The position numbers and the translations under genes are program-made. From Rheinheimera sp. A13L (GTDB lineage Bacteria > Pseudomonadota > Gammaproteobacteria > Enterobacterales > Alteromonadaceae), in assembly GCF_000217935.1 (NCBI RefSeq), contig NZ_AFHI01000045.1, positions 1-64,000 of the forward strand: a stretch of DNA of 64,000 bases, in the 5' to 3' direction. This document shows, piece after piece, positions 1-64,000 of this stretch. A model generated the notes under the pieces. That model was not told where the DNA came from and did no database searches. It saw only the letters and a program-made list of their open reading frames with translations. The stretch's first letter is position 1; the number at the start of each line of letters is the position of its first letter.

Positions 1-400
1 TGGCGCCGAATTCGGCCAACAACTTATCTAAAATCGGCTGATTAGCATCAGGGAACTGATACTGATCCAGCTCTGACAAAGGCACCCAGCGCACTGGCTG
101 GCCTTCCAGACCCTTTGCTTCCCCTTCAAACTGCTGCACCAGATGAATATCCAGCAACACTGTTTTTTCGGGGTAGGCATACTGCAGCTCAAACCATGGG
201 CTTGAAGCTGCAATATCTAAATCGATTTCTTCTTTCAGTTCACGCGCCAAAGCCTGGCTGGTGGTTTCACCCGTTTCCACTTTACCACCGGGAAACTCCC
301 AGCGACCGCCCTGGTGTAATTTGTCAGGGCGTAACGCTAACAGTACCTGTTGATCCTTTAAAATCACACCAACGGCCACATGAACTACTTTAAGCGTCAT
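1..400 (-). CDS. mutT: MutT-type 8-oxo-dGTP diphosphatase, 3' end beyond window
   Basis: Nudix hydrolase that removes oxidised dGTP from the nucleotide pool. Translating the minus strand from the ATG at 400 gives an open frame of 133 codons to the window edge with no stop, so the gene is cut by the window. The N-terminus reads MTLKVVHVAVGVILKDQQVL. The Nudix box starts at GGKVETGE and continues RELKEE, matching Gx5Ex7REUxEE; the usual Gly near the end of the box is Asp here. E. coli MutT is 129 aa, so almost all of the protein is present. It lies 3 bp downstream of secA, as in E. coli (secA-mutT). Confidence in the family is high. Confidence 0.9.
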   Translation of the reverse strand, partial: MTLKVVHVAVGVILKDQQVLLALRPDKLHQGGRWEFPGGKVETGETTSQALARELKEEIDLDIAASSPWFELQYAYPEKTVLLDIHLVQQFEGEAKGLEGQPVRWVPLSELDQYQFPDANQPILDKLLAEFGA

Positions 401-403
401 GGT

Positions 404-3115
404 TTAAACCAACTTACCGTGACACTGTTTGTATTTTTTACCTGAGCCACAAGGACAAGGATCGTTACGTCCTACTTTTTCAGCATCACGAAACACAGCC
501 GAAGCGCTGCTATGTGGAACTTCAGTAGCCACTTGTTCCATTTCTTCGTGCTGGAACTGCATATCGGTACTTTCTGCTTTACGGCGTTGCTCTTCTACTG
601 CATCGACGTCTTCAGCTGCACGGATCTGAACCCGTGACAACACACCAATCACATCCAGTTTCAGGTTGTCCAGCATAGTGGAGAACAACTCAAAAGCTTC
701 ACGCTTGTATTCTTGTTTCGGGTTCTTCTGTGCATAACCACGTAAGTTAATGCCCTGACGTAAATGGTCCATTGCCGCCAGGTGTTCTTTCCAGTGTGTG
801 TCTAAGCTTTGCAGCATCACTGACTTTTCAAACTGACGCAGCACCGAAGGGCCAACCATATGCTCTTTCAGCTCGTAAGACTTATCCACTACTTCGTGGA
901 TTTGCTCACGCAGCTTCTCTTCAAAGAGTTTTTTGTCGTCCGCTAACCATTTGGCAATAGGCATGTCGATGGCAAAATCAGAGCGGAATCGCGCTTCTAA
1001 GCCCGGAATATCCCACATTTCGTCCAGTGACTGAGGCGGAATGTATTGATCCAGCACTGAAGCCACTACATCGTGACGAATGGCATTGATGGTTTCAGAA
1101 ATATCAGCCGTATCCATCAGCTCATTACGTTGCTCATACACCACTTTACGCTGGTCGTTGGCTACGTCATCAAATTCCAGTAATTGCTTACGGATATCAA
1201 AGTTACGGGCTTCTACTTTACGTTGGGCATTTTCAATAGCGCGACTGACCCATGGATGCTCAATGGCTTCACCTGGTTCCATGCCCAGTTTGCGCATCAT
1301 GCCCGCCATGCGGTCTGAAGCAAAAATACGCATTAATGCATCGTCTAACGATAAGTAGAACCGTGAAGAACCCGGATCACCCTGACGACCAGAACGACCC
1401 CGTAACTGGTTGTCGATACGACGGGATTCATGACGTTCAGTACCGATGATATGCAAACCACCAGACTCAATTACTGCGTCATGGCGTTTTTGCCATTCTT
1501 GTTTCACTTGTTCAATTTGTTCTGCGCTGACATCACCTAAAGCGGCCAGTTCAGCTTGTAAGTTACCACCCAGAACTATATCTGTACCACGACCGGCCAT
1601 GTTAGTGGCTATAGTCACAGTGCCTGGCTGACCGGCCTGAGCAATAATTTGCGCTTCGTTGGCGTGGAACTTGGCATTTAATACCTGATGCGGAATTTTA
1701 GCTTCATGCAGCAATTTCGACAGATACTCAGAACTTTCAATGGACGCAGTACCCACCAGAATAGGACGCTTCAGTGCACGGTTCTCTTCAATGTCTTTGA
1801 TAATCGCCTGATACTTTTCTTCTACCGTCAGATACACCAAATCAGGCATATCCTTACGCACCATAGGTCTGTTGGTTGGAACTACTATGGTTTCTAAGCC
1901 GTAAATAGACTGGAATTCAAAAGCTTCAGTGTCTGCAGTACCTGTCATACCAGCCAGTTTGTCGTACAAACGGAACAGGTTCTGGAAGGTGATAGAAGCT
2001 AAAGTCTGGTTTTCGTGGTTAATACGAACCCCTTCTTTGGCTTCAATGGCCTGGTGCAAACCTTCAGACCAGCGACGGCCTTCCATAGTTCGGCCTGTAT
2101 GCTCATCAACGATAACAATCTCGTTATCTTTGATCACATAGTCTACGTCTTTCTTAAACAGGTTGTGCGCGCGTAATGCAGCATAGGTATGGTGCAACAA
2201 GGTAATGTTAGCCGCAGAGAACAGCGAGTCACCAGGTTGGATTAATCCAAGCTCCTGTAAAATTTCTTCAACCCGGATCTGGCCCAGTTCAGTCAGATAA
2301 ATTTGTTTGGCTTTTTCATCTATGGTGAAGTGACCATCACCCATAGCGCCTTCTTCATCTTCTTTTTCCTGCTTAACAAGCTGAGGCACCACTGTATTGA
2401 TCACGCGGTACAGCTCAGAGCTGTCTTCCGCCTGACCCGAAATAATCAGTGGAGTACGGGCTTCGTCTATTAAAATAGAATCCACTTCATCGATAATGGC
2501 ATAAGCTAAATGACGCTGAACCCGCTCTACAGCAGAAAATGCCATGTTGTCGCGCAGGTAATCAAAACCAAATTCATTGTTGGTACCGTAAGTGATATCT
2601 GCGTTGTAGGCGGCTTGTTTATCCGTATGGCCCATACCAGGCACGTTCACACCGACTGTTAAGCCTAAGAAATCAAATAAAGGCGCGTTGGTTTCCGCAT
2701 CACGACGGGCTAGGTAGTCGTTGACCGTAATAACGTGTACAGCCTGACCACTTAAAGCATTTAAGTAAGCAGGCAAAGTAGCAGTTAAGGTTTTACCTTC
2801 ACCTGTACGCATCTCAGAGATTTTACCCTGATGCAAAACTATACCGCCAATCAGCTGCACATCAAAATGACGCATCTTAAACACACGTTTACTGGCTTCA
2901 CGTACTGTGGCAAAAGCCTCTGGTAATAAATCATCCAGTGTGGCGCCGTCTGCAACGCGCTGTTTAAATTCAGCGGTTTTTAGTTTGAGTTGTTCGTCGG
3001 TCAGGGCAACAAAAGAAGGTTCCAGGCTATTAATCAGATCAACCGTTTTTTTCAGCTTTTTTAAATAACGATCATTACGACTACCGATTAATTTGGCGAA
3101 AAATTTTCCAAACAT
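404..3115 (-). CDS. secA: SecA, preprotein translocase ATPase
   Basis: Motor ATPase that drives proteins through SecYEG. The ATG at 3115 gives 903 aa, close to E. coli SecA (901), and starts [16 protein letters not shown], the usual SecA beginning. The frame is open back to a GTG at 3178, which would add 21 unusual residues and is less likely. Visible motifs: Walker A MRTGEGKT, Walker [14 protein letters not shown], helicase motif [10 protein letters not shown] and [12 protein letters not shown]. The C-terminal zinc and SecB-binding tail is [14 protein letters not shown]. No secM is present; an M23 peptidase gene lies immediately upstream. A short dyad (GACTC...GAGTC) lies just before the ATG, but whether it regulates is unknown. 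Confidence 0.97.
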
Positions 3116-3215
3116 TTTATAAATACCACTTCTTGGTTGAGACTCACTCCGAGTCCGGCCTGAGCCTTTTTTACTCACATCCCAGAAACTCCTGCTTCAG
3201 GAAAGTGAGTACATA

Positions 3216-4130
3216 TTATTGGATACGGCGATTAACAAACATCATAGGGTCAATTTGCTGCCCGTTTTTCAGTACTTCGTAATGCACATGGGGGCCTGTT
3301 GAACGGCCAGTGCTGCCCATAATGGCAACTTCTTGCCCTTTGGTCACCATCTGTCCAACCTGAACAGTGGTCTCTTTGGCATGAGCATAACGAGTGCGAT
3401 AGCCATCACTATGCTCAATTTCAACCATTTTACCGTAACCAAAACGTTCTCCAGCCCAGGTGACTATGCCACCTGCTGTCGCAAAAATAGAATCACCTTC
3501 CCTGCCAGCAAAATCTACCCCACGGTGTACTGAAGGCTCCCCACTAAAGGGATCACTGCGTACACCAAAGCTCGACGATAAATAACCACTTAATACAGGG
3601 CGGCCTGATAACTGAACGCTTTTTCCTATATGGTGATTCAAATCCAGAGATTCAAGCATCGCAAAGCGGGTTTGTTCTGATTGCAGATTTTGCTCCAGCT
3701 CGTTGAGCTGCAACAATACGGCATTCAGTTCAGCCAGACTGATCTCTGTCGAAGTTTGTGCTGGTCCCCCCATAGCCGGGTTCTCGTGCAGGTTAAACTC
3801 TTCTGTCGATAAATTGGCGGCGTCAATTAAGCGTTCACCCACCATATTCAGTCGGTTCACCTGAGCCTGCAGTGTTGCCACTTTGGACGTCAACGCAGCC
3901 AGCTGATTTTCAGCGCGACGGCGAATATCCGCTATTTCTTCAGTTTCAGCGGCACGGCTCAGCTGAACTTTTTCAAGTTCGGCATTGCCTTTCTGAAACA
4001 GATTAGCAAAAGCTGCACCTGCCCCAGACGCAATACAAAAAAGTAAGACGGCCGTGACTGTCAGTTGCGATGGCGTGCTGCCAAAGCTGAAGTGGCGATG
4101 TCGGCCACGATAGAAAACTGTTACACTCAT
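3216..4130 (-). CDS. M23 family metallopeptidase (LytM/NlpD-like), membrane anchored
   Basis: A 304-aa predicted peptidoglycan endopeptidase or amidase activator. Residues about 24-45 form one membrane segment (LTVTAVLLFCIASGAGAAFA), followed by a coiled-coil region (about 50-165, rich in E, Q and L heptads) and a C-terminal LytM domain. Zinc-ligand motifs look intact: HRGVDFAGREGD (HxxxD), the HSDGYRTRYAH segment, and HVHYEV (HxH), so it may be an active enzyme rather than an EnvC/NlpD-like activator. It occupies the place of secM between lpxC and secA and lies about 100 bp upstream of the secA ATG, probably co-transcribed. Its start faces the divergent dciA gene 29 bp away. Confidence 0.88.
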   Translation of the reverse strand: MSVTVFYRGRHRHFSFGSTPSQLTVTAVLLFCIASGAGAAFANLFQKGNAELEKVQLSRAAETEEIADIRRRAENQLAALTSKVATLQAQVNRLNMVGERLIDAANLSTEEFNLHENPAMGGPAQTSTEISLAELNAVLLQLNELEQNLQSEQTRFAMLESLDLNHHIGKSVQLSGRPVLSGYLSSSFGVRSDPFSGEPSVHRGVDFAGREGDSIFATAGGIVTWAGERFGYGKMVEIEHSDGYRTRYAHAKETTVQVGQMVTKGQEVAIMGSTGRSTGPHVHYEVLKNGQQIDPMMFVNRRIQ

Positions 4131-4159
4131 GCAACCTCAGTATAAATTCATAAGTTAAG

Positions 4160-4636
4160 ATGGCGCGCTATTCTCAGAAACCAGTGGATCTAAGTCAGTT
4201 GCTGCAACAAAGCTCTTTGTTGTCTACCATGCAGCACGCCGATCTGTTGCGCCAACTTAATACCGAATTAGCGCAGTTTCTGCAACTGGATCCATCCGGT
4301 TTTTGCAAAATTAGTACCATAAAAGCTGGTCGCTTAGTAATTTTATGCCAATCGCCTGCCTGGGCAACCCGGCTGAAAATGCAAAGAGAGGCCATTCTAG
4401 ACAATTTCCGCCAGAAAATCTTGCCGGATTTAGCAGGTATCGATATTGAAGTGTCACCCAATACCCAGCTGCAGTATGTCAAAGCGGAAGAAATCAAAAC
4501 TGAAGGACCTAAAATCTCTGAACAAGCTGCGGTGTATTTACTGGCTTTAGCACAAAACAGTGAAGGTGAGTTAAAGCAGAAACTACAAAGGCTGGCAGAG
4601 CTGGCTCAAAAACCTGACTCTGCCCCCAAGACTTAG
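4160..4636 (+). CDS. dciA: DUF721 / DciA-family protein, probable DnaB helicase loader
   Basis: A 158-aa protein with the DUF721 fold in its first ~110 residues (start [15 protein letters not shown], core [19 protein letters not shown]). DUF721 proteins include DciA, the ancestral replicative helicase loader in bacteria lacking phage-type DnaC. It is the only plus-strand gene in the first 22 kb. It is divergent from the M23 gene and convergent with lpxC; its TAG stop (4634-4636) overlaps the lpxC stop on the other strand. A DciA-like gene beside lpxC and secA is, as I recall, also seen in Vibrio and Alteromonas relatives. The family is clear; the helicase-loading role is from family knowledge. 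Confidence 0.8.
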
Positions 4637-5544
4637 GCTAATTGTGGCGCTAAGTACGATATTGGCATTTGCGCGTCTTTTTCGAAGCTGACAAATTCCC
4701 AGTTCGCCTGATCAGCAAGCACTGCTGACAATAACTGGTTATTTAAGGCATGACCCGTTTTATAAGAACGGAACTCGCCCAGAATGCTGTAACCGGCCAT
4801 GTATAAATCACCGATTGCATCCAGAATTTTATGTTTGATAAACTCGTCTTCGTAGCGTAAACCGTCCTGGTTTAATACCCTGAACTCATCCAGCACTACG
4901 GCGTTATCAAAACTTCCACCTAACGCCAGATTATTGGCGCGTAAATATTCAATGTCCTGCAGGAAACCAAAAGTACGGGCACGGCTGATGTCTTTAATAA
5001 AAGAGGCGGCTGAGAAGTCCAGCTTCATGCGCTGTTTGGTTTCTGAAATCACAGGATGATCAAAATCGATGGCAAAATCCATACGGAAACCGTGGTGTGG
5101 CACAAACTCGGCCCACTTATCACCGTCTTCAACCCGTACTTTTTGCTTAATGCGGATAAACTTTTTGGCTTTTTTCTGTTCACTGACGCCGGCTTCCAGC
5201 AACAGATAAACAAAAGGGTTGGCACTGCCGTCCATAATTGGAATTTCAGCAGAATCGACTTCGATAAACAGGTTATCGATACCTAAACCAGCCACTGCAG
5301 CCATTAAATGCTCAGTGGTGGACAGGCGTACGCCTTCGTCGTTGATCAAACAAGTACACATCACAGTGTCGCCCACTAATTCAGGGCTGACTTTAAAATC
5401 AACGATCGGGTTCAGATCGACACGCCGGAATACAATACCGGTATTATCAGGAGCAGGCCGGAGAGTAAGCGTAACCTTTTCTCCCTTGTGTAAACCTACC
5501 CCGATCGAGCTGATTGATTTTGCAATGGTACGTTGTTTAATCAT
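4633..5544 (-). CDS. lpxC: LpxC, UDP-3-O-acyl-N-acetylglucosamine deacetylase
   Basis: Zinc deacetylase for the first committed step of lipid A synthesis. 303 aa, close to the E. coli length (305), starting [20 protein letters not shown]. Zinc-site motifs are visible: the [10 protein letters not shown] histidine, and [14 protein letters not shown] with its His and Asp. The C-terminus, which in E. coli controls FtsH degradation, is short and ends [10 protein letters not shown]. It lies downstream of ftsZ across a 103-bp gap containing two hairpins, as in E. coli, and ends tail to tail with dciA, the stop codons sharing bases. Confidence 0.97.
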
Positions 5545-5595
5545 ATTTTTTCCTGTTCAAATTTTGAACAAATCCAAAATGGCGGCGAAGCATAA

Positions 5596-5658
5596 CATAG
5601 CTGACCAGCTATGCCAACCTTTGGGCCTTTTGTAAGCTGACTAAAAATCAGTCAGCTT
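5596..5658 (-). other. Two hairpins in the ftsZ-lpxC junction
   Basis: A perfect 9-bp stem (AAGCTGACT at 5634-5642, AGTCAGCTT at 5650-5658) includes the ftsZ stop codon. A 7-bp stem CATAGCT-gacc-AGCTATG follows at 5596-5613. Neither is followed by a U tract on the minus strand, so these look more like an attenuator or RNA-processing site than a strong terminator. The effect on lpxC expression is inference. Confidence 0.5.
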
Positions 5659-6835
5659 GTTTACGTAAAAACGCCGGAATATCGAAAATATCGATGTTCG
5701 CTTGTTTTTCCGCTACAGGTTTACTTTGCACATTCGGTACTTCTAACTGCGCCTGTGACATATCACGGGCGGCGTTACCCTGATGATGAGCATAGCTTGT
5801 ACCAGCATTGCCATAAACGTGCGCTGAACGAACTGGTTCATGACGGTGATTTGGCACCAGGCTGATATCAGGCTTACGCTCTGCACCTATACCTGTGGCC
5901 ACTACAGTCACACGCAGCTCATCCGACATATCAGGGTCAATTACAGCACCAACGACTACAGTTGCATTTTCTGAGGCAAAAGCTTTAACCGCATTACCTA
6001 CAGTTTCAAACTCTTCAATGCTGATATCCAGACCAGCCGTGATATTCACCAGAATACCTTTAGCACCTGACAAATCGATATCTTCCAGTAACGGGCTTGA
6101 AATCGCTTGTTCAGCGGCTTCTTCAGCACGGTCAGGACCAGAAGCACGGCCAGTACCCATCATCGCAGTACCCATTTCTGACATGACAGTACGAACGTCG
6201 GCAAAGTCGACGTTAATCAGACCAGGACGAGTGATCAGCTCTGCAATACCCTGCACTGCACCTAACAATACGTTGTTCGCCGCTTTAAACGCATCCAGCA
6301 GGCTGGTGCCTTTGCCTAAGACTTTTAACAACTTGTCGTTAGGAATAGTGATCAGTGAATCCACATGTTTTGCCAGTTCAGCAATACCTTCGTCCGCATA
6401 AGCTAAACGCTTTTTACCTTCGAACGGGAATGGCTTAGTCACAACAGCAACAGTCAAAATACCCATTTCACGGGCTACTTCAGCTACTATTGGGGCAGCA
6501 CCAGTACCAGTACCACCGCCCATACCGGCAGCGATAAAGATCATATCTGCGCCTTGCAGCGTTTTCTTAATAGTCTCACGGTCTTCTTCTGCAGAACGAC
6601 GACCCACTTCAGGGTTAGCACCAGCGCCTAAACCTTTAGTCACGCCAGCACCCAGTTGCAGAGTCATATGTGCAGAAGAGTTACGCAGCGCCTGCGCGTC
6701 CGTATTGGCAGCAATAAATTCAACACCTTCAATGTTGCTTGCAACCATATACTCAACAGCGTTACCGCCACCACCACCAACACCTATTACTTTAATTACA
6801 GCTTCTTCGCTGTGGCTTTCCATTAACTCAAACAT
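5648..6835 (-). CDS. ftsZ: FtsZ, cell division GTPase
   Basis: Tubulin homologue forming the Z ring. 395 aa, slightly longer than E. coli FtsZ (383). Residues 1-320 are the GTPase core with [12 protein letters not shown] and the tubulin signature GGGTGTGA; the synergy-loop region [10 protein letters not shown] is intact. A variable linker of about 50 residues (rich in H, Q and A) precedes the conserved C-terminal peptide [12 protein letters not shown], which binds FtsA and ZipA. It starts 36 bp downstream of ftsA. No unusual residues were seen. Confidence 0.98.
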
Positions 6836-6871
6836 AGCTCTCTCTCCGTTTTAGTACGCTTACTCAAAAAG

Positions 6872-8107
6872 TTAAAATTCGCCTTTAAACCAGCTGGTGA
6901 GTCGTTTCACCATGCCGCCGACTGACTCGCGGGCAGCAACAGCTTTTTTTTGCTGGGTCCGCATGTCTTTTCCATAAATCAATAACCCCACTACGCTGGC
7001 GTAGGCCGGGTCCTGTACATATTCTTTTAAACCGCTGATGCCAATCGGATAACCTAAACGCACCGGCATCTGAAAAATATCTTCGGCAAACTCAATGGCA
7101 CCTTCCATTTTGGCGGTACCACCGGTCAGCACTATGCCTGCGGCAATTTGCTCTTCCAGACCACAGCTGCGAATTTCTTCCAGCACCAGTTCAAACAATT
7201 CCTGGTAGCGGGGTTCAACCACCTCAGCCAGGGTATGACGTGACATGCTGCGAGCCGGACGACCACCCACGCTTGGCACTTCAATATTTTCTTCTTTACC
7301 CACCATACTGCGAAGCGCACAGGCGTATTGCACTTTGATATCTTCGGCATGGCCTAAAGGCGTGCGGAAAATTTTGGCAATATCGCTGGTGACCTGATTA
7401 CCGGCCACAGGGATCACAGCGGTATGACGTAAAGCACCATTAGTAAATACCGAGATATCTATAGTGCCGCCGCCCATATCGACGACGCAGACGCCCAGCT
7501 CTTTTTCATCATCCGTCAGCACTGCATAGCTGGACGCTAATGAAGAAAAAATCAGCTGGTCGACATGCAGCTCGCAGCGCTCAGCACATTTTTCGATATT
7601 TTTTGCCATATCATTGGCGCACGTAATGATGTGCGCTTTGGCTTCCATCCGCACCCCTGACATGCCGATTGGGCTTTTAATGCCTTCCTGCATGTCGACT
7701 GAAAATTCCTGTGGCAGCACATGCAACATGCGACGTTCGGCCGAAATAGGCACAGATTTGGCGGCATGAATGACGTTAATCACATCTTCAGCTGTCACTT
7801 CGGCGTCATTAATAGGCACCATGCCACTTTCGTTCTGACAACGAATATGTTTACCGGTAATACCTAAATACACAGAAGACACCCGGCAATCGGCCATCAG
7901 TTCAGCTTCTTCCACAGCGCGGCGCACAGACTGCACCACCAGGTTCAGATCGTTCACACCACCTTTGTCCATACCACGGGCTACATGAGTACCTACACCA
8001 ACAATACTTAACTGATTGTCAGCGGTAATTTCACCCACTAAGGCTTTCACCTGTGCTGTGCCTATATCTAAGCCAACGATAAGATCACGTTCTGTCGACT
8101 TTGTCAT
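6872..8107 (-). CDS. ftsA: FtsA, cell division actin-like protein
   Basis: Actin-family protein tethering FtsZ to the membrane. The ATG at 8107 (MTKSTERDLIVGLDIGTAQV) with an upstream GAGAAG gives 411 aa, near the usual 420. A longer open frame back to 8182 lies inside ftsQ and is not expected to be used. ATPase motifs: DIGTAQVKALVGE (phosphate 1), VVDMGGGTIDISVF (phosphate 2) and GIVLTGGTAKMEG (adenosine). The C-terminal amphipathic membrane helix is VKRLTSWFKGEF. The start overlaps the 3' end of ftsQ by 23 bp, indicating coupled translation. Confidence 0.96.
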   Translation of the reverse strand: MTKSTERDLIVGLDIGTAQVKALVGEITADNQLSIVGVGTHVARGMDKGGVNDLNLVVQSVRRAVEEAELMADCRVSSVYLGITGKHIRCQNESGMVPINDAEVTAEDVINVIHAAKSVPISAERRMLHVLPQEFSVDMQEGIKSPIGMSGVRMEAKAHIITCANDMAKNIEKCAERCELHVDQLIFSSLASSYAVLTDDEKELGVCVVDMGGGTIDISVFTNGALRHTAVIPVAGNQVTSDIAKIFRTPLGHAEDIKVQYACALRSMVGKEENIEVPSVGGRPARSMSRHTLAEVVEPRYQELFELVLEEIRSCGLEEQIAAGIVLTGGTAKMEGAIEFAEDIFQMPVRLGYPIGISGLKEYVQDPAYASVVGLLIYGKDMRTQQKKAVAARESVGGMVKRLTSWFKGEF

Positions 8108-8861
8108 CTTCTTCTCTTTGTTCTGGCGCTTCGACCCAACGTACAGCGACGCCTGTGTCATAACGCAAATCAACTTCGGCAACTGCCTGAGTTTTATGTT
8201 TACTAATCACAGGGTACAAATCGATAAACCGCTGCACCCGCTTTGCCGTATCTTCCCGGCCCAGAGTCAATTGAATGCCCTCTGCTAAATTCAGTTGCCA
8301 GGCCTGACGGGCTGACACTGTTAATCCTGTTGCCATATGCTGATGGACGGTCAGCATCTGATTCAATTGATTGAACATGGTCAGTGCATCCTGCTCGGCC
8401 CCGTCCGGACCTTGTAACTTTGGCAATGACTGTTTTAGTTCAGCTACAGGAGCGACAAAGAGTTGACCTTGTTGATTGAGTAAATATTGGTCATTCCATA
8501 TCGCCACTGGCTTATGTTCAGTCACCACCACCACGAGCGTATCAGGCCATTGTTTGCGCACGGCTGCCTGAGCGACCCAGGGTTGTTGCTGCAGAAACAG
8601 CTGCACCTGATCCACGTTCAAATTAAAAAAGTTACCCAGATACTGTTGTTGCAGCTTTTGGTTTAACCCTGCCGCTTCGATCTGAGAAAAATCGCCATAA
8701 ACCTTCACTTGCTGAATAGGCGCACTTTGTTGATCCTGGCTCCAGAGCCAGATCTGATAGCCTAACCAGCTGACAAACCAGACGGAAAAACAGAAAAACA
8801 CCACACCAGCCCAGAAGGCTTTGTTCACAGGTGTTGTTACTGTCTTGCCGTTTTTAGTCAT
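8085..8861 (-). CDS. ftsQ: FtsQ, cell division protein
   Basis: Bitopic divisome protein linking early and late division proteins. 258 aa: a short cytoplasmic tail (1-14), one membrane helix (about 15-37, AFWAGVVFFCFSVWFVSWLG), a POTRA domain starting PIQQVKVYGDFSQIE, then the FtsQ/DivIB domain with VVVTEHKPVAIW and a TLGRED segment. Its ATG overlaps the ddl stop in an ATGA junction at 8858-8861, and its end overlaps the ftsA start. Confidence 0.94.
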   Translation of the reverse strand: MTKNGKTVTTPVNKAFWAGVVFFCFSVWFVSWLGYQIWLWSQDQQSAPIQQVKVYGDFSQIEAAGLNQKLQQQYLGNFFNLNVDQVQLFLQQQPWVAQAAVRKQWPDTLVVVVTEHKPVAIWNDQYLLNQQGQLFVAPVAELKQSLPKLQGPDGAEQDALTMFNQLNQMLTVHQHMATGLTVSARQAWQLNLAEGIQLTLGREDTAKRVQRFIDLYPVISKHKTQAVAEVDLRYDTGVAVRWVEAPEQREEDDKVDRT

Positions 8862-9772
8862 AAGGTCTGTTCTAAAATCTGTAAAACTAACTGTTCAAAA
8901 CTCAAACCTGCTGCTTTGGCGGCCATAGGCACCAATGACTTTTCTGTCATGCCCGGCACAGTATTCACTTCCAGCAGATAAAAATTACCCTGCTCATCCA
9001 GCATCGCATCCACACGGCCCCAACCTGAAGCACCCACAGCAGTAAAAGCTGCGGCAGCGGCTTGCTGTAAAAACGCCGTCTGCTCAGCTGTTAAAGGCGC
9101 AGGACAAAGGTATTCAGTGCTATTGGACTGATACTTGGCTTCGTAATCATAAAAAGAGCGGGGAGTACGCATTTCAACGACTGGCAGAGCCTTGCCATTG
9201 AGCACAGTCACGGTAAATTCGCGGCCCTGGATCCATTGTTCTACCAGCACATCCGCATCGTACTTAGATGCCACAGCCAATGCCTGTTCCAGCTCTTGTG
9301 CGGTGCTTGCTGCACTCATGCCAATACTGGACCCTTCATTCGCTGGTTTCACCATCACTTTACCAGCTAATTGTTGCAAAATATCCTGATAATTCAGTTG
9401 CTTCCCAGCTTCAGCTACCAAAAATTTCGCCGTAGGCAAACCTTGTGCCTGAAACAGCCATTTGCAGCGGATTTTATCCATCGCCAAAGCTGAACCTAAA
9501 ACACGACTGCCGGTATAAGGCAAACCCATTAACTGCAATGCGCCCTGCATAGTGCCGTCTTCACCACCCCGGCCATGCAGCACGATAAATACGCGGTCAA
9601 AACCAGCTGCAGTCAAAGCACTTAAGGGCTGATCTTTAGGGTCAAAAGCATGGGCGTCTACACCTTGCTTTTGCAGAGCAGCTAAAACTGCGGCACCAGA
9701 ACGCAATGAAACTTCACGTTCTGCCGAGGTTCCACCCAACATCACCGCCACTTTGCCAAATTTGCTGCTCAT
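8858..9772 (-). CDS. ddlB: D-alanine--D-alanine ligase (DdlB)
   Basis: ATP-grasp ligase making the D-Ala-D-Ala dipeptide for MurF. 304 aa (E. coli DdlB 306). Motifs: N-terminal VAVMLGGTSAEREVSL, the VLHGRGGEDGTMQG loop, ATP-grasp KPANEGSSIGM, and the Mg-binding end LLEVNTVPGMTEKSLVPMAA. The GEDG loop and the Tyr-containing SRSFYDYEAKY region suggest a D-Ala rather than a D-Lac enzyme. It lies between murC (3-bp gap) and ftsQ (4-bp overlap), the canonical dcw position. Confidence 0.96.
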   Translation of the reverse strand: MSSKFGKVAVMLGGTSAEREVSLRSGAAVLAALQKQGVDAHAFDPKDQPLSALTAAGFDRVFIVLHGRGGEDGTMQGALQLMGLPYTGSRVLGSALAMDKIRCKWLFQAQGLPTAKFLVAEAGKQLNYQDILQQLAGKVMVKPANEGSSIGMSAASTAQELEQALAVASKYDADVLVEQWIQGREFTVTVLNGKALPVVEMRTPRSFYDYEAKYQSNSTEYLCPAPLTAEQTAFLQQAAAAAFTAVGASGWGRVDAMLDEQGNFYLLEVNTVPGMTEKSLVPMAAKAAGLSFEQLVLQILEQTL

Positions 9773-9775
9773 ACT

Positions 9776-11224
9776 TCAAGCTCCCTCGTTTGGTTTTAAT
9801 GCAGAAATTGCTAATTTAGTCGCCGCCAGTTGTTTGGCCAGCGCGCCTATATTGCCGGCGCCCTGAGTCAGCAGTACATCACCGTCCTGCAACACATCAG
9901 CTAAAGCTGCAGGCAAGTCGGCAGGAGTCGCCACATAAATAGGGTCCAACTGACCACGAGCGCGGATAGAGCGGCATAAACTGCGGCTATCTGCACCAGG
10001 AATAGCGGCTTCGCCTGCGGCATAGACTTCAAGCAATAACAATAAATCGACAGACGACAGCACTTTGGCGAAGTCTTCGTATAAATCACGGGTTCTGGTG
10101 TAACGGTGTGGCTGATAGGCCATCACAATACGACGCTCTGGCCAGGCGTTACGCGCTGCAGCCAGAGTGGCAGCAACTTCACTTGGATGGTGGCCATAGT
10201 CATCCACCAGCAGCACTTTACCGCGGCCTGTTTCAAACTCGCCATACTGTTCAAAACGACGGCCTATACCTTCGAATTTTTGCAGCGCAGCCAAAATAGA
10301 ATCCGTGGCTATACCTTCATCTTTTGCTACAGCAAAAGCTGCGGTCGCATTTAATGCATTGTGACGACCAGCTAAATTCAACTCAATTTGGCTGGCCACA
10401 CCTTCTTTATCGGTAATAACAAAATGGCTCTGGGTACCTGTCTGTCCGAAGTCGCTGATCACATAATCCGCATCTTCGCTAAAACCATAGGTAATGACAA
10501 AACGGCCAATTTGTGGGATCAGCTCGCGCACTACAGCATCGTCGATACACATCACAGCGACACCATAAAATGGCAGGTTATGGCAAAACTCCAGATAGGT
10601 GGCTTTCATTTTTTCAAAGTCACCCTGATAGGTTTCCATATGATCAGGTTCAATATTGGTGATCACCGAAGCCATAGGCTGCAAGTGCAGGAAAGAGGCG
10701 TCGCTCTCGTCCGCTTCAGCAATTAAATAGCGACCAGCGCCTAAACGGGCATTGGTACCCGCAGAATTCAGTAAACCACCAATCACAAAAGTAGGATCAG
10801 TGCCCGCTTCCGCAAAAATAGAAGCTATTAGGCTGGTCGTTGTGGTTTTACCGTGGGTACCGGCAATAGCGATGCCATGGCGAAAACGCATCAGTTCAGC
10901 CAGCATTTCAGCACGGCGCACTACCGGAATACGGTGTTCTATCGCTGCAGCTACTTCAGGGTTATCGGTTTTAATAGCGCTGGAGACAACAACCACACTG
11001 GCGCCTTCGATGTTTTCGGCCTTATGACCAATCACAATACAAGCACCTAATGAGCTTAAACGGTCGACCACAGGGTTTGGCGCTATATCAGAACCTGAAA
11101 CTTTATAACCTTCATTGACTAATACTTCGGCAATACCACCCATACCAGCGCCGCCGATGCCCACAAAGTGGATCCGCTCGACACGGCGCATAGCATTTTT
11201 CTTTTGTTGTTTTGTATTGCTCAT
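9776..11224 (-). CDS. murC: UDP-N-acetylmuramate--L-alanine ligase
   Basis: Adds L-Ala to UDP-MurNAc, the first amino acid of the peptidoglycan stem. 482 aa (E. coli 491). The N-terminal Rossmann motif is [17 protein letters not shown], the ATP loop is [12 protein letters not shown], and the Mur-ligase signature [10 protein letters not shown] and the HRYTRTRDL segment are intact. The ATG at 11224 overlaps the end of murG by 4 bp, and ddlB follows after 3 bp. Confidence 0.97.
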
Positions 11225-12336
11225 TTAGTCTTACCTGTTACTTCACCACAGACTCTTACAACTTGTTCTGCGGCATCATCTATTGCTGTTCTGCGGGCAT
11301 TATTTGCCAAATGACGCAGTGCACTTTTGTCCTGTAACCAGGACTGGAGTAAAGGCAACAAAGCACCTTTACTGAATTCGTTTTGTGGCAGCAAGACTGC
11401 CCCTTGTTTTTGCACTAACCAGCTGGCATTGGCCGTCTGGTGATCATCAATAGCGGATGGCAAAGGCACAAAAACTGCCGCCACACCTGCACAAGCCACT
11501 TCAGAGACGGTTAAAGCACCGGCACGACAAATCACTAAGTCAGCCCAGGTATAAGCCGCAGCCATATCTTCAATAAAAGCACTGGCACTGGCTGCTAATT
11601 CAGGTAAAGCGGCATAAGCCTGCTGCACCTGAAGCTCCATGTTTTTACCGGTTTGATGCCGTATTTCCAGCGCACCAGTATTGGCAGCCTGAGCAAAAAT
11701 GCCAGGTAACTGTTGGTTAAACACCTGAGCACCTAAACTGCCACCTACCACTAATACTTTTAAGCTTTCACCTGGCGCCTGCAGTTGCTTTTGTGTCGAC
11801 ACAGCCAGTACTTCAGCACGCACCGGATTGCCTACCACCACTCTGTCTTTGCGATCAGCAAAAGCTTGCGGAAAAGCCACCAAGACCTTATTGGCAATAC
11901 GGGCTAATAACCTGTTGGTGGTGCCAGCTACTGCATTTTGCTCATGCACTATTAAAGGCTTGCCCGCTAACCATGCAGCTAAACCACCTGGACCACTGGC
12001 ATAACCACCAAAACCTAACACCAAATCAGGGTTCAGTTGCTTGACTAAAGCACGGGCCTGACTGATGGAGCGCCATAACATCAGCGGCGCTTTGATCAAG
12101 CTTTTTAAACCTTTGCCACGTAAACCGGCCACAGCAATGCTATGAAACGGAAAACCAAACTGCGGCACTAAGGTCGCTTCCATGCGGTCGGCGGTACCCA
12201 GCCAATGAATGCTCCAGCCTTGTTGCTTCAACAGTTCAGCCACAGCTTTAGCAGGAAAAATATGACCACCAGTGCCACCCGCCATAATCAGCGCCGTTTT
12301 CTGCTTTTGGTCTGCAGTCTGAATCAGCTCAGGCAT
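11221..12336 (-). CDS. murG: MurG, lipid II synthase GlcNAc transferase
   Basis: Peripheral inner-membrane GT28 transferase adding GlcNAc to lipid I. The start at 12336 ([14 protein letters not shown]) follows a GGAGG about 5 nt upstream; the frame is open to 12357 but that ATG lies before the Shine-Dalgarno. This gives 371 aa, longer than E. coli (355) because of an N-terminal extension of about 15 residues before [15 protein letters not shown]. Other motifs: [11 protein letters not shown] and the UDP-GlcNAc region [11 protein letters not shown]. The start overlaps the ftsW stop by 8 bp and the end overlaps murC by 4 bp. Confidence 0.96.
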
Positions 12337-13528
12337 GAGGACCTCCGCTAATGGCATGTCGACCTTTCAATCGCACTTCAAAATCAATTCGCAGTAACAA
12401 AGCTGCGGCCACCATCATAATAATTAAGCTACTGCCGCCCGAACTGATAAAAGGCAAAGTTAAACCTTTGGTTGGCAGCACGCCGCTTGCTACACCTACA
12501 TTGACGCAGGTTTGAAAACCTATCCAAATCGCCAGTGCATAAGCTAAAAAGCCATGAAAACTCATGCCCTTAAACAAAGCTTTGTTACCAATCCATAAAG
12601 CGCGGCTGACCAGTAAAAACAGCAGGCTCAAAATGACAAAAACACCCACCAAGCCGGTTTCTTCTGCAATCACAGCAAAAATAAAGTCGGTATGAGCTTC
12701 TGGTAAATATTCCAACTTTTGTACGCTGTTGCCGAGGCCCTGCCCAAACCAGCTACCACGGCCAAAAGCCATCAGCGATTGGGTCAACTGATAGCCGTTA
12801 CCAAAAGGATCAGCCCATGGATCTAAAAAGGAGGTGACACGACGCCAACGGTATTCGCTGTACACAATCAACACACCAATAGCGGCTAAACCTGTGAAAA
12901 TTAAACAGAAAAACTGCCATAACTTAGCACCGGCCAAAAACAGCAACACTACCGCAGTGGCAAACATCACAATCACTGTGCCCAGGTCAGGTTGCATCAA
13001 CAGCAAGACCGCCAACACAAACAAAACAATCAGTGGTTTGATAAAACCCTTAATGTTTTCCCGTACTTCCTCATGGCGACGCACCAGATAACTGGCCAGA
13101 TAAACAAAAAAGAACAATTTGGCGGGCTCAGCCGCCTGAATATTAAAAGGACCAAGCGCCAGCCAGCGGGTTGAACCATTGACGTTGCGACCAAACAGCA
13201 ACACAGCGATCAGCAATGCCAGCGCCAGCATCAGCAATAAAATATTGGTATTGTGCCACCAGGAGACAGGTACATTCAGCACCACATAAGAGGCCCCTAA
13301 ACCGATCACCAGGTACACCAGATGACGGATAGTGAAATGCAACGGGTTACCAAATAAACGCTCAGCCACAGGCACTGAAGCACTGGTCACCATAATAATG
13401 CCAACGCAGATCACCAGCGCCAGCAACACCAGAAACAACTTGTCGTAGCTGTTGGCTTCATCACGTTGCCACCACAAAGCAATGGCTTCGCTGGGTGAAG
13501 GCATAAGGTTCATCAGCATTTGCTTCAT
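12329..13528 (-). CDS. ftsW: FtsW, septal peptidoglycan glycosyltransferase (SEDS)
   Basis: SEDS-family polytopic membrane enzyme polymerising lipid II with FtsI at the septum. The ATG at 13528 shares ATGA with the murD stop and has AAGGTG upstream; a GTG at 13534 would add two residues. 399 aa with about ten membrane segments. Conserved SEDS stretches: NGSTRWLALGPFNIQAAEPAK, QPDLGTVIVM, GNGYQLTQSL, LPEAHTDFIFAVIAEE and KGLTLPFISSGGSSL. The C-terminus extends into the murG ribosome-binding site. Confidence 0.96.
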   Translation of the reverse strand: MKQMLMNLMPSPSEAIALWWQRDEANSYDKLFLVLLALVICVGIIMVTSASVPVAERLFGNPLHFTIRHLVYLVIGLGASYVVLNVPVSWWHNTNILLLMLALALLIAVLLFGRNVNGSTRWLALGPFNIQAAEPAKLFFFVYLASYLVRRHEEVRENIKGFIKPLIVLFVLAVLLLMQPDLGTVIVMFATAVVLLFLAGAKLWQFFCLIFTGLAAIGVLIVYSEYRWRRVTSFLDPWADPFGNGYQLTQSLMAFGRGSWFGQGLGNSVQKLEYLPEAHTDFIFAVIAEETGLVGVFVILSLLFLLVSRALWIGNKALFKGMSFHGFLAYALAIWIGFQTCVNVGVASGVLPTKGLTLPFISSGGSSLIIMMVAAALLLRIDFEVRLKGRHAISGGPHA

Positions 13529-14850
13529 AACCACACCTTCTGCACAGCGGCAGCAAATTGCTGGCCACGGTCTTCGTAATTTTTAAACATATCCAGGCTG
13601 GCACAGGCAGGTGATAACAACACCAGATCCCCTGCTGTTGCTAACTGAGCAGCTGTTTTTACTGCGGCTATTAAATCTTTCACTTCAAAGCTTCCTGCTT
13701 TGAGTGCAGCAATAGCGGGACCGTCCTGACCTAAGGTAATTAAATGATCCACGTCACGATTCAGTACTGTGGCCAATTCACTGAAATCAGCGCCTTTGCC
13801 ATCCCCACCCGCTATTAAAATCAGTTGACCTGTCACTTCGGCACGTAAACCGGCAATAGCAGCTAAAGTGGCTCCTACATTAGTGGCTTTGGAATCATTA
13901 ACCCAGCGCACGGCTTTATGATCCAGCACTAACTGACAGCGGTGTGGTAAAGAGGTAAAGGTTTTTAATGCATCAATTAAACCACTGCGGCAGGCACCAG
14001 CGGCTAAAGCTAAAGCGCAACTGGCCAGAGCATTAAACTGGTTATGCAGACCCACTATGGTCATGTCTCGTGCTGGCATTAAAGGCTCGCCAGCAACCAG
14101 CAACCAGCTTTCGCCCTTATGCTGCACGACACCGTAGTCTGTACCCGCTAAATCAATAGCCAGAGCAGGAACTGCAGCTTTTGGTGTGGTTAACTCATCG
14201 GTTTTATTGTAAATCGCCAGATCAGTGCCCTGATACACCCTTTGCTTGGAAGCAGCGTAAGCGGCCATAGTACCGTATCTGTCCATATGATCTTCAGTCA
14301 CATTTAAAATACAGGCGGCTTTGCTTCGTAAAGAATGAGTGGTATCCAACTGGAAGCTTGATAGCTCCAGCACAAAGACGTCGGCGTCGCTTTGCAGTGC
14401 ATCCAGAATAGGTAAACCAATATTGCCTGCAGCCACAGCTCGTAAGCCGGAGCATTGCAGCATATGGGCAGTTAAACTGGTGACAGTGGATTTACCATTG
14501 GCGCCGGTAATGGCCAGCACTGGCTTCTGGTTTTGCAGTGCAAACAGCTCTACATCACCAATCAACAAGGCCCCCTGAGCTAAAGCAAAACGTATAGCAG
14601 GATGTTTAGGATCTAAGCCTGGGCTGACTACTAACACATCCATATGAGCTAAACGATTTGCGTCCAGTTCACCTAAATAAATACCGTCCACTTTGTCTGC
14701 CGGAATTTGATCCAGTCCTGACACTTTTAAGCGGGTATCCATCAGTACTGGTTTCACGCCTTGTTTCAGCAAAAAGCGCACTGTGGCCAGACCTGAAAGG
14801 CCTAGTCCTATCACAGCAACACGTTTTCCCTGGAACAACTTAGCGTTCAT
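13525..14850 (-). CDS. murD: UDP-N-acetylmuramoylalanine--D-glutamate ligase
   Basis: Adds D-Glu to the stem peptide. 441 aa (E. coli 438). The N-terminal domain begins VAVIGLGLSGLATVRFL, the ATP loop is AITGANGKSTVTS, then NVTEDHMDRYG and the C-terminal SPACASLDMFKNYEDRG. Intact with no odd residues. It sits 3 bp after mraY and shares an ATGA overlap with ftsW. Confidence 0.97.
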   Translation of the reverse strand: MNAKLFQGKRVAVIGLGLSGLATVRFLLKQGVKPVLMDTRLKVSGLDQIPADKVDGIYLGELDANRLAHMDVLVVSPGLDPKHPAIRFALAQGALLIGDVELFALQNQKPVLAITGANGKSTVTSLTAHMLQCSGLRAVAAGNIGLPILDALQSDADVFVLELSSFQLDTTHSLRSKAACILNVTEDHMDRYGTMAAYAASKQRVYQGTDLAIYNKTDELTTPKAAVPALAIDLAGTDYGVVQHKGESWLLVAGEPLMPARDMTIVGLHNQFNALASCALALAAGACRSGLIDALKTFTSLPHRCQLVLDHKAVRWVNDSKATNVGATLAAIAGLRAEVTGQLILIAGGDGKGADFSELATVLNRDVDHLITLGQDGPAIAALKAGSFEVKDLIAAVKTAAQLATAGDLVLLSPACASLDMFKNYEDRGQQFAAAVQKVWL

Positions 14851-14853
14851 TTT

Positions 14854-15936
14854 TTATCTCAGTTTTAAAGTAGCTAAACCAATCAGCACAAAAATGACTG
14901 ACAAAATCCAGAACCGCACAATAACGCGGGGCTCAGGCCAACCTTTTAATTCGTAATGGTGGTGAATAGGTGCCATGCGGAAAATACGCTGACCACGCAG
15001 TTTGTACGAACCTACCTGCAAAATTACAGAGACAGTTTCCATCACAAACACGCCGCCCATAATAAAGAGCACTATTTCCTGACGGACTAAAATGGCAATC
15101 ACACCTAATACAGCACCTAAAGCTAAAGAACCTACATCCCCCATAAAAACCTGAGCCGGATAGGTATTAAACCAAAGGAAACCAAGACCTGCTCCGACCA
15201 AAGCAGCACAAACCACCACCAGTTCACTGGCATGAGGCAAATAAGGGATATTCAGGTAGTTGGCAAAATTTACGTTACCGCTGGCATAGGCAATAATGGC
15301 AAAAGCAAAAGCCACCATAATGGTTGGCACTATGGCTAAACCATCTAAACCGTCAGTTAAGTTCACCGCGTTGCTGGTACCGACCAGCACGAAGTAACAC
15401 AAAGCAATGTAGATAAAACCCAGCTGTGGCAGTACATCTTTAATAAAGGGCACGACTAAACTGGTTTCAACCGGGCGTTCAGCTGTGGCATACAGAAAAA
15501 AGGCGATAGCAATGGCAAACAAGGATTGCCAGAAGTATTTCCATTTGGCGATTAAACCTTTTGGATCTTTGCGAACCACTTTGCGGTAGTCGTCAATAAA
15601 ACCAATCCAGCCAAAGCTTATCAGCGTAAAAATCACCACCCAGACGTATTTATTGCCAAGGTCAGCCCACAGCAGAATACTGGCCAACACCGAACCTAAG
15701 ATCAGCAAACCACCCATAGTAGGGGTGCCTTTTTTCGAGAAGTGACTTTGTGGGCCATCATCCCGTACCGTCTGACCAATTTGCAGTTGCTGTAACTTGG
15801 CGATCAGCTTGGGGCCAAAATACAAGCTCAGCATTAAGGCCGTTAAAATACCCAGAATAGACCTGAAAGTCAGGTAACTGAATACGTTAAAAGCATTGAT
15901 ATATTGAGTTAAATACTCGGCTAACCACACTAACAT
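14854..15936 (-). CDS. mraY: MraY, phospho-MurNAc-pentapeptide transferase
   Basis: Ten-helix membrane enzyme making lipid I from UDP-MurNAc-pentapeptide and undecaprenyl phosphate. The ATG at 15936 ([19 protein letters not shown]) lies 6 nt after AGGAG and gives 360 aa, exactly the E. coli length; the longer open frame to 15957 is inside murF. Signatures: [23 protein letters not shown] (catalytic DD), [14 protein letters not shown] and [16 protein letters not shown] (HHH). The start overlaps the murF end by 7 bp. Confidence 0.97.
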
Positions 15937-17306
15937 GAGCTGATCTCCTGCTGACATCTTTCTAGCAAGTCCTGCACGACCAATTCCATTTTTGCGCTAC
16001 GCGAACCTTTGACCAGTACTGTGCTACTCGACTGTTCATCAAGGATCGGGCTTAACTTTTGGATCAGTTGCTGACGGGAACTAAAATGGGCCCCTTGGCC
16101 GTTAAATAAATCACTGGCGCTCTGTGATAACACACCCAAGGTGAATAACAGATTAATTCCCTTTTGTTTGGCGTATAAACCTACTTCTTCATGGTACAAA
16201 CGGGCATCAGCGCCCAGTTCACCCATATCGCCAAACACCAGTACTCTGAAACCAGGATAAGTCGCTAACAAATCGATAGCCGCCTTAGTGGATTCAGAGT
16301 TCGCGTTGTAGGTATCGTCAATCAGCCGTAATTTGTCGCTGGCCTGCGTAACATTAATCCGGCCTTTGACCGGTTTCATCGCCGCTAAACCTAATTGCAC
16401 ATCGGTCAGGCTGGCGCCTAAGGCTAAAGTCGCAGCTGCTGCGGCTAAAGCATTGGCCACGTTGTGTTTTCCTGGCAAAACCAGCTGAATAAAAATACGG
16501 CCTTGTGGGCAGACTAAGTCAAAACTGGCGCAACCCTGCTCATTCAGCACTATATGTTCAGCGGTAAAATCGGCGGCCTGAGTGCTGCTAAAGGTCAACA
16601 CAGTTTTATTCTGCAAACGTTTTAACCAGTAATCGGAAAATTCGCTGTCCAGCGGCACTATAGCAACCCCAGCAGGGCCTAAAGAGCCATAAATTTCGCC
16701 TTTAGCGCGAGCTACACCAAACAAATCACCAAAACCTTCCAGATGGGCTGCCGCCACATTGGTGATAATAGAGACCTCAGGTTTGACTAAAGAGGAGGTA
16801 TAAGCAATTTCACCTAAATGATTGGCGCCCAGTTCCATCACAGCGTACTGATGCTGCTCTGTTAAACGCAATAAAGTGAGAGGTGCGCCTATATCGTTAT
16901 TAAAGTTACCGGCAGTCGCCAGCACATTACCAATACGATCCAAAATGGCGGCCATCATCTCTTTGACCGTGGTTTTACCCACACTGCCGGTCACAGCCAC
17001 AGACTTCGGATTGACTTTTTGCTTTACGGCTGCACCTAAAGCACCTAAAGCTAACCGACAGTCCGCCACAATAATTTGCGGTACCGCCAGATCCAGCTGC
17101 TGCTCCACAATCAAAGCGACAGCGCCATTTCTGACTACATCGGAAGCAAACTGATGACCATCAAAATTCGGGCCTTTTAAAGCAATAAACAAGTCGCCCT
17201 GATTAATATTGCGGCTGTCTGTGCTGACGCTCTGAATTTGAATATCAGCACCAATCAGCTGTCCCTGCACTAGCTGTGCTATTTCTTTTGTTTGTAAAGG
17301 GATCAT
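15930..17306 (-). CDS. murF: UDP-MurNAc-tripeptide--D-alanyl-D-alanine ligase
   Basis: Adds the D-Ala-D-Ala made by DdlB to the UDP-MurNAc-tripeptide. 458 aa (E. coli 452). Motifs: the N-terminal substrate loop [19 protein letters not shown], the P-loop [26 protein letters not shown] and FGDMGELG. The ATG overlaps the murE stop by 4 bp; the 3' end overlaps mraY. Confidence 0.97.
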
Positions 17307-18772
17307 AACGCAGTCTCCGTTACCAGTTGTCGAACAAAAGCACGTTCGTCATATGGCAAAACTTCATGGCCAATGATTTGATAATCTTCATGGCCTTTAC
17401 CGGCGATCAACACCAGATCACCAGCTTTGGCTTGTTCTAAAGCTGTACGTATTGCCGTTTTACGGTCGGTGATTAGCTGATACTGGCCTGCAGTGCAGCC
17501 TGCCGCTATATCCAGACAAATCGCTTTCACATCTTCAGTGCGTGGATTGTCAGCAGTAATAATCAGTTGATCGGCTAAACGTTCGGCTATAGCGCCCATT
17601 AAAGGTCGTTTGCCTTTATCACGGTCACCACCACAACCAAAGACCACCCAAAGCTGGCCCTGACAATGGTTGCGAACTGCGATTAATGTTTGCTCCAGCG
17701 CGTCTGGTGTATGGGCGTAATCCACCACAGCCATCACCTTGCGGCCTGGTTGATAAAATTGTTCGATGCGACCCGGCACACTGCTAAGCTTCTCTGCTGC
17801 CACAACTAAAGTGTCAAAGCTATGACCCAGCTGCAACATAGCACCCATGGCCGCCAAAACGTTTTGAATATTAAATTCACCCAGCACTTTCAGCTGCAAC
17901 TGCTGTTGGCCTAAATGGCTGCTTAAACGGAACTGATAACCCAAAGGGGTAATTTCCAGCTGGTCGTAGGCTAAATAGTCGCTATAGCCCGCACAGTCTG
18001 TTAACTGACCATAAGCCAATACAGGCAGAGTGCAGTCAGCAGCCAACTGACGACCAAAGTCATCCGATACATTAATCACAGCTTTTTTGGCTAAAGCAGC
18101 TTTAAACAGCAAGGCCTTGGCTTCGCCGTACGCCTGCATAGTGCCGTGATAATCCAGATGATCGCGGGTTAAATTGGTAAACACAGCCACTTCAAACTGC
18201 AAACCAGCTACACGCTGTTGCACTAGGGCATGAGAGGACACTTCCATCGCCACCAAAGCACAGCCTTTGTCGGCTTCGGTAGCAAGAATACGGTGAATAT
18301 CCACCAGATGAGGTGTAGTGTTATTCAGTGGCGTCAGGCTGCGGTAATCGCCATAACCCAAAGTGCCAATCACAGCGGCTTGTTGCTCTGATAACACAGC
18401 CAACTGATTGACAAAAATTGCAGTGCTGGATTTACCGTTGGTGCCGGTAATACCCAGCAATTGTTGCGCTTGGTGCGGATAAAAAGCAGCAGCCAAGGCT
18501 GGCAACAATTGAACTAAATCAGGTGCAACCACAATACGTTGATCATTCAGCGCAGGCTGGGTATCGGTCAACACCAGCGCAGCACCGGCAGCTAATGCCT
18601 TTTCAATAAACTGATTGCCATGAGTCTTAGTGCCAGGCAAAGCTAAAAACACATCACCGTTTTGTACTTCCAGACTATTGATGCGTAAATTCTGTAACGG
18701 CAAAGCTGCCACAGCAGTGGGCAGGTCAATTGCAAAAGGTGTCAGCCATAGCTGAAGTGAGTTAGCCGGCAT
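17303..18772 (-). CDS. murE: MurE, UDP-MurNAc-tripeptide synthetase (meso-DAP adding)
   Basis: Adds meso-diaminopimelate to UDP-MurNAc-L-Ala-D-Glu. The ATG at 18772 (MPANSLQLWL) follows GAGGTG and overlaps the ftsI stop by 11 bp; the frame is open to 18823 but that part lies inside ftsI. 489 aa, near the usual 495. Motifs: P-loop GITGTNGKSSTA, FTNLTRDHLDYHG, and the DAP-specificity signature TADNPRTED (DNPR), which predicts DAP rather than Lys. GKGHEDYQ is intact. Confidence 0.96.
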   Translation of the reverse strand: MPANSLQLWLTPFAIDLPTAVAALPLQNLRINSLEVQNGDVFLALPGTKTHGNQFIEKALAAGAALVLTDTQPALNDQRIVVAPDLVQLLPALAAAFYPHQAQQLLGITGTNGKSSTAIFVNQLAVLSEQQAAVIGTLGYGDYRSLTPLNNTTPHLVDIHRILATEADKGCALVAMEVSSHALVQQRVAGLQFEVAVFTNLTRDHLDYHGTMQAYGEAKALLFKAALAKKAVINVSDDFGRQLAADCTLPVLAYGQLTDCAGYSDYLAYDQLEITPLGYQFRLSSHLGQQQLQLKVLGEFNIQNVLAAMGAMLQLGHSFDTLVVAAEKLSSVPGRIEQFYQPGRKVMAVVDYAHTPDALEQTLIAVRNHCQGQLWVVFGCGGDRDKGKRPLMGAIAERLADQLIITADNPRTEDVKAICLDIAAGCTAGQYQLITDRKTAIRTALEQAKAGDLVLIAGKGHEDYQIIGHEVLPYDERAFVRQLVTETAL

Positions 18773-20516
18773 TGGGCACCTCACTGATTTTGCTGATACG
18801 GCTGTCGTTGGCATCAGGCGCAATGTTCAGTAACTGCATCGCAGCACCCGACACAGCAGAGAACACAGGAGCAGCAACTTCGCCGCCGTAATAATAATCA
18901 CCGCTTGGTTCGTTGATAATAACCACTACTGCAATACGAGGGTCAGAAATTGGCGCTACCCCAGCAAAGGAGCCAATATAGTCATCGCTGTAACCACGGA
19001 TACCAGCTTTTTTTGCAGTGCCGGTTTTACCACCTACACGATAACCTGGTACCGCGGCTCTTTTAGCGCTGCCACCCGGGCCAACCACAGCTTCTAACAT
19101 AGCGACCATATTGTCGGCATGCTCTTCGCTGATCACCCGCTCACCTTGTGGTTTTTTTGTGGTTTTAAAAATAGATAATGGGTAAGCCACACCACCATTA
19201 GCGATGGTGGCGTAAATACGGGCCAGCTGCACTGCATTAACCGTAAAGCTATAACCAAAAGAAACAGTAGCTAAAGCGTGTTCACCCCAGCGGCGTTGTT
19301 CACGTAATACACCAGAAGTTTCGCCAGTCAGGCCTAAACCTGTTTCTGAACCCACGCCCATCTTGTAATACATATCAAGGAATTTGTCGGTAGGCATACC
19401 TAAAGCTAAACGGGTGACCCCTATGTTACTGGACTTGCGCATAATACCAGTCAGGTCCAGATCACCATACCCATTGACATCACGCACCAGGCGGCCGCCA
19501 ATACGCACAGGGCCATAGCCTGTAGAAATAACAGTATCCATAGTGGCAGTGCCATTTTCCAATGCGGCTAAAACAGGCAAAGGTTTAATAGTGGAACCTG
19601 GTTCAAAGGTGTCTGTGATAGCACGATTGCGGTATCTGTTGCTGTCACTGTTTTTTCTGTTGTTTGGGTTATACGAAGGTGCGTTGGCCAGGGCCAGTAC
19701 TTCACCATTGTGTACGTCAACCACCACTACAGAACCTGAAGTAGCACCAAACTGCATCACAGCTTTTTTCAGTTCACGGTAAGCCACCGCCTGAATACGC
19801 TGGTCGATACTCAGTTGAATATTGTTCGACGCCTGACCTTCAGTGTGTGACAAGACTTCAACTTCACGGCCTTTGGCATCTTTGCGGATGGTTTTTAACG
19901 CAGGTTTGCCGGTTAAAACGTCGTTAAACTGACGTTCAATACCTTCCATGCCCTGATCATCCACATTGGTAAAACCTAACAAGTGGGCAGTCACTTCACC
20001 AGCCGGATAATAACGGCGGGACTCTTCCTGAAAGGCAATTCCCGGAATTTTTAACTGTCTGATGTAATCTACAGTGGCAGGACTGGCCTGACGTTGCAGA
20101 TAAACAAAACGTTTGGAATCATCGGCACCAATTTTGTCCGACAGTTGCTGCGGGCTGATTTGCAGCATGTCAGCCAGCGCATGCCAGCGACGTTCTTCAA
20201 TTTTATGTCTGTTACGCAGTATCAGTTGTGGATCGGCCCAAATCGATTTGACCGGCACACTGACCGCCAACTCTTCGCCGTTACGGTCTAAAATCATGCC
20301 ACGCATCGCGGCGTCAGCTTTTACCCTGAGTGAGCGCATATCACCTTGTTCGAGCAGCATTTCAGGCTCCAGCACCTGTAAATAAGCCGCTCGGATAATC
20401 AGAGCGCTGAACACCGCAAACAAAGACACTATTACAAAAGCAAAACGCCAACTGATGACAGTCGGCTGTTGATTCTTTTTCGCCTGCTTTCTAGGTGCTG
20501 CTGGTTTCTTTATCAT
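18762..20516 (-). CDS. ftsI: FtsI (PBP3), septal peptidoglycan transpeptidase
   Basis: Class B penicillin-binding protein of the divisome. The ATG at 20516 ([14 protein letters not shown]) shares ATGA with the ftsL stop and gives 584 aa (E. coli 588); the frame is open further upstream inside ftsL. A basic cytoplasmic tail is followed by one membrane helix (about 26-46, FAFVIVSLFAVFSALIIRAA), a PBP dimer domain, and a transpeptidase domain with FEPGSTIKP (catalytic SxxK), SSN (RKSSNIGV) and KTGTAKKAG (KTG box). No FtsI deviations were seen. Confidence 0.96.
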   Translation of the reverse strand: MIKKPAAPRKQAKKNQQPTVISWRFAFVIVSLFAVFSALIIRAAYLQVLEPEMLLEQGDMRSLRVKADAAMRGMILDRNGEELAVSVPVKSIWADPQLILRNRHKIEERRWHALADMLQISPQQLSDKIGADDSKRFVYLQRQASPATVDYIRQLKIPGIAFQEESRRYYPAGEVTAHLLGFTNVDDQGMEGIERQFNDVLTGKPALKTIRKDAKGREVEVLSHTEGQASNNIQLSIDQRIQAVAYRELKKAVMQFGATSGSVVVVDVHNGEVLALANAPSYNPNNRKNSDSNRYRNRAITDTFEPGSTIKPLPVLAALENGTATMDTVISTGYGPVRIGGRLVRDVNGYGDLDLTGIMRKSSNIGVTRLALGMPTDKFLDMYYKMGVGSETGLGLTGETSGVLREQRRWGEHALATVSFGYSFTVNAVQLARIYATIANGGVAYPLSIFKTTKKPQGERVISEEHADNMVAMLEAVVGPGGSAKRAAVPGYRVGGKTGTAKKAGIRGYSDDYIGSFAGVAPISDPRIAVVVIINEPSGDYYYGGEVAAPVFSAVSGAAMQLLNIAPDANDSRISKISEVPNAG

Positions 20517-20821
20517 GGCTGCTGCACCACCACATCTTGTGGGCCACTGGGCCTGACCATATTGAGTTTGGTCGATGCCAGCTCTTCCACCCTGCTGTGC
20601 TCGGACAATGCCCTTTGTTCCAGCAACAAATTGCGCCACTCCATTTCCAGGGTGTCGCGATGTTGCAGTATTTTATCCTCGTACATTGTCAGTTGGCGGT
20701 TCATATGAGTGAACTCCACCACAGCCAGGGCTGAACCTAAACAACACAGCATCAGCACAAGCAGAAACTTGTGCTGCCAGATATCGCTGATGATCAGACG
20801 GTTCAGTTTGATGGCGCTCAT
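20513..20821 (-). CDS. ftsL: FtsL, cell division protein
   Basis: Small bitopic protein (102 aa) that forms the FtsQLB complex. Membrane helix about 18-36 ([19 protein letters not shown]), then a periplasmic coiled coil ([20 protein letters not shown]) and a C-terminal segment with [17 protein letters not shown] typical of FtsL. The ATG overlaps the rsmH stop by 4 bp and the stop overlaps the ftsI start (ATGA). Confidence 0.93.
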
Positions 20822-21756
20822 GCGGTTTTCTCCGCTATGCGTAATACAGCGCTACGGGCTCTGACGTTATTTTCCAGCTCTGCATCCGACGGCATAATAG
20901 CTTTGCCAATCAGTTTTAACGGCGTGTACAGGTTCAGTTGGTCTTGTGTCAGAGGCAAACCTTTAGGAATGGCGGCGCCTTTACTTTTTAAACGCATAAA
21001 CTGCTTTACCATCCGATCTTCCAGCGAATGGAAACTGATCACAGTTAAACGACCACCTGGTTTTAATACATGTACAGCAGCTTCCAGCGCAGTTTTGATC
21101 TGATCCAATTCGCTGTTGATATAAATGCGAATACCCTGAAAGCTGCGGGTCGCAGGATGTTTTTTCTCTTTGTGGCTTTTTGGTACTACTGTGCTGATTA
21201 AGCTGGCCAGTTGAGAAGTACGGGTCAGTGGTTGCTCACTGCGGCTATCCACTATGGCGTTAGCAATACGCCAGGCTGATTTTTCTTCACCGTATTCACG
21301 TAAAACAAAAGTAATGTCTTCGACATCAGCTTTCGCCAGCCAGTCGGCGGCTGAAATACCAGAAGTTGGATCCATCCGCATATCCAGCGGGCCATCACGC
21401 ATAAAGCTGAACCCCCGCTCAGCATCATCCAGTTGTGGTGAAGACACGCCTAAATCCAGCAATATACCGTCTACTTTACCGGTAATGCCGTGGTCTTCAG
21501 CAATTTGGGCTAAGGCAGCAAAAGGGCTATGGGTAATAGAAAAACGTGGGTCGGCTAGTAAAGGCGCAGCTGCCGCAATAGCAGCAGGATCGCGATCAAT
21601 ACCGTATAAACGGCCTTGCTCACCGAGTTTGGATAGGATCACTCTGCTGTGACCACCGCGGCCAAAGGTACCGTCGAGATAAATCCCGTCGGGTTTGATG
21701 GCTAATCCGTCTATGGTCTCAGCCAATAAGACAGAGATATGGGCGCTTTGATCCAT
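20818..21756 (-). CDS. rsmH: RsmH, 16S rRNA m4C1402 methyltransferase
   Basis: SAM-dependent N4-methyltransferase acting on C1402 of 16S rRNA (formerly MraW). 312 aa (E. coli 313). Motif I is [12 protein letters not shown]; also [31 protein letters not shown], and the C-terminal [12 protein letters not shown]. The ATG at 21756 shares its base with the end of the mraZ stop, so the two are tightly coupled. Confidence 0.97.
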
Positions 21757-22220
21757 TAGAGTACAAAATCCTGCAGCCGCTCTGAGATCTCGGCGTCGAC
21801 GGACATATCACGTTCAATTGCCATATCTTCGGCAACACGTTTATTCCACGTCTCTTCGTCCCAGATCTCGAATTTGTTAAGTTGTCCGACTAAGCGGATG
21901 TTTTTTGTCAGGCTGGCATGGCTTCTTAGTGGCGCAGGTAATAGAATGCGGCCGCTTTTATCCATGTCACAATCCGACGCGTGGCCTATCAATAAACGTT
22001 TAAAGCGCAACTCTTGTGGGTTCTGGTTGGATAAACGCTGCAATTGTTCTGCAACCTCTTCCCATTCAGGCAGTGGGTACAGCAGTAAACAAGGATCTTT
22101 GGTGTGAATAGTACAAACCATGGCTCCTTCGGCATCAGCAAATAAGGTATCGCGGTAACGCGTAGGAAGCGCTAACCGACCCTTATCATCTAATGTTAAA
22201 GAAAACGACCCACGGAACAT
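21756..22220 (-). CDS. mraZ: MraZ, transcriptional regulator of the dcw cluster
   Basis: First gene of the dcw operon; AbrB/SpoVT-fold DNA-binding protein with two repeats, repressing its own promoter in E. coli. 154 aa (E. coli 152). It starts [21 protein letters not shown] (repeat 1, DKGR signature) and repeat 2 contains [15 protein letters not shown]. The region just upstream carries three GTGG(G/A) direct repeats at 10-bp spacing, matching known MraZ boxes. A fourth GTGGG at 22227-22231 lies where the Shine-Dalgarno would be. Confidence 0.96.
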
Positions 22221-22259
22221 GTTAATCCCACTTCATTGTTGTTTGATCCTGATATTTGA

Positions 22260-22284
22260 TCCACAAATACCCACAATTTCCCAC
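22260..22284 (-). promoter_or_regulatory. MraZ-binding direct repeats
   Basis: Read on the minus strand, GTGGGAAATT, GTGGGTATTT and GTGGATCAAA follow each other at exact 10-bp intervals (box starts at 22284, 22274, 22264). E. coli MraZ binds GTGGG-type repeats one helical turn apart upstream of mraZ, so this is very likely an autoregulatory operator. The third copy is degenerate (GTGGA). Confidence 0.8.
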
Positions 22285-22292
22285 TGATGTAC

Positions 22293-22322
22293 AGTTTAGG
22301 GCCGCAGAAGAAAGCTTGTCAA
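22293..22322 (-). promoter_or_regulatory. Putative Pmra promoter
   Basis: A perfect -35 TTGACA (22322-22317) and a -10-like TAAACT (22298-22293) are separated by 18 bp on the minus strand. The start site would fall near 22286, directly at the first MraZ box. Four of six -10 bases match consensus. Confidence 0.55.
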
Positions 22323-22393
22323 GGTGAAAACCCCTTTGTTTGATCATCTCAGATCCAGTAAAAACGCGGCTTAGCGCGAAGATCCTGATTTCT

Positions 22394-22408
22394 GTGGGAA
22401 AAAGTGGA
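22394..22408 (+). promoter_or_regulatory. Second pair of MraZ-like boxes, opposite orientation
   Basis: GTGGGAAAAA at 22394 is followed at 10 bp by GTGGA at 22404 on the plus strand, about 110 bp upstream of the main boxes and pointing the other way. The spacing matches MraZ sites. The rest of 22410-22740 contains an AT-rich stretch and a 6-bp hairpin (CTGTTA 22501-22506, TAACAG 22516-22521) but no gene that I can support. Confidence 0.4.
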
Positions 22409-22743
22409 AGAAAAAAACCACAAAATAGTTTGAAATTTTTTATTTAGTTACGCATAACCTGACGATTCAGACTAAAGGCCAGCCGCATGCGACTAAGGTG
22501 CTGTTACCAAACTGATAACAGTCAACTTTTTGAACGGAATATCTCGATAACCTTATGATTTTATTTGACAAAAACCAACAGCCATCCAAAGGACTCTAAA
22601 AGAGCTGGCTATAAACGATAATAACTGCAAAAGCTTCCCGGTTTCGGATGAAGACAAAAAAAGCAGAGTAAAACGCGGTTAGACATGAGAAGAAATCAGT
22701 ATCAGAAGGACTCACAGAGTAAGCGAGTGCTCACAACAGACCT

Positions 22744-22777
22744 AAAAAAGCCCTGGCGCTAATTAAAGTTCCAGGGC
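22744..22777 (-). terminator. Rho-independent terminator of the chrA/flavoprotein operon
   Basis: Perfect 7-bp stem GCCCTGG (22750-22756) / CCAGGGC (22771-22777) with a 14-nt loop. On the minus strand it is followed by six T (22749-22744). It lies 15 bp past the stop of the flavin reductase-like gene. Confidence 0.8.
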
Positions 22778-22791
22778 ACAAAACAGGGAAA

Positions 22792-23418
22792 TCAGCGGCG
22801 CACTGCCGAAGCAGGTCTGGCTAACTGAAAAATATCAGTTGCTACCCTGCTGTAACCTGAACCACCAATACGACTGATTAAATCCATTTTATGAGGATCA
22901 GGCATGCCATTGGCATCCAATAACGAAGGATTGATATACAGAGCCAGCACTTGTGCAAAAATAACTTCGCAGCTTGGATTTTCAGGTGGGTAAGGTTGCA
23001 ACTTTGCCAGCCGGCACTCAAGAGCCACCGGAGCCAAAGCCACCCGCGGCACTTTGATTTGGCTGGACGCGGCCTGCTCCAGGCTGGCCAGTTCAAATTC
23101 ACTTTGATCAGCGGGTACAGCGGCCGCACTGATATTCATTTCATTCGCCAGTGCATAAGGCACCAGATTCACTACAAAATCATGAGTAGCTTCAATATTT
23201 AAACTGGTGTCTTTTCTGCTGCCATCAGCTTTATGCTGGGTGGAGATCATCAAAGTAGGCGGCTGATCCGTCACCATCTGAAAAAAGCTAAAAGGCGCTA
23301 AATTCAGCACTCCATCAGCAGACAAGCTCGATACCCAGGCAATAGGACGAGGAGTAATAGTGCTGGTTAACAGCTTATAAGCAGCTGAAGGTTCCAACTG
23401 CTGTAAATCAATCCACAT
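22792..23418 (-). CDS. Flavin reductase-like (FMN-binding split barrel) protein
   Basis: A 208-aa protein of the DIM6/NTAB flavoprotein family. The ATG at 23418 (MWIDLQQLEPSAAYKLLTST) forms a TAATG junction with the chrA stop. The hallmark ITPRPIAWVSSLSADG, then NLAPFSFFQMVTDQPPTLMI and DTSLNIEATHDFVVNLV are typical of the FMN-binding split barrel. The physiological substrate cannot be read from sequence. Translational coupling to chrA suggests a linked role, perhaps flavin-dependent reduction, but this is inference. The open frame runs to 23574 inside chrA and is not used. Confidence 0.85.
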   Translation of the reverse strand: MWIDLQQLEPSAAYKLLTSTITPRPIAWVSSLSADGVLNLAPFSFFQMVTDQPPTLMISTQHKADGSRKDTSLNIEATHDFVVNLVPYALANEMNISAAAVPADQSEFELASLEQAASSQIKVPRVALAPVALECRLAKLQPYPPENPSCEVIFAQVLALYINPSLLDANGMPDPHKMDLISRIGGSGYSRVATDIFQLARPASAVRR

Positions 23419-24761
23419 TAATAACGACTCCAAAAAGACAAGATCAACCCCAACACAGCAGCTCCCGCTATCACACGCATCAAGCCCTGTTTGGCTACAA
23501 ATAAAGCTAAAGCAGCCAGCACAGTGATAAGCAGAGCTTGCCAGTCGATGGCACCGGCAAAACCTGTTGGCCATAAAACATGGTAAGCAAAAAACAGCGC
23601 CAGATTAACAATAACCCCCACCACTGCAGCACTTATTGCTGTTAATGGCGCTGTTAGTTGCAACTTGCCTTGGGTAGATTCCACCAGCGGGCCGCCTGCA
23701 AGAATAAAAATAAAGGAAGGTAAAAAAGTAAACCAACTGACCAAAAGCGCAGCTGTCACCCCTGCCGCAAGCATTAAATCAGCTCCAAAACTGGCCTGAA
23801 CATAAGCCCCCACAAAAGCGACAAAAACCACCACCATAATCAGCGGCCCAGGTGTGGTTTCACCCAAAGCCAGGCCATCCATCATTTGCCCAGGCGTCAG
23901 CCAGCCAAATTTATCCACAGCGCCCTGATACACATAAGGTAAAACGGCATAAGCTCCGCCAAAGGTCAATAAGGCTGCTTTGGTAAAAAACCAGCTCATT
24001 TGTGTCAGTTGATGCTGCCAGCCAAAAGTGAAAACCAGCAAAAGCACAGGCACAGCCCAAAGTACTAGACCGCAACTCATCACAAAGACAAAACGACTCC
24101 AGCGAAATAAGGCATGGGCAGGAGTGGGCGTTGTATCGTCAATGAATGCAGGGCCATAACTTTTTTGTGTTGCGCTATGACTGTCCTGCGAAAATACTGC
24201 AGGCGCAACTTTACTGCCGATAAAACCAATCAAGGCGGCAGACAAGACAATAAGCGGAAAAGGCAGTTTAAAGGCAAAAATAGCCACAAAAGCGGCGACG
24301 GCTATAGCCCACAGCAGCGGATGTTTCATGACCCGCCCGCCGATACGCCAGGCGGCATGCAACACTATGGCGGCTATCGCAGGTTTGATCCCATAAAACA
24401 ATGCCGCCACCCAGGGGTGCTCGCCATACACCAGATACCCCCAGGACAGCAGCACCAACAACAGCAAAGACGGCAGAATAAATAACAAACCCGCTATGAT
24501 TCCACCCGCAGTGCGGTGCATCAGCCAACCTAAATAAGTGGCCAACTGCTGCGCCTCAGGCCCGGGCAACAGCATGCAATAATTCAGCGCATGCAAAAAC
24601 CGCCCTTCACTGATCCAACGGCGTTTTTCCACCAGCTCGTTATGCATCAGAGCAATTTGGCCGGCAGGCCCACCAAAGCTGATACAACCGAGCTTCAGCC
24701 AAAACCAAAAGGCTTGCCAAAAGGGGATACTGATCGATGGTGATGGCTCTGTGGGCGTCAT
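23418..24761 (-). CDS. chrA: ChrA family chromate transporter
   Basis: A 447-aa bidomain CHR-family membrane protein. Both halves carry the CHR motif: KLGCISFGGPAGQIALMH and LPGPEAQQLATYLGW in the first, TKAALLTFGGAYAVLPYV and ALGETTPGPLIMVVVFV in the second. About ten to twelve membrane segments. Family members efflux chromate, but chromosomal copies may transport other anions. It is the first gene of a two-gene minus-strand operon ending at the terminator at 22744-22777. Confidence 0.92.
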   Translation of the reverse strand: MTPTEPSPSISIPFWQAFWFWLKLGCISFGGPAGQIALMHNELVEKRRWISEGRFLHALNYCMLLPGPEAQQLATYLGWLMHRTAGGIIAGLLFILPSLLLLVLLSWGYLVYGEHPWVAALFYGIKPAIAAIVLHAAWRIGGRVMKHPLLWAIAVAAFVAIFAFKLPFPLIVLSAALIGFIGSKVAPAVFSQDSHSATQKSYGPAFIDDTTPTPAHALFRWSRFVFVMSCGLVLWAVPVLLLVFTFGWQHQLTQMSWFFTKAALLTFGGAYAVLPYVYQGAVDKFGWLTPGQMMDGLALGETTPGPLIMVVVFVAFVGAYVQASFGADLMLAAGVTAALLVSWFTFLPSFIFILAGGPLVESTQGKLQLTAPLTAISAAVVGVIVNLALFFAYHVLWPTGFAGAIDWQALLITVLAALALFVAKQGLMRVIAGAAVLGLILSFWSRY

Positions 24762-24861
24762 AACAGCTCATTGCAAGGAAAGAACAGGCAGAGGTTAACA
24801 AAATTCAGCTGAAGCTTGCTACCTTGCCTGAGTGAATACAAACAAAGTGTCTGTCTGCAAC

Positions 24862-25770
24862 TTACCCCATCACCAGCTCAGCAATGTCAGAATGATCCTT
24901 TCCAACCAGCTGTAGCAATTGGTTTGCCCTGCAGGACCAGCTATGACGAAGCAAAGCTTCGGATTGAGCTATGTGTTCAGCTTTGTGTTCATCCAATCCC
25001 AGTTGCAATAACTCTGAAGCCTGATGAAAACCGTATACGCCATCAGCAAGGCTGAATTGCTGCTCAAGAAAGCTATTGTGCCGCGTTAATACCGCAGTGC
25101 CTGCAGCCAGTGAGGCCAACACTCTCTCATGCAATCCTGCGCTGAAACCCGGGTGATCATGCAAAACAAACTGACTACGGCTAAACAATTGCTTTAACTC
25201 TTGCCAGGTCATACTACGTAATATCAAATGAGAGCTTGCACCAACCTCATTCCAACCCCGCCCGGCAATAGCCAGTTGAATGCCCGCTTCTGCAAAGTCG
25301 TGCACCAGTTGATTTCGGTTTCGGCCACGCAGGAACAGATCGGCCAGCCGCAAAAAATTCAGGGTATTGGCGTCAGCCTCTAATACACCATCCTTTTCAC
25401 CAAAACGAAGTACAGATAATAAGGTCGGCAAACTGTCGATTGCCGGATCCATCAGCAATTCAAGTAATTTAGGGTGCGCTGCATGCAAAGCTGAAATCTG
25501 TGCAGTTTCATCAAAGTAGCTGGCAGGAAATAAAATCCCAACGTCTGTAGGCGGTCTGGGGGCCAGGCAACGTACTTTGGTCGCATGCAGAAACTGTTCA
25601 GCGTCAAAACCAAGCCGGGTTAGCCAGTTCACATGACTTTGGTCGACACATAAGAGTTTGAGCCAGGTTTTATGTGCGGCAAAACGCTGATAGTGATGCA
25701 CCGGATGATCCAACAACCAGCTAAAACAAGGCAACTGGTTCAGAGCATCAAGACAACTCACATAATCCAA
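24862..25770 (-). CDS. Glycosyltransferase-like protein, main (C-terminal) part of a split gene
   Basis: About 300 residues in a frame that lacks its own good start (the first in-frame start is a TTG, no clear ribosome-binding site). The C-terminal half has a GT-B nucleotide-sugar-site pattern: IAGRGWNEVGASS followed by GLHERVLASLAAGTAVLTRH, as in group 1 glycosyltransferases of the CgeB type. Immediately upstream, in the neighbouring frame, lies a 62-codon ORF encoding a plausible N-terminus. Joining them at an A8 run yields ...IAKKNIKFIFGINGLGLDY, about 376 aa without a break. Either a frameshifted gene, a slippage-expressed gene or a sequence error. Substrate unknown. Confidence 0.6.
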   Translation of the reverse strand: MDYVSCLDALNQLPCFSWLLDHPVHHYQRFAAHKTWLKLLCVDQSHVNWLTRLGFDAEQFLHATKVRCLAPRPPTDVGILFPASYFDETAQISALHAAHPKLLELLMDPAIDSLPTLLSVLRFGEKDGVLEADANTLNFLRLADLFLRGRNRNQLVHDFAEAGIQLAIAGRGWNEVGASSHLILRSMTWQELKQLFSRSQFVLHDHPGFSAGLHERVLASLAAGTAVLTRHNSFLEQQFSLADGVYGFHQASELLQLGLDEHKAEHIAQSEALLRHSWSCRANQLLQLVGKDHSDIAELVMG

Positions 25771-25799
25771 ACCTAAACCATTGATACCGAATATAAACT

Positions 25800-25988
25800 T
25801 TATATTTTTTTTGCGATAAGGTTATATAAACGCAGTAAATGCTGTTCATGGCTTTGCTCCGCAGATAAAGGAAACCACAAAACTTCGTAGTTCAGTTGAC
25901 CCAGTTCAATGGCCAGCTCCTGCAAGAAATTACTGGCCACACCATACTGAAATTGACCGGAAATAATTAATACATGACTGGTTTTCAT
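25800..25988 (-). CDS. N-terminal fragment of the split glycosyltransferase-like gene
   Basis: 62 codons, starting MKTSHVLIISGQFQYGVASN, a Rossmann-like beginning expected at the N-terminus of a GT-B glycosyltransferase. It ends LIAKKI and stops 5 nt after an A8 tract. A -1 shift on the A AAA AAA heptamer joins it in frame to the downstream ORF. On its own it has no recognisable complete domain. Confidence 0.55.
   Translation of the reverse strand: MKTSHVLIISGQFQYGVASNFLQELAIELGQLNYEVLWFPLSAEQSHEQHLLRLYNLIAKKI
25805..25812 (-). other. A8 homopolymer / slippery heptamer between the two glycosyltransferase frames
   Basis: The minus strand reads ATC GCA AAA AAA ATA TAA. The heptamer A AAA AAA is in the exact phase for -1 ribosomal slippage, and eight A are also enough for transcriptional slippage or replication slippage. 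After a -1 shift the frame continues open for about 310 codons. Confidence 0.6.
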
Positions 25989-26281
25989 TGAGCTTTGCCT
26001 GCCAAAAGGGCATCACTACAGGCTGTATACTGAAAATTTGAGAAAAAATCAGTTGGAGCCACAACGCTAAACGTCCTTGAATTCATCTATTTATCCCTGT
26101 TTTACACAGGAGCGAATTCAAACAAATAAAATACAAAACATCAACATAAATAAAACATTAAATAAAATAGAAGGGACAAGCAGCCTTTTTAAAAAAGGAA
26201 TTTATTCAGGAGAAAATGTTTTTGTGCAAGTGACAAGCCACTTCTTACCGATCTTTAACCGGTAAAAAGGGCATGATACAA
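25989..26281. other. AT-rich intergenic region without a supported gene
   Basis: About 290 bp between the glycosyltransferase-like gene and rnpB. The core 26090-26225 is strikingly AT-rich and contains a near-palindrome of T5/A6 (CCTTTTTAAAAAAGG at about 26186-26200). A 6-bp dyad TTACCG/CGGTAA at about 26246-26265 lies downstream of rnpB but lacks a U tract on the minus strand. A 62-aa plus-strand frame here has no homology that I recognise. Confidence 0.5.
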
Positions 26282-26647
<366 letters not shown>

Positions 26648-26654
26648 GGCGCGC

Positions 26655-26682
26655 ATTATACCCTTCTTCCTCGAAGCTGCAA
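26655..26682 (-). promoter_or_regulatory. rnpB promoter
   Basis: A perfect -10 TATAAT (26660-26655) lies 7-8 nt upstream of the predicted rnpB 5' end. A weak -35 TTGCAG (26682-26677) is 16 bp further up. Confidence 0.7.
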
Positions 26683-26732
26683 GGTTGTTGGCTGCGTTAT
26701 GACTATACGGGTGTAGATATAATCACCGGCAC

Positions 26733-26754
26733 GGGCGGGGACAAGCCCACGCCC
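26733..26754. repeat. REP-like GC-rich imperfect palindrome
   Basis: GGGCGgGGacaagCCcCGCCC-type dyad: GGGCG at 26733-26737 pairs with CGCCC at 26750-26754, with an inner GGG/CCC pair around an ACAAG loop and one mismatch. It stands out in an otherwise moderate-GC intergenic space between rnpB and rsmI, which holds no gene. Copies elsewhere in the genome would confirm a REP family. Confidence 0.45.
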
Positions 26755-26842
26755 CTACAAAACCGCCGCGTTGCAACTCCGATGAATTTGGCTAAAGGGG
26801 AATAAGGTTTAATCGCCCGGCATTAATTCCAAAGCCAAAAAA

Positions 26843-27691
26843 TTAGTCTTCAGCGCCCCAACTCAACCCCAGCTTATACAAGGCGTTTTTCTTTTCTCCA
26901 TGGATTTCTGCGGTTAAAGCTGCGGCTTTTTTCAGCGGCAATTCGCTCATCAGCAACTTTAAAGTTTGCTGAGCGGCAGGGTTAATTTCTTCTTCGGCCG
27001 CTAAAGTCGGCGCTATCATCAGCACCATTTCGCCCTGACAACGAGCCGGGTCTTCGTCCAGCCAGGCTGTGATTTCTGCTGCTGTGCCATAAACAAAGTT
27101 TTCAAAGGTTTTAGTCAGCTCTTTTGCCAGCACCAGCTCACGTTCGGCGCCAAAGACTTTTACCACATCTTCTAAGCAGTCTTTGATACGACGGGCGGTT
27201 TCATAACAAATTAAAGTGCCCACACCTTGTGGAATGGCGCTTAGCACATTTTGGCGTTGCTGGCTTTTGGCCGGTAAAAAACCAATAAAATGGAATTTAT
27301 CTGTAGGTAAACCAGCACAGCATAAAGCACTGATCAAGGCACAAGGGCCAGGGATAGGCACGACACGCACACCAGCATCGCGGCATAAACGCACCAGGCT
27401 GTAACCCGGGTCGCTAATAAGTGGTGTACCTGCATCAGAAATCAAAGCAACATCTTCACCGGCCTGCAACTTTTGCAATAAAGTGGCAGCACGTTGCTTT
27501 TCGTTGTGATCATGCAGCGCCAGCATTTTGGCTGAAATACCTAAGTGGCTGAGTAACTTACCACTGTGCCTTGTATCTTCCGCTGCCACCCAGGCCACAG
27601 AGCTTAAGGTTTTGATAGCGCGTTGACTGATGTCGTCTAAATTGCCGATGGGTGTGGCTACTATGTATAAATTTCCGCTTTGTGCAGTCAT
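26843..27691 (-). CDS. rsmI: RsmI, 16S rRNA 2'-O-ribose C1402 methyltransferase
   Basis: SAM-dependent methyltransferase of the tetrapyrrole-methylase fold; together with RsmH it modifies C1402. 282 aa (E. coli 286). Signatures: NLYIVATPIGNLDDISQRA, EDTRHSGKLL, SDAGTPLISDPGY, VVPIPGPCALISALC and FIGFLPAK. Divergent from lpoA across 80 bp, the same neighbourhood as in E. coli (rsmI / lpoA-yraN-diaA-dolP). Confidence 0.97.
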   Translation of the reverse strand: MTAQSGNLYIVATPIGNLDDISQRAIKTLSSVAWVAAEDTRHSGKLLSHLGISAKMLALHDHNEKQRAATLLQKLQAGEDVALISDAGTPLISDPGYSLVRLCRDAGVRVVPIPGPCALISALCCAGLPTDKFHFIGFLPAKSQQRQNVLSAIPQGVGTLICYETARRIKDCLEDVVKVFGAERELVLAKELTKTFENFVYGTAAEITAWLDEDPARCQGEMVLMIAPTLAAEEEINPAAQQTLKLLMSELPLKKAAALTAEIHGEKKNALYKLGLSWGAED

Positions 27692-27771
27692 ATGGCGCTT
27701 ATTCCGTTGTACTTGAATTACTTTGGCTGGAATTCATTGAGCTTAGGCACGGCACTGAGTAAGATACCTGC

Positions 27772-29646
27772 ATGTTTCCTTCATTGTACCTGTGCATTGT
27801 GAAATCCAGCAAACTGAAGCCACTTATTCTTTTGGGCAGCGCCATAGCGTTAGCCAGTTGTTCTTCCTCGCCACAACAGGCAGCTCCGGTCAAACGGACA
27901 CCTGTAGTCCAGCCTGCCGTTGAGGCAGAAGATGAGGTCGAAATCGTTAAAATCGAAAGGCCTTTGTCCGGCGCCGACTTTATTGAACAGGCGGGTCAGC
28001 AACAAGGTTCAGAGCAGCAATGGCAGTTACTGGAAGCGGCCAAAGCACATTTGCAACAAGGTGAAATTGAACAAGCCTTAGCGATCAGCCGGGTGCTGGC
28101 ACAACAAGCTAGTGCTGAAGTGCAGCAAGCCAATTTATTGCCTTTTTTTCAGGGCCTGATCGCAGCTGATAATCATGAAGATATTCAGAAATTCAGCAGT
28201 CAGTATTCGTTAAGCTCATTCAGAGCTGAAGACAAAACTGCTTATTTACAAAGCCTGGCTCAGTATCAGAGCAGCAGAAGAGAGTCGGACAAAGCCGTTA
28301 AAACCTATCTGCAATTGTTGGCACTGCAACCAGAACAAAGTACATATCAAAGTGCGTTGTGGCAACAGCTGGGCATGCTGACGCCAGATCAATTACAAAA
28401 CCTGAGCCAAAGCGGCGATAACACCACACAAGGCTGGGCTAAGTTACTGCAATTGCATCAACAGCATTTGGGCAACAGAGCGGCTTTAACTCAGGCGATT
28501 AGCGACTGGCAGCAACAGTACGCGCAGCTGCCGTCTTTCCAGAAATTACCAGATGAAATTCAGCAATTAAGTGCAGTAGACGCCTTTTCACCTCAAACTA
28601 TTGCTGTCTTGTTGCCATTTAGCAGCAACTTCCGTCAGCACGCTGAAGCTATTCAACAAGGTATTCTGGCTGCATCCGCCAACCAGCAAGCCCGTTTGAT
28701 TTTTATCGACAGCCAGACAGACACTGCAGCATTGCAGCAACAACTGGCCGCTGAGCAAGTGGATTTTGTCATTGGGCCTTTGCTCAGAGAACAAGTGGAT
28801 GCCATTTCACAGCAAGCCGACTGGAGCATCCCTACGCTGTTTTTAAATGGAAAAACCGATTTGGTGCAACAAGCTGCCGATAAGTTTTATTTCTCCTTAA
28901 GTGTGGAAGATGAAGCTCATCAAATGGCGATGCTGTTCAAACAGAAAAACTATAAACAGCCTGTACTGATGGCTTCCCGTAACCCCTTAAGTCAGCGTAT
29001 GGCCGAACAGTTCAGCCGTGACTGGAAACAAATAGCAGGTAAAGAACCTGAAACTTATTGGTTTGCAGATCAAGCCGGCATGGAAAGCACCATTAAGCAG
29101 TTACTGGAAACAGCAGCCAGCGAACAACGTATTCGTGATATCAGCAAACTGGCAGGGGAAAGTGTCAAAGCTGAACCTCATAGTCGTCAGGATATAGATG
29201 CCATTTATTTGCTGGCCGACCCAGCGCAAACCCGGTTACTGAAACCTTACATTGATGTGTCCGTCGCCCCGACTAAAACAACAGTGCCAGTGTACGCCAG
29301 TTCACGCAGTCATCAAAAAGCCACTGAGTTTACCGACAGGCGCGACTTACTGGGTTTAACTTTTACCGAAATGCCCTGGATGCTCAGTACAGGTCAGCAA
29401 CAAGAATTCCGTAAGCAGTTTGAGCAGCTGTTTCCACAGCAGGATGAAACTCTGCAACGTTTATTTGCTATGGGCTACGACGCCTACCACTTAGTGTACC
29501 GTTTAAAGCAGCAGCAACAATTTCCGGCTCTGCGTTATCAGGGCTTAACGGGCAACCTGGCGTTGTCTGCAGGCGGACAGGTTCAGCGGCAGTTAACCTG
29601 GGGCAAATACAGTAAGGATGGTTTGCTGACACCACGGACCCCATAA
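27772..29646 (+). CDS. lpoA: LpoA, outer-membrane lipoprotein activator of PBP1a
   Basis: Penicillin-binding protein activator, 624 aa. Lipobox LASCSSS near residue 30 marks an outer-membrane lipoprotein. A GTG at 27799 would give a more typical signal peptide (MKSSKLKPLILLGSAIALAS), so the true start may be there; no clear Shine-Dalgarno decides. The N-terminal half is a TPR-like helical domain very rich in Q; the C-terminal half is a periplasmic-binding-protein-like domain (QTIAVLLPFSSNFRQHAEAI, FVIGPLLREQVD). First gene of a four-gene operon with yraN, diaA and dolP. Confidence 0.92.
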   Translation: MFPSLYLCIVKSSKLKPLILLGSAIALASCSSSPQQAAPVKRTPVVQPAVEAEDEVEIVKIERPLSGADFIEQAGQQQGSEQQWQLLEAAKAHLQQGEIEQALAISRVLAQQASAEVQQANLLPFFQGLIAADNHEDIQKFSSQYSLSSFRAEDKTAYLQSLAQYQSSRRESDKAVKTYLQLLALQPEQSTYQSALWQQLGMLTPDQLQNLSQSGDNTTQGWAKLLQLHQQHLGNRAALTQAISDWQQQYAQLPSFQKLPDEIQQLSAVDAFSPQTIAVLLPFSSNFRQHAEAIQQGILAASANQQARLIFIDSQTDTAALQQQLAAEQVDFVIGPLLREQVDAISQQADWSIPTLFLNGKTDLVQQAADKFYFSLSVEDEAHQMAMLFKQKNYKQPVLMASRNPLSQRMAEQFSRDWKQIAGKEPETYWFADQAGMESTIKQLLETAASEQRIRDISKLAGESVKAEPHSRQDIDAIYLLADPAQTRLLKPYIDVSVAPTKTTVPVYASSRSHQKATEFTDRRDLLGLTFTEMPWMLSTGQQQEFRKQFEQLFPQQDETLQRLFAMGYDAYHLVYRLKQQQQFPALRYQGLTGNLALSAGGQVQRQLTWGKYSKDGLLTPRTP

Positions 29647-29997
29647 ATGAGTAAAAGCACAGGGCAGTTTTATGAACAACAAGCCTTAGTGTTTTTAGAG
29701 CAACAAGGCTTACAACTGGTGCAGCAAAACTACAGTTGTCGCTTTGGTGAAATTGATTTAGTGATGCGCGAGCAACAAACCCTGGTTTTCGTTGAAGTAA
29801 AGTTCAGGCGCAGCAACAACTTTGGTGGTGCTGCTGCAGCTGTCACTTCAGCCAAACAGCAAAAGTTGAGCCGCACCGCTTTATGTTATTTACAAAGTAA
29901 TGGCCAGCAGCATTGCCGTTTTGATGTAGTGGCTATTACCGAACAGCCAGCAGACATTTGCTGGATTAAAAACGCTTTTGCAGGAACAGCTAACTAA
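29647..29997 (+). CDS. yraN: YraN family (UPF0102) protein, putative endonuclease-like
   Basis: 116 aa with the UPF0102 core: GQFYEQQALVFLEQQGL, NYSCRFGEIDLVM (the E/D of a restriction-like fold), VFVEVKFRR (ExK motif) and FDVVAI. These resemble the Holliday-resolvase-like nuclease fold, but the cellular role is not established. It starts directly after the lpoA stop and overlaps diaA by a TAATG junction. Confidence 0.93.
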   Translation: MSKSTGQFYEQQALVFLEQQGLQLVQQNYSCRFGEIDLVMREQQTLVFVEVKFRRSNNFGGAAAAVTSAKQQKLSRTALCYLQSNGQQHCRFDVVAITEQPADICWIKNAFAGTAN

Positions 29998-30584
29998 TGC
30001 AAGACCATATCAGGCAACTTTTTACTGAAAATATTCAAACCATGATAGCGACAGGCGAAGCTTTGTCTGCCCCTATCGAAAACGCAGCCGTCAGTCTGGT
30101 GAACTGCCTGATCAATGGCGGTAAAGTGATTTGTTGTGGTGAAGGCGCATCTGCTGCTTTGGCCACGCATTTTGCTCAGCTGTTATTGGATCAGTTTGAA
30201 GCAGAACGGCCTTGTTTACCGGCTTTTGCCTTATCAACCAACAACTCCAGCTTACAACCAGGCAATCAGGTTAACCCTGATCATCTGGCCCGTCAGGTCC
30301 GGGCTTTAGGCCAGGCCGGCGATGTGCTGGTGGCGATTTCGATGACAGGCGAAGAACATAATCTGATTAAAGCGGTTGAAGCGGCTTTAACCAAAGATAT
30401 GACTGTGGTGGCTTTCACTGTGGATAACAGTGGTGAATTGTCTGGTTTACTGGGCAATCAGGATACTGAATTGAAGGTGCCAGCGCACAGACCGGCCCGG
30501 GTATTTGAGTGTTATACCTTTTTACTGCATGCGTTATGTGAACTCATCGACATAACTCTGTTTCCGCAACAAGGAGATCTCTGA
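29997..30584 (+). CDS. diaA: DiaA, DnaA initiator-associating protein (SIS domain)
   Basis: 195-aa SIS-domain protein that in E. coli binds DnaA and promotes timely initiation at oriC; related to GmhA. SIS features: GGKVICCGEGASAALATHF and AGDVLVAISMTGEEHNLIKAV; C-terminus ELIDITLFPQQGD. The E. coli protein is 196 aa. Coupled to yraN and dolP by overlapping stop and start codons. Confidence 0.92.
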   Translation: MQDHIRQLFTENIQTMIATGEALSAPIENAAVSLVNCLINGGKVICCGEGASAALATHFAQLLLDQFEAERPCLPAFALSTNNSSLQPGNQVNPDHLARQVRALGQAGDVLVAISMTGEEHNLIKAVEAALTKDMTVVAFTVDNSGELSGLLGNQDTELKVPAHRPARVFECYTFLLHALCELIDITLFPQQGDL

Positions 30585-31150
30585 TGTTGAAAAAAATAAT
30601 GCTGGTGTTACTTACCAGTTGGCTATTGCAAGGTTGTGCCGCTGCTGTACTGGCAGGCGGAGCTACAGCCGTTAAATCAGCGGGCGACCCACGCACTCTG
30701 GGCAGTCAGATTGACGATAAAAGTATTCAAATTAAAGTAAGCCGCTTACTGAGCGAAAATCCGGAAACCAAGGACAAAGGCAATATCAATATGACCAGTT
30801 ACAACGGCATAGTGTTGTTAACAGGTCAGGTGCCGAATGAGCGTGTGCGTGAAGTGGCCGCTGAACTATCCAGAGTGGATGGCGTAAAAGATGTGCACAA
30901 TCAGCTGCGTGTTGGCAGTGAAATCAGTTTTGGCACAGGCAGCAAAGACAGTTGGCTCACGACCCGTATTAAAGGCAAATTTCTGGCCGATAAAAACGTC
31001 AGTGGCTTAAATATCAAAGTAGTGACTGAAAACGGCGAAGTATTTTTAATGGGTTTAGTCAGTCAGCAAGAAGCAGACCGAGCAGTCAACCTGGCTCGTA
31101 ATGTCGACGGCGTAGCACGTGTCATTAAAGCATTTGAATATAAAAACTAA
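30584..31150 (+). CDS. dolP: DolP (YraP), BON-domain outer-membrane lipoprotein
   Basis: 188 aa. Signal peptide with lipobox LLQGCAAA, then two BON domains (about 45-113 and 117-187), each with the conserved Gly pattern (NGIVLLTGQVPNERVREVA; NGEVFLMGLVSQQEADRAV). DolP binds anionic phospholipids and supports outer-membrane integrity and BAM/AmiC-NlpD function. ATG overlaps the diaA stop (TGATG). A strong hairpin follows the stop. Confidence 0.93.
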   Translation: MLKKIMLVLLTSWLLQGCAAAVLAGGATAVKSAGDPRTLGSQIDDKSIQIKVSRLLSENPETKDKGNINMTSYNGIVLLTGQVPNERVREVAAELSRVDGVKDVHNQLRVGSEISFGTGSKDSWLTTRIKGKFLADKNVSGLNIKVVTENGEVFLMGLVSQQEADRAVNLARNVDGVARVIKAFEYKN

Positions 31151-31160
31151 TTAGATATCG

Positions 31161-31182
31161 GGTCAGAGCTTCGGCTCTGACC
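31161..31182. terminator. Convergent hairpin between dolP and the DUF599 gene
   Basis: Perfect 9-bp stem GGTCAGAGC / GCTCTGACC closed by the stable TTCG tetraloop. It lies 10 bp past the dolP stop and ends 2 bp before the DUF599 stop. The following T run is only three, so termination strength is uncertain. Confidence 0.65.
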
Positions 31183-31184
31183 TT

Positions 31185-31862
31185 TCAGCATTCCTGCAAA
31201 GCTTTGAGCACTTTGGAATGAAATTCACGGTGTTTCATAATCAGTAATACTAAAACAGAAGTGGCCATAAATAATCTGGGGTCAAGGAACCAGGATAAAG
31301 TGGCTAACGAGAAGTAAATTGACCGCAAACCATAGTTAAATGAATGCCCCGCCTGATCGATCACTTTTGCTGTTCTGTTGGCATACAAAGCTTGTTCTTC
31401 AGATGTCATTTCACGGCCATCTGGTGCTGCGCCTATCAGCACGCCACCAAAGCCATACTGGCGTAATGACCAGGTAAACTGGAAAAAAGCAAAAACGTAG
31501 ATGACCGCCAGAAATAAGATTTTTACCTGCACAGTTTCTTTATTTTGTGCTGTCCATGGAGTCAGATAACTTAAGACTTCGCTGATGCTGCCACTTGAGG
31601 CCAAAGCCGTTAATAAACCCGCCAAAATCAGCAAGGTACTGGAAGCAAAAAAGGATACATTACGCTCCAGCGTTGAAATCAGTGCCACATCGGCCATTTT
31701 GTTGTCGCGGTTCAGCATTTGTTTCATCCAGTCATTGCGCTTACGGCGCAGTTCAAAGGATAAACAGCTCAAGGTTTTCGCTTTGCGTTTGGCCACTACT
31801 GTGTACCCTATCCAAAGCGACAAAAACCAAATTACAGCTATTAAATCAAGCAAAGTCAGCAT
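31185..31862 (-). CDS. DUF599 family membrane protein
   Basis: 225 aa with four predicted membrane segments (about 4-22, 70-90, 113-133, 180-208). The N-terminal LLDLIAVIWFLSLWIGYTVV and the RNDWMKQMLNRDNKMADVAL segment are typical of the DUF599 family, whose function is unknown. It lies 8 bp downstream of the histidine-kinase gene on the same strand and is probably co-transcribed, but a functional link is not evident. Confidence 0.85.
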   Translation of the reverse strand: MLTLLDLIAVIWFLSLWIGYTVVAKRKAKTLSCLSFELRRKRNDWMKQMLNRDNKMADVALISTLERNVSFFASSTLLILAGLLTALASSGSISEVLSYLTPWTAQNKETVQVKILFLAVIYVFAFFQFTWSLRQYGFGGVLIGAAPDGREMTSEEQALYANRTAKVIDQAGHSFNYGLRSIYFSLATLSWFLDPRLFMATSVLVLLIMKHREFHSKVLKALQEC

Positions 31863-31870
31863 AACAAGCC

Positions 31871-33832
31871 TTATTCCAGAGACAATTCAGTTGCCAGTGG
31901 CAACCTAAAATAAAAACAAGCGCCACCTGTGACGGAGCGCTGATAACCAATTTCACCACGCATAGCCTTGATCAGATCTTTGCAAATGGCCAGGCCTAAT
32001 CCTGTGCCAGCCACCTGCCTGCGATCGGACGAATCTGCCTGAGAAAATTTCTCAAATAATCTGGGTTCAAAGCTGTCAGACACGCCCTGCCCCTGATCAA
32101 TCACAGAGACCCTGACTGTTTTGGCGTATAACTCCATAGTCACCTGCACCGAAGCGCCTACCGGGGAATGCCGTATCGCATTCGCCAATAAGTTGGCCAT
32201 CACTTGCTGCACTCTGACTTCATCTACTTCCACCCATAAATCATCCTGCTCAGCAGATGACAATTCAAGTGTTACCTGACGCTGCAAAGCTAAGGGCTGG
32301 TTCAAGTCTATCGCTTGTCTGAGTAATTCAGCCAAAGGCCAGAGTCTTAACTTAAACTGCATTTTATTCACGGCCAGCTTTTCTATATCCAATAAATCGT
32401 TGATCAGTTTACCTAACCTCTGACTGTTTTGCTGCGCCAGCATCAACATATGCTGCTGCTTATCGTTCAGCTCACCCAAAGCACCACCCACAGCCAAACC
32501 TAAGGCGCCACTGATCGCAGTAAGGGGTGTACGCAGTTCGTGACTGACAGTAGAAACAAAATCATTTTTTAACTGCTCTACTTTCTTTCGCTCTGAGATA
32601 TCACGAATAAGCCAGACATGGCGCACCTGGCCTTGATGCTCTGTGCTGTTGCGTGATAAATCCATCGCAAAAACTTCACCTGTATGGCGCGCCCCCAGCA
32701 ATTCTATTGCAGTGCCGTCTCCCGGATCCACAGTGGCTAACACATCCGCCTGCCCCGATGCCAAAAGTATACTAAAAGGCCGCCCCGCTAACTGAGCCGG
32801 CAAGTAACCAAATACAGTGCTGACAGCGCTGTTCACCCGCTCTATAGTGCCATCCGGATCTGTGGTGACTATCACATCCAGCACACTGTCCATAATACGG
32901 CGTGAGTAGATTTCATTGTCTTGCAAGGCATCGGCAAATAAGGCGCTGCGCCGGTAAGAATAAAGCAGCCAGGCCAACATCAGACAAAACACAACAGACA
33001 AGGATGCTCCGGCTAAACGCCATTGCCACAAGCCCCAGCCTGTGGCTTCTTCCATAAAACGCACAGCAATTTGCCAGTCTGCGCCTTTGATATTTAAATC
33101 CAGGATCAAGGCTTCTTCATTGAATAAATGTGAATAACCAAACAACGTCTGACCAGAGCCTGCGCCTTTTTCCCTTATCCCGACCTGTACCTGATAACTG
33201 TTGGCTTGTTGCAACAGCATCTGATTAAAAGCAGTTAAATCCAGTACTGTGCTGATAATGCCCCAATAACGGCCATCGTTCAGAAATAACGGCAGCCGGT
33301 ACACATAACCATCTCCGCCCTGAATAAGGGCGACAGGACCCACTAACCTGGGTTCTTTGTCATCTATCAGTTGTTTAATGTCAGGCCATTGTTGCGCCAC
33401 ATTCTGGTAGTTCAGGCCCAAAGCCCTTTCATTGCCCTGCACCGGATAAATCAGCGTCAACACATTGTCCGGCGCCAGACCTATGTTGCGGATATGCTTG
33501 CCCTGCTCCAGCAAACTGTGCAGCAAAAATAACATTTCTTTTTCGGCCAGCTTGCCGTCACTGGCGCGAATGTGAGACGCCAGACCCAGGCTCATATACA
33601 AGGAGGTGTTTAATTCGGATTCGACAAAAGAACGCAACTGACCGGATAAACCAACTAACTGTTGTAACGCCTGATTCTGCCGTTGTTCCACCAGTTGCCT
33701 GGCCTGATACTCGGTAATAATTGCGGCACAACATAAACAGAAAAGCGGCACTAACCATTGCCAGGGCAACAGCCAGTGAGATTGTTGTTTTAACGCATTG
33801 CTCTGTTCCATGGTTCGTAACCTGTTGAACAT
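31871..33832 (-). CDS. Orphan sensor histidine kinase (CHASE - PAS - HisKA - HATPase)
   Basis: 653 aa (or 646 from the ATG at 33811). Membrane helix about 23-42, periplasmic CHASE-type sensor domain about 50-260 (GLAPDNVLTLIYPVQGNERALG, VYRLPLFLNDGRYWGIIS), second helix about 270-290, a PAS domain starting MDSVLDVIVTTDPDG, then HisKA with SHELRTPLTAISG, and a HATPase domain with N box NLLANAIRH, G1 DQGQGV and G2 TGLGLAICK. No receiver domain and no response regulator nearby, so its partner is elsewhere. The ligand is unknown; CHASE domains sense small extracellular molecules. Confidence 0.9.
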   Translation of the reverse strand: MFNRLRTMEQSNALKQQSHWLLPWQWLVPLFCLCCAAIITEYQARQLVEQRQNQALQQLVGLSGQLRSFVESELNTSLYMSLGLASHIRASDGKLAEKEMLFLLHSLLEQGKHIRNIGLAPDNVLTLIYPVQGNERALGLNYQNVAQQWPDIKQLIDDKEPRLVGPVALIQGGDGYVYRLPLFLNDGRYWGIISTVLDLTAFNQMLLQQANSYQVQVGIREKGAGSGQTLFGYSHLFNEEALILDLNIKGADWQIAVRFMEEATGWGLWQWRLAGASLSVVFCLMLAWLLYSYRRSALFADALQDNEIYSRRIMDSVLDVIVTTDPDGTIERVNSAVSTVFGYLPAQLAGRPFSILLASGQADVLATVDPGDGTAIELLGARHTGEVFAMDLSRNSTEHQGQVRHVWLIRDISERKKVEQLKNDFVSTVSHELRTPLTAISGALGLAVGGALGELNDKQQHMLMLAQQNSQRLGKLINDLLDIEKLAVNKMQFKLRLWPLAELLRQAIDLNQPLALQRQVTLELSSAEQDDLWVEVDEVRVQQVMANLLANAIRHSPVGASVQVTMELYAKTVRVSVIDQGQGVSDSFEPRLFEKFSQADSSDRRQVAGTGLGLAICKDLIKAMRGEIGYQRSVTGGACFYFRLPLATELSLE

Positions 33833-33997
33833 CTTCTGGTATCGTCAGTGACTATAACCTATACAGCAGCTATTACTCTATGCCCCATCACAGAGTGCAA
33901 CAGAATAAAAGTTGATCCGCTTACTGAGTATCCCGCCCAGCCGTGTTAAACTGCGACGCCCTGACGGCATGACACTGCATCAGTAGAGGAGAGCGCT

Positions 33998-35038
33998 GTG
34001 ACTGAATTAATTCTGCAAACCCCGGACGACTGGCACTTACATTTTCGCGATGGCGATATGCTCAAAGAAACTGTGGCAGCCACTGCCCGCTGTTTTAAAC
34101 GCGCTATTGTGATGCCCAATCTTGTTCCTCCTGTTACTAATGCTTCAGAAGCTTTAGCCTATAAAGAACGTATTCTGGCCGCCCGTCCAACAGGCAGCAG
34201 CTTTGAACCTTTGATGGTGTTGTATTTAACAGACAAAACGTCAGCTGAAGACATCAAAGCCGCCAAAGCCGCAGGTGTTGTCGCCGCTAAATTGTATCCG
34301 GCAGGCGCGACCACAAACTCTCACTCTGGTGTCAGCAGCTTAAGCAAACTTTATCCTGTACTGGAAGTGATGGCAGAACAACAGATGCTGCTGCTGGTGC
34401 ATGGTGAAGTGACCGACAGTCATATCGATATTTTTGACCGCGAAAAAGTTTTTATCGATCAGCATTTAACTCAGCTGATAGATACCATCCCAGGCCTTAA
34501 AGTGGTGTTTGAGCATATCACCACAGCCGATGCGGTTGAGTTTGTCAAAGCAGCGCCAGATCGTGTTGCCGCCACTATCACTCCTCAACATTTGCTGCTG
34601 AACCGCAACGATATGTTGGTCGGTGGTGTACGCCCGCATAACTACTGCCTGCCGGTATTAAAACGCCGCACCCATCAGGAAGCCTTGCGTGCTGTAGTCG
34701 CCAGTGGCAATAGCAAATTTTTCTTAGGCACAGACTCAGCCCCACACGCCAAACACCGTAAAGAAGCAGCTTGTGGCTGCGCCGGTTGTTACAGCGCCTG
34801 GAGTGCCATTGAGCTGTACGCTCAGGTGTTTGAAGACTTAGGTTGTTTAGACAAGTTAGAAGGGTTCGCCAGCCATTATGGCCCGGATTTTTATAACCTG
34901 CCACGCAACAGCGGCACCATCACTTTAGTGAAACAAGACTGGACAGTACCAGCTGAAATCACCTTACCTGATGGCAGCCCTATAGTGCCGTTTTTCGCCG
35001 AACAGCAATTAAGCTGGCAGTTGAAGCAAGGCTTATAA
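33998..35038 (+). CDS. pyrC: Dihydroorotase (class II)
   Basis: Third step of pyrimidine synthesis. 346 aa (E. coli PyrC 348). GTG start with a strong AGAGGAGAG upstream. Zinc ligands visible: [11 protein letters not shown] (HxH), [11 protein letters not shown] (the carboxylated Lys), [15 protein letters not shown], and [16 protein letters not shown] with the catalytic Asp. Followed 8 bp later by a good terminator. Stand-alone, divergent from the histidine kinase. Confidence 0.97.
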
Positions 35039-35045
35039 GCTTATC

Positions 35046-35070
35046 AAGGGGCCGGTTTGGCCCCTTTTTT
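35046..35070 (+). terminator. Rho-independent terminator of pyrC
   Basis: 8-bp stem AAGGGGCC / GGCCCCTT with a 5-nt loop, running into six or more T. It lies just past the pyrC stop at 35038 and before the convergent regulator gene. Confidence 0.9.
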
Positions 35071-35077
35071 GTGCTTA

Positions 35078-36586
35078 CTACTTAGCGGAGCAATTCTGAT
35101 AACAGCCAGGTTCGCGTGGGCAGTGATTGCCGCGTGAACAAATCAGCTGGGCTGGTTTATCTAAACTGCGGGCCACCCAGTTGATATTCAAAATATTCGA
35201 CACACTAGTTAAAGTAGACCGGATAGCTTTAGGCACTACTGCAGAGCCCCCCTGAGTGCGGCATAACTGTTTTAACTCCTGCGCCATAGTGTCCACATCC
35301 ATACCCTGAGCTTCAATAGCCGGGTTTAAGTCGATACCTGCACAAAGCACATGAGCATTGCCTGCTAAATCCGACACTTTGGTCGACTCACAGCAATAAA
35401 TCCGTGGCTGTCCCTGCACATCCAAAATAGACAACTGAGCAGAATGCGCTGACTCAGCAGCTTCAAACATACGAAATACCGCCCAGTGCTGACATGGATC
35501 TTCCACCTGTCGCATATTGCCCCAGGGCAGCGGAATACCATTACCACGATACACGGCCTTTAATTTACCCGGTGTATAGGCATCAAAATAATGCCAATGA
35601 CTGTAAGGCGACACTGCTGTCATACGGCGCATAGCAACAGAAGCTGACACACCAGCTAAATGGTGTGAACTGATTTCATAGCCTTGTTTGTCTAATAACT
35701 GACGAAACGGCATTTTAGGACACAACAAAGCACCGGCAAAAAAGCTGGATTCAAAGTCACGCCAGGCATGCAAAATATCCTGAGGCGCCACGGCGCTGTC
35801 GTCTGTCGGCACAGATTCAAAAGCACCACCCACCATCATGCCGCTTTTGACGCCATCTTTGTTATGCAGCACTGCATGGCCAATATGCACCGCCAGCTCG
35901 TACTTCAACCGGGTGGGCCACTGTTGCAGCAGCTTATTTAAATGCAAAGTAGCTGGCGGTAAAAAATAGGACGTCGGTACATTTTTTGACAACACGCCCA
36001 GCTCGTCCAGTACTTCTTTGGGTGTTTGCTCAAACCAGCAAAGCTTCAAACCAAGCTGTTGCACTATGTGCATTAAATCGTCCACCGACAAGGGCATGCG
36101 CTTCAGGCCCACTTCTTCAGCGGCTCGTTCCAGTTCAGGAAAGTGGTTCTGATGATGCTCCTGATGCGCCCGGATCAGCAACTGAGCAAACTGGCGGCCG
36201 CTAATACCGGTTTGTGACAACATCTCAGGAATAGCAATTTGCAGAATATCATTGGAAAACAAAAAGCCCGGTTCCAGCGCCATACCAGATACACCGCCCC
36301 TGCTGCCTTTTTGTGGTGTGATATCCAGTTGCTGCTCTTCACCATCCAGAAACCATTCGACTTCTTTTTGAAAGACTTCAGCAATGACCTGCAGCATATC
36401 CAGGCTGGGCACCCGCTTTCCGCGTTCAATCATTGATAGATAAGACACAGACGGCGCGTACTCAGAGTTCACTCTGATGCAGCGGGTCGACAAGTCTTCC
36501 ATAGTTAAGTTATTGCGCTTTCTAAGGTTTCTGATCTTAGTACCAAGGAAATGCGACTTTCTGAGTAAACTTTTATTTGCTGTCAT
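35078..36586 (-). CDS. XRE-family regulator with large C-terminal domain (DUF3612-like)
   Basis: 502 aa. An N-terminal Cro/C1-type helix-turn-helix (about 12-75: LGTKIRNLRKRNNLTMEDLS, SYLSMIERGKRVPS) is followed by a large domain I associate with DUF3612/short-chain-acyl-type regulators found beside glyoxylate-shunt genes in Vibrio and Shewanella. Near the C-terminus four Cys cluster in CSRGNHCPREPGCYQNC, a possible metal or redox site. Divergent from the malate-synthase-like gene, with a perfect 13-bp palindrome between them. No strong Shine-Dalgarno before the ATG. The regulated pathway is inferred from the neighbour. Confidence 0.75.
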   Translation of the reverse strand: MTANKSLLRKSHFLGTKIRNLRKRNNLTMEDLSTRCIRVNSEYAPSVSYLSMIERGKRVPSLDMLQVIAEVFQKEVEWFLDGEEQQLDITPQKGSRGGVSGMALEPGFLFSNDILQIAIPEMLSQTGISGRQFAQLLIRAHQEHHQNHFPELERAAEEVGLKRMPLSVDDLMHIVQQLGLKLCWFEQTPKEVLDELGVLSKNVPTSYFLPPATLHLNKLLQQWPTRLKYELAVHIGHAVLHNKDGVKSGMMVGGAFESVPTDDSAVAPQDILHAWRDFESSFFAGALLCPKMPFRQLLDKQGYEISSHHLAGVSASVAMRRMTAVSPYSHWHYFDAYTPGKLKAVYRGNGIPLPWGNMRQVEDPCQHWAVFRMFEAAESAHSAQLSILDVQGQPRIYCCESTKVSDLAGNAHVLCAGIDLNPAIEAQGMDVDTMAQELKQLCRTQGGSAVVPKAIRSTLTSVSNILNINWVARSLDKPAQLICSRGNHCPREPGCYQNCSAK

Positions 36587-36595
36587 TTTGTAAAA

Positions 36596-36608
36596 TTCAC
36601 ACTGTGAA
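36596..36608. promoter_or_regulatory. Palindromic operator candidate TTCACACTGTGAA
   Basis: Perfect inverted repeat TTCACA-c-TGTGAA, 10 bp upstream of the regulator ATG and upstream of the divergent gene. A second half site TTGTGAA follows at about 36617-36622. Position and symmetry fit an autoregulatory site for the XRE regulator. Confidence 0.5.
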
Positions 36609-36730
36609 GTTTTTATTGTGAAATTATTCAGAAAACTAACATAGACTAAATATCAAGCAACATCAATGCTGCTTTATTGGCCCTACAGCCTAAGAACTTA
36701 TTACAAGCAACAAACAACAGGACAAAAATC

Positions 36731-37246
36731 ATGAACATGACAGCCACCCAAAACTCACACCAGGACCATGATATCCGGGAAGAGATCAGCTACATCGCCG
36801 GGCTGAACCAGAGTTATGTCCGTCAGATCATGGATTACTCCAAAGCCTTCCTTGATAAAGTTTTTCCACTGGACCGCGGCTCTCACAAAGATGTTTGCAG
36901 TTATGTGGTGTATTACCAGCATGTATTGGCGTTTTTTGCCGATGGCAGCAACAGCGGTTTAAAAACACCAGCGCAGTTTGTCGCTTTTGGTGGTCATCCA
37001 GAGCAGCCGCAGTCCTTGCTGTTAAAAGATGGCGAACGCCATGTCGAATTATTGTTTTGCCATAAAGGAGCTCATGGCTCCCTGGATAAAGCTGGCATCG
37101 AAGATATTCAGTTGCAACTGACAGGTGAGCAGGCGGGCTGGTTCAGTATGATCCGCGGCAATGCTCAAGCCCAACCTTGTATAGCCAGTACACAAAATAG
37201 TCCGTGCTTTCGTGCAAAAGATGGTGGCGATTACCGCTTAAATTAG
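36731..37246 (+). CDS. Stand-alone malate-synthase-like domain protein
   Basis: From the ATG at 36731 (MNMTATQNSHQDHD) this is 171 aa; the frame is open to 36677. The central part, YSKAFLDKVFPLDRGSHKDV followed by LKTPAQFVAFGGHPEQPQSL and AGIEDIQL, resembles the small alpha/beta domain of malate synthase G (pattern FPL..GSH.DV ... L..P.QF..Y.G). Catalytic TIM-barrel segments are absent, and the protein ends (DGGDYRLN) just before where the family continues LPGRSL. It is therefore a truncated relic or a repurposed domain, perhaps a glyoxylate/acetyl-CoA sensor. Divergent from the DUF3612-like regulator. Based on remembered family sequence, so moderate confidence. Confidence 0.55.
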   Translation: MNMTATQNSHQDHDIREEISYIAGLNQSYVRQIMDYSKAFLDKVFPLDRGSHKDVCSYVVYYQHVLAFFADGSNSGLKTPAQFVAFGGHPEQPQSLLLKDGERHVELLFCHKGAHGSLDKAGIEDIQLQLTGEQAGWFSMIRGNAQAQPCIASTQNSPCFRAKDGGDYRLN

Positions 37247-37384
37247 ATATAACTAGTGCTGTTGATTTTTTGTACCCTCAGTCAATCACTGACGGTTGTG
37301 CATTATTTGCCTAAGCTAATAAAAAATTAGCGGCAAAAAGAATAAAAACAACAGGGGACGATAGACGTTGACGGGGAGAAGAAA
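37247..37384 (+). other. Intergenic stretch ending in a terminator; possible leader or small RNA
   Basis: Between the malate-synthase-like gene and the terminator at 37385 lie 138 bp with no ORF. Small dyads are visible (TCAGTCAATCACTGA near 37280; GCTAAT...ATTAGC near 37315-37331). This could be a long 3' UTR or a small RNA. No promoter is convincing. Confidence 0.3.
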
Positions 37385-37410
37385 GGCCAGCAAATTGCTG
37401 GCCTTTTTTT
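37385..37410 (+). terminator. Strong Rho-independent terminator
   Basis: 9-bp stem GGCCAGCAA / TTGCTGGCC (37385-37403) with a central A, followed by seven T (37404-37410). It reads on the plus strand, 139 bp past the malate-synthase-like gene. Confidence 0.9.
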
Positions 37411-37535
37411 ATGTCCATGGAAGGACGGTATGTCGAAAATGCAGGAGCATATTTTCGACGATGTCCATGGAAGGACGGTATGTCGAAAATGCAGGAGCAT
37501 ATTTGCGACGATGTCCATGGAAGGACGGTATGTCG
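37411..37535 (+). repeat. 50-bp tandem repeat, 2.5 copies, hairpin-forming
   Basis: Units at 37411-37460, 37461-37510 and a half unit at 37511-37535, each beginning ATGTCCATGGAAGGACGGTA. Each full unit holds two dyads: GTCC-atggaa-GGAC, and GTCGAAAAT-gcaggagcat-ATTTTCGAC (9-bp stem; one base differs in copy two). It lies between a terminator and the 3' end of the TonB receptor gene. Short ORFs across it are by-products of the repeat. Copy number and wider distribution cannot be judged from this window. Confidence 0.85.
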
Positions 37536-37612
37536 TAACCGTTATCACGCCTTCGCCTCTGGCGCAGGCCGGAAGCCTGTTGCGACGATGCCCCCGAAGA
37601 AATGCTACTTCA

Positions 37613-39901
37613 TCAGAACTGATAAGTCATACTTAAAGTCACTGAGCGCGGCAGAATATAACGGCCGTTATTTGACATTGTCACACGTGGGTCGCCTTCA
37701 GTTAAACCTTTTTTGTCCGTCAGGTTATCTACCGATAACTGAGTTTTTAACTGCTCAGTTAACTCCAGTTGCACACCCAAATCCACTTTAGTGTACCCAG
37801 GTAAAGTGACTGTATTCTCATTATCAGAATAACGATCAGAGACCGCAGATACTGTGCCGTACACAGAAGCGAAGGTATCTTCAAAAGGCTCAAAACCATA
37901 ACTTGGGGTTAAGCGCACTTGCCATTTAGGCTGACGCTGCGCTCTGTTGCCTTCGTTGGTTGGGCTTTCGGTGATTTCGGTTTTTTGCAGCGTTGAGTTC
38001 AGATTCAGTGAAAAACCTACGCTGGTGAAGTAGTTAAAGTCCAGCTCTACGCCATAAGCTCTGTTGGTCATTACTTCAGCCGGATCGCCAGGAAGACGGA
38101 CAAAAGTGTCGCCTTCTACCTGGTTATAAAAAGAGGTGGCGTAGAAGCTGTAATTTTGTTCAGCCCATTTATAACCCAACTCAAACTGAGTCACTTCTTT
38201 AATCAGCTTCTCACCATTGCTAAAAGCGCCGAAGTTATCGCGGAAATCGTCAAAAAATGGCATTTTATTGCCTTTGTTCACACGGGCAAATACACCCATA
38301 TTTTTTTGCCACATCCAGTTCACACCGGCAGTCCAGGCAATTTTACTTTCGTCATAACTTACAGCTTTGCTGACCTGACCTGTTAAACCTTCATCTACTG
38401 TGTAATCAATAGTGTGGTTTTCATTCCGCAAGCCCAGATCCATTGTCCATTGCTCGTTTAATGCAACTTCCACAGCGGCATATAAAGCCCGGGTTGTGCC
38501 ATCGCCAGTGGCATCTATGTCATAGTTCCAGCTGCAACTGTCGTCATTGTCGTTGCAGTTGATGCCAGTTAAGACTTCACCGCCTGATTCCACAACATGC
38601 CATGCCTGATTACCAATAGACCACCAGTCATTGACAGAAAACGCTGTGCTGTACACACCCAGAGTGTATTTAGCGCTGTCAGCAGTCTTAGTCACAGCTA
38701 AATCATTGGTAAAAGAATCCAGCTCTTTTTCCACCACCCAACGGCCAATTTGCTGCACTGTGGTATCGGCATCATATAAAGTACCAGTGGCAACACCAGT
38801 TGCATTTAAACCGTTATCCGCCACTGTGCCTAAAGGCACAGCGCGACCTTCCGGCACTAAACCTAAGGTATTGGCATCACCCTGGGTATAGTTAAAGCGA
38901 TACAAGAGTTTCCAGTCGTTTTCTAAATCCAGATCTACGCTGCCGCCCGACACTGAACCTTTCCAGCCACGGCCATCACCAAAATCAACACTGCGGCTTT
39001 CGCCATTGGGACCATATTCGATAGTGGCTTGTCTGTTATTCGGACCAATCTGGGTATAGGTATTGTCCACGCCAGCAACATTTAAAGGCGTTGGCAGATA
39101 CCAGACCCCGTGATCATCAGTCTGGCGGGTGTAGAAGTTGATACGGCCATTATCCAGCTCTTTAGTGATATTCAGCGTTAACTGATGGCCTTGTTCTGAG
39201 TTAAAACCCGCATCGCGAATGCCTTGTGAGCTGCTGACATAACCGCCCAACATAAAATACAGATCTTCGGCCAGCTCGCCACTCAGTAATGCATCCACAC
39301 GTTGCAGGCCATAATCTGAGGTGGATACTTTGACCAAACCTTCAGTTTCTTCCGAACCTTCTTTTAAAATAAAGTTAGTGGTTAAACCCGGCTGGCCATT
39401 AGAAATTACCGGCGTTGAACCACCACGCAGCGCTTCCATAAAATCGACTGTTTCGTCCAGCCGGAACATAGAGGAGTTTTCTAAAAAGGACAAAGTTGGC
39501 GGTGGAAAAACCGGCACACCCTGCAGTTGCACTGTTAAAAAGGGCGCATCACCGCCACCTGGGAAACCACGGACAAAAACGTTAGCCCCTGCCACACCAC
39601 CTGAACTTTCAGACCAAACGCCCGGTACCAGAGTAAACAACTCGGCCGTGCTTTTTGGATTCAGTCGTTCAATATTTTCTGCCGACACATTGGTGATGGC
39701 GTAGCTGGCATCTACACGTAAACCTGCAATACCGCTGGCTTTACCTGTAATAACTATTTGTTCAATCTGACTTTCTTCTGCTGGTTTTTTTGCTGCTGCA
39801 ACTTTTTGAGTGTCTTCGCTTTGCTGCTGAGCCTGCACCATAGTCACTGGCAGTAAGGTAACGAGCATGGCTGACGCCAGCTTAGTGAGCCGTAAATTCA
39901 T
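37613..39901 (-). CDS. TonB-dependent outer-membrane receptor (probable alpha-glucoside uptake)
   Basis: 762 aa. Signal peptide 1-24 (ending TMVQAQ), a TonB-box-like QIVITGK, a plug domain (about 50-165, FTLVPGVWSESSGGVAGANV, VFVRGFPGGGDAPF) and a 22-strand-type barrel ending in the C-terminal Phe (SVTLSMTYQF). The neighbouring LacI regulator, GH65 phosphorylase and MFS permease, and an operator overlapping its -35 box, point to uptake of an alpha-linked glucose disaccharide or oligosaccharide. The exact substrate is not readable. The gene is monocistronic. Confidence 0.88.
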   Translation of the reverse strand: MNLRLTKLASAMLVTLLPVTMVQAQQQSEDTQKVAAAKKPAEESQIEQIVITGKASGIAGLRVDASYAITNVSAENIERLNPKSTAELFTLVPGVWSESSGGVAGANVFVRGFPGGGDAPFLTVQLQGVPVFPPPTLSFLENSSMFRLDETVDFMEALRGGSTPVISNGQPGLTTNFILKEGSEETEGLVKVSTSDYGLQRVDALLSGELAEDLYFMLGGYVSSSQGIRDAGFNSEQGHQLTLNITKELDNGRINFYTRQTDDHGVWYLPTPLNVAGVDNTYTQIGPNNRQATIEYGPNGESRSVDFGDGRGWKGSVSGGSVDLDLENDWKLLYRFNYTQGDANTLGLVPEGRAVPLGTVADNGLNATGVATGTLYDADTTVQQIGRWVVEKELDSFTNDLAVTKTADSAKYTLGVYSTAFSVNDWWSIGNQAWHVVESGGEVLTGINCNDNDDSCSWNYDIDATGDGTTRALYAAVEVALNEQWTMDLGLRNENHTIDYTVDEGLTGQVSKAVSYDESKIAWTAGVNWMWQKNMGVFARVNKGNKMPFFDDFRDNFGAFSNGEKLIKEVTQFELGYKWAEQNYSFYATSFYNQVEGDTFVRLPGDPAEVMTNRAYGVELDFNYFTSVGFSLNLNSTLQKTEITESPTNEGNRAQRQPKWQVRLTPSYGFEPFEDTFASVYGTVSAVSDRYSDNENTVTLPGYTKVDLGVQLELTEQLKTQLSVDNLTDKKGLTEGDPRVTMSNNGRYILPRSVTLSMTYQF

Positions 39902-39967
39902 CTGATCTCTCCCCGTTGTCTTGGATTACGCAGCTATGACGCTAGTGTATTTATTGCTGCTTAAATA

Positions 39968-39996
39968 AACATAATCCATCCTGCAATCGATTGCAA
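39968..39996 (-). promoter_or_regulatory. TonB-receptor promoter with overlapping LacI-type operator
   Basis: The 14-bp palindrome TGCAATCGATTGCA (39982-39995) supplies a -35 TTGCAA (39996-39991). A -10 TATGTT (39973-39968) lies 17 bp downstream. The same palindrome recurs at the GH65/MFS promoter, so a LacI-family protein binding here would block RNA polymerase. Confidence 0.75.
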
Positions 39997-40012
39997 TGAC
40001 AAAACAGCAACT

Positions 40013-40030
40013 TTTGCAATCGTTTGCAAA
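40013..40030. promoter_or_regulatory. Second LacI-type operator (TTTGCAA-tcgt-TTGCAAA)
   Basis: 18-bp palindrome upstream of the lacI-type gene. Its TTGCAA half (40014-40019) could act as a -35 with a weak -10 TATGTG at 40036-40041 for the regulator gene (autoregulation), or as an auxiliary operator for the receptor promoter. Confidence 0.6.
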
Positions 40031-40163
40031 AAGATTATGTGTTAGGGTTTTACCACGTCACAGAAGGGGCTCGATTTGACATGCTCCTTTTGTCATAATC
40101 TGGTGCGTTGCAGGGGTTACTGCGGTTGAATATGGAAAATCAGTTGTGAATTCAGGAAAAAAA

Positions 40164-41174
40164 ATGATGACGCTGGCCGACATTGCAGCTTTAGCTGAAG
40201 TGTCTGAATCTACAGCTTCCAGAGCATTGCGCGACAATCCTGTGGTGAACAAAGAAACCCGCTTAAAAGTGCAGCAAATTGCTCAGCAGTATCAGTTTAA
40301 TGTAAACCCTACAGCCCGCAGTTTACGTACACAAAAAAGCTACACCATAGCTGTGATCATTTTATTTGATGCCAAAAGCCAGCAGGCTATTTCTGACCCA
40401 TTTTTACTGGAAATTTTAGGTGTGATAGCAGATGAATTAACCCACAAAGGGTATGACATGCTGCTAAGCACCAGCAAAACCAAAGACAAAGACTGGAAAA
40501 ATTATTACATAGACGCCAAAAGAGCCGACGGTTTAATCATCATAGGTCAGGGCGAACACGACCAGCGAATTGAACAACTGTCACACAGCCGGGTTCCTTT
40601 TGTGGTCTGGGGCGCAAGTTCAGGTCATGACAGTTTTACTGTAGTCGGCAGTCAAAACCGCAGCGGTGCTGAAGCTGCGGTCAGTCATTTAGTCGCTCAA
40701 GGCTGCAAACATATCGCCTTCCTTGGTGATTATCGCCACAACGAAATTGAACAACGTTATCTGGGTTATCAGGATGCGTTGCAAAAAGCCGGTCTTGCTC
40801 TTAATGCAGATTACGAACTCATAACCGACTTTACCGCTCAGGATGGTTATTTAAAAACCCAGCAGCAATTATTCCCGCTGTTGCCAGAGCTGGATGGTAT
40901 TTTTGCCGCCAGCGACGCCATAGCTTTAGGGGCGATGAAAGCCCTGCAAGAGCATGGCGTACAAGTACCACAACAGCTGGCCGTTGCAGGTTTTGATGAC
41001 ATAGCGATGTCGGCCTATTGCTCACCAGCACTCACCACAGTCAAACAAGACACCATCAACGGTGGCAAATTGCTGGTGTCTAAGTTATTGCAGCAAATGG
41101 ACGGCGAACAGGCAGAATCTGAACTGCTGCCTGTGCGCCTCCTGACCCGTCAAAGTTCTGCCCGGAACGGGTGA
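40164..41174 (+). CDS. LacI/GalR-family transcriptional regulator (MalR-like)
   Basis: The ATG at 40164 lies 6 nt after AGGA and gives 336 aa; a GTG at 40146 is less likely. N-terminal LacI HTH: MTLADIAALAEVSESTASRA with the hinge NPTARSLRTQKS. A periplasmic-binding-protein-like effector domain follows (GLIIIGQGEHDQRIEQL, HIAFLGDYRHNEIEQRYLGY, VAGFDDIAMSAYCSPALTTV). Three palindromes of the TTGCAATCGATTGCAA type in the locus are its likely operators. Effector probably the disaccharide or its phosphorolysis product. Confidence 0.9.
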   Translation: MMTLADIAALAEVSESTASRALRDNPVVNKETRLKVQQIAQQYQFNVNPTARSLRTQKSYTIAVIILFDAKSQQAISDPFLLEILGVIADELTHKGYDMLLSTSKTKDKDWKNYYIDAKRADGLIIIGQGEHDQRIEQLSHSRVPFVVWGASSGHDSFTVVGSQNRSGAEAAVSHLVAQGCKHIAFLGDYRHNEIEQRYLGYQDALQKAGLALNADYELITDFTAQDGYLKTQQQLFPLLPELDGIFAASDAIALGAMKALQEHGVQVPQQLAVAGFDDIAMSAYCSPALTTVKQDTINGGKLLVSKLLQQMDGEQAESELLPVRLLTRQSSARNG

Positions 41175-41211
41175 GGATAACCTTATTTCAGGCATTTCAG
41201 ACGGCCGGTTT

Positions 41212-41865
41212 TCACATCGTCAGCAGCCTGGTCAGCAAGCGCTGATCAATAGCGGAAACAGCAGGGATCACTAAGTCGGCCTGAGCCAAAGCTCTGGTTT
41301 CGCCTATGCCCAAAGCGTACATACCAGCAGCTTTAATAGCTGTCACACCTGCAGGTGCATCCTCCACCCCAATACAACGCTCTGGCACAATGCCTAAAGC
41401 TTTGGCACAGGTTAAAAAGATCTCCGGATCGGGTTTGCCGTTCTGAATAAAATTCGAGTCGGCAACATAATCAAATAAATCCGGAATACCCAGTTTTTGC
41501 AGCACTAAAGCGGCATTTTTACTGGCCGAAGCCAAAGCTGTTTTAATACCAACGGCTTTTAAACTGCTAAAAAGGGGTAATACTCCGGGAAATAAATCAG
41601 CAGGCGACATGCTTTCCACTAGCTTTAAATAGTCGGTATTTTTTTGCGCCGCCAGTTTAAGCTTTTCATCCTGACTAAGCTGAACTTTGCCCAGCTTCAG
41701 AATCAGCTCCAGCGACCCCATACGATCCACGCCCTTTAGCAACTCATTGTCTTCACGGCTGAAGTCGATGCCGAGTTGGGTCGCCAGTTGTTGCCAGGCT
41801 AAAAAGTGGTATTCAGCAGTGTCGGTCAGCACACCATCCAAATCAAAAATAAAGGCCTGGATCAT
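41212..41865 (-). CDS. pgmB: Beta-phosphoglucomutase (HAD family)
   Basis: 217 aa. HAD motif I AFIFDLDGVLTDTAEYHFLAW with the two Asp, motif II ALASASKNAALVL, and GKPDPEIFL plus GVEDAPAGVTAIKAAGM (motifs III and IV). Converts beta-glucose-1-phosphate, the product of GH65 phosphorylases, to glucose-6-phosphate. The ATG shares ATGA with the GH65 stop, so the two enzymes are made together. Convergent with the LacI-type gene. Confidence 0.93.
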   Translation of the reverse strand: MIQAFIFDLDGVLTDTAEYHFLAWQQLATQLGIDFSREDNELLKGVDRMGSLELILKLGKVQLSQDEKLKLAAQKNTDYLKLVESMSPADLFPGVLPLFSSLKAVGIKTALASASKNAALVLQKLGIPDLFDYVADSNFIQNGKPDPEIFLTCAKALGIVPERCIGVEDAPAGVTAIKAAGMYALGIGETRALAQADLVIPAVSAIDQRLLTRLLTM

Positions 41866-44231
41866 AACTGAACACCTGCTAAATCTGCTGATAATACAAA
41901 GTGCTGGCTTTGGCCTGCAGTTAAACTAAAAGACTCAGCCTGATGCTGCAAAGTTAAATCGACGCCGCTTAGCAACTGATAACTCACCTGCGTTTGACTG
42001 ACCTGCACCTGCAACACCCGGCCCCGGTAATTAAGCTTAAATTTCAGCTCTGGCCAGGCGGCTGGCAACTTAGGTTCAAAATACAAGCCTTCAGGGCGGC
42101 TGCGCATACCGGCAAAACCACAAACCACAGACAACCAGCTGCCAGCCATACAGGCAATATGCACACCGTATTCGGTATTGTGATGGTAGTTATCCAAATC
42201 CATCCGGGCTGTATTGGCAAAAAACTGATAAGCCTTTTCCGTTTGACCAGTTTCAGCAAAAGCTACTGAATGAATACAGCTGCTTAAGCTGGAATCATGA
42301 GTGGTTAAAGGCTCGTAATAGGCCAGATTGCGTGCTTTTAAATCACGAGGGAATTGCTGGTCGAGTAAATACATCGCCAACACTAAATCGGCTTGTTTTA
42401 ACACCTGATGGCGGTAAATCACCAGCGGGTGGAAGTGTAGCAACAGCGGGTATTTATCTGCCGGTGTGGACGCAAAGTCCCATGGTTTTTTGTGTAAAAA
42501 GCTGTCGTCCTGAGCACTGATTTGCAGCTTATCGTCATAAGGTAAATACATCAGTTCTGCAGCTTGTTGCCACTGCTGTATTTCCTCTGGCGTTACACCC
42601 AGCCTCCCACAAAAACTCTGATAAAACTCAGGGTTTTGTATCGCAAGTGTTGCCAACACCTCCGCAGTAAAACTTAAATGCAGCTGCGCCATAGCGTTGG
42701 TGTAAAAGTTGTTATTCACCAAAGCCGTGTATTCATCAGGCCCTGTTACCAGGTGAATTTCAAAGCGACCACTTTGCTTACTGAAAAAGCCCAGTTGCAG
42801 CCATAAACGCACAGTTTCCACCAGCATTTCAGCACCGGCTTGTTGCATAAAAGCCCAGTCGTCTGTCGCTAATACATAGCTTCGAATGGCATAAGCTATA
42901 GCGGCGTTAATATGATACTGAGCTGTGCCTGCCGGGAAATAGGCAGAACATTCATCACCGCCTATAGTGCGCCATGGATACAAAGCACCTTTGTCATGCG
43001 ACATTTGTCGTGCTCTGTGTTTGGCTTGATCCAGCTGACTAAAGCGCTGCAATAACAACTGACGGGCAGTGTCTGGCTGACAAAAACTTAAAGTGGGGAT
43101 CACATAAATTTCGGTATCCCAAAAATAATGACCATCGTAACCAGGCCCGGTTAATCCTTTAGCGCCTATATTGCTGACGCCATTACGCCCAGCCGACTGT
43201 ACCAGACTAAATAAATTAAAACGTAAACCTTGCTGCAAGGCCGGGTCGTCACTGATTTGAATATCCGACTGCAACCAAAAATCTGCCAAATACTGCTGTT
43301 GCTCAGCTGCAAGTACGGCAAAACCATCTGCGGCTGCTTGCTGTAAAAGGTTTTGCGCTGCAGGCAAAGGAGTTTCAGCTTGTTTAGAGGCCACCTGATA
43401 ACTGATGTATTTGCAGAAGGTAACTGCCTGGCCCTGCTGTAACGTCAGTTCAAAGAGTTGGGCTAACAGATTGGCTTCCACTTGCTGTTCGATAAACAGC
43501 ACATCATCCGTAAACTGATGCTGAATAGCTGACAGCAGCTGAAAATCAGCGCCATGCACCTGATGCAGCAAATAACTGCTGTCAGATTGATCTTTAATAC
43601 CCTGCTGTGCCATTGGCTTCAGGCTGGTTTCCAGCGCCATATCCCCCACTCGCGGATCGTCTGGTTTAAATACCGATTTGTACTGACCATTCAGACAAGA
43701 CTTTAACAACACAGCACCAGAGAAATTGAGCGCTGTGATGGTCCATTCAATCGCAATCAGTTCAGGGCGCTGAAAACTAACTAAACGGCGACTTTGCAAT
43801 TTCAGTTGCTTGCCAGAAGCGCTGGTAAATAACTGCTCGCGACTTAAGATACCAGTGCGTAAATCTAAGCAACGCATACCCGGTTGCTCTGCCGACACCG
43901 CCAGCCATTCACCGTCCAGCGACAATTGCAGGCTTTTGCCATCTGGCACCTGCAGCATTTTGTCGTTGTTTTTGGCAAAACCATAAGCCGACTCGCCATA
44001 AACTATAGGTTCAGAACTGTAGACACCGTTTAAGTAACTGCCTTCACAGCTGGCACCCTCACTGCAGCCTTCTTCGTAAGTGCCACGGCTGCCAATAAAA
44101 CCATTAGCCAGACTGAATAAGGTTTCCTTTAACATCAACTGTTGTGGATCAAACTGCTGATCGAGAAGCTGCCACTCATCAATTTCAAGGGCATGCTTTA
44201 GCGTTTTGCTGGTTACTGCGGATATAGTCAC
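41862..44231 (-). CDS. GH65 inverting alpha-glucoside phosphorylase (maltose-phosphorylase family)
   Basis: 789 aa with GTG start after AAAGGTAG. Three-domain GH65 layout: N-terminal beta domain (about 15-280, NGFIGSRGTYEEG), (alpha/alpha)6 barrel (about 330-700, GHYFWDTEIYVIPTL, general-acid Glu in GGDECSAYF, KQADLVLAMYLL) and a C-terminal beta domain. Phosphorolyses an alpha-linked glucose disaccharide to beta-glucose-1-phosphate plus glucose. Whether maltose, trehalose, kojibiose or nigerose is the substrate cannot be told. Divergent from the MFS permease with a shared operator. Confidence 0.9.
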   Translation of the reverse strand: MTISAVTSKTLKHALEIDEWQLLDQQFDPQQLMLKETLFSLANGFIGSRGTYEEGCSEGASCEGSYLNGVYSSEPIVYGESAYGFAKNNDKMLQVPDGKSLQLSLDGEWLAVSAEQPGMRCLDLRTGILSREQLFTSASGKQLKLQSRRLVSFQRPELIAIEWTITALNFSGAVLLKSCLNGQYKSVFKPDDPRVGDMALETSLKPMAQQGIKDQSDSSYLLHQVHGADFQLLSAIQHQFTDDVLFIEQQVEANLLAQLFELTLQQGQAVTFCKYISYQVASKQAETPLPAAQNLLQQAAADGFAVLAAEQQQYLADFWLQSDIQISDDPALQQGLRFNLFSLVQSAGRNGVSNIGAKGLTGPGYDGHYFWDTEIYVIPTLSFCQPDTARQLLLQRFSQLDQAKHRARQMSHDKGALYPWRTIGGDECSAYFPAGTAQYHINAAIAYAIRSYVLATDDWAFMQQAGAEMLVETVRLWLQLGFFSKQSGRFEIHLVTGPDEYTALVNNNFYTNAMAQLHLSFTAEVLATLAIQNPEFYQSFCGRLGVTPEEIQQWQQAAELMYLPYDDKLQISAQDDSFLHKKPWDFASTPADKYPLLLHFHPLVIYRHQVLKQADLVLAMYLLDQQFPRDLKARNLAYYEPLTTHDSSLSSCIHSVAFAETGQTEKAYQFFANTARMDLDNYHHNTEYGVHIACMAGSWLSVVCGFAGMRSRPEGLYFEPKLPAAWPELKFKLNYRGRVLQVQVSQTQVSYQLLSGVDLTLQHQAESFSLTAGQSQHFVLSADLAGVQL

Positions 44232-44270
44232 GGTTCTACCTTTGATCGTATGAATGGGCTGTTATTTCTA

Positions 44271-44310
44271 ATAATACAAGTATTGCAATCGATTGCAATA
44301 GCTGTATTAT
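44271..44310. promoter_or_regulatory. Symmetrical divergent promoter with a 20-bp palindromic operator
   Basis: TATTGCAATC/GATTGCAATA at 44281-44300 is a perfect 20-bp palindrome. Each half gives a -35 TTGCAA, and a TATTAT -10 lies 16 bp away on both sides: 44305-44310 for the plus-strand MFS gene and 44276-44271 for the minus-strand GH65 gene. One bound LacI-type dimer would shut both promoters. Confidence 0.8.
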
Positions 44311-44362
44311 GATTTTCAGACAGGGTAAAAAATCAACAAAAAAAATTAAAACAGGTGCATCT

Positions 44363-45577
44363 ATGCATAACATCCGCATCAAAGCAGCCTTGCTGCTGAT
44401 CTATTTTATTTTCGCTATGCTGCTCAACAGCGTGGGCATAGTGATACTGCAAGTGATCCAGAATTTTCAGGTCAGTAAAGAAGCCGCCAGCGTGCTGGAA
44501 GGTTTTAAAGATCTGCCCATTGCCATAGTGTCTTTTCTGGTGGCTTCGGCTTTGCCCAAACTGGGTTACAAAAAAGCACTGCAACTTGCCTTGGTGCTGA
44601 TAGCCGGCGCTTCGGTGCTGATGCCTTTATTCCCTGCTTTTGACACCAGTAAGTTATTGTTTTTCTGTGTAGGTGTGGCTTTTGCGCTGACCAAAGTGTC
44701 GGTATACGCCACCTTAGGTTTAATCACCAAAAGCAAAGCCGAACACGCTTCAGTGCTGAACTTTATTGAAGGCTTTTTTATGCTGGGTGTATTGACGGCC
44801 TATTGGTTTTTCGCCGCCTTTATGACAGAAGGTTCAGGCCACGGCTGGCTGGATGTGTACTGGTATCTGGCCGGATTAAGCCTGCTGGCGTTGTTATTAG
44901 TCAGCTCTACCGAGTTCCCGGCTGTGGAGCTGGACCCACAAAGCACAGGTTTAAAAGACTTTATCGCCATGCTGAAATTAACAGCCAAACCTTTGGTATT
45001 TGTGTTCGTGATTTCAGCCTTCTTATATGTGTTGATTGAACAAGGCATTGGCAGCTGGTTGCCTACTTTTAACAACGAGGTGCTGCATTTACCCAGCCAG
45101 CTGAGTGTGCAAATCACCAGTATTTTTGCCGCTTCTTTGGCTGCCGGGCGTTTATCTGCCGGTTTTATCTTACGTTTTATTCCCTGGCACATCCTCTGCA
45201 ACATCTGCTTGCTGGCGATGGCCGCTTTAGTATTGTTAACTTTGCCTTTAACCCACGAAATTCAGCCTGATCCAAAGGTTACTATCTGGACTGCGCCTTT
45301 GGCTGCTTACCTGCTGCCTTTGATTGGCTTTTTTATGGCGCCTATTTACCCCATGTTAAATTCGGCGATTTTAACCAGCCTGCCGCAGCAACAACATGCC
45401 GCTATGACAGGGCTGATCGTAGTCTTCTCTGCTTTAGGTGGCACTACGGGTTCTATAGTCACAGGCCATAGTTTTGCTGCTTTAGGTGGCCAAACCGCCT
45501 TTTACCTGACTTTGCTGCCTTTAGTTTTATTGATCTTAAGCAGCAATGGCTTTCATAAGCTAAAACCTGCGGCATAA
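44363..45577 (+). CDS. FucP-like MFS sugar permease
   Basis: The ATG at 44363 (MHNIRIKAALLLIYFIFAML) follows ACAGGTG and gives 404 aa with 12 membrane segments. The overall pattern (N-terminal FAMLLNSVGIVILQV, mid-protein LTKVSVYATLGLI, IEQGIGSWLPTF, and APIYPMLNSAIL) fits the sugar:proton symporter branch of the MFS. Divergent from GH65 under a common operator, so it probably imports the sugar that the GH65 enzyme cleaves. Confidence 0.85.
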   Translation: MHNIRIKAALLLIYFIFAMLLNSVGIVILQVIQNFQVSKEAASVLEGFKDLPIAIVSFLVASALPKLGYKKALQLALVLIAGASVLMPLFPAFDTSKLLFFCVGVAFALTKVSVYATLGLITKSKAEHASVLNFIEGFFMLGVLTAYWFFAAFMTEGSGHGWLDVYWYLAGLSLLALLLVSSTEFPAVELDPQSTGLKDFIAMLKLTAKPLVFVFVISAFLYVLIEQGIGSWLPTFNNEVLHLPSQLSVQITSIFAASLAAGRLSAGFILRFIPWHILCNICLLAMAALVLLTLPLTHEIQPDPKVTIWTAPLAAYLLPLIGFFMAPIYPMLNSAILTSLPQQQHAAMTGLIVVFSALGGTTGSIVTGHSFAALGGQTAFYLTLLPLVLLILSSNGFHKLKPAA

Positions 45578-45682
45578 AAAGCCGCAGTTCGGTCTGTTTC
45601 GCTATTGCAGTTGGCCTCTGTACTTGTTCTACTGACAACAATACATTGGCCAAGGGACCCACAAGGACCATAAGGAACTGTT

Positions 45683-46621
45683 ATGTCGGATCAGGTTCAA
45701 CCGTTGTCAGCACACCCAGCCTGGTACTTTGAACTTAAACAACATGCCAGCGAACACAAACTGGCCGCTGTGGGTTTAGCTTTAGGTTTATTAGCCGTAT
45801 TGGTGCTGCTGGCTCAGAGCATAGTGCACTTGTCCAACTCCCCTTCATCCGACAACTTACAAATGGCCTTACTGGGCGGCACAGCAGGTTTTGTTGCCAC
45901 CACTTTAGGTGCTTTACCCGCTTTGTTTTTACGCAGTTTGCCGCAGGCAATGGAAGACAGCTTATTAGGTATAGCAGCAGGCATGATGCTGGCGGCCAGT
46001 GCTTTTTCCTTGTTATTACCCGGTATTGAAGCAGGAACAGAGCTATTCCAAAGCGACACCTTAGGCGCTTTAGTGGTGGTTTTTGGCATGTCGTTAGGCG
46101 TATTGCTGATGCTGGGACTTGACGCTTTTACGCCACACGAACACGACAAAACAGGCCCTTGTGGCCCGGGTTTTCAGGCTTGCGACCGGATCTGGTTATT
46201 TGTCTTCGCCATAGCCCTGCACAACTTGCCCGAAGGTATGGCGGTAGGTGTTAGTTTTGCCAATGGTGATCTATCGGTGGGTATACCACTGGCCACCGCC
46301 ATAGCGCTGCAGGATATTCCCGAAGGCTTAGCTGTGGCTTTATCCTTGCGCGCCGCAGGTTTTAAACCGGGTTTTGCCGTTTTTGTTGCAGCAGCCAGCG
46401 GCATTTTAGAACCTATAGGAGCTTTAATAGGCGTAGGTTTATCCAGCGGTTTTGCCATCGCTTACCCTATAGGTTTGGGTTTAGCTGCAGGCGCAATGAT
46501 TTTTGTCGTGTCACACGAAGTGATCCCCGAAACCCACCGCAACGGCCATCAAACAGCTGCCACTTTAGGCTTAATGGTGGGCTTTGCAGTGATGATGGTG
46601 TTAGATACAACCCTAGGCTGA
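45683..46621 (+). CDS. ZIP family metal transporter (GufA/ZupT-like)
   Basis: 312 aa with about eight membrane segments. The two ZIP signature helices are intact: ALHNLPEGMAVGVSF (HNxPEG) and ALQDIPEGLAVALSL (QDIPEG), which form the metal site. A cytoplasmic loop is short (TPHEHDKTGPCGPG). Shine-Dalgarno TAAGGAAC is well placed. Probable import of Zn or other divalent cations. No metal regulator site was noticed upstream. Confidence 0.9.
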   Translation: MSDQVQPLSAHPAWYFELKQHASEHKLAAVGLALGLLAVLVLLAQSIVHLSNSPSSDNLQMALLGGTAGFVATTLGALPALFLRSLPQAMEDSLLGIAAGMMLAASAFSLLLPGIEAGTELFQSDTLGALVVVFGMSLGVLLMLGLDAFTPHEHDKTGPCGPGFQACDRIWLFVFAIALHNLPEGMAVGVSFANGDLSVGIPLATAIALQDIPEGLAVALSLRAAGFKPGFAVFVAAASGILEPIGALIGVGLSSGFAIAYPIGLGLAAGAMIFVVSHEVIPETHRNGHQTAATLGLMVGFAVMMVLDTTLG

Positions 46622-46676
46622 TTGGTTAAATTTTATGCCGTTAAACCACAGTATCGGATTTAGGCCAAATGCTGGC

Positions 46677-46705
46677 TGGACAATAACCACAAAGCCCCAT
46701 AAAAT
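46677..46705 (+). promoter_or_regulatory. tRNA-Arg promoter
   Basis: -35 TGGACA (46677-46682), 17-bp spacer, -10 TAAAAT (46700-46705), each 5 of 6 matches, ending 12 bp before the mature tRNA. Strong sigma70-type promoter by eye. Confidence 0.75.
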
Positions 46706-46717
46706 GGCCGCCGTTGC

Positions 46718-46794
46718 GCACCCGTAGCTCAGCTGGATAGAGCGTCGCCCTCCGGAGGCGAAGGTCCCGCGTTCGAATCGCGGCGGGTGCACCA
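46718..46794 (+). tRNA. tRNA-Arg (anticodon CCG)
   Basis: 77 nt with encoded CCA. Acceptor GCACCCG pairs with CGGGTGC; D-arm AGCTCAGCTGGATAGAGC; anticodon stem TCGCC/GGCGA around loop CT-CCG-GA (anticodon 46752-46754, reads CGG); T-arm CGCGTTCGAATCGCG. It lies at the border between conserved genes and the accessory region. Confidence 0.97.
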
Positions 46795-46803
46795 CAAAAC
46801 ATC

Positions 46804-46828
46804 AAAACCACCTTTTCAGGTGGTTTTT
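46804..46828 (+). terminator. Terminator after tRNA-Arg
   Basis: Stem AAAACCACC / GGTGGTTTT (46804-46812, 46819-46827) with loop TTTTCA, running into a T tract. Ten bp after the tRNA CCA. Confidence 0.85.
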
Positions 46829-47009
46829 GTGTTTTGGCACCCAGCCCGATTTGAACGCGCCGTTCGACAGGGTGAGGTACATGGATGTACCGAGTCACAA
46901 AAACGTCTGGAACGTTTTTGGACAGCTTTAGCTGGTCTGCGAAGCAGGCGAACTCCAGAGATGGGCGTGAGCCCCCTGTTTGGTACTAACCCATTCTTAA
47001 ATGGACGTT
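46829..47009. repeat. Palindrome-rich stretch downstream of tRNA-Arg
   Basis: No gene. Contains the 16-bp dyad GGTACAT-gg-ATGTACC (46876-46891) and AAAAACGT-ctgga-ACGTTTTT (about 46900-46919). On the minus strand the piece GTTCAAATCGGGCTGGGTGCCA near 46836-46858 resembles a tRNA T-arm and 3' end but does not fold well; it may be a tRNA relic. Confidence 0.4.
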
Positions 47010-47019
47010 AGAAGTAGAA

Positions 47020-47400
47020 AGTTGTGTTATTAAAGCCTGTTTGTATTTCGTTGGCATGCCACCAACTGCTTTGTTTGATCCTTTATTTTTGTAAAACCAG
47101 AGCAACTCTGGCGCTAGCTCTTGTACTTCGGCAATACTGCTGAATACGACGCCTGCCGAACTGTTGGGTTACACAGCTCCGCGTAGGCATTCTGCTGTGG
47201 ATTACCATCCCGTGCAAGCTCAACCTGCGTCGTTGCTTCGGTCAGTTGTTTAATCGGCGGCGTCAGTATACCCACTTTACCCCTCAGGCCTTTACCATCA
47301 CACAATGCCTGAATAGCAGCTTGTATAGCGAATGCCGGATGGTCATCTCTCATCTCTTTTTAACGTAGCTTAATGAAATGACAACGAATTTCGGACACCA
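47020..47400 (-). mobile_element. Degenerate IS3-family insertion sequence remnant
   Basis: On the minus strand, GGTGGTGTCCGAAATTCGTT (about 47384-47403) looks like an IS3-type terminal sequence. A short frame (47353-47114) contains GNPQQNAYAEL, matching the GxPxQNAYxER motif of the IS3 transposase integrase domain. Past its stop another frame reads NKAVGGMPTKYK, like the C-terminal PNMALGGITPxxK motif. Most of the transposase is missing, so it is inactive. Assignment by eye. Confidence 0.5.
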
Positions 47401-47670
47401 CCTAATTTTCTAATTAAGCACTAAGTAACCTGAACCCGTGATAAACAGCGCCGCTGAACGAGCATCTTTTCGGGCCTCTCTGCGTTGCTTTGCCTAACCA
47501 TAGCTCGCTATGGCGTACCACAAAGCGCCTTTATAGGTGCAAAAATCTGCGCATTCAGTCAGGAAATAGCTTTTTCATTACCCACACCTGTCTTATTGAT
47601 TAAATTCAATAAGACCAGATAATTCGACGCTCATTATCCCAAGTTCAAGTTAAGTACCTCGCTCCATTCT
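47401..47670. repeat. Gene-free stretch with the palindrome CCATAGC-tc-GCTATGG
   Basis: 16-bp dyad at 47498-47513 within a segment reading like a dispersed intergenic repeat (TGCGTTGCTTTGCCTAACCA before it). No coding frame is supported between the IS remnant and the aspartokinase stop. Confidence 0.4.
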
Positions 47671-49080
47671 CTACCTTTTCATGTTGAAATTTTCTAATAT
47701 ACCTGACAGCAACAGTTGGTGCAGTTCGCTAAGTTCAGCTGTTGTTAGCCTGGATGGAAATAGCCAAAGCGAGATATTGTCATCATTAAAACTATACAGC
47801 GGCCGCTGGCAATTTAACCAATCACGTACTTGCTGGGACAGTTCGCGATAATGCCCTATTACTGGTTTAACCCAAGCTACACTGTAAAATTGCTCTGACG
47901 CCACAGTTGAACTTACATTTTGAGAGTTCAAAAAATGCAACAAGGCTCCTAAATTTTTTTCTGATACGATCCATTGCTCGCCGTTGGTGCCTGGTACTGC
48001 GTAAACTATAAACTGTAAAGCACTTGCTACTTGCTCAGCTCTAATTCGATTACCAGGTAGTACAGTTACAAGCTTGACTTCGTCCAAATCAGTAACAAAC
48101 TGTACTTCCGGCGAGTATTGACGACAGATACTAGAACCTGTTTTTTCAGGTTCAAAGCTCGAACGAACCACTAGTTCAACAGAACGTCCTTGTAAAGGAA
48201 TGAATGTCTTCGGGTGCAGCACAGGATTACCTAGCTCGGCAAGTCGAACAGCTAATTCCCATGGTACTTGTCTATAAGCTCGTGCTGATGGAACTTTGCG
48301 TGGATCGGCACTAAAAATAGCTTCGACATCGGTCCAAATTTGTACAATGCTGGCGTCCAGCAGTCGGCCGACAATCGTAGCTGAGAAATCACTACCGTTA
48401 CGACCCAAATTGATGCTATTACCAAATTGATCCCGTGCAATAAAGCCAGTAATAATCTGAAAACCATTACTTATTAATGGCTTAAGCAGCTCCTCTGATC
48501 GCCGCCAATTGACTTGCGCATCTTCACCTACTTGCACGTTTAGATACAAAAAATCCCTTGCATCAATTGCTTTTGATTTAAACCCACGATCATGTAATAA
48601 ATTTGCAAGCAAATGACAGGAGAGTAATTCTCCAATAGCCAACACTTCGTTGCTCATCTGTGCTTTAATTTTGAATGGAACTTCCGACATCCATAGATTC
48701 AACTTATTGGTTAATTTTTCCGCGCTGGCTGGCTGCAACGTTTGATTAACCAACGAAGATAAATTCCAAGAGAGCTCTCGCAAATTCCGCTCAAAAATTA
48801 TGGGGTCATTAACGCTATCAATCAGCTCAAGTAAAAAATCGGTTACATCCCCAGGAGCCGATACTACTACAATTGATGAGGTCTCTTTCTGACGCACTAA
48901 CGTATCAGCGACAGCATGAAGACGTTCCGAAGTGGCGAGGCTGCTGCCTCCAAACTTATGAACTACAATATTTTTTTGCCGTTTGTCGGAAATTGACTTC
49001 TCATTATTAAGTAGACAAATTTCATCAGCAGCATAATCATTTATATTGATTTCCTGTAAGTCTTGAATGCTCTCTATCAC
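47671..49080 (-). CDS. Stand-alone aspartokinase (MetL/ThrA type, no homoserine dehydrogenase domain)
   Basis: 469 aa, GTG start after GAAGGGA. After a non-conserved 36-residue leader comes the aspartokinase domain: VVHKFGGSSLA, TGFIARDQFGNSINLGRNGS (LGRNGSD nucleotide and substrate site), IWTDVEAIFSADPRKV and GNPVLHPKT. It most resembles the kinase half of E. coli MetL/ThrA and ends after an ACT-like region of about 150 residues; the dehydrogenase half is absent. It phosphorylates aspartate, the entry to Lys, Thr, Met and DAP. Its place at the end of an NRPS cluster suggests dedicated precursor supply. The ACT region may have lost normal feedback control; this is inference. Confidence 0.85.
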   Translation of the reverse strand: MIESIQDLQEININDYAADEICLLNNEKSISDKRQKNIVVHKFGGSSLATSERLHAVADTLVRQKETSSIVVVSAPGDVTDFLLELIDSVNDPIIFERNLRELSWNLSSLVNQTLQPASAEKLTNKLNLWMSEVPFKIKAQMSNEVLAIGELLSCHLLANLLHDRGFKSKAIDARDFLYLNVQVGEDAQVNWRRSEELLKPLISNGFQIITGFIARDQFGNSINLGRNGSDFSATIVGRLLDASIVQIWTDVEAIFSADPRKVPSARAYRQVPWELAVRLAELGNPVLHPKTFIPLQGRSVELVVRSSFEPEKTGSSICRQYSPEVQFVTDLDEVKLVTVLPGNRIRAEQVASALQFIVYAVPGTNGEQWIVSEKNLGALLHFLNSQNVSSTVASEQFYSVAWVKPVIGHYRELSQQVRDWLNCQRPLYSFNDDNISLWLFPSRLTTAELSELHQLLLSGILENFNMKR

Positions 49081-49398
49081 AGATTTTTCCCTTCAAATAA
49101 CAGAATTCAGTTTCAAAATACCAATCCATTTGAGTTTCTCGAGCTGACTATCACCAACAAACGTTGCAAGAACATGTTCAATCAACTGTTTTCTGAAATC
49201 AGCGTTTTCGGCCCTACGGGTGTGTAGTTTTATCCGTTAAGTTTCTTCAAACTTGGATAACTACTTGCGGGGCTCAAAATTATTATTTGAAAGCGTGCTC
49301 TGAATCAGTAAGACAACGGCTCTAAAGATGCTGAAATCCAGCCAGCTTATCCACGTATTTTGAAGACACGTTTTACAATGACACATACTATCGGTTGC
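49081..49398. other. Gene-free gap with a strong hairpin and a possible gene relic
   Basis: Plus-strand hairpin TTATCC-gtt-AAGTTT-cttc-AAACTT-GGATAA at 49230-49260. On the minus strand a 47-codon stretch with no start codon (about 49231-49091), containing ENADFRKQLIEHVLATFVGD, looks protein-like and may be the 3' relic of a lost gene. No complete gene is supported. Confidence 0.4.
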
Positions 49399-49836
49399 TC
49401 AGACTTTCAACACTGCTAACATATCATCACCATCTTCGTCCATACCTTCTTCAACAAAGCCGAGCTTCTGATAAAACTTGCTTATTTGAACATTTTCTGT
49501 GTCATAACAGACCTCAATCTCTGAAACTGTAGAAATTTGTTTTATCTCCTCTATCGCCAACATAATAGCTTGTTTACCATACCCCTTTTGTTGCTGAGTA
49601 TAATGAATCATCAACCTCCAAATAGAGACTCTTGTATCCGTTTCGGGTACCCACATAATAAATCCGACTAGTTCGTCATCATTATATATTGCTCTCGTTT
49701 GGTAGTGCGGATTGAAACTTGCTTCGACTATCGACCAAGTATTATCAGCTACAAATTCTTTTTGTTCCTCTAACACTTCTAAGTCACAAACATCTTCGTA
49801 ATTACTGTGCGTCACAGCTCGTAACGTTATTGTCAA
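49399..49836 (-). CDS. GNAT family N-acetyltransferase
   Basis: 145 aa, TTG start fixed by the strong GGAGGAG 7 nt upstream. Single GNAT domain: ELVGFIMWVPE, then the acetyl-CoA site QQQKGYGKQAIMLAIEE (Q/RxxGxG/A as QKGYGK) and KFYQKLGFVEEG. It resembles BltD/spermidine-acetyltransferase-type enzymes, so an amine substrate is plausible. In this cluster it could acetylate the peptide, its amino side chain or an intermediate (tailoring or self-protection); both are inference. Confidence 0.8.
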   Translation of the reverse strand: MTITLRAVTHSNYEDVCDLEVLEEQKEFVADNTWSIVEASFNPHYQTRAIYNDDELVGFIMWVPETDTRVSIWRLMIHYTQQQKGYGKQAIMLAIEEIKQISTVSEIEVCYDTENVQISKFYQKLGFVEEGMDEDGDDMLAVLKV

Positions 49837-49975
49837 TTTAGTGCTCCTCCAACTATTCCAGACTTAAAAAACCCATTATTTACTAACTTATTTATAAATC
49901 ACAAATCACTCGCATTTAGTATTTTTGTATAACTATTCACGGGAAAAAAGTAACAAAACTCCTACTCAATGTTTA

Positions 49976-50833
49976 TCATTCATTTTCTTGTTTCTGCGAA
50001 AATAGTTCAGGTAAAAAAGTCTGAATAAAAACCTTTTGTTCATCACTAAGGTCTTCGCTATTTTGCATAGATCTTCTCACGTAGTTTAAATTCGAATGAT
50101 TAACAAAATTCTCTGTTATCGAAATACCTGCCTCAAGATTCCGGACTTGGTGCCAGTGTGTACAAGGTGTAAAGATGATATCTCCAGGATACTGAAAACA
50201 GTGGTATCCTATGGCGTCTCTGAACTTGGGGTGTAGATCATAGTCCGGTATAAAACTGTCAACTTCGCCATCGTAGACATGCGCGGTATACTCAGGCCCA
50301 AAAAATACCCATTCCTTTTTACCTGATATTACTGCATTCCACGCATGGGTCGAACAAATATCTAAATGCATAGAAGAGCCACTATTCTTCGGCCCCATGT
50401 AGATCCAGCGCAATAATAATAATTTGGCGTCAGAATGTAAGATGTCATCGGGGATGCGTCTTTTTATCAGACAATCGAAAGATTCCGATACTTGATAATC
50501 ATTCACTAATTGTTTAAACGCCAAAGAAAACTGCCAGGCGGTTGCGTAATAGGGATCTGATTCTTCACAATTGACGATGTAATCCACATATTCGGCAATC
50601 GACATGTATCGGTAGTCATGTCGATTCTTAGTACGAAAAACCTGCAAACGAAAATGACCCAAATTTTTTCTGAAGTATTCCCATGTCCACTTACTAATAG
50701 CCTCCCATGAAGAGGCACCTCCTTTTATGATAAAGGGTTCCATATTGCCTATGCATTGAAGTACTCTATCGATACTCGGATTACTTAACTCAAGACATGG
50801 CTTGAATGATTTAAATCTACTTTTTTCTACCAT
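49976..50833 (-). CDS. JmjC/cupin_8 family Fe(II)/2-oxoglutarate oxygenase
   Basis: 285 aa. Cupin_8 layout: MEPFIIKGGASSWEAISKWT near the N-terminus (the PxxIxG...W pattern), then the metal site GSSMHLDICSTHAWNAVISG (HxD) and the distal His in CTHWHQVRNLEAGISITENF. Family members hydroxylate protein or free amino-acid side chains. In an NRPS cluster it is a candidate for hydroxylating an amino acid or the peptide. Lies 24 bp after the PhyH gene and is likely co-transcribed. Confidence 0.85.
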   Translation of the reverse strand: MVEKSRFKSFKPCLELSNPSIDRVLQCIGNMEPFIIKGGASSWEAISKWTWEYFRKNLGHFRLQVFRTKNRHDYRYMSIAEYVDYIVNCEESDPYYATAWQFSLAFKQLVNDYQVSESFDCLIKRRIPDDILHSDAKLLLLRWIYMGPKNSGSSMHLDICSTHAWNAVISGKKEWVFFGPEYTAHVYDGEVDSFIPDYDLHPKFRDAIGYHCFQYPGDIIFTPCTHWHQVRNLEAGISITENFVNHSNLNYVRRSMQNSEDLSDEQKVFIQTFLPELFSQKQENE

Positions 50834-50857
50834 TGTTCTTTACTCAGTTTAAATTTT

Positions 50858-51646
50858 TTAAAACCCTTCACAAGTTGCTGTCAGTGGGCTGTTATCTGAT
50901 GCGCAAAGAAACTCAGGTCTTGAATTTCCCGGGGAAATGGTAGGAGCATTTGAAACCGCATTATAGGTAATGAGTAGGAGCGGCCTGTCTTTGGGTGATA
51001 GATTTCCGGAGGAGCTATGCACCAAAAGCGGGTCAAAAAGTATTAAGTCCCCAGCGCTACCTGTTATAAACTTAACGTCTTTTTCGTAAAGTAACGTCTC
51101 AATTGTACTTCCATTTACCTGATAGCTTAGCTGAGACGAAATATCAGATTCCCAAGCTGTATGCTCAACCATTTTTTCACACAAGTCACCCAACTTATGG
51201 CTACCTGGGATAAAACACAACGGACCATGCAACATACTGACATCATGTAACATAATACCAATGTTGAGTAATTGAGGGCGCTCTATACCGTCCCCCTTTT
51301 GCCAAAACACAAAATCCTGATGCCAGGGCCATGCCTGCCCCTTCAATGCTTTCTTAACATTAATTTTAAACTGGTGAACATAACACTGCTCCCCAATATA
51401 AGATTCAGCCAAACTCAACAATTTCTCGTTAGCACAAAGACTTAGAAAGAATCCATCGTATAAGTGTAACCCGTGCAGTGCACGCAATGTCTCACCATCG
51501 TCCTCCATTGCAACGCCATCATGTCTTTCCGATATATATTTCTCTAGTCTGTCATTGATTTTATCGACGTATTCACCAGATAGAAAATTGGTTAGAACAA
51601 TGAATCCTTGCTCCCTAATTTCATTAACTATTTCGAGTTTTTCCAT
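50858..51646 (-). CDS. Phytanoyl-CoA dioxygenase (PhyH) family oxygenase
   Basis: The ATG at 51646 (MEKLEIVNEIREQGFIVLTN) follows GAGGATC and gives 262 aa. Fe ligands: WPWHQDFVFW (HxD) and a later His in FDPLLVHSSSGNLSP, with an Arg shortly after for 2-oxoglutarate. The GPLCFIPGSHK block is like the ectoine hydroxylase and NRPS-associated hydroxylases. Because the Asp of HxD is present it should hydroxylate rather than halogenate (SyrB2-type halogenases have HxA/G). Substrate probably a free or carrier-bound amino acid. Confidence 0.87.
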   Translation of the reverse strand: MEKLEIVNEIREQGFIVLTNFLSGEYVDKINDRLEKYISERHDGVAMEDDGETLRALHGLHLYDGFFLSLCANEKLLSLAESYIGEQCYVHQFKINVKKALKGQAWPWHQDFVFWQKGDGIERPQLLNIGIMLHDVSMLHGPLCFIPGSHKLGDLCEKMVEHTAWESDISSQLSYQVNGSTIETLLYEKDVKFITGSAGDLILFDPLLVHSSSGNLSPKDRPLLLITYNAVSNAPTISPGNSRPEFLCASDNSPLTATCEGF

Positions 51647-51803
51647 TTTGATCCTCAATCGCAAAATTTTGGCCAGACAATAATAGCCACTTGGTTCTAA
51701 CTTAAAAAATCGGATGACATATCCAAACAGGCTAAAAGACTTTAAAGACGCCTCATTGTAGCCACGGCTTACAACTGCTAATGTGGCTTTGAGAAGCCAT
51801 TTG

Positions 51804-54062
51804 TCAAAAAGCGTATCTGACTTTTAGAGTAACTAAATCTTCTTTGACCCCCCTAAAAGAGTAATCAAATAAGTTGCCAAAATTTGCTTTTGACAAATCA
51901 TCAGTAAAAATACTTCCCTGACGCGAATAAACCACCATCACGTCCGAAAAAGGAGCAAAAAAGTAGCGATATTTCAACTGCATAGACAACTGGCTGTCTG
52001 CAAAATCCTCAGCACGACCTTGCGAAACTAATCCCTGTTCCGAGATATTAAACAACTCAAGACCTTTTGCCGACAAACCGTTCCACTGAAGTCGCATGTT
52101 TAATTCCTGATTCTGCGAAATCAACCATAAGAACTTTAAATCCAGCTCTCTAAAACTACGTTTGAACCTTTCTAATTGCCCTAGCCCATTACCTATTAAC
52201 CAGTCATTACTCTCAAGTAAATTAGCGCTCAGCTCCATATTGACGCTGTCATTAAATGCATATCGAATGATAGGTTCGACAGCATGAGTCCAACCACTCA
52301 AACCCTCTTGATAGTAATTCCATACAAAAACAAACTGCGTATTACTGCCCGAAGGCGTTGCTATTTGTCCAACGATATCTTTTTGTGACGGTAAGTTAAC
52401 GGAACCAAAACCGAAAGAAATAAGGTCGTCTACTCCAGACAACTTATAGTTCAGTTCAAACAGATATTCCCAGGCATCATAGTCTTTTAGCGTCCCCGCC
52501 ACGTTTAGACTAGTTGCAAGCTGCTCACCATCAAAGTTCCGATTGAATGCAGTACCAGCCTCCAGATAAAGTTCATAAACATTGTCATTTAAGTCGTACA
52601 GAGTAGTATCAGCCGATAACTCCAGTTTCTTAGTGTTGTTCCTTTCAATGAAACCAGCATCATTCAAGTCAAGCTGTGCGTCAAACAACGTTAGTTGCGC
52701 CGAAATGTTGCTGCCTCGGTTGAGAGCATATTTCCCATCCAGATATAGTCCTGTCCCAGTACTCCAAAGTTGATCATCAATACGAGACCCCAGTAGCAAG
52801 ACATCAAATACTCCTTCCTGCGACCACAAACTAAGATCGATAGCGACAGAGTATGCTTTGCGCTCAATCTCAGGGCGGTCGGTAACAGTAAGTAGACTCC
52901 CAACATAACCCTCCTGTAAATGGGCTTTACTTCGAGCAACGAAAAAGGTTTTACCTTGTGCCGCACCAACATCCTTTTCTGAAGCATACATTAACCCACT
53001 ATCTACAGTAGTTCCTACAGACACAAATTTTCCGGCATATTCTAGTTTGGCTGGAACGCTAACAGCTCCATCTGTAGCAGCACCGATCCTACGAGTATTA
53101 ACTAGAACAAACTTATTCTTGTTATCTTTTAAGTCAAAAAGACTATGATTTTCTGTGAAAAAAGTCCTGTTTTCCGGAAAAAAAACTTCTACGGGTGAAA
53201 AGTTTGCGACCAGTTCATCGGCATCGGCAGTTCCAAAGTCTGGCATAATTGTTGCCATAAATAACTTGTCTGTTGAAGGGCGATATAGCAGATCGCCTCC
53301 AAGATTATATTCCTGCTTTTGCCGTTGAGTGTCATATTGAAGCGTGAGCTGGGGAATAAAAGTAAAGTTAGGGGCAACATCTACCGCCTCGGACTGTATT
53401 GGATACAGTTCCCTTAAAAAATTACTTCTGCTCCAATGAGTATTAGGAAAGGAGTAATCAGAACCTTTTTTACTAATGACTCGATTGAACCAAATACCCA
53501 TTTTTTTTGATTTATCCCCATCCTTGGAAATGTAAAGTGCGATATTCCAAGGTAAAAATATCTCGCTGTACCATGCCTGCTTATCTTCTGAAACAGCAAA
53601 CTTCCAGTGACCTTCCCAATCGTCACTAAACTGATTGCCATTAACATAAATACCCTCACCAAAGCCGCCCCCCAATGCAACAGTAAACTCAAAAGCACTG
53701 GAGCCTTTCCCCTCAAAGTCCACTACAACTCTATTGAAATCAGAACGAACCAGTTGGTCCTGGCGATTATAGATTCGGGTACGTTCATCCCAATTTTGAT
53801 GATTAACAAAACCAATGTAGAGACCTTTTTCATCAGTAAAAAATCTCGCCTGTGTTTTCTCATCGGCAGGCTCTCCGGTGTCGGGATCCGTAAAGACGAA
53901 ATCGTCAATAATTTGGGCGGTCTGCCATTGGACTTCGTCCAACTTACCGTCAATTGTGATTTCTGCAGCCTGAATTACTACAAACGTATTTGTAAGTAGA
54001 AGGAAACAAAATAGTCGTAGCAATATGAACACTGCTGAAGGCCACAGCCGTTTAGTCTGCAC
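51804..54062 (-). CDS. CBM9-like / DUF5916 outer-membrane protein
   Basis: 752 aa, GTG start overlapping the dapE-like stop by 11 bp, with GAGGA upstream. Signal peptide about 1-32 (FCFLLLTNTFVVIQAAE), then a CBM9-like beta domain (about 35-220: ITIDGKLDEVQWQTAQIIDD, ARFFTDEKGLYIGF) and a DUF5916-type beta barrel (FPENRTFFTENHSLFDL, C-terminal TLKVRYAF ending in Phe). The family occurs widely in marine Gammaproteobacteria and Bacteroidetes; function unknown. Coupled to a biosynthetic gene here, so it may help product release or uptake across the outer membrane (inference). Confidence 0.82.
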   Translation of the reverse strand: MQTKRLWPSAVFILLRLFCFLLLTNTFVVIQAAEITIDGKLDEVQWQTAQIIDDFVFTDPDTGEPADEKTQARFFTDEKGLYIGFVNHQNWDERTRIYNRQDQLVRSDFNRVVVDFEGKGSSAFEFTVALGGGFGEGIYVNGNQFSDDWEGHWKFAVSEDKQAWYSEIFLPWNIALYISKDGDKSKKMGIWFNRVISKKGSDYSFPNTHWSRSNFLRELYPIQSEAVDVAPNFTFIPQLTLQYDTQRQKQEYNLGGDLLYRPSTDKLFMATIMPDFGTADADELVANFSPVEVFFPENRTFFTENHSLFDLKDNKNKFVLVNTRRIGAATDGAVSVPAKLEYAGKFVSVGTTVDSGLMYASEKDVGAAQGKTFFVARSKAHLQEGYVGSLLTVTDRPEIERKAYSVAIDLSLWSQEGVFDVLLLGSRIDDQLWSTGTGLYLDGKYALNRGSNISAQLTLFDAQLDLNDAGFIERNNTKKLELSADTTLYDLNDNVYELYLEAGTAFNRNFDGEQLATSLNVAGTLKDYDAWEYLFELNYKLSGVDDLISFGFGSVNLPSQKDIVGQIATPSGSNTQFVFVWNYYQEGLSGWTHAVEPIIRYAFNDSVNMELSANLLESNDWLIGNGLGQLERFKRSFRELDLKFLWLISQNQELNMRLQWNGLSAKGLELFNISEQGLVSQGRAEDFADSQLSMQLKYRYFFAPFSDVMVVYSRQGSIFTDDLSKANFGNLFDYSFRGVKEDLVTLKVRYAF

Positions 54063-55254
54063 GAGGTTCTTCCTCTAGTAAGCGTTGAAATAGTGCTTTA
54101 TAGATTTCGGCTAATACGCAGATGTCCTTAGTAGTAACATGCTCATTTTCTTGGTGAATCGTTTTGTTAGGCAAACCCAACTCCACAATCTGAGGGCAAA
54201 TATCCTTGAAAAACCGGCCATCAGAAGTGCCACCTGAAGTAGAGACTCTTGGAAAAAGCCCTAACTGTTGATGGATCACAGTTTCGACTTCTTTAATAAG
54301 AGAAAGACGGCCCTCAGAGCAGGATGATAAATAAGGATCGCAATTTCGATAGGAACTCAGGGTGAAGTCAGAAGTCACCTCTGAAACTATCTGGTTCACC
54401 ATCTTAATCAGCTCTGTTTCCCGATACTGAGCAGAGTAACGAATATTGAAACTCAATGACACCTTGTCGGGGATAACGTTATCAGTCCACTTACCTGAAT
54501 CAATGTGGGTGATTTGCAGTGATGTTCCGGGGAAATCGTCACTGCCACTGTCCCAGGTGATTGATTTTAGTTTCTCGATGACAGTTGAAGCAATATGAAT
54601 AGCGTTTGTTCCCTGCGAAGGATAAGCTACATGAGCACTCCTGCCACATAGAGATACATCGAAACTCAATGCCCCTCGACGTCCAACTTTTAACATATCG
54701 CCTGTGTGGTTAATGGCGGTTGGCTCTCCAATCACACAATAGTCGAGTTTCACGCCTCGTTTAGACAGTAAATCAACGATAAGTTTTGAGCCATATTCCG
54801 CTTCACCTTCTTCGTCACTGGTGATTAAAAACCACAATCGACCATTGAATTGACCATACTCTTGCAGTAGCGCATGTGTTGCAGCCAATGCCGCTGCTAC
54901 ACCACCTTTCATGTCAGCAACCCCTCTACCATAAAGCTTATCGTCACTTCGGATGGCACGAAACGGCGGTCGTATCCACTTGGAGAGATTACCAGCAGGA
55001 ACAACATCTATATGTCCACAAAATGCCACATTTGGACCATATCCAAGACCAATAGATGCAAGCAGGTTAGTAACGCCATTTTGCTGAAGTATCTCAACCT
55101 CAGCTCCCATTTGCTCCAACTTCTCCGCTAACCATTTAGCGCATCCTGCATCATCAGGAGTCACTGATTCGAATGCAACAAGCTCTTCAGTAAAAGACAG
55201 TGCATTATCAAATAATGTATTTGTGGCTGTTTTAAGTAATATCTGCGTGTTCAT
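54052..55254 (-). CDS. M20 family metallohydrolase, DapE/ArgE-like
   Basis: 400 aa. Dinuclear zinc site: AFCGHIDVVPAG (HxD), YGRGVADMKGGVAAA, TSDEEGEAEYGS and VIGEPTA. The C-terminal STSGGTSDGRF and ELGLPNKTIHQENEHV are hallmarks of succinyl-diaminopimelate desuccinylase (NKTIHQxNE). It is probably a second, cluster-embedded DapE-type enzyme, acting on an N-succinyl or N-acyl diamino acid; a housekeeping DapE is expected elsewhere but cannot be seen. Its end overlaps the DUF5916 gene. Confidence 0.82.
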   Translation of the reverse strand: MNTQILLKTATNTLFDNALSFTEELVAFESVTPDDAGCAKWLAEKLEQMGAEVEILQQNGVTNLLASIGLGYGPNVAFCGHIDVVPAGNLSKWIRPPFRAIRSDDKLYGRGVADMKGGVAAALAATHALLQEYGQFNGRLWFLITSDEEGEAEYGSKLIVDLLSKRGVKLDYCVIGEPTAINHTGDMLKVGRRGALSFDVSLCGRSAHVAYPSQGTNAIHIASTVIEKLKSITWDSGSDDFPGTSLQITHIDSGKWTDNVIPDKVSLSFNIRYSAQYRETELIKMVNQIVSEVTSDFTLSSYRNCDPYLSSCSEGRLSLIKEVETVIHQQLGLFPRVSTSGGTSDGRFFKDICPQIVELGLPNKTIHQENEHVTTKDICVLAEIYKALFQRLLEEEPRAD

Positions 55255-55786
55255 GCTGACTTATCCTGCACTCCATTGGGAATAGTGTTTGACTATGAAT
55301 TAGCACTCAGACTTAATCTGATTCTGAGCGCTCTCCTTGGTTACAAAATTGCGCCCTATATAAATTGTTAAGATTTACTCGCTTTGAGTCCAAATCCCAT
55401 GAGTACAATAAAATGTGGCTATACTCTGTGTTTCACTGTTATCAGATACTCGAATAAATGGCAGCACCGTGGATTACTGCATTAGCATAACCGCTACCCT
55501 TGATCAAAATTCTGCTAATTTACCAGTATTTATTTCCGGTTAAGACCAGCTACAAGTCTATAAAAAATGTAAATTCCAGAAAGAACACAACATATTAGGT
55601 ATTTAAAATATTGCCCTCACGTGTGAGATCAATATTGATTGATCGATCCTACACAGTGCTCTATCAAACAGTCAATAAGAGAGACTGAAAAATTGTAAGC
55701 CTCTGTTTATAAAATCAAATATGCTCACTGTGCATGAGCATCAACTGCCTCGCTGCAGGCTTCTCATCACGCACAATGGCATTGCC
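55255..55786. other. Gene-free region upstream of the DapE-like gene
   Basis: About 530 bp, AT-rich, without a supported gene. Holds CTCAGA...TCTGAG dyads around 55306-55330 (could pair in two ways) and the palindrome ATCAATATTGAT near 55628-55639. It probably contains an internal promoter for the downstream half of the cluster, but none is convincing by eye. Confidence 0.4.
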
Positions 55787-55945
55787 CTATTGTTGGTGAT
55801 CTGGTTTAAAGTCACTGGCAAGCAATCCCACACGCCCGTCGTGCGCGTGGGGTAACAGACTAAAAGGCATCAAATTCTTGCATGGTGAAACTTCCTCGTA
55901 AAACAAGTCATTTTCAGTGTTTTTAAGCTCTGACTGCATATTCAT
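55787..55945 (-). CDS. Possible 52-aa small ORF in the NRPS cluster
   Basis: Minus-strand ATG at 55945 (a second ATG two codons on), TAG at 55787-55789. Begins MNMQSELKNTENDLFYEEVS and ends GLLASDFKPDHQQ. It starts 16 bp after the acylase stop on the same strand. The sequence is not low-complexity, but I recognise no family, and the ribosome-binding site (AGTGAGT) is poor. Could be a small protein, a precursor peptide or chance. Confidence 0.3.
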   Translation of the reverse strand: MNMQSELKNTENDLFYEEVSPCKNLMPFSLLPHAHDGRVGLLASDFKPDHQQ

Positions 55946-55961
55946 ACTCACTTAGAGCTGG

Positions 55962-58388
55962 TCAGTGAATTGCCTTATTCGCAAGTGTGTCTGAGTTGCC
56001 AAGACTCAGCCTTGAAATCTCCGCTTTTTCAATTTCTTTCTTCGTAAAGGGCAGCTCGTGCAAGCCAGCGTTTTGCGAATACAAACGAGATTGTTGATGG
56101 GCGTAATCTGAGCTGCCATCAGAGGACTGGGAATAAGTCAAGATCCCCCTGGCAATGACCTTGTCCTGAATATACTCCACCGCCATAATCCAGCTGGAAC
56201 CGAACCGAATATGATAGCCTGATTCTGTCAAACCTGACTCTAATTCTTCTTCTGACTCATGATCAAACACTGCATCATAATAGTGGCGGGGCTGCAGGGT
56301 TCTGTCCCATGTCCACGCGGCAATCATATTAAAGCCGCCCTCCTCTTCAAATAATCCTGGCCAAAACAATTTTTGCCCTGCAGAATTTCCTTGTGGCGTA
56401 GAGGCTTCAAAAAATTGATAGTCTGCAACGCTGCTATCTAAACTTATTCCGGCCTTGCTAAGGTTTACCGCAACATGGGCAAGTTTTGCAAGACTTTCAA
56501 CAGTCGCTTTGAAGCTACGTGGGGTATTAAGTGGATCTTGCGCGGAAAATGGTACGGAAAAATCCTCTGATGAGTTGATCATAAACGCTAATTCCCGTAA
56601 CAATAAACTGCCTTTCGCTGACTTATCAAATCTCCCATTCCACGCTGCAATGACCTGACACGCCGGCGATAAAACAGTACTGTATTCAGCTTTCAAACTC
56701 TGCACCTTTGCCAGCAACGCTGAGTTTTTACACATGCTGCGTAAGTCCGGCAGAATCAGTTCAGCCAAGTAAGAGCGGGTAGAAAACATCGTTGCCTCAA
56801 GTTCCTCCATAGAGAACCTCTGGTCCTCGCCTCGCTCTTCTTTTAACAGAGTCAGACTCATTCGAGTTCTGAACGACAGTTCTGATTTTTCTTTGCCCAG
56901 CAGTGGTGAAAAGCCTTCCAATGGTTTATCCACATTAGTGGCCCAGTGAGAGTCGTTTGCATTTTGCACATAGCTACGAGTGCTTAGAATTGGGATTTGT
57001 TCGTAACTGATGTAGTCATCAAATACCATATGTGAATACTGCCCAGGCAGCATGGTTAAATTATGGTTCTCTCGTACGGACGCAATTTCTTCACTTTCAG
57101 CTATTAGTCGCAAGGCTTCGGCCGGCAATGCAGGTACAGCAGCGTCACCTATAAAAAGGGCTTTACCTTCCTTACCGGTAATCAAAGTATTGTTGAAAAT
57201 CAGACCATTATGTTGCTTGAAAACGTCTTTAACTGCTTGCAAACTATCAGCCCGGTTCAGTGCCAGCCAGTGATCCACCATTTGGATGTTATATTCATTA
57301 GCATCTTTGATAACGTAAAAATGACTCTTATCCCAAGGCATCATATCGTTCTCAACAATCCGTCCGATATGGGTAAAATACATGGGTCTGGACAAAGTTT
57401 GGTATCCATCATCTACTTTGACCACAACCTCAATCAAGCGCTTTTGAACATCCATGATCTGTCCGTCAAACTCATAAGTTTGCAGTGAATCAGGGCCAGT
57501 ACTCATACGGTAGATAACAAAATGCTCTGCAGAAGAAAAAGTATGAGTCCATGCAATATCCTTATTAAAACCAATGTTTATCACGCCAGGAAAGCCAATT
57601 AATGAAGCCCCCATGGTATCAAAATCATTTTCCACTATGGCGTGAGATTGCCAGAATTGCAGATCACCTTCGTAGGGAAAATGTGGGTTTGCCAGTAACA
57701 TACCAGATTTGCCTTTGGTATATTCAGAACCTAGAGCCCAAGCATTTGAACCAATATTAAAAGGCAAATCTCTATGGGTGGTTAACCTGACCAGAGATTC
57801 GCTTTCGTCGTCGGGGCTGGCAATATAGTAATCTTCCAAAAAGTTCATGGCGCCAGGAAAAACCGCAATAGAGAATAAATAACCGAGCACATCATATTGC
57901 TTTATAGGACGTACCCAAGGTTCATCAATACAGGATTTGTGAGGTTTATCTTTCACCTTCCTAGCTGCTGCCAGATACTTGTTATACCCTGCAGCAAAAC
58001 CTTGAATCAAGGCTCGGGCTTCAGGACTCAGATCTGACCAGAGAGCTTCTGCATTATCTACCAAGGCCAGTGCTTTGTAGCCGAAGTCTTCGATGATATG
58101 TTGATTATCGCCAGCTTCGTTGCGATGGGCACCAAAGAAGCGCGCCCGCTCCCCCTGAATACGAAGGTAGTTATCCGCCAATGTACAAAGGTGATCTTCA
58201 GCTTGAGCATAGCCACTGCCAAACCCCAGGTTAGCAAGACTATCGGCACGAATATGGGCAATGCCATGGGTTGTTCTTACCAGTTCTGCACTATAATTTT
58301 CTTTATTCATAGGTTTGTCTTGTGCCTGAACTGCTCTAACAAACAATGCTACAGAAAACAACATGACTAGCAACATGACTTTATTCAT
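55962..58388 (-). CDS. Secreted penicillin-acylase / PvdQ-type Ntn hydrolase
   Basis: ATG at 58388 (MNKVMLLVMLFSVALFVRAV) six nt after GAGGCG, 808 aa; signal peptide about 1-22. Ntn-hydrolase precursor with alpha chain, linker and beta chain: RTTHGIAHIRADSLANLGFG and GSGYAQAEDH in alpha, and the autocleavage site NIG/SNAWALGSEYTKGKS giving the N-terminal catalytic Ser, then NPHFPYEGD and GFPGVINIGFNKDIAWTHTF. Closest to aculeacin/AHL acylases. In pyoverdine-type systems PvdQ removes the fatty acyl chain from the exported peptide in the periplasm. Here it sits two genes after a PvdE-type exporter, so the same role is likely. Confidence 0.88.
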   Translation of the reverse strand: MNKVMLLVMLFSVALFVRAVQAQDKPMNKENYSAELVRTTHGIAHIRADSLANLGFGSGYAQAEDHLCTLADNYLRIQGERARFFGAHRNEAGDNQHIIEDFGYKALALVDNAEALWSDLSPEARALIQGFAAGYNKYLAAARKVKDKPHKSCIDEPWVRPIKQYDVLGYLFSIAVFPGAMNFLEDYYIASPDDESESLVRLTTHRDLPFNIGSNAWALGSEYTKGKSGMLLANPHFPYEGDLQFWQSHAIVENDFDTMGASLIGFPGVINIGFNKDIAWTHTFSSAEHFVIYRMSTGPDSLQTYEFDGQIMDVQKRLIEVVVKVDDGYQTLSRPMYFTHIGRIVENDMMPWDKSHFYVIKDANEYNIQMVDHWLALNRADSLQAVKDVFKQHNGLIFNNTLITGKEGKALFIGDAAVPALPAEALRLIAESEEIASVRENHNLTMLPGQYSHMVFDDYISYEQIPILSTRSYVQNANDSHWATNVDKPLEGFSPLLGKEKSELSFRTRMSLTLLKEERGEDQRFSMEELEATMFSTRSYLAELILPDLRSMCKNSALLAKVQSLKAEYSTVLSPACQVIAAWNGRFDKSAKGSLLLRELAFMINSSEDFSVPFSAQDPLNTPRSFKATVESLAKLAHVAVNLSKAGISLDSSVADYQFFEASTPQGNSAGQKLFWPGLFEEEGGFNMIAAWTWDRTLQPRHYYDAVFDHESEEELESGLTESGYHIRFGSSWIMAVEYIQDKVIARGILTYSQSSDGSSDYAHQQSRLYSQNAGLHELPFTKKEIEKAEISRLSLGNSDTLANKAIH

Positions 58389-58510
58389 TATTTCGCCTCG
58401 TATGGGGGCCATTTAACACAAACTGAAATCTGTGGGGTTTTTGTTCTACTACACACTTTAGGTGCCTTCGCAGCTACGTTAAAGTTCGCTTTCCTTATGT
58501 ATTTCGGGAA

Positions 58511-59260
58511 CTACATGCCGGTCAGTCGCCTGATTTCTGAAAATACAATGTGCAGCGCTTCTCTTTCTGCTGCCGTCAAGTCAGGATGCCAGATATCCAT
58601 CAATAAACAGATCCGGTTTTGATCTGAGTGATTGTGGGCATGATGCTCATAGGAATAATCAAATATCAGGCATTTACCCTCCTGCCAGTTTCTGGGTTCA
58701 TTGGCCACTGTGATCTCACAACCTGCTTCAGGAATATCAACTGCCAGTTGCAAGTTCAAAGTAAAGTTCCATAGATCAGAGTGAGGTTTTATTTCTGCAC
58801 CTGGGTGCAACAATGAGAAATGGACTTCTAATAAAGGGCAATGCCAATCACGCAGTTCATTTTGAAACACATCCCAAGTCACCGGAACTACCTGCTGAAC
58901 TTCCGGTTTCGGTTTTTCATTCCGATACAAATACAGCGCACTCCAATCCTTTTGCGCCCCCAAGTAATGCTCGTAATTTACAAGAGTCGAAGACTTTTGC
59001 CGAACAGCTTCACGCACTTCTTCCTTGATAGCTGGCGCTACAGCTTCCAATCTTTGGACCAGAGGCTTGAGTTCACACATATTCTCAATGTCCAGCCAAG
59101 GAGTGGTAGACAAGCCTTTCATTATATATTTTGCCCCGCTTTGTAAGGGATGACGGTCTTCGGGGCCAGCATCGAACATTTCAGCCACACGATCCAGACA
59201 ATCCTGACCGTACTTTGCTTTTATACCCTGCAATTTGTCTTCAAACATATCTAACATCAT
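58511..59260 (-). CDS. Aspartyl/asparaginyl beta-hydroxylase family protein
   Basis: 249 aa, AAGGA five nt before the ATG. C-terminal Asp_Arg_Hydrox domain (about 80-245): HFSLLHPGAEIKPHSDLWNF, then WQEGKCLIFDYSYEHHAHNH and DQNRICLLMDIWHPDLT, containing the two metal His and the 2-oxoglutarate Arg typical of this family, which uses a two-His site. Likely hydroxylates the beta carbon of an Asp/Asn or related residue. It is the third Fe/2OG-type oxygenase in the cluster. Confidence 0.88.
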   Translation of the reverse strand: MMLDMFEDKLQGIKAKYGQDCLDRVAEMFDAGPEDRHPLQSGAKYIMKGLSTTPWLDIENMCELKPLVQRLEAVAPAIKEEVREAVRQKSSTLVNYEHYLGAQKDWSALYLYRNEKPKPEVQQVVPVTWDVFQNELRDWHCPLLEVHFSLLHPGAEIKPHSDLWNFTLNLQLAVDIPEAGCEITVANEPRNWQEGKCLIFDYSYEHHAHNHSDQNRICLLMDIWHPDLTAAEREALHIVFSEIRRLTGM

Positions 59261-59291
59261 ATTGTCCTTATTCTTGAACTTCAGTTATACC

Positions 59292-60965
59292 TTAGACAGA
59301 CACAGAACTACTCATTGATGCAGCTGTGGTTGTAGCATCAATATGATTCAGTCTTGTGTATTCAATGCTGTCAATATTTCCTTCTTCAAAAGTGACCAGT
59401 CTGTCAGCCACTGAAAAATATTTATCATCGTGGCTAATCACAATCACAGTTTTACCTTTATTTTTTAGCTCCGTAAGTAACTCTTCGTAGAAGAATCTAC
59501 GGAAATAGGGGTCCTGATCCGCAGCCCATTCATCAAATACATAAACAGGTGCGTCTTCCAAGTAGGCTAGCAGCAGCGCTAAACGTTTTCTTTGGCCATG
59601 AGATAATTTAGTGGTAGAAAATTTACCATTCTCAACCTGGACCTTGTCGGATAGTTGCAACTTTTCGAGGTATTTTCTGATGTCGTCATCTGAAACCAAC
59701 TCCCCATTGCGATTTATCACAGAATCAAACAGATAAAAATCTGAATGTATGACGCTAAACAGATTTTGGTATCCTATTAGCAAGTCGGGGGTGATTTTGG
59801 TTTCGTTCACCTGAATAGTCCCAGAATCAATCTGATACAAACCAATTAATAGTTTCGCAAATGTAGATTTACCACTACCATTCCCCCCCTTAATGATCAC
59901 TACTTCGCCACGATGAATGTCGATATTAAAGGGGCCTGAAACAAAATGATTGTCTTCCTGTTCATAGTGAAAAGATGCTTGTCTAAAGGAAATTGTAGAC
60001 CAGTTATCAGGAAGGGATTTCTCTTTGGATTCGAAATCAATACACTGTTCATCAGAAAATGCCAACTTATCTAATTTTCGTATTGCAATCATCGCTTTAG
60101 TTATATCTTCTTGGGAAGATAATAAGTAGTCGATCGGCCCTAACAGGAATGTCAAAATAAAGATAAAGCTCAAGATATCAGTGCTTTCACCCAGGCCAAA
60201 TGCGCTATGTGCAAAAATCACACTACCCAGACAGAGAAATAATAAGATTTGCCCCCAACTTTCCGTCAAATTCCAGAACCATTCAGATTTAAGATCAGAG
60301 CTGTTTATTTCATTTAGCGAAGGTGTAACATCGTTCTGATAGAAGGCCTTTTTACGATTACTGTTATTGTTGAGTTCTTTTACACCATCAACCAGTGATT
60401 TAAATTGCTTGTGCAACTCATCGTAATCCTCACGATATTTCTCGTCATACTCTTCTGCCCGGTTAATAAATAGCGCCGATACCAGCAATCCCAAGGGCAG
60501 CACCACTATAAGCACTAAAAATAGACTTAGAGATTTGAACGCCAAAAAACCAAGACAAATAACAGTGGTAAGAAAGTTATAAATATATCGCGGCATAGTA
60601 GCGATGCCACCGGAAATATCGCTAACATCAGTGGTTAAGCTCGCCTGTACTTTATGCCCTCCCATTTTGTCCAGCACATTAAATGGTGTATTTAAAATAC
60701 GTTTCACCAGCGCACTACGCACTTCAGACTTTATGTGAATACTTAGTTTAGTCATAAAATAGTTTGCAATATTACTCACTATAAAAAGACATACCAAGCC
60801 TAGAGAAAACTTAATCATCCAACCAGAAAGGTCAGCATTAATACTCTCAATCGAATTATCTGCCAACAGAGTTATCAACCAAAGACCAAAAAAGGCACTG
60901 GCAGCACCGATAATACTGTTTGCAATTATTTTATATTTATTTCTCTTAATAAGTTCAATAACCAT
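59292..60965 (-). CDS. Cyclic-peptide-export ABC transporter (PvdE/SyrD family)
   Basis: 557 aa, fused membrane and ATPase domains. Six helices in residues 1-300, then an ATPase with Walker A IIKGGNGSGKSTFAKLL, signature LSHGQRKRLALLLAYLE, Walker B PVYVFDEWAADQDPYFRRFF and the switch His in VIVISHDD. The DEWAADQDPxFRRxFYEELL stretch is diagnostic of the SyrD/PvdE branch, which moves NRPS peptides to the periplasm. Immediately downstream of the NRPS gene, so it most likely exports that product. Confidence 0.93.
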   Translation of the reverse strand: MVIELIKRNKYKIIANSIIGAASAFFGLWLITLLADNSIESINADLSGWMIKFSLGLVCLFIVSNIANYFMTKLSIHIKSEVRSALVKRILNTPFNVLDKMGGHKVQASLTTDVSDISGGIATMPRYIYNFLTTVICLGFLAFKSLSLFLVLIVVLPLGLLVSALFINRAEEYDEKYREDYDELHKQFKSLVDGVKELNNNSNRKKAFYQNDVTPSLNEINSSDLKSEWFWNLTESWGQILLFLCLGSVIFAHSAFGLGESTDILSFIFILTFLLGPIDYLLSSQEDITKAMIAIRKLDKLAFSDEQCIDFESKEKSLPDNWSTISFRQASFHYEQEDNHFVSGPFNIDIHRGEVVIIKGGNGSGKSTFAKLLIGLYQIDSGTIQVNETKITPDLLIGYQNLFSVIHSDFYLFDSVINRNGELVSDDDIRKYLEKLQLSDKVQVENGKFSTTKLSHGQRKRLALLLAYLEDAPVYVFDEWAADQDPYFRRFFYEELLTELKNKGKTVIVISHDDKYFSVADRLVTFEEGNIDSIEYTRLNHIDATTTAASMSSSVSV

Positions 60966-60990
60966 AGCAACGCTTCTTTATGTTATAGGC

Positions 60991-61010
60991 TTCCCGCTCT
61001 TCAGCGGGAA
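60991..61010 (-). other. 8-bp hairpin between the NRPS and ABC transporter genes
   Basis: TTCCCGCT / AGCGGGAA with a 4-nt loop lies 19 bp before the NRPS stop side and 25 bp upstream of the transporter ATG. No U run follows on the minus strand. It may stabilise the upstream mRNA or cause partial termination. Confidence 0.5.
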
Positions 61011-61029
61011 AATATTATTGGATAAGATT

Positions 61030-64000
61030 TTAAACAGAACACCAACAGGTAACTGTCCAAACACCACCGACAAACACTTTGGTTTGCTGTTTTTTCAGCC
61101 AAGATGTATTTTCCAGTAATTCAGTGGAACCGGTCACGTTTAAGAAATATAACCGATACCCTTTCGACACTACATCATGGTATAAATTGTCGAGTATTTT
61201 TTTCTTCGTCTCCATTTCAAAGCTGTCAAAACAATAAACAGCGGTGTTTGCTGCAGCAAATTGATACAGCGTAGCATCCGTCACCACCACTTCATGGGAT
61301 CTGGCTTTCACATGTTCAGCAGGGAGCTTTGCCAAATTCTCTTTCGCAGAGACAGCTAATTCTTCAAACAATTCCAGACCCATTACTTTCGCAAAAGGAT
61401 ATTGCATGGCGGTAAACAAAACCCGACCTTTACCACACCCTAAGTCGACAAAATTCAGGCTGGATTGTTCTTCTTGTAACATTTCAATAGCCCCTCTTAT
61501 CACGTTGTAAAGGGTAGGCATATAGCGCACAATCTTCTCGTCAGAAATCTGCTTGTACTGATCACCAACTGCAACTATGCCATCCGAATCACAAATAACA
61601 GGCTCTGTATTGGAAGAAATCTGATCCAATTGTAAAAACACATCATCATCCTCAACTCCAAACAGAACTTTAGAGTAAAGATTTAATGTGTGTTTGGCTG
61701 CGTCAACCCCAAATTCAATATGAATATCATCAGCCAATAAGGCTCTCGCTAAAGCATCAGTGGCATTGTCATGCTGGTTGCACGCAATCACACAATCCAG
61801 CGATGTGCTCAGAATACTGGCAAATTCTTCATTTGCCCTGTTTTCTACGCGGATAACTTCAACATTATTTTTATGTTCAGTTAAAAGTAAAAAATCTCGC
61901 CCTTCCAGGTTGACTAAATGCCGGCAAGGCGCATCTATATCGCTAACATAGTTTTTGCAGCGGCTCTTCATTGCTACAATCAAAGAGTCAAGATCGGTGA
62001 TCTCTTGTGGGGTTGTCTTTCGGTGCACCACACACTCGCTACAAATGACTCTCGCTAAATCAATTGCTTCACGACCAGAGAAGAGATCAAAATGTCCACC
62101 ATTAATCAGTTCCATCTTCACTTCTTCTTTACAATAAGCCTGGATCTGTTGGCGGATGACCTCGCGTTTACTAATCAAATCGCTTTCCCTTGCGAAGATT
62201 AACAGTAGTTCACCTGATAAAACACCACTGGGTTCGTAATCGCTGGCAAACTCTGATTGACGATTGAAAGCATTAATCACTGTATCAGTGTAATCAGAGT
62301 CAGTAATGCCTTCATCTTCAAAATATTCAATTAATTCGTCATCTGAGCAAGGTTCGTCCTGATACCCCATTAACATGGAGTCAATAATTACAACCCTGAC
62401 ACGTCGACCTTCAGCTTCCAGAGCAAGCGCCATTTCAAAAGCGATGTTGGCACCTACGGAAAATCCAGACAGAGTGATTTCTTCGTCTGGACATGACGCT
62501 AGTATGCTCTTGGTAAACACGGCAATCATGCTTTCAAAAGAGTCAAATCCTTCTTCTCCGTTTAACGCCGGGTCTTCAAAGACTAATAACTCATACTGCT
62601 CTGCCAGTGCCACACCAAACTCGTAAAACGAAATCGAGGACATGCCAGCACCGGGCACCAGGAACAGAGGAGGTTTATCTCGCGCAATATTACAAACTGG
62701 TACCAGTATGCTCTTGTTCGCCAGGTTTTCTTTCTGCAATGAATCGGCTAGGCCTTTTATGGTTGGATTGCGCACAAATTCTGACGCAAGAATTGATTTT
62801 TGTAGTTTCTCTTTCACCTCATACATCACTTTGATGACAAGTATAGAACTACCACCTAATTGGAAAAAACTGTCGTTTATATCTATTGTTTCCGGGCGGA
62901 TTCGTAAAACACTTGCCCAGATATCAACCAACTGAGTTTCTAATTCAGTTGTAGGCTCCATCAACTCAAAGGGTGATTCACTCTCATTCCCGGTTAACTT
63001 CGCCAACGCATTTTTGTCAACTTTACCATTTATGGTGAGTGGCCAGTCTTCGACAATAATAATCTGGCCGGGAATCATATAGTCTGGTAGCTGCTCGCTC
63101 AGTGCAGACTTCAATGCCCTGCTAAAGTCTTTATCAGTGTCAAATTCTTTCGCGCCTTGTTTCTTAACATAGGCTACCAGATTAAGACTTCCATCAATTT
63201 CTTTGGTTAAGACGATTGCAGAGTCAACCAGAACATTTTGTGCCAGCGTTTCTTCAATCTCAATAAGCTCAACCCGAAATCCTCTTATTTTAACCTGATC
63301 GTCCAGTCGCCCCATGAATTGAAGATTACCGTCAGATAACCGGCGAACCTGGTCGCCAGTTTTGTATAGTTTACGATAGCTATCTGGCATGTTCTCCTGG
63401 TAAAAAGGATTGTCGACAAAGCTGGCATTTGTTTGGCGATCCTTGTTCAGATAACCTCTGGACAGCCCCGGCCCACTGATAGCCAGCTCACCGACGCAGT
63501 CCTTGGGAGTTAATGTCAAATCATGATTAATAATGTACACAGCATAATTGATGTTGGCTTTGCCAATCGGTATGACATCTAAGTCTAAACTACGAGCAGA
63601 TACTGGATAAGACGTGGCAGTAATGGTCGCTTCGGTAGGGCCATAGGTGTTCACCAATTGAGTATAGTCACCAAACTTTTCCATATGATTACGCGCTGCT
63701 TGCACAGAGAGTGCCTCACCGCCAACAATAACCATTCTCAAAGACATTATCTCAGCATGCTTAGGATATGAAACCATTGATGACCAAAACGCTGTAGGCA
63801 GAGATGCCACTGTAATCTTGTGGCGATTACAAAACTCACTAAACGCTGCAAGTCCCTGAACACATTCTTTATCTTTAATTACCAGGGTCGCACCACTGCA
63901 CAAAGCGCCGAAAAACTCCTCAACAAAGATATCAAAACTCAGGCTGGAGAACTGCAATACTCTGTCTGTATCCGAAAATCTATATTCTTTGCTTATATGA
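61030..64000 (-). CDS. Nonribosomal peptide synthetase, 3' part: A-PCP-TE-methyltransferase
   Basis: Open to the right window edge (989 codons seen; upstream modules lie beyond). Counting from the TTG at 63957: adenylation domain to about 320 (A4 SLSFDIFVEE, A5 LVNTYGPTEA, A7 YKTGD, A8 GRLDDQVKIRGFRVEL, A10 NGKVDK), carrier domain about 336-408 (FFQLGGSSILV), type I thioesterase about 418-645 (GFSVGAN nucleophile, ARESD, NGGHFDLFSG His), an unassigned linker 650-790, and a class I SAM methyltransferase domain about 795-975 (FVDLGCGKGRVL). A methyltransferase after the TE is unusual. Hand-read specificity code D-I-E-S-I-G-T-I-T-K resembles Lys-type codes. Followed by the exporter gene. Confidence 0.93.
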   Translation of the reverse strand, partial: HISKEYRFSDTDRVLQFSSLSFDIFVEEFFGALCSGATLVIKDKECVQGLAAFSEFCNRHKITVASLPTAFWSSMVSYPKHAEIMSLRMVIVGGEALSVQAARNHMEKFGDYTQLVNTYGPTEATITATSYPVSARSLDLDVIPIGKANINYAVYIINHDLTLTPKDCVGELAISGPGLSRGYLNKDRQTNASFVDNPFYQENMPDSYRKLYKTGDQVRRLSDGNLQFMGRLDDQVKIRGFRVELIEIEETLAQNVLVDSAIVLTKEIDGSLNLVAYVKKQGAKEFDTDKDFSRALKSALSEQLPDYMIPGQIIIVEDWPLTINGKVDKNALAKLTGNESESPFELMEPTTELETQLVDIWASVLRIRPETIDINDSFFQLGGSSILVIKVMYEVKEKLQKSILASEFVRNPTIKGLADSLQKENLANKSILVPVCNIARDKPPLFLVPGAGMSSISFYEFGVALAEQYELLVFEDPALNGEEGFDSFESMIAVFTKSILASCPDEEITLSGFSVGANIAFEMALALEAEGRRVRVVIIDSMLMGYQDEPCSDDELIEYFEDEGITDSDYTDTVINAFNRQSEFASDYEPSGVLSGELLLIFARESDLISKREVIRQQIQAYCKEEVKMELINGGHFDLFSGREAIDLARVICSECVVHRKTTPQEITDLDSLIVAMKSRCKNYVSDIDAPCRHLVNLEGRDFLLLTEHKNNVEVIRVENRANEEFASILSTSLDCVIACNQHDNATDALARALLADDIHIEFGVDAAKHTLNLYSKVLFGVEDDDVFLQLDQISSNTEPVICDSDGIVAVGDQYKQISDEKIVRYMPTLYNVIRGAIEMLQEEQSSLNFVDLGCGKGRVLFTAMQYPFAKVMGLELFEELAVSAKENLAKLPAEHVKARSHEVVVTDATLYQFAAANTAVYCFDSFEMETKKKILDNLYHDVVSKGYRLYFLNVTGSTELLENTSWLKKQQTKVFVGGVWTVTCWCSV

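Follow-up and report, generated by a model that had tools for sequence, protein, structure and literature searches.

A diverged odilorhabdin-type gene cluster in Rheinheimera sp. A13L and its probable product, a new odilorhabdin relative

Introduction

A run of minus-strand genes in Rheinheimera sp. A13L combines a nonribosomal peptide synthetase (NRPS) with enzymes of the lysine route, which raises the question of what peptide the locus makes and what the amino acid enzymes do in it. The window analysed here is the first 64,000 bases of a contig of 193,874 bases. An initial annotation of this window proposed an undescribed NRPS cluster in which an aspartokinase and a DapE paralogue either supply a precursor or replace housekeeping enzymes targeted by the product.

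Extent and setting of the cluster

Pfam and NCBIfam scans place an aspartokinase, a DapE, a PvdE-type exporter, a PvdQ-like acylase, three oxygenases and an NRPS on the minus strand, where the initial annotation had put them. A GNAT, a DUF5916 protein and a tRNA-Arg, which it had not named, are also present. The run of genes is real, but it is the downstream end only of a larger cluster. The sequence to the right of the window has been obtained, and in it the cluster goes on to about 109.3 kb (109275). The whole cluster spans 47.7 to 109.3 kb of the contig (~62 kb) and holds six NRPS genes with 11 modules; the window ends inside it. The features are as follows, in contig positions.

46718..46794, plus strand: tRNA-Arg (ccg), found with ARAGORN; left edge of the island
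47671..49080, minus strand: aspartokinase-like protein, MetL-derived, 469 aa (PF00696, 130.5 bits)
49399..49836, minus strand: GNAT
49976..50833, minus strand: Cupin_8/JmjC oxygenase (second JmjC)
50858..51664, minus strand: PhyH oxygenase, like leucine hydroxylase and EctD structures
51804..54062, minus strand: DUF5916 protein with a signal-peptide-like start (by eye); overlaps the DapE gene by 11 bases
54052..55254, minus strand: DapE-family hydrolase (TIGR01246, 387.8 bits, cutoff 361.8)
55962..58412, minus strand: PvdQ-like Ntn acylase (PF01804, 352.3 bits; NCBIfam PvdQ, 437.5 bits, below the cutoff of 950)
58511..59260, minus strand: Asp/Asn beta-hydroxylase family oxygenase
59292..60965, minus strand: PvdE/cyclic-peptide-type ABC exporter (TIGR01194, 395.6 bits, cutoff 286.2)
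61030-66186, minus strand: NRPS 6, module 11, thioesterase and methyltransferase-like domain; crosses the window end at 64000
66567-73268, minus strand: NRPS 5, 2 modules
73268-76771, minus strand: NRPS 4, 1 module
76873-78123, minus strand: TauD oxygenase with a TubC-like docking domain (25.7 bits, cutoff 26)
78126-81587, minus strand: NRPS 3, 1 module
81581-91573, minus strand: NRPS 2, 3 modules
91570-101280, minus strand: NRPS 1, 3 modules
101814-102677, minus strand: JmjC/cupin (first JmjC), outside the window
102699-104024, minus strand: EctB, above the equivalog cutoff, just outside the window
106380-107468, minus strand: 362-aa ORF, inside the island
107663-108397, minus strand: PPTase, outside the window
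108460-109275, minus strand: type II thioesterase, outside the window

The cluster lies on an island. The G+C content is 43.6% at 46622-109754, compared with 47.5% to the left (window 1-46621) and 47.3% to the right (to 140000). Four genus mates have been fetched around the left flank gene; the stretches of G013 and G008 end before the right flank. By exact-string search, the same tRNA sequence stands beside the same flank gene region in three of the four (G013, G017 and G002), while the 3' part of the tRNA has no exact repeat of at least 13 bases elsewhere in the 96 kb examined. In G017 the left flank genes (97–99% identical) and the right flank genes (82–99%) are separated by about 5 kb; the corresponding distance in G002 is about 15.5 kb. 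Since the flank genes match on both sides, A13L carries about 63 kb at a site of ~5 kb in G017. Near the same left flank and tRNA-Arg, G013 has a different NRPS gene (C32:119518-128199, 2893 aa, 31% identical to A13L NRPS 2), and islands of this kind may thus have a hotspot here.

Upstream of the NRPS genes, a promoter scan found 15 sites where chance alone would give 19.3. Neither Pfam (at 1e-3) nor NCBIfam (at 1e-10) has a match to the 362-aa ORF, which adjoins a stretch of about 2.3 kb with short ORFs only.

Likeness to the odilorhabdin locus

Odilorhabdins are described as peptide antibiotics from nematode symbionts that act on the 30S ribosome. In the accessible text of PMC8749412, the odilorhabdin (odl) locus has been assigned to Xenorhabdus nematophila and some Photorhabdus and consists of four NRPS genes (32.5 kb) preceded by ectB, gene b and oatA, the last of these a GNAT gene. 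The same text reports the locus and close OatA orthologs (at least 70% identity) in Xenorhabdus and Photorhabdus only. The printed odilorhabdin structure is linear and cationic and begins with Lys, and its legend lists no acyl group.

An EctB match at 1e-100 has been found in two of 30 genomes of a Xenorhabdus-like genus. One of the two, G773, has the odl layout, with NRPS genes over 32,553 bases, and is taken here as the odl locus of X. nematophila because layout and NRPS span both fit. In G772, from the same genus, an EctB 55% identical to that of A13L lies beside a single 1044-aa NRPS-like gene (C72:100397-104936), and the 80 of 130 kb read there hold no odl-type set.

The A13L and G773 clusters are homologous gene by gene. 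They share EctB (64% identity), the JmjC b gene (first JmjC, 47%), an OatA-type GNAT (40%) and an assembly line (NRPS 1, 40%; NRPS 2, 38%; NRPS 5, 37%). Downstream of the NRPS genes, they share the PvdE-type exporter (62%), the Asp/Asn hydroxylase (60%), the PvdQ-like acylase (50%) and the second JmjC (64% over 181 aa, the G773 ORF being only 187 aa long). On the other hand, the kinase, DapE, DUF5916 protein, PhyH oxygenase, docking TauD oxygenase and C-terminal methyltransferase-like domain are additions of A13L. In 74 kb of G773, no ORF of at least 110 aa matches the A13L kinase, DapE or DUF5916 protein, and the single DapE match of that genome lies elsewhere than the odl locus. Because the stretch of G773 that was read has a cluster with neither of them, the kinase and DapE are not needed for such a peptide. 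The GNAT of A13L also stands at the opposite end of its cluster, and its identity to the OatA-like gene of G773 is only 40% over 145 aa, below the level of at least 70% used in PMC8749412 for OatA orthologs. The statement of the initial annotation that no described cluster has this gene set therefore does not hold for the core, which is that of the odilorhabdin cluster; the kinase, DapE, DUF5916 protein and PhyH oxygenase are absent from odl.

The assembly line and the predicted peptide

The adenylation codes have been read from an alignment anchored on the A13L Ser module, with K as the tenth letter by convention. For modules 1 to 4 of A13L they are DIESIGTVTK, DVWQMIGDDK, DVWEMTGDDK and DVWHISLIDK; for modules 5 to 8, DMENSGAVNK, DIVNITQVVK, DATKVGEVGK and DAEDVGAITK; and for modules 9 to 11, DIESIGTVTK, DMVNFTHVCK and DIESIGTITK. 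Setting the G773 codes against the printed NOSO-95C gives Lys1 DIESIGTVTK, Dab2 DVWQMIGDDK, Gly4 DILQIGMVWK, Orn5 DMENSGAVNK, Pro6 DMENVSHVVK, His7 DSPVIAEVWK, Lys8 DIESIGTVLK, Arg9 DIGDLGIIDK and Lys10 DIESIGTIVK. A13L and G773 have identical codes at module 1 (Lys), module 2 (Dab) and module 5 (Orn). The Ser, Asn and Orn codes are taken in their usual sense. The available text of PMC12283262 gives DVWQMIGDDK as a beta-hydroxy-Dab code and DIGDLGIIDK as a dehydro-Arg code, and prints an Arg code pattern that module 8 of A13L fits; the idea that module 8 loads diaminopimelate has been dropped for this reason. A literature search with the codes as words found no paper.

A tree of 31 adenylation domains (of its 28 inner branches, 13 starred and 9 open) groups the first modules of the three clusters compared, those of A13L, G773 and G646 (described below), at 98/95. 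Four Dab domains (100/100) and four Orn domains (100/98) also form groups, as do the Pro-type domains with A13L module 10 (100/100), the Ser pair (100/100) and the module-8 pair (100/100). Modules 3 and 6 of A13L fall in the Dab and Pro-type clades. Modules 7, 9 and 11 have no firm place in this tree, and for modules 9 and 11 only the code points to Lys. Taken together, the line is predicted to make Lys-Dab-Dab-Ser-D-Orn-Pro-Asn-Arg-Lys-X-Lys, with Lys or Dab at five of the 11 adenylation domains (modules 1, 2, 3, 9 and 11).

The N-terminal half of the odilorhabdin, Lys1-Dab2-Dab3-Gly4-Orn5-Pro6, recurs in this prediction save for Ser at position 4: like odl, the line starts Lys-Dab and has Orn5 and a Pro-type module 6. 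The rest differs. Where odl continues His7-Lys8-dehydroArg9-Lys10, A13L has Asn7-Arg8-Lys9, a Pro-type module 10 and Lys11, which gives 11 modules against ten residues and puts Arg one place earlier. The dehydro-Arg code of odl (DIGDLGIIDK in G773) is absent from A13L, and so is the atypical final C domain that both G773 and G646 have. Thus Ser4, Asn7, the shifted Arg and these two absences indicate that the C-terminal half of the A13L peptide differs. Since the C-terminal half of odl is not found, A13L is an odl-type variant and not a producer of the known odilorhabdins.

The third module of A13L is complete. The odl1-like gene of G773 shows C and carrier motifs in its third module (residues about 2337-2793) and no A-domain motif, so Dab3 may be loaded there by the second A domain.

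In a tree of 32 C domains, for which the tool warns of long branches, the domains that open the lines of the three clusters fall together in a single clade on a long stem (100/100), in keeping with a starter domain that takes an acyl group. C2, C3, C5 and C6 of A13L belong to a nine-member clade (100/99) and look like dual condensation/epimerisation domains, by motifs that we take to be diagnostic. This placement fits D-Orn5. The dual look of C2, however, would predict a D-residue at position 1, which counts against the reading preferred here. The C2 of G773 is also in the dual-type clade, although NOSO-95C is printed with L-Lys1, and the stereochemistry calls are therefore weak.

A syntenic cluster in a second genome and the rarity of the type

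The first module of A13L has a match at 1e-120 in 19 of 394 genomes of the order sample, A13L included. G646 stands out among them at 43%, with at most 33% in the other genomes, and carries a syntenic cluster at C42:249103-300878. Its identities to A13L are 62% for EctB, 47% for the JmjC, 39% for NRPS 1, 44% for NRPS 2, 62% for the exporter, 60% for the hydroxylase, 47% for the acylase, 55% for DapE, 41% for the DUF5916 protein, 59% for the second JmjC and 34% for the kinase. The two clusters agree in gene order, including acylase-DapE-DUF5916-JmjC-kinase, in 11 modules, in Ser4 and in having a thioesterase and a methyltransferase. They differ in several points: in G646, module 3 is an Orn module, the codes of modules 7 and 10 are of the dehydro-Arg type, the TE-methyltransferase is a separate gene, and the kinase derives from the MetL of G646 itself. 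No GNAT or PhyH match was found in the 100 kb of G646 that was read. About 16 kb downstream of this cluster, G646 has a 3560-aa NRPS-like ORF (C42:316713-327395), apparently another biosynthetic locus.

Narrower probes, run on samples with one genome per species, return A13L only: the TE-methyltransferase part at 1e-60 in one of 395 genomes of the family, and the first 1000 aa of NRPS 1 at 1e-150 in one of 369 genomes of the class sample. Among plasmids, three probes (kinase, TE-methyltransferase part and exporter) gave no match of at least 60% identity, the last of these searches covering 5000 records. None of the papers among the literature matches listed, which mostly exclude subscription papers, describes an odl-type cluster in another genus. 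One hint is an Antarctic metagenome cluster that the accessible part of PMC11237469 links to odilorhabdin NOSO-95A by a matching score.

Probable precursor supply by the cluster kinase and EctB

The cluster kinase scores 204.1 bits with TIGR00657, just below the cutoff of 208.7. It is an extra copy, but "second aspartokinase", as the initial annotation had it, is too simple: there are five aspartokinase matches in the genome, one of them the cluster copy. The nearest of them is a MetL-type protein, 52% identical, and the three others are less similar. Both the aspartokinase and DapE have other copies in the genome, so the cluster genes are not the only ones, which would have spoken against the initial annotation. 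A long MetL-type match at 1e-100 occurs once in each of 22 genomes of the genus; a second, short one is seen in A13L alone. A search for close relatives by exact peptide patterns in genome contigs gave 76 loci, with best segments at 27–37% and no evident ortholog.

The dehydrogenase half is present in both MetLs scanned, while the cluster kinase has no Homoserine_dh match. Three other kinases of the A13L genome (ThrA, LysC and a third one) have ACT domains; none was found in the two MetLs or the two cluster kinases at E values up to 0.01. MetL is not known to be feedback-inhibited. The kinase motifs are kept in the A13L copy, and the G646 cluster copy has DPG in place of DPR. In a tree of 24 rows, the A13L copy, which has the AA_kinase domain, groups with 15 MetLs of its genus (99/99), and the G646 cluster copy pairs with the MetL of G646 itself (89/83). 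A single origin of the two cluster kinases is rejected (p-AU 0.0008), in a tree with long rows and an odd letter make-up of the G646 rows, and with the tested group named after the tree had been seen. Judged from these sequences, each of the two cluster kinases arose independently, from the MetL of its own host lineage.

EctB makes 2,4-diaminobutyrate (Dab) from aspartate semialdehyde, and the cluster copy is the sole close EctB in the A13L genome, the next best being 28% identical. A MetL-derived kinase with no recognisable regulatory domain would raise aspartyl phosphate, which the host's own Asd would convert to aspartate semialdehyde; EctB would turn this into Dab, and further aspartate semialdehyde may enter the lysine route. 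Because EctB is in the cluster and no other close EctB exists, unregulated supply of aspartate semialdehyde for Dab and some lysine is the simplest reading; the lack of such a kinase in the G773 cluster counts against it. Ectoine operons with a dedicated aspartokinase likewise combine it with EctB in one cluster, but the A13L cluster proteins scanned include no EctA or EctC, and the kinase is a trimmed MetL. The proposal in the initial annotation that the cluster makes its own Lys or diamino-acid precursor thus fares well for the kinase, given the presence of EctB, the five Lys or Dab domains and a kinase slot filled separately in two clusters. For DapE, which belongs to a branch 38–40% identical to housekeeping DapEs, it is one of two candidate roles.

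DapE and the DUF5916 protein

The cluster DapE passes its equivalog cutoff and keeps the DapE motifs in an alignment to solved DapEs. The nearest other DapE-like copy in the A13L genome, on contig C62, is 40% identical. The cluster enzyme is 38–40% identical to the housekeeping-type DapEs of A13L, G646 and G773, which are 56–61% identical to one another, and 55% identical to the cluster DapE of G646. From these pairwise identities, it looks like an old separate branch and not a fresh spare copy. The DUF5916 gene adjoins DapE in G646 too.

The paralogue may help in the lysine route, and this role in lysine supply is tentatively retained. It could instead be a cluster-specific deacylase whose substrate is an N-acylated diamino acid or the N-acylated peptide, for example one that reverses side-chain amine acylation; the rest of the main reading would be unaffected. 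The cluster DapEs, at 55% to each other and 38–42% to the housekeeping DapEs of the three genomes, would suit such a role, as would the pairing of DapE with DUF5916 in both clusters and the presence of an amine-acylating GNAT candidate beside the A13L copy. Against it stand the equivalog score and the conserved motifs, and G646 has the DapE with no GNAT match in the 100 kb read. Having no evident signal peptide, the enzyme would also act inside the cell. We give the deacylase somewhat less than even odds.

A third DapE-like gene of G646 (C47:119866-121050), 47% identical to that of A13L and with no NRPS cluster in the 34 kb read around it, may tell the role of this branch. The gap between the acylase and DapE genes is 707 bases in A13L (window 55255-55961) and about 20 bases in G646, and could hold a promoter.

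Proposed tailoring, export, deacylation and self-protection

The second JmjC is common to all three clusters compared, and the Asp/Asn beta-hydroxylase is 60% identical in both G773 and G646, whereas the PhyH oxygenase occurs in the A13L cluster only. These oxygenases would hydroxylate some residues of the peptide. The methyltransferase-like domain of NRPS 6 scores just below Pfam's cutoffs.

The exporter is 62% identical in both G773 and G646. The acylase carries GSNAW at residue 222, and its start, by eye, resembles a signal peptide; the GSNAW nucleophile motif is kept in all three cluster acylases. In pyoverdine maturation, the exporter PvdE and the acylase PvdQ are of the same families; the accessible part of PMC10587159 describes PvdQ and GdnD as removing the acyl group from an N-acyl precursor. 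The A13L acylase misses the PvdQ equivalog cutoff, and no siderophore genes are among the A13L proteins scanned. The available text of the odl paper (PMC8749412) does not use the word "acylase". An exporter, an acylase and a starter-like C domain common to three clusters, together with a printed peptide that starts with Lys and has no acyl group, suggest an N-acyl precursor. The peptide would carry this N-terminal acyl group when made, leave the cell through the PvdE-type transporter and then be deacylated by the PvdQ-like acylase.

OatA is described in the accessible text as acetylating side-chain amines of odilorhabdins and as conferring resistance. The OatA-like GNAT of A13L would protect the producer in the same way and is a better resistance candidate than replacement enzymes.

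Weighing the readings of the locus

The main reading, to which we assign a probability of about 0.72, is an odilorhabdin-type cluster for an 11-residue cationic peptide that would be made as an N-acyl precursor and deacylated, with protection by the GNAT and supply by the kinase and EctB; the product, its 30S target, the prodrug step, the precursor flow and the GNAT function are what we infer from homology. Alternatively, the product might be a cationic lipopeptide active on membranes or LPS with its fatty acid still in place, like ogipeptins and alterins, and the acylase a detoxifying enzyme. This would also account for a first C domain in a separate clade, as for an acyl-taking starter, and for the dominance of cationic residues, and a PvdQ-like acylase has been discussed in the accessible literature as a possible lipopeptide detoxifier. 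The ogipeptins and alterins of Pseudoalteromonas (PMC7764243, available text) are likewise cationic NRPS peptides with Dab and hydroxy-Dab. However, the acylase, exporter and first C domain all have odl counterparts, and the odl product is printed as linear and beginning with Lys; ogipeptins and alterins are heptapeptide rings with the fatty acid kept, as opposed to 11 modules. We consider a lipopeptide unlikely. Ogipeptin and alterin, considered beside turnercyclamycin, had been set aside on residue number (7 against 11 adenylation domains).

Self-resistance, in which the aspartokinase and DapE copies replace housekeeping enzymes inhibited by the product, was the second proposal of the initial annotation, and both are indeed extra copies beside biosynthetic genes. 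The nearest product class is reported to act on the 30S subunit, however, several other aspartokinases and a housekeeping-type DapE remain in the genome, and separate recruitment of a MetL-derived kinase in two lineages suits supply better than a shared target. With the GNAT as the better candidate, the replacement idea is abandoned as very improbable. A pyoverdine-style siderophore cluster would explain the PvdE-type exporter, the PvdQ-like acylase and the Asp/Asn hydroxylase, but neither a TonB receptor nor an ornithine N-hydroxylase is among the cluster proteins scanned, and the likeness to odl extends module by module; we regard this origin as hardly credible.

Implications

The odilorhabdins are, in the accessible literature, a recent antibiotic class with the drug candidate NOSO-502. 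The A13L cluster lies outside the two genera in which odl has been reported, in a genome of another family. It is possible, though we hold this only tentatively, that the odl type is a wider mobile family in which the kinase half of the host MetL has been captured more than once as an unregulated pump, with a peptide-dedicated DapE branch acting on acylated diamino acids, and that the product is an odilorhabdin of 11 residues that has a new C-terminal half and is altered by the fused methyltransferase-like domain.

Together, the diverged A13L cluster and the G646 cluster would give natural variants of the odilorhabdin class, and their comparison would separate the conserved portion of the peptide, its N-terminal half, from the variable one. 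If the proposed role of the kinase is true, the repeated capture of MetL would offer a testable example of how an antibiotic locus redirects primary metabolism for its own supply.
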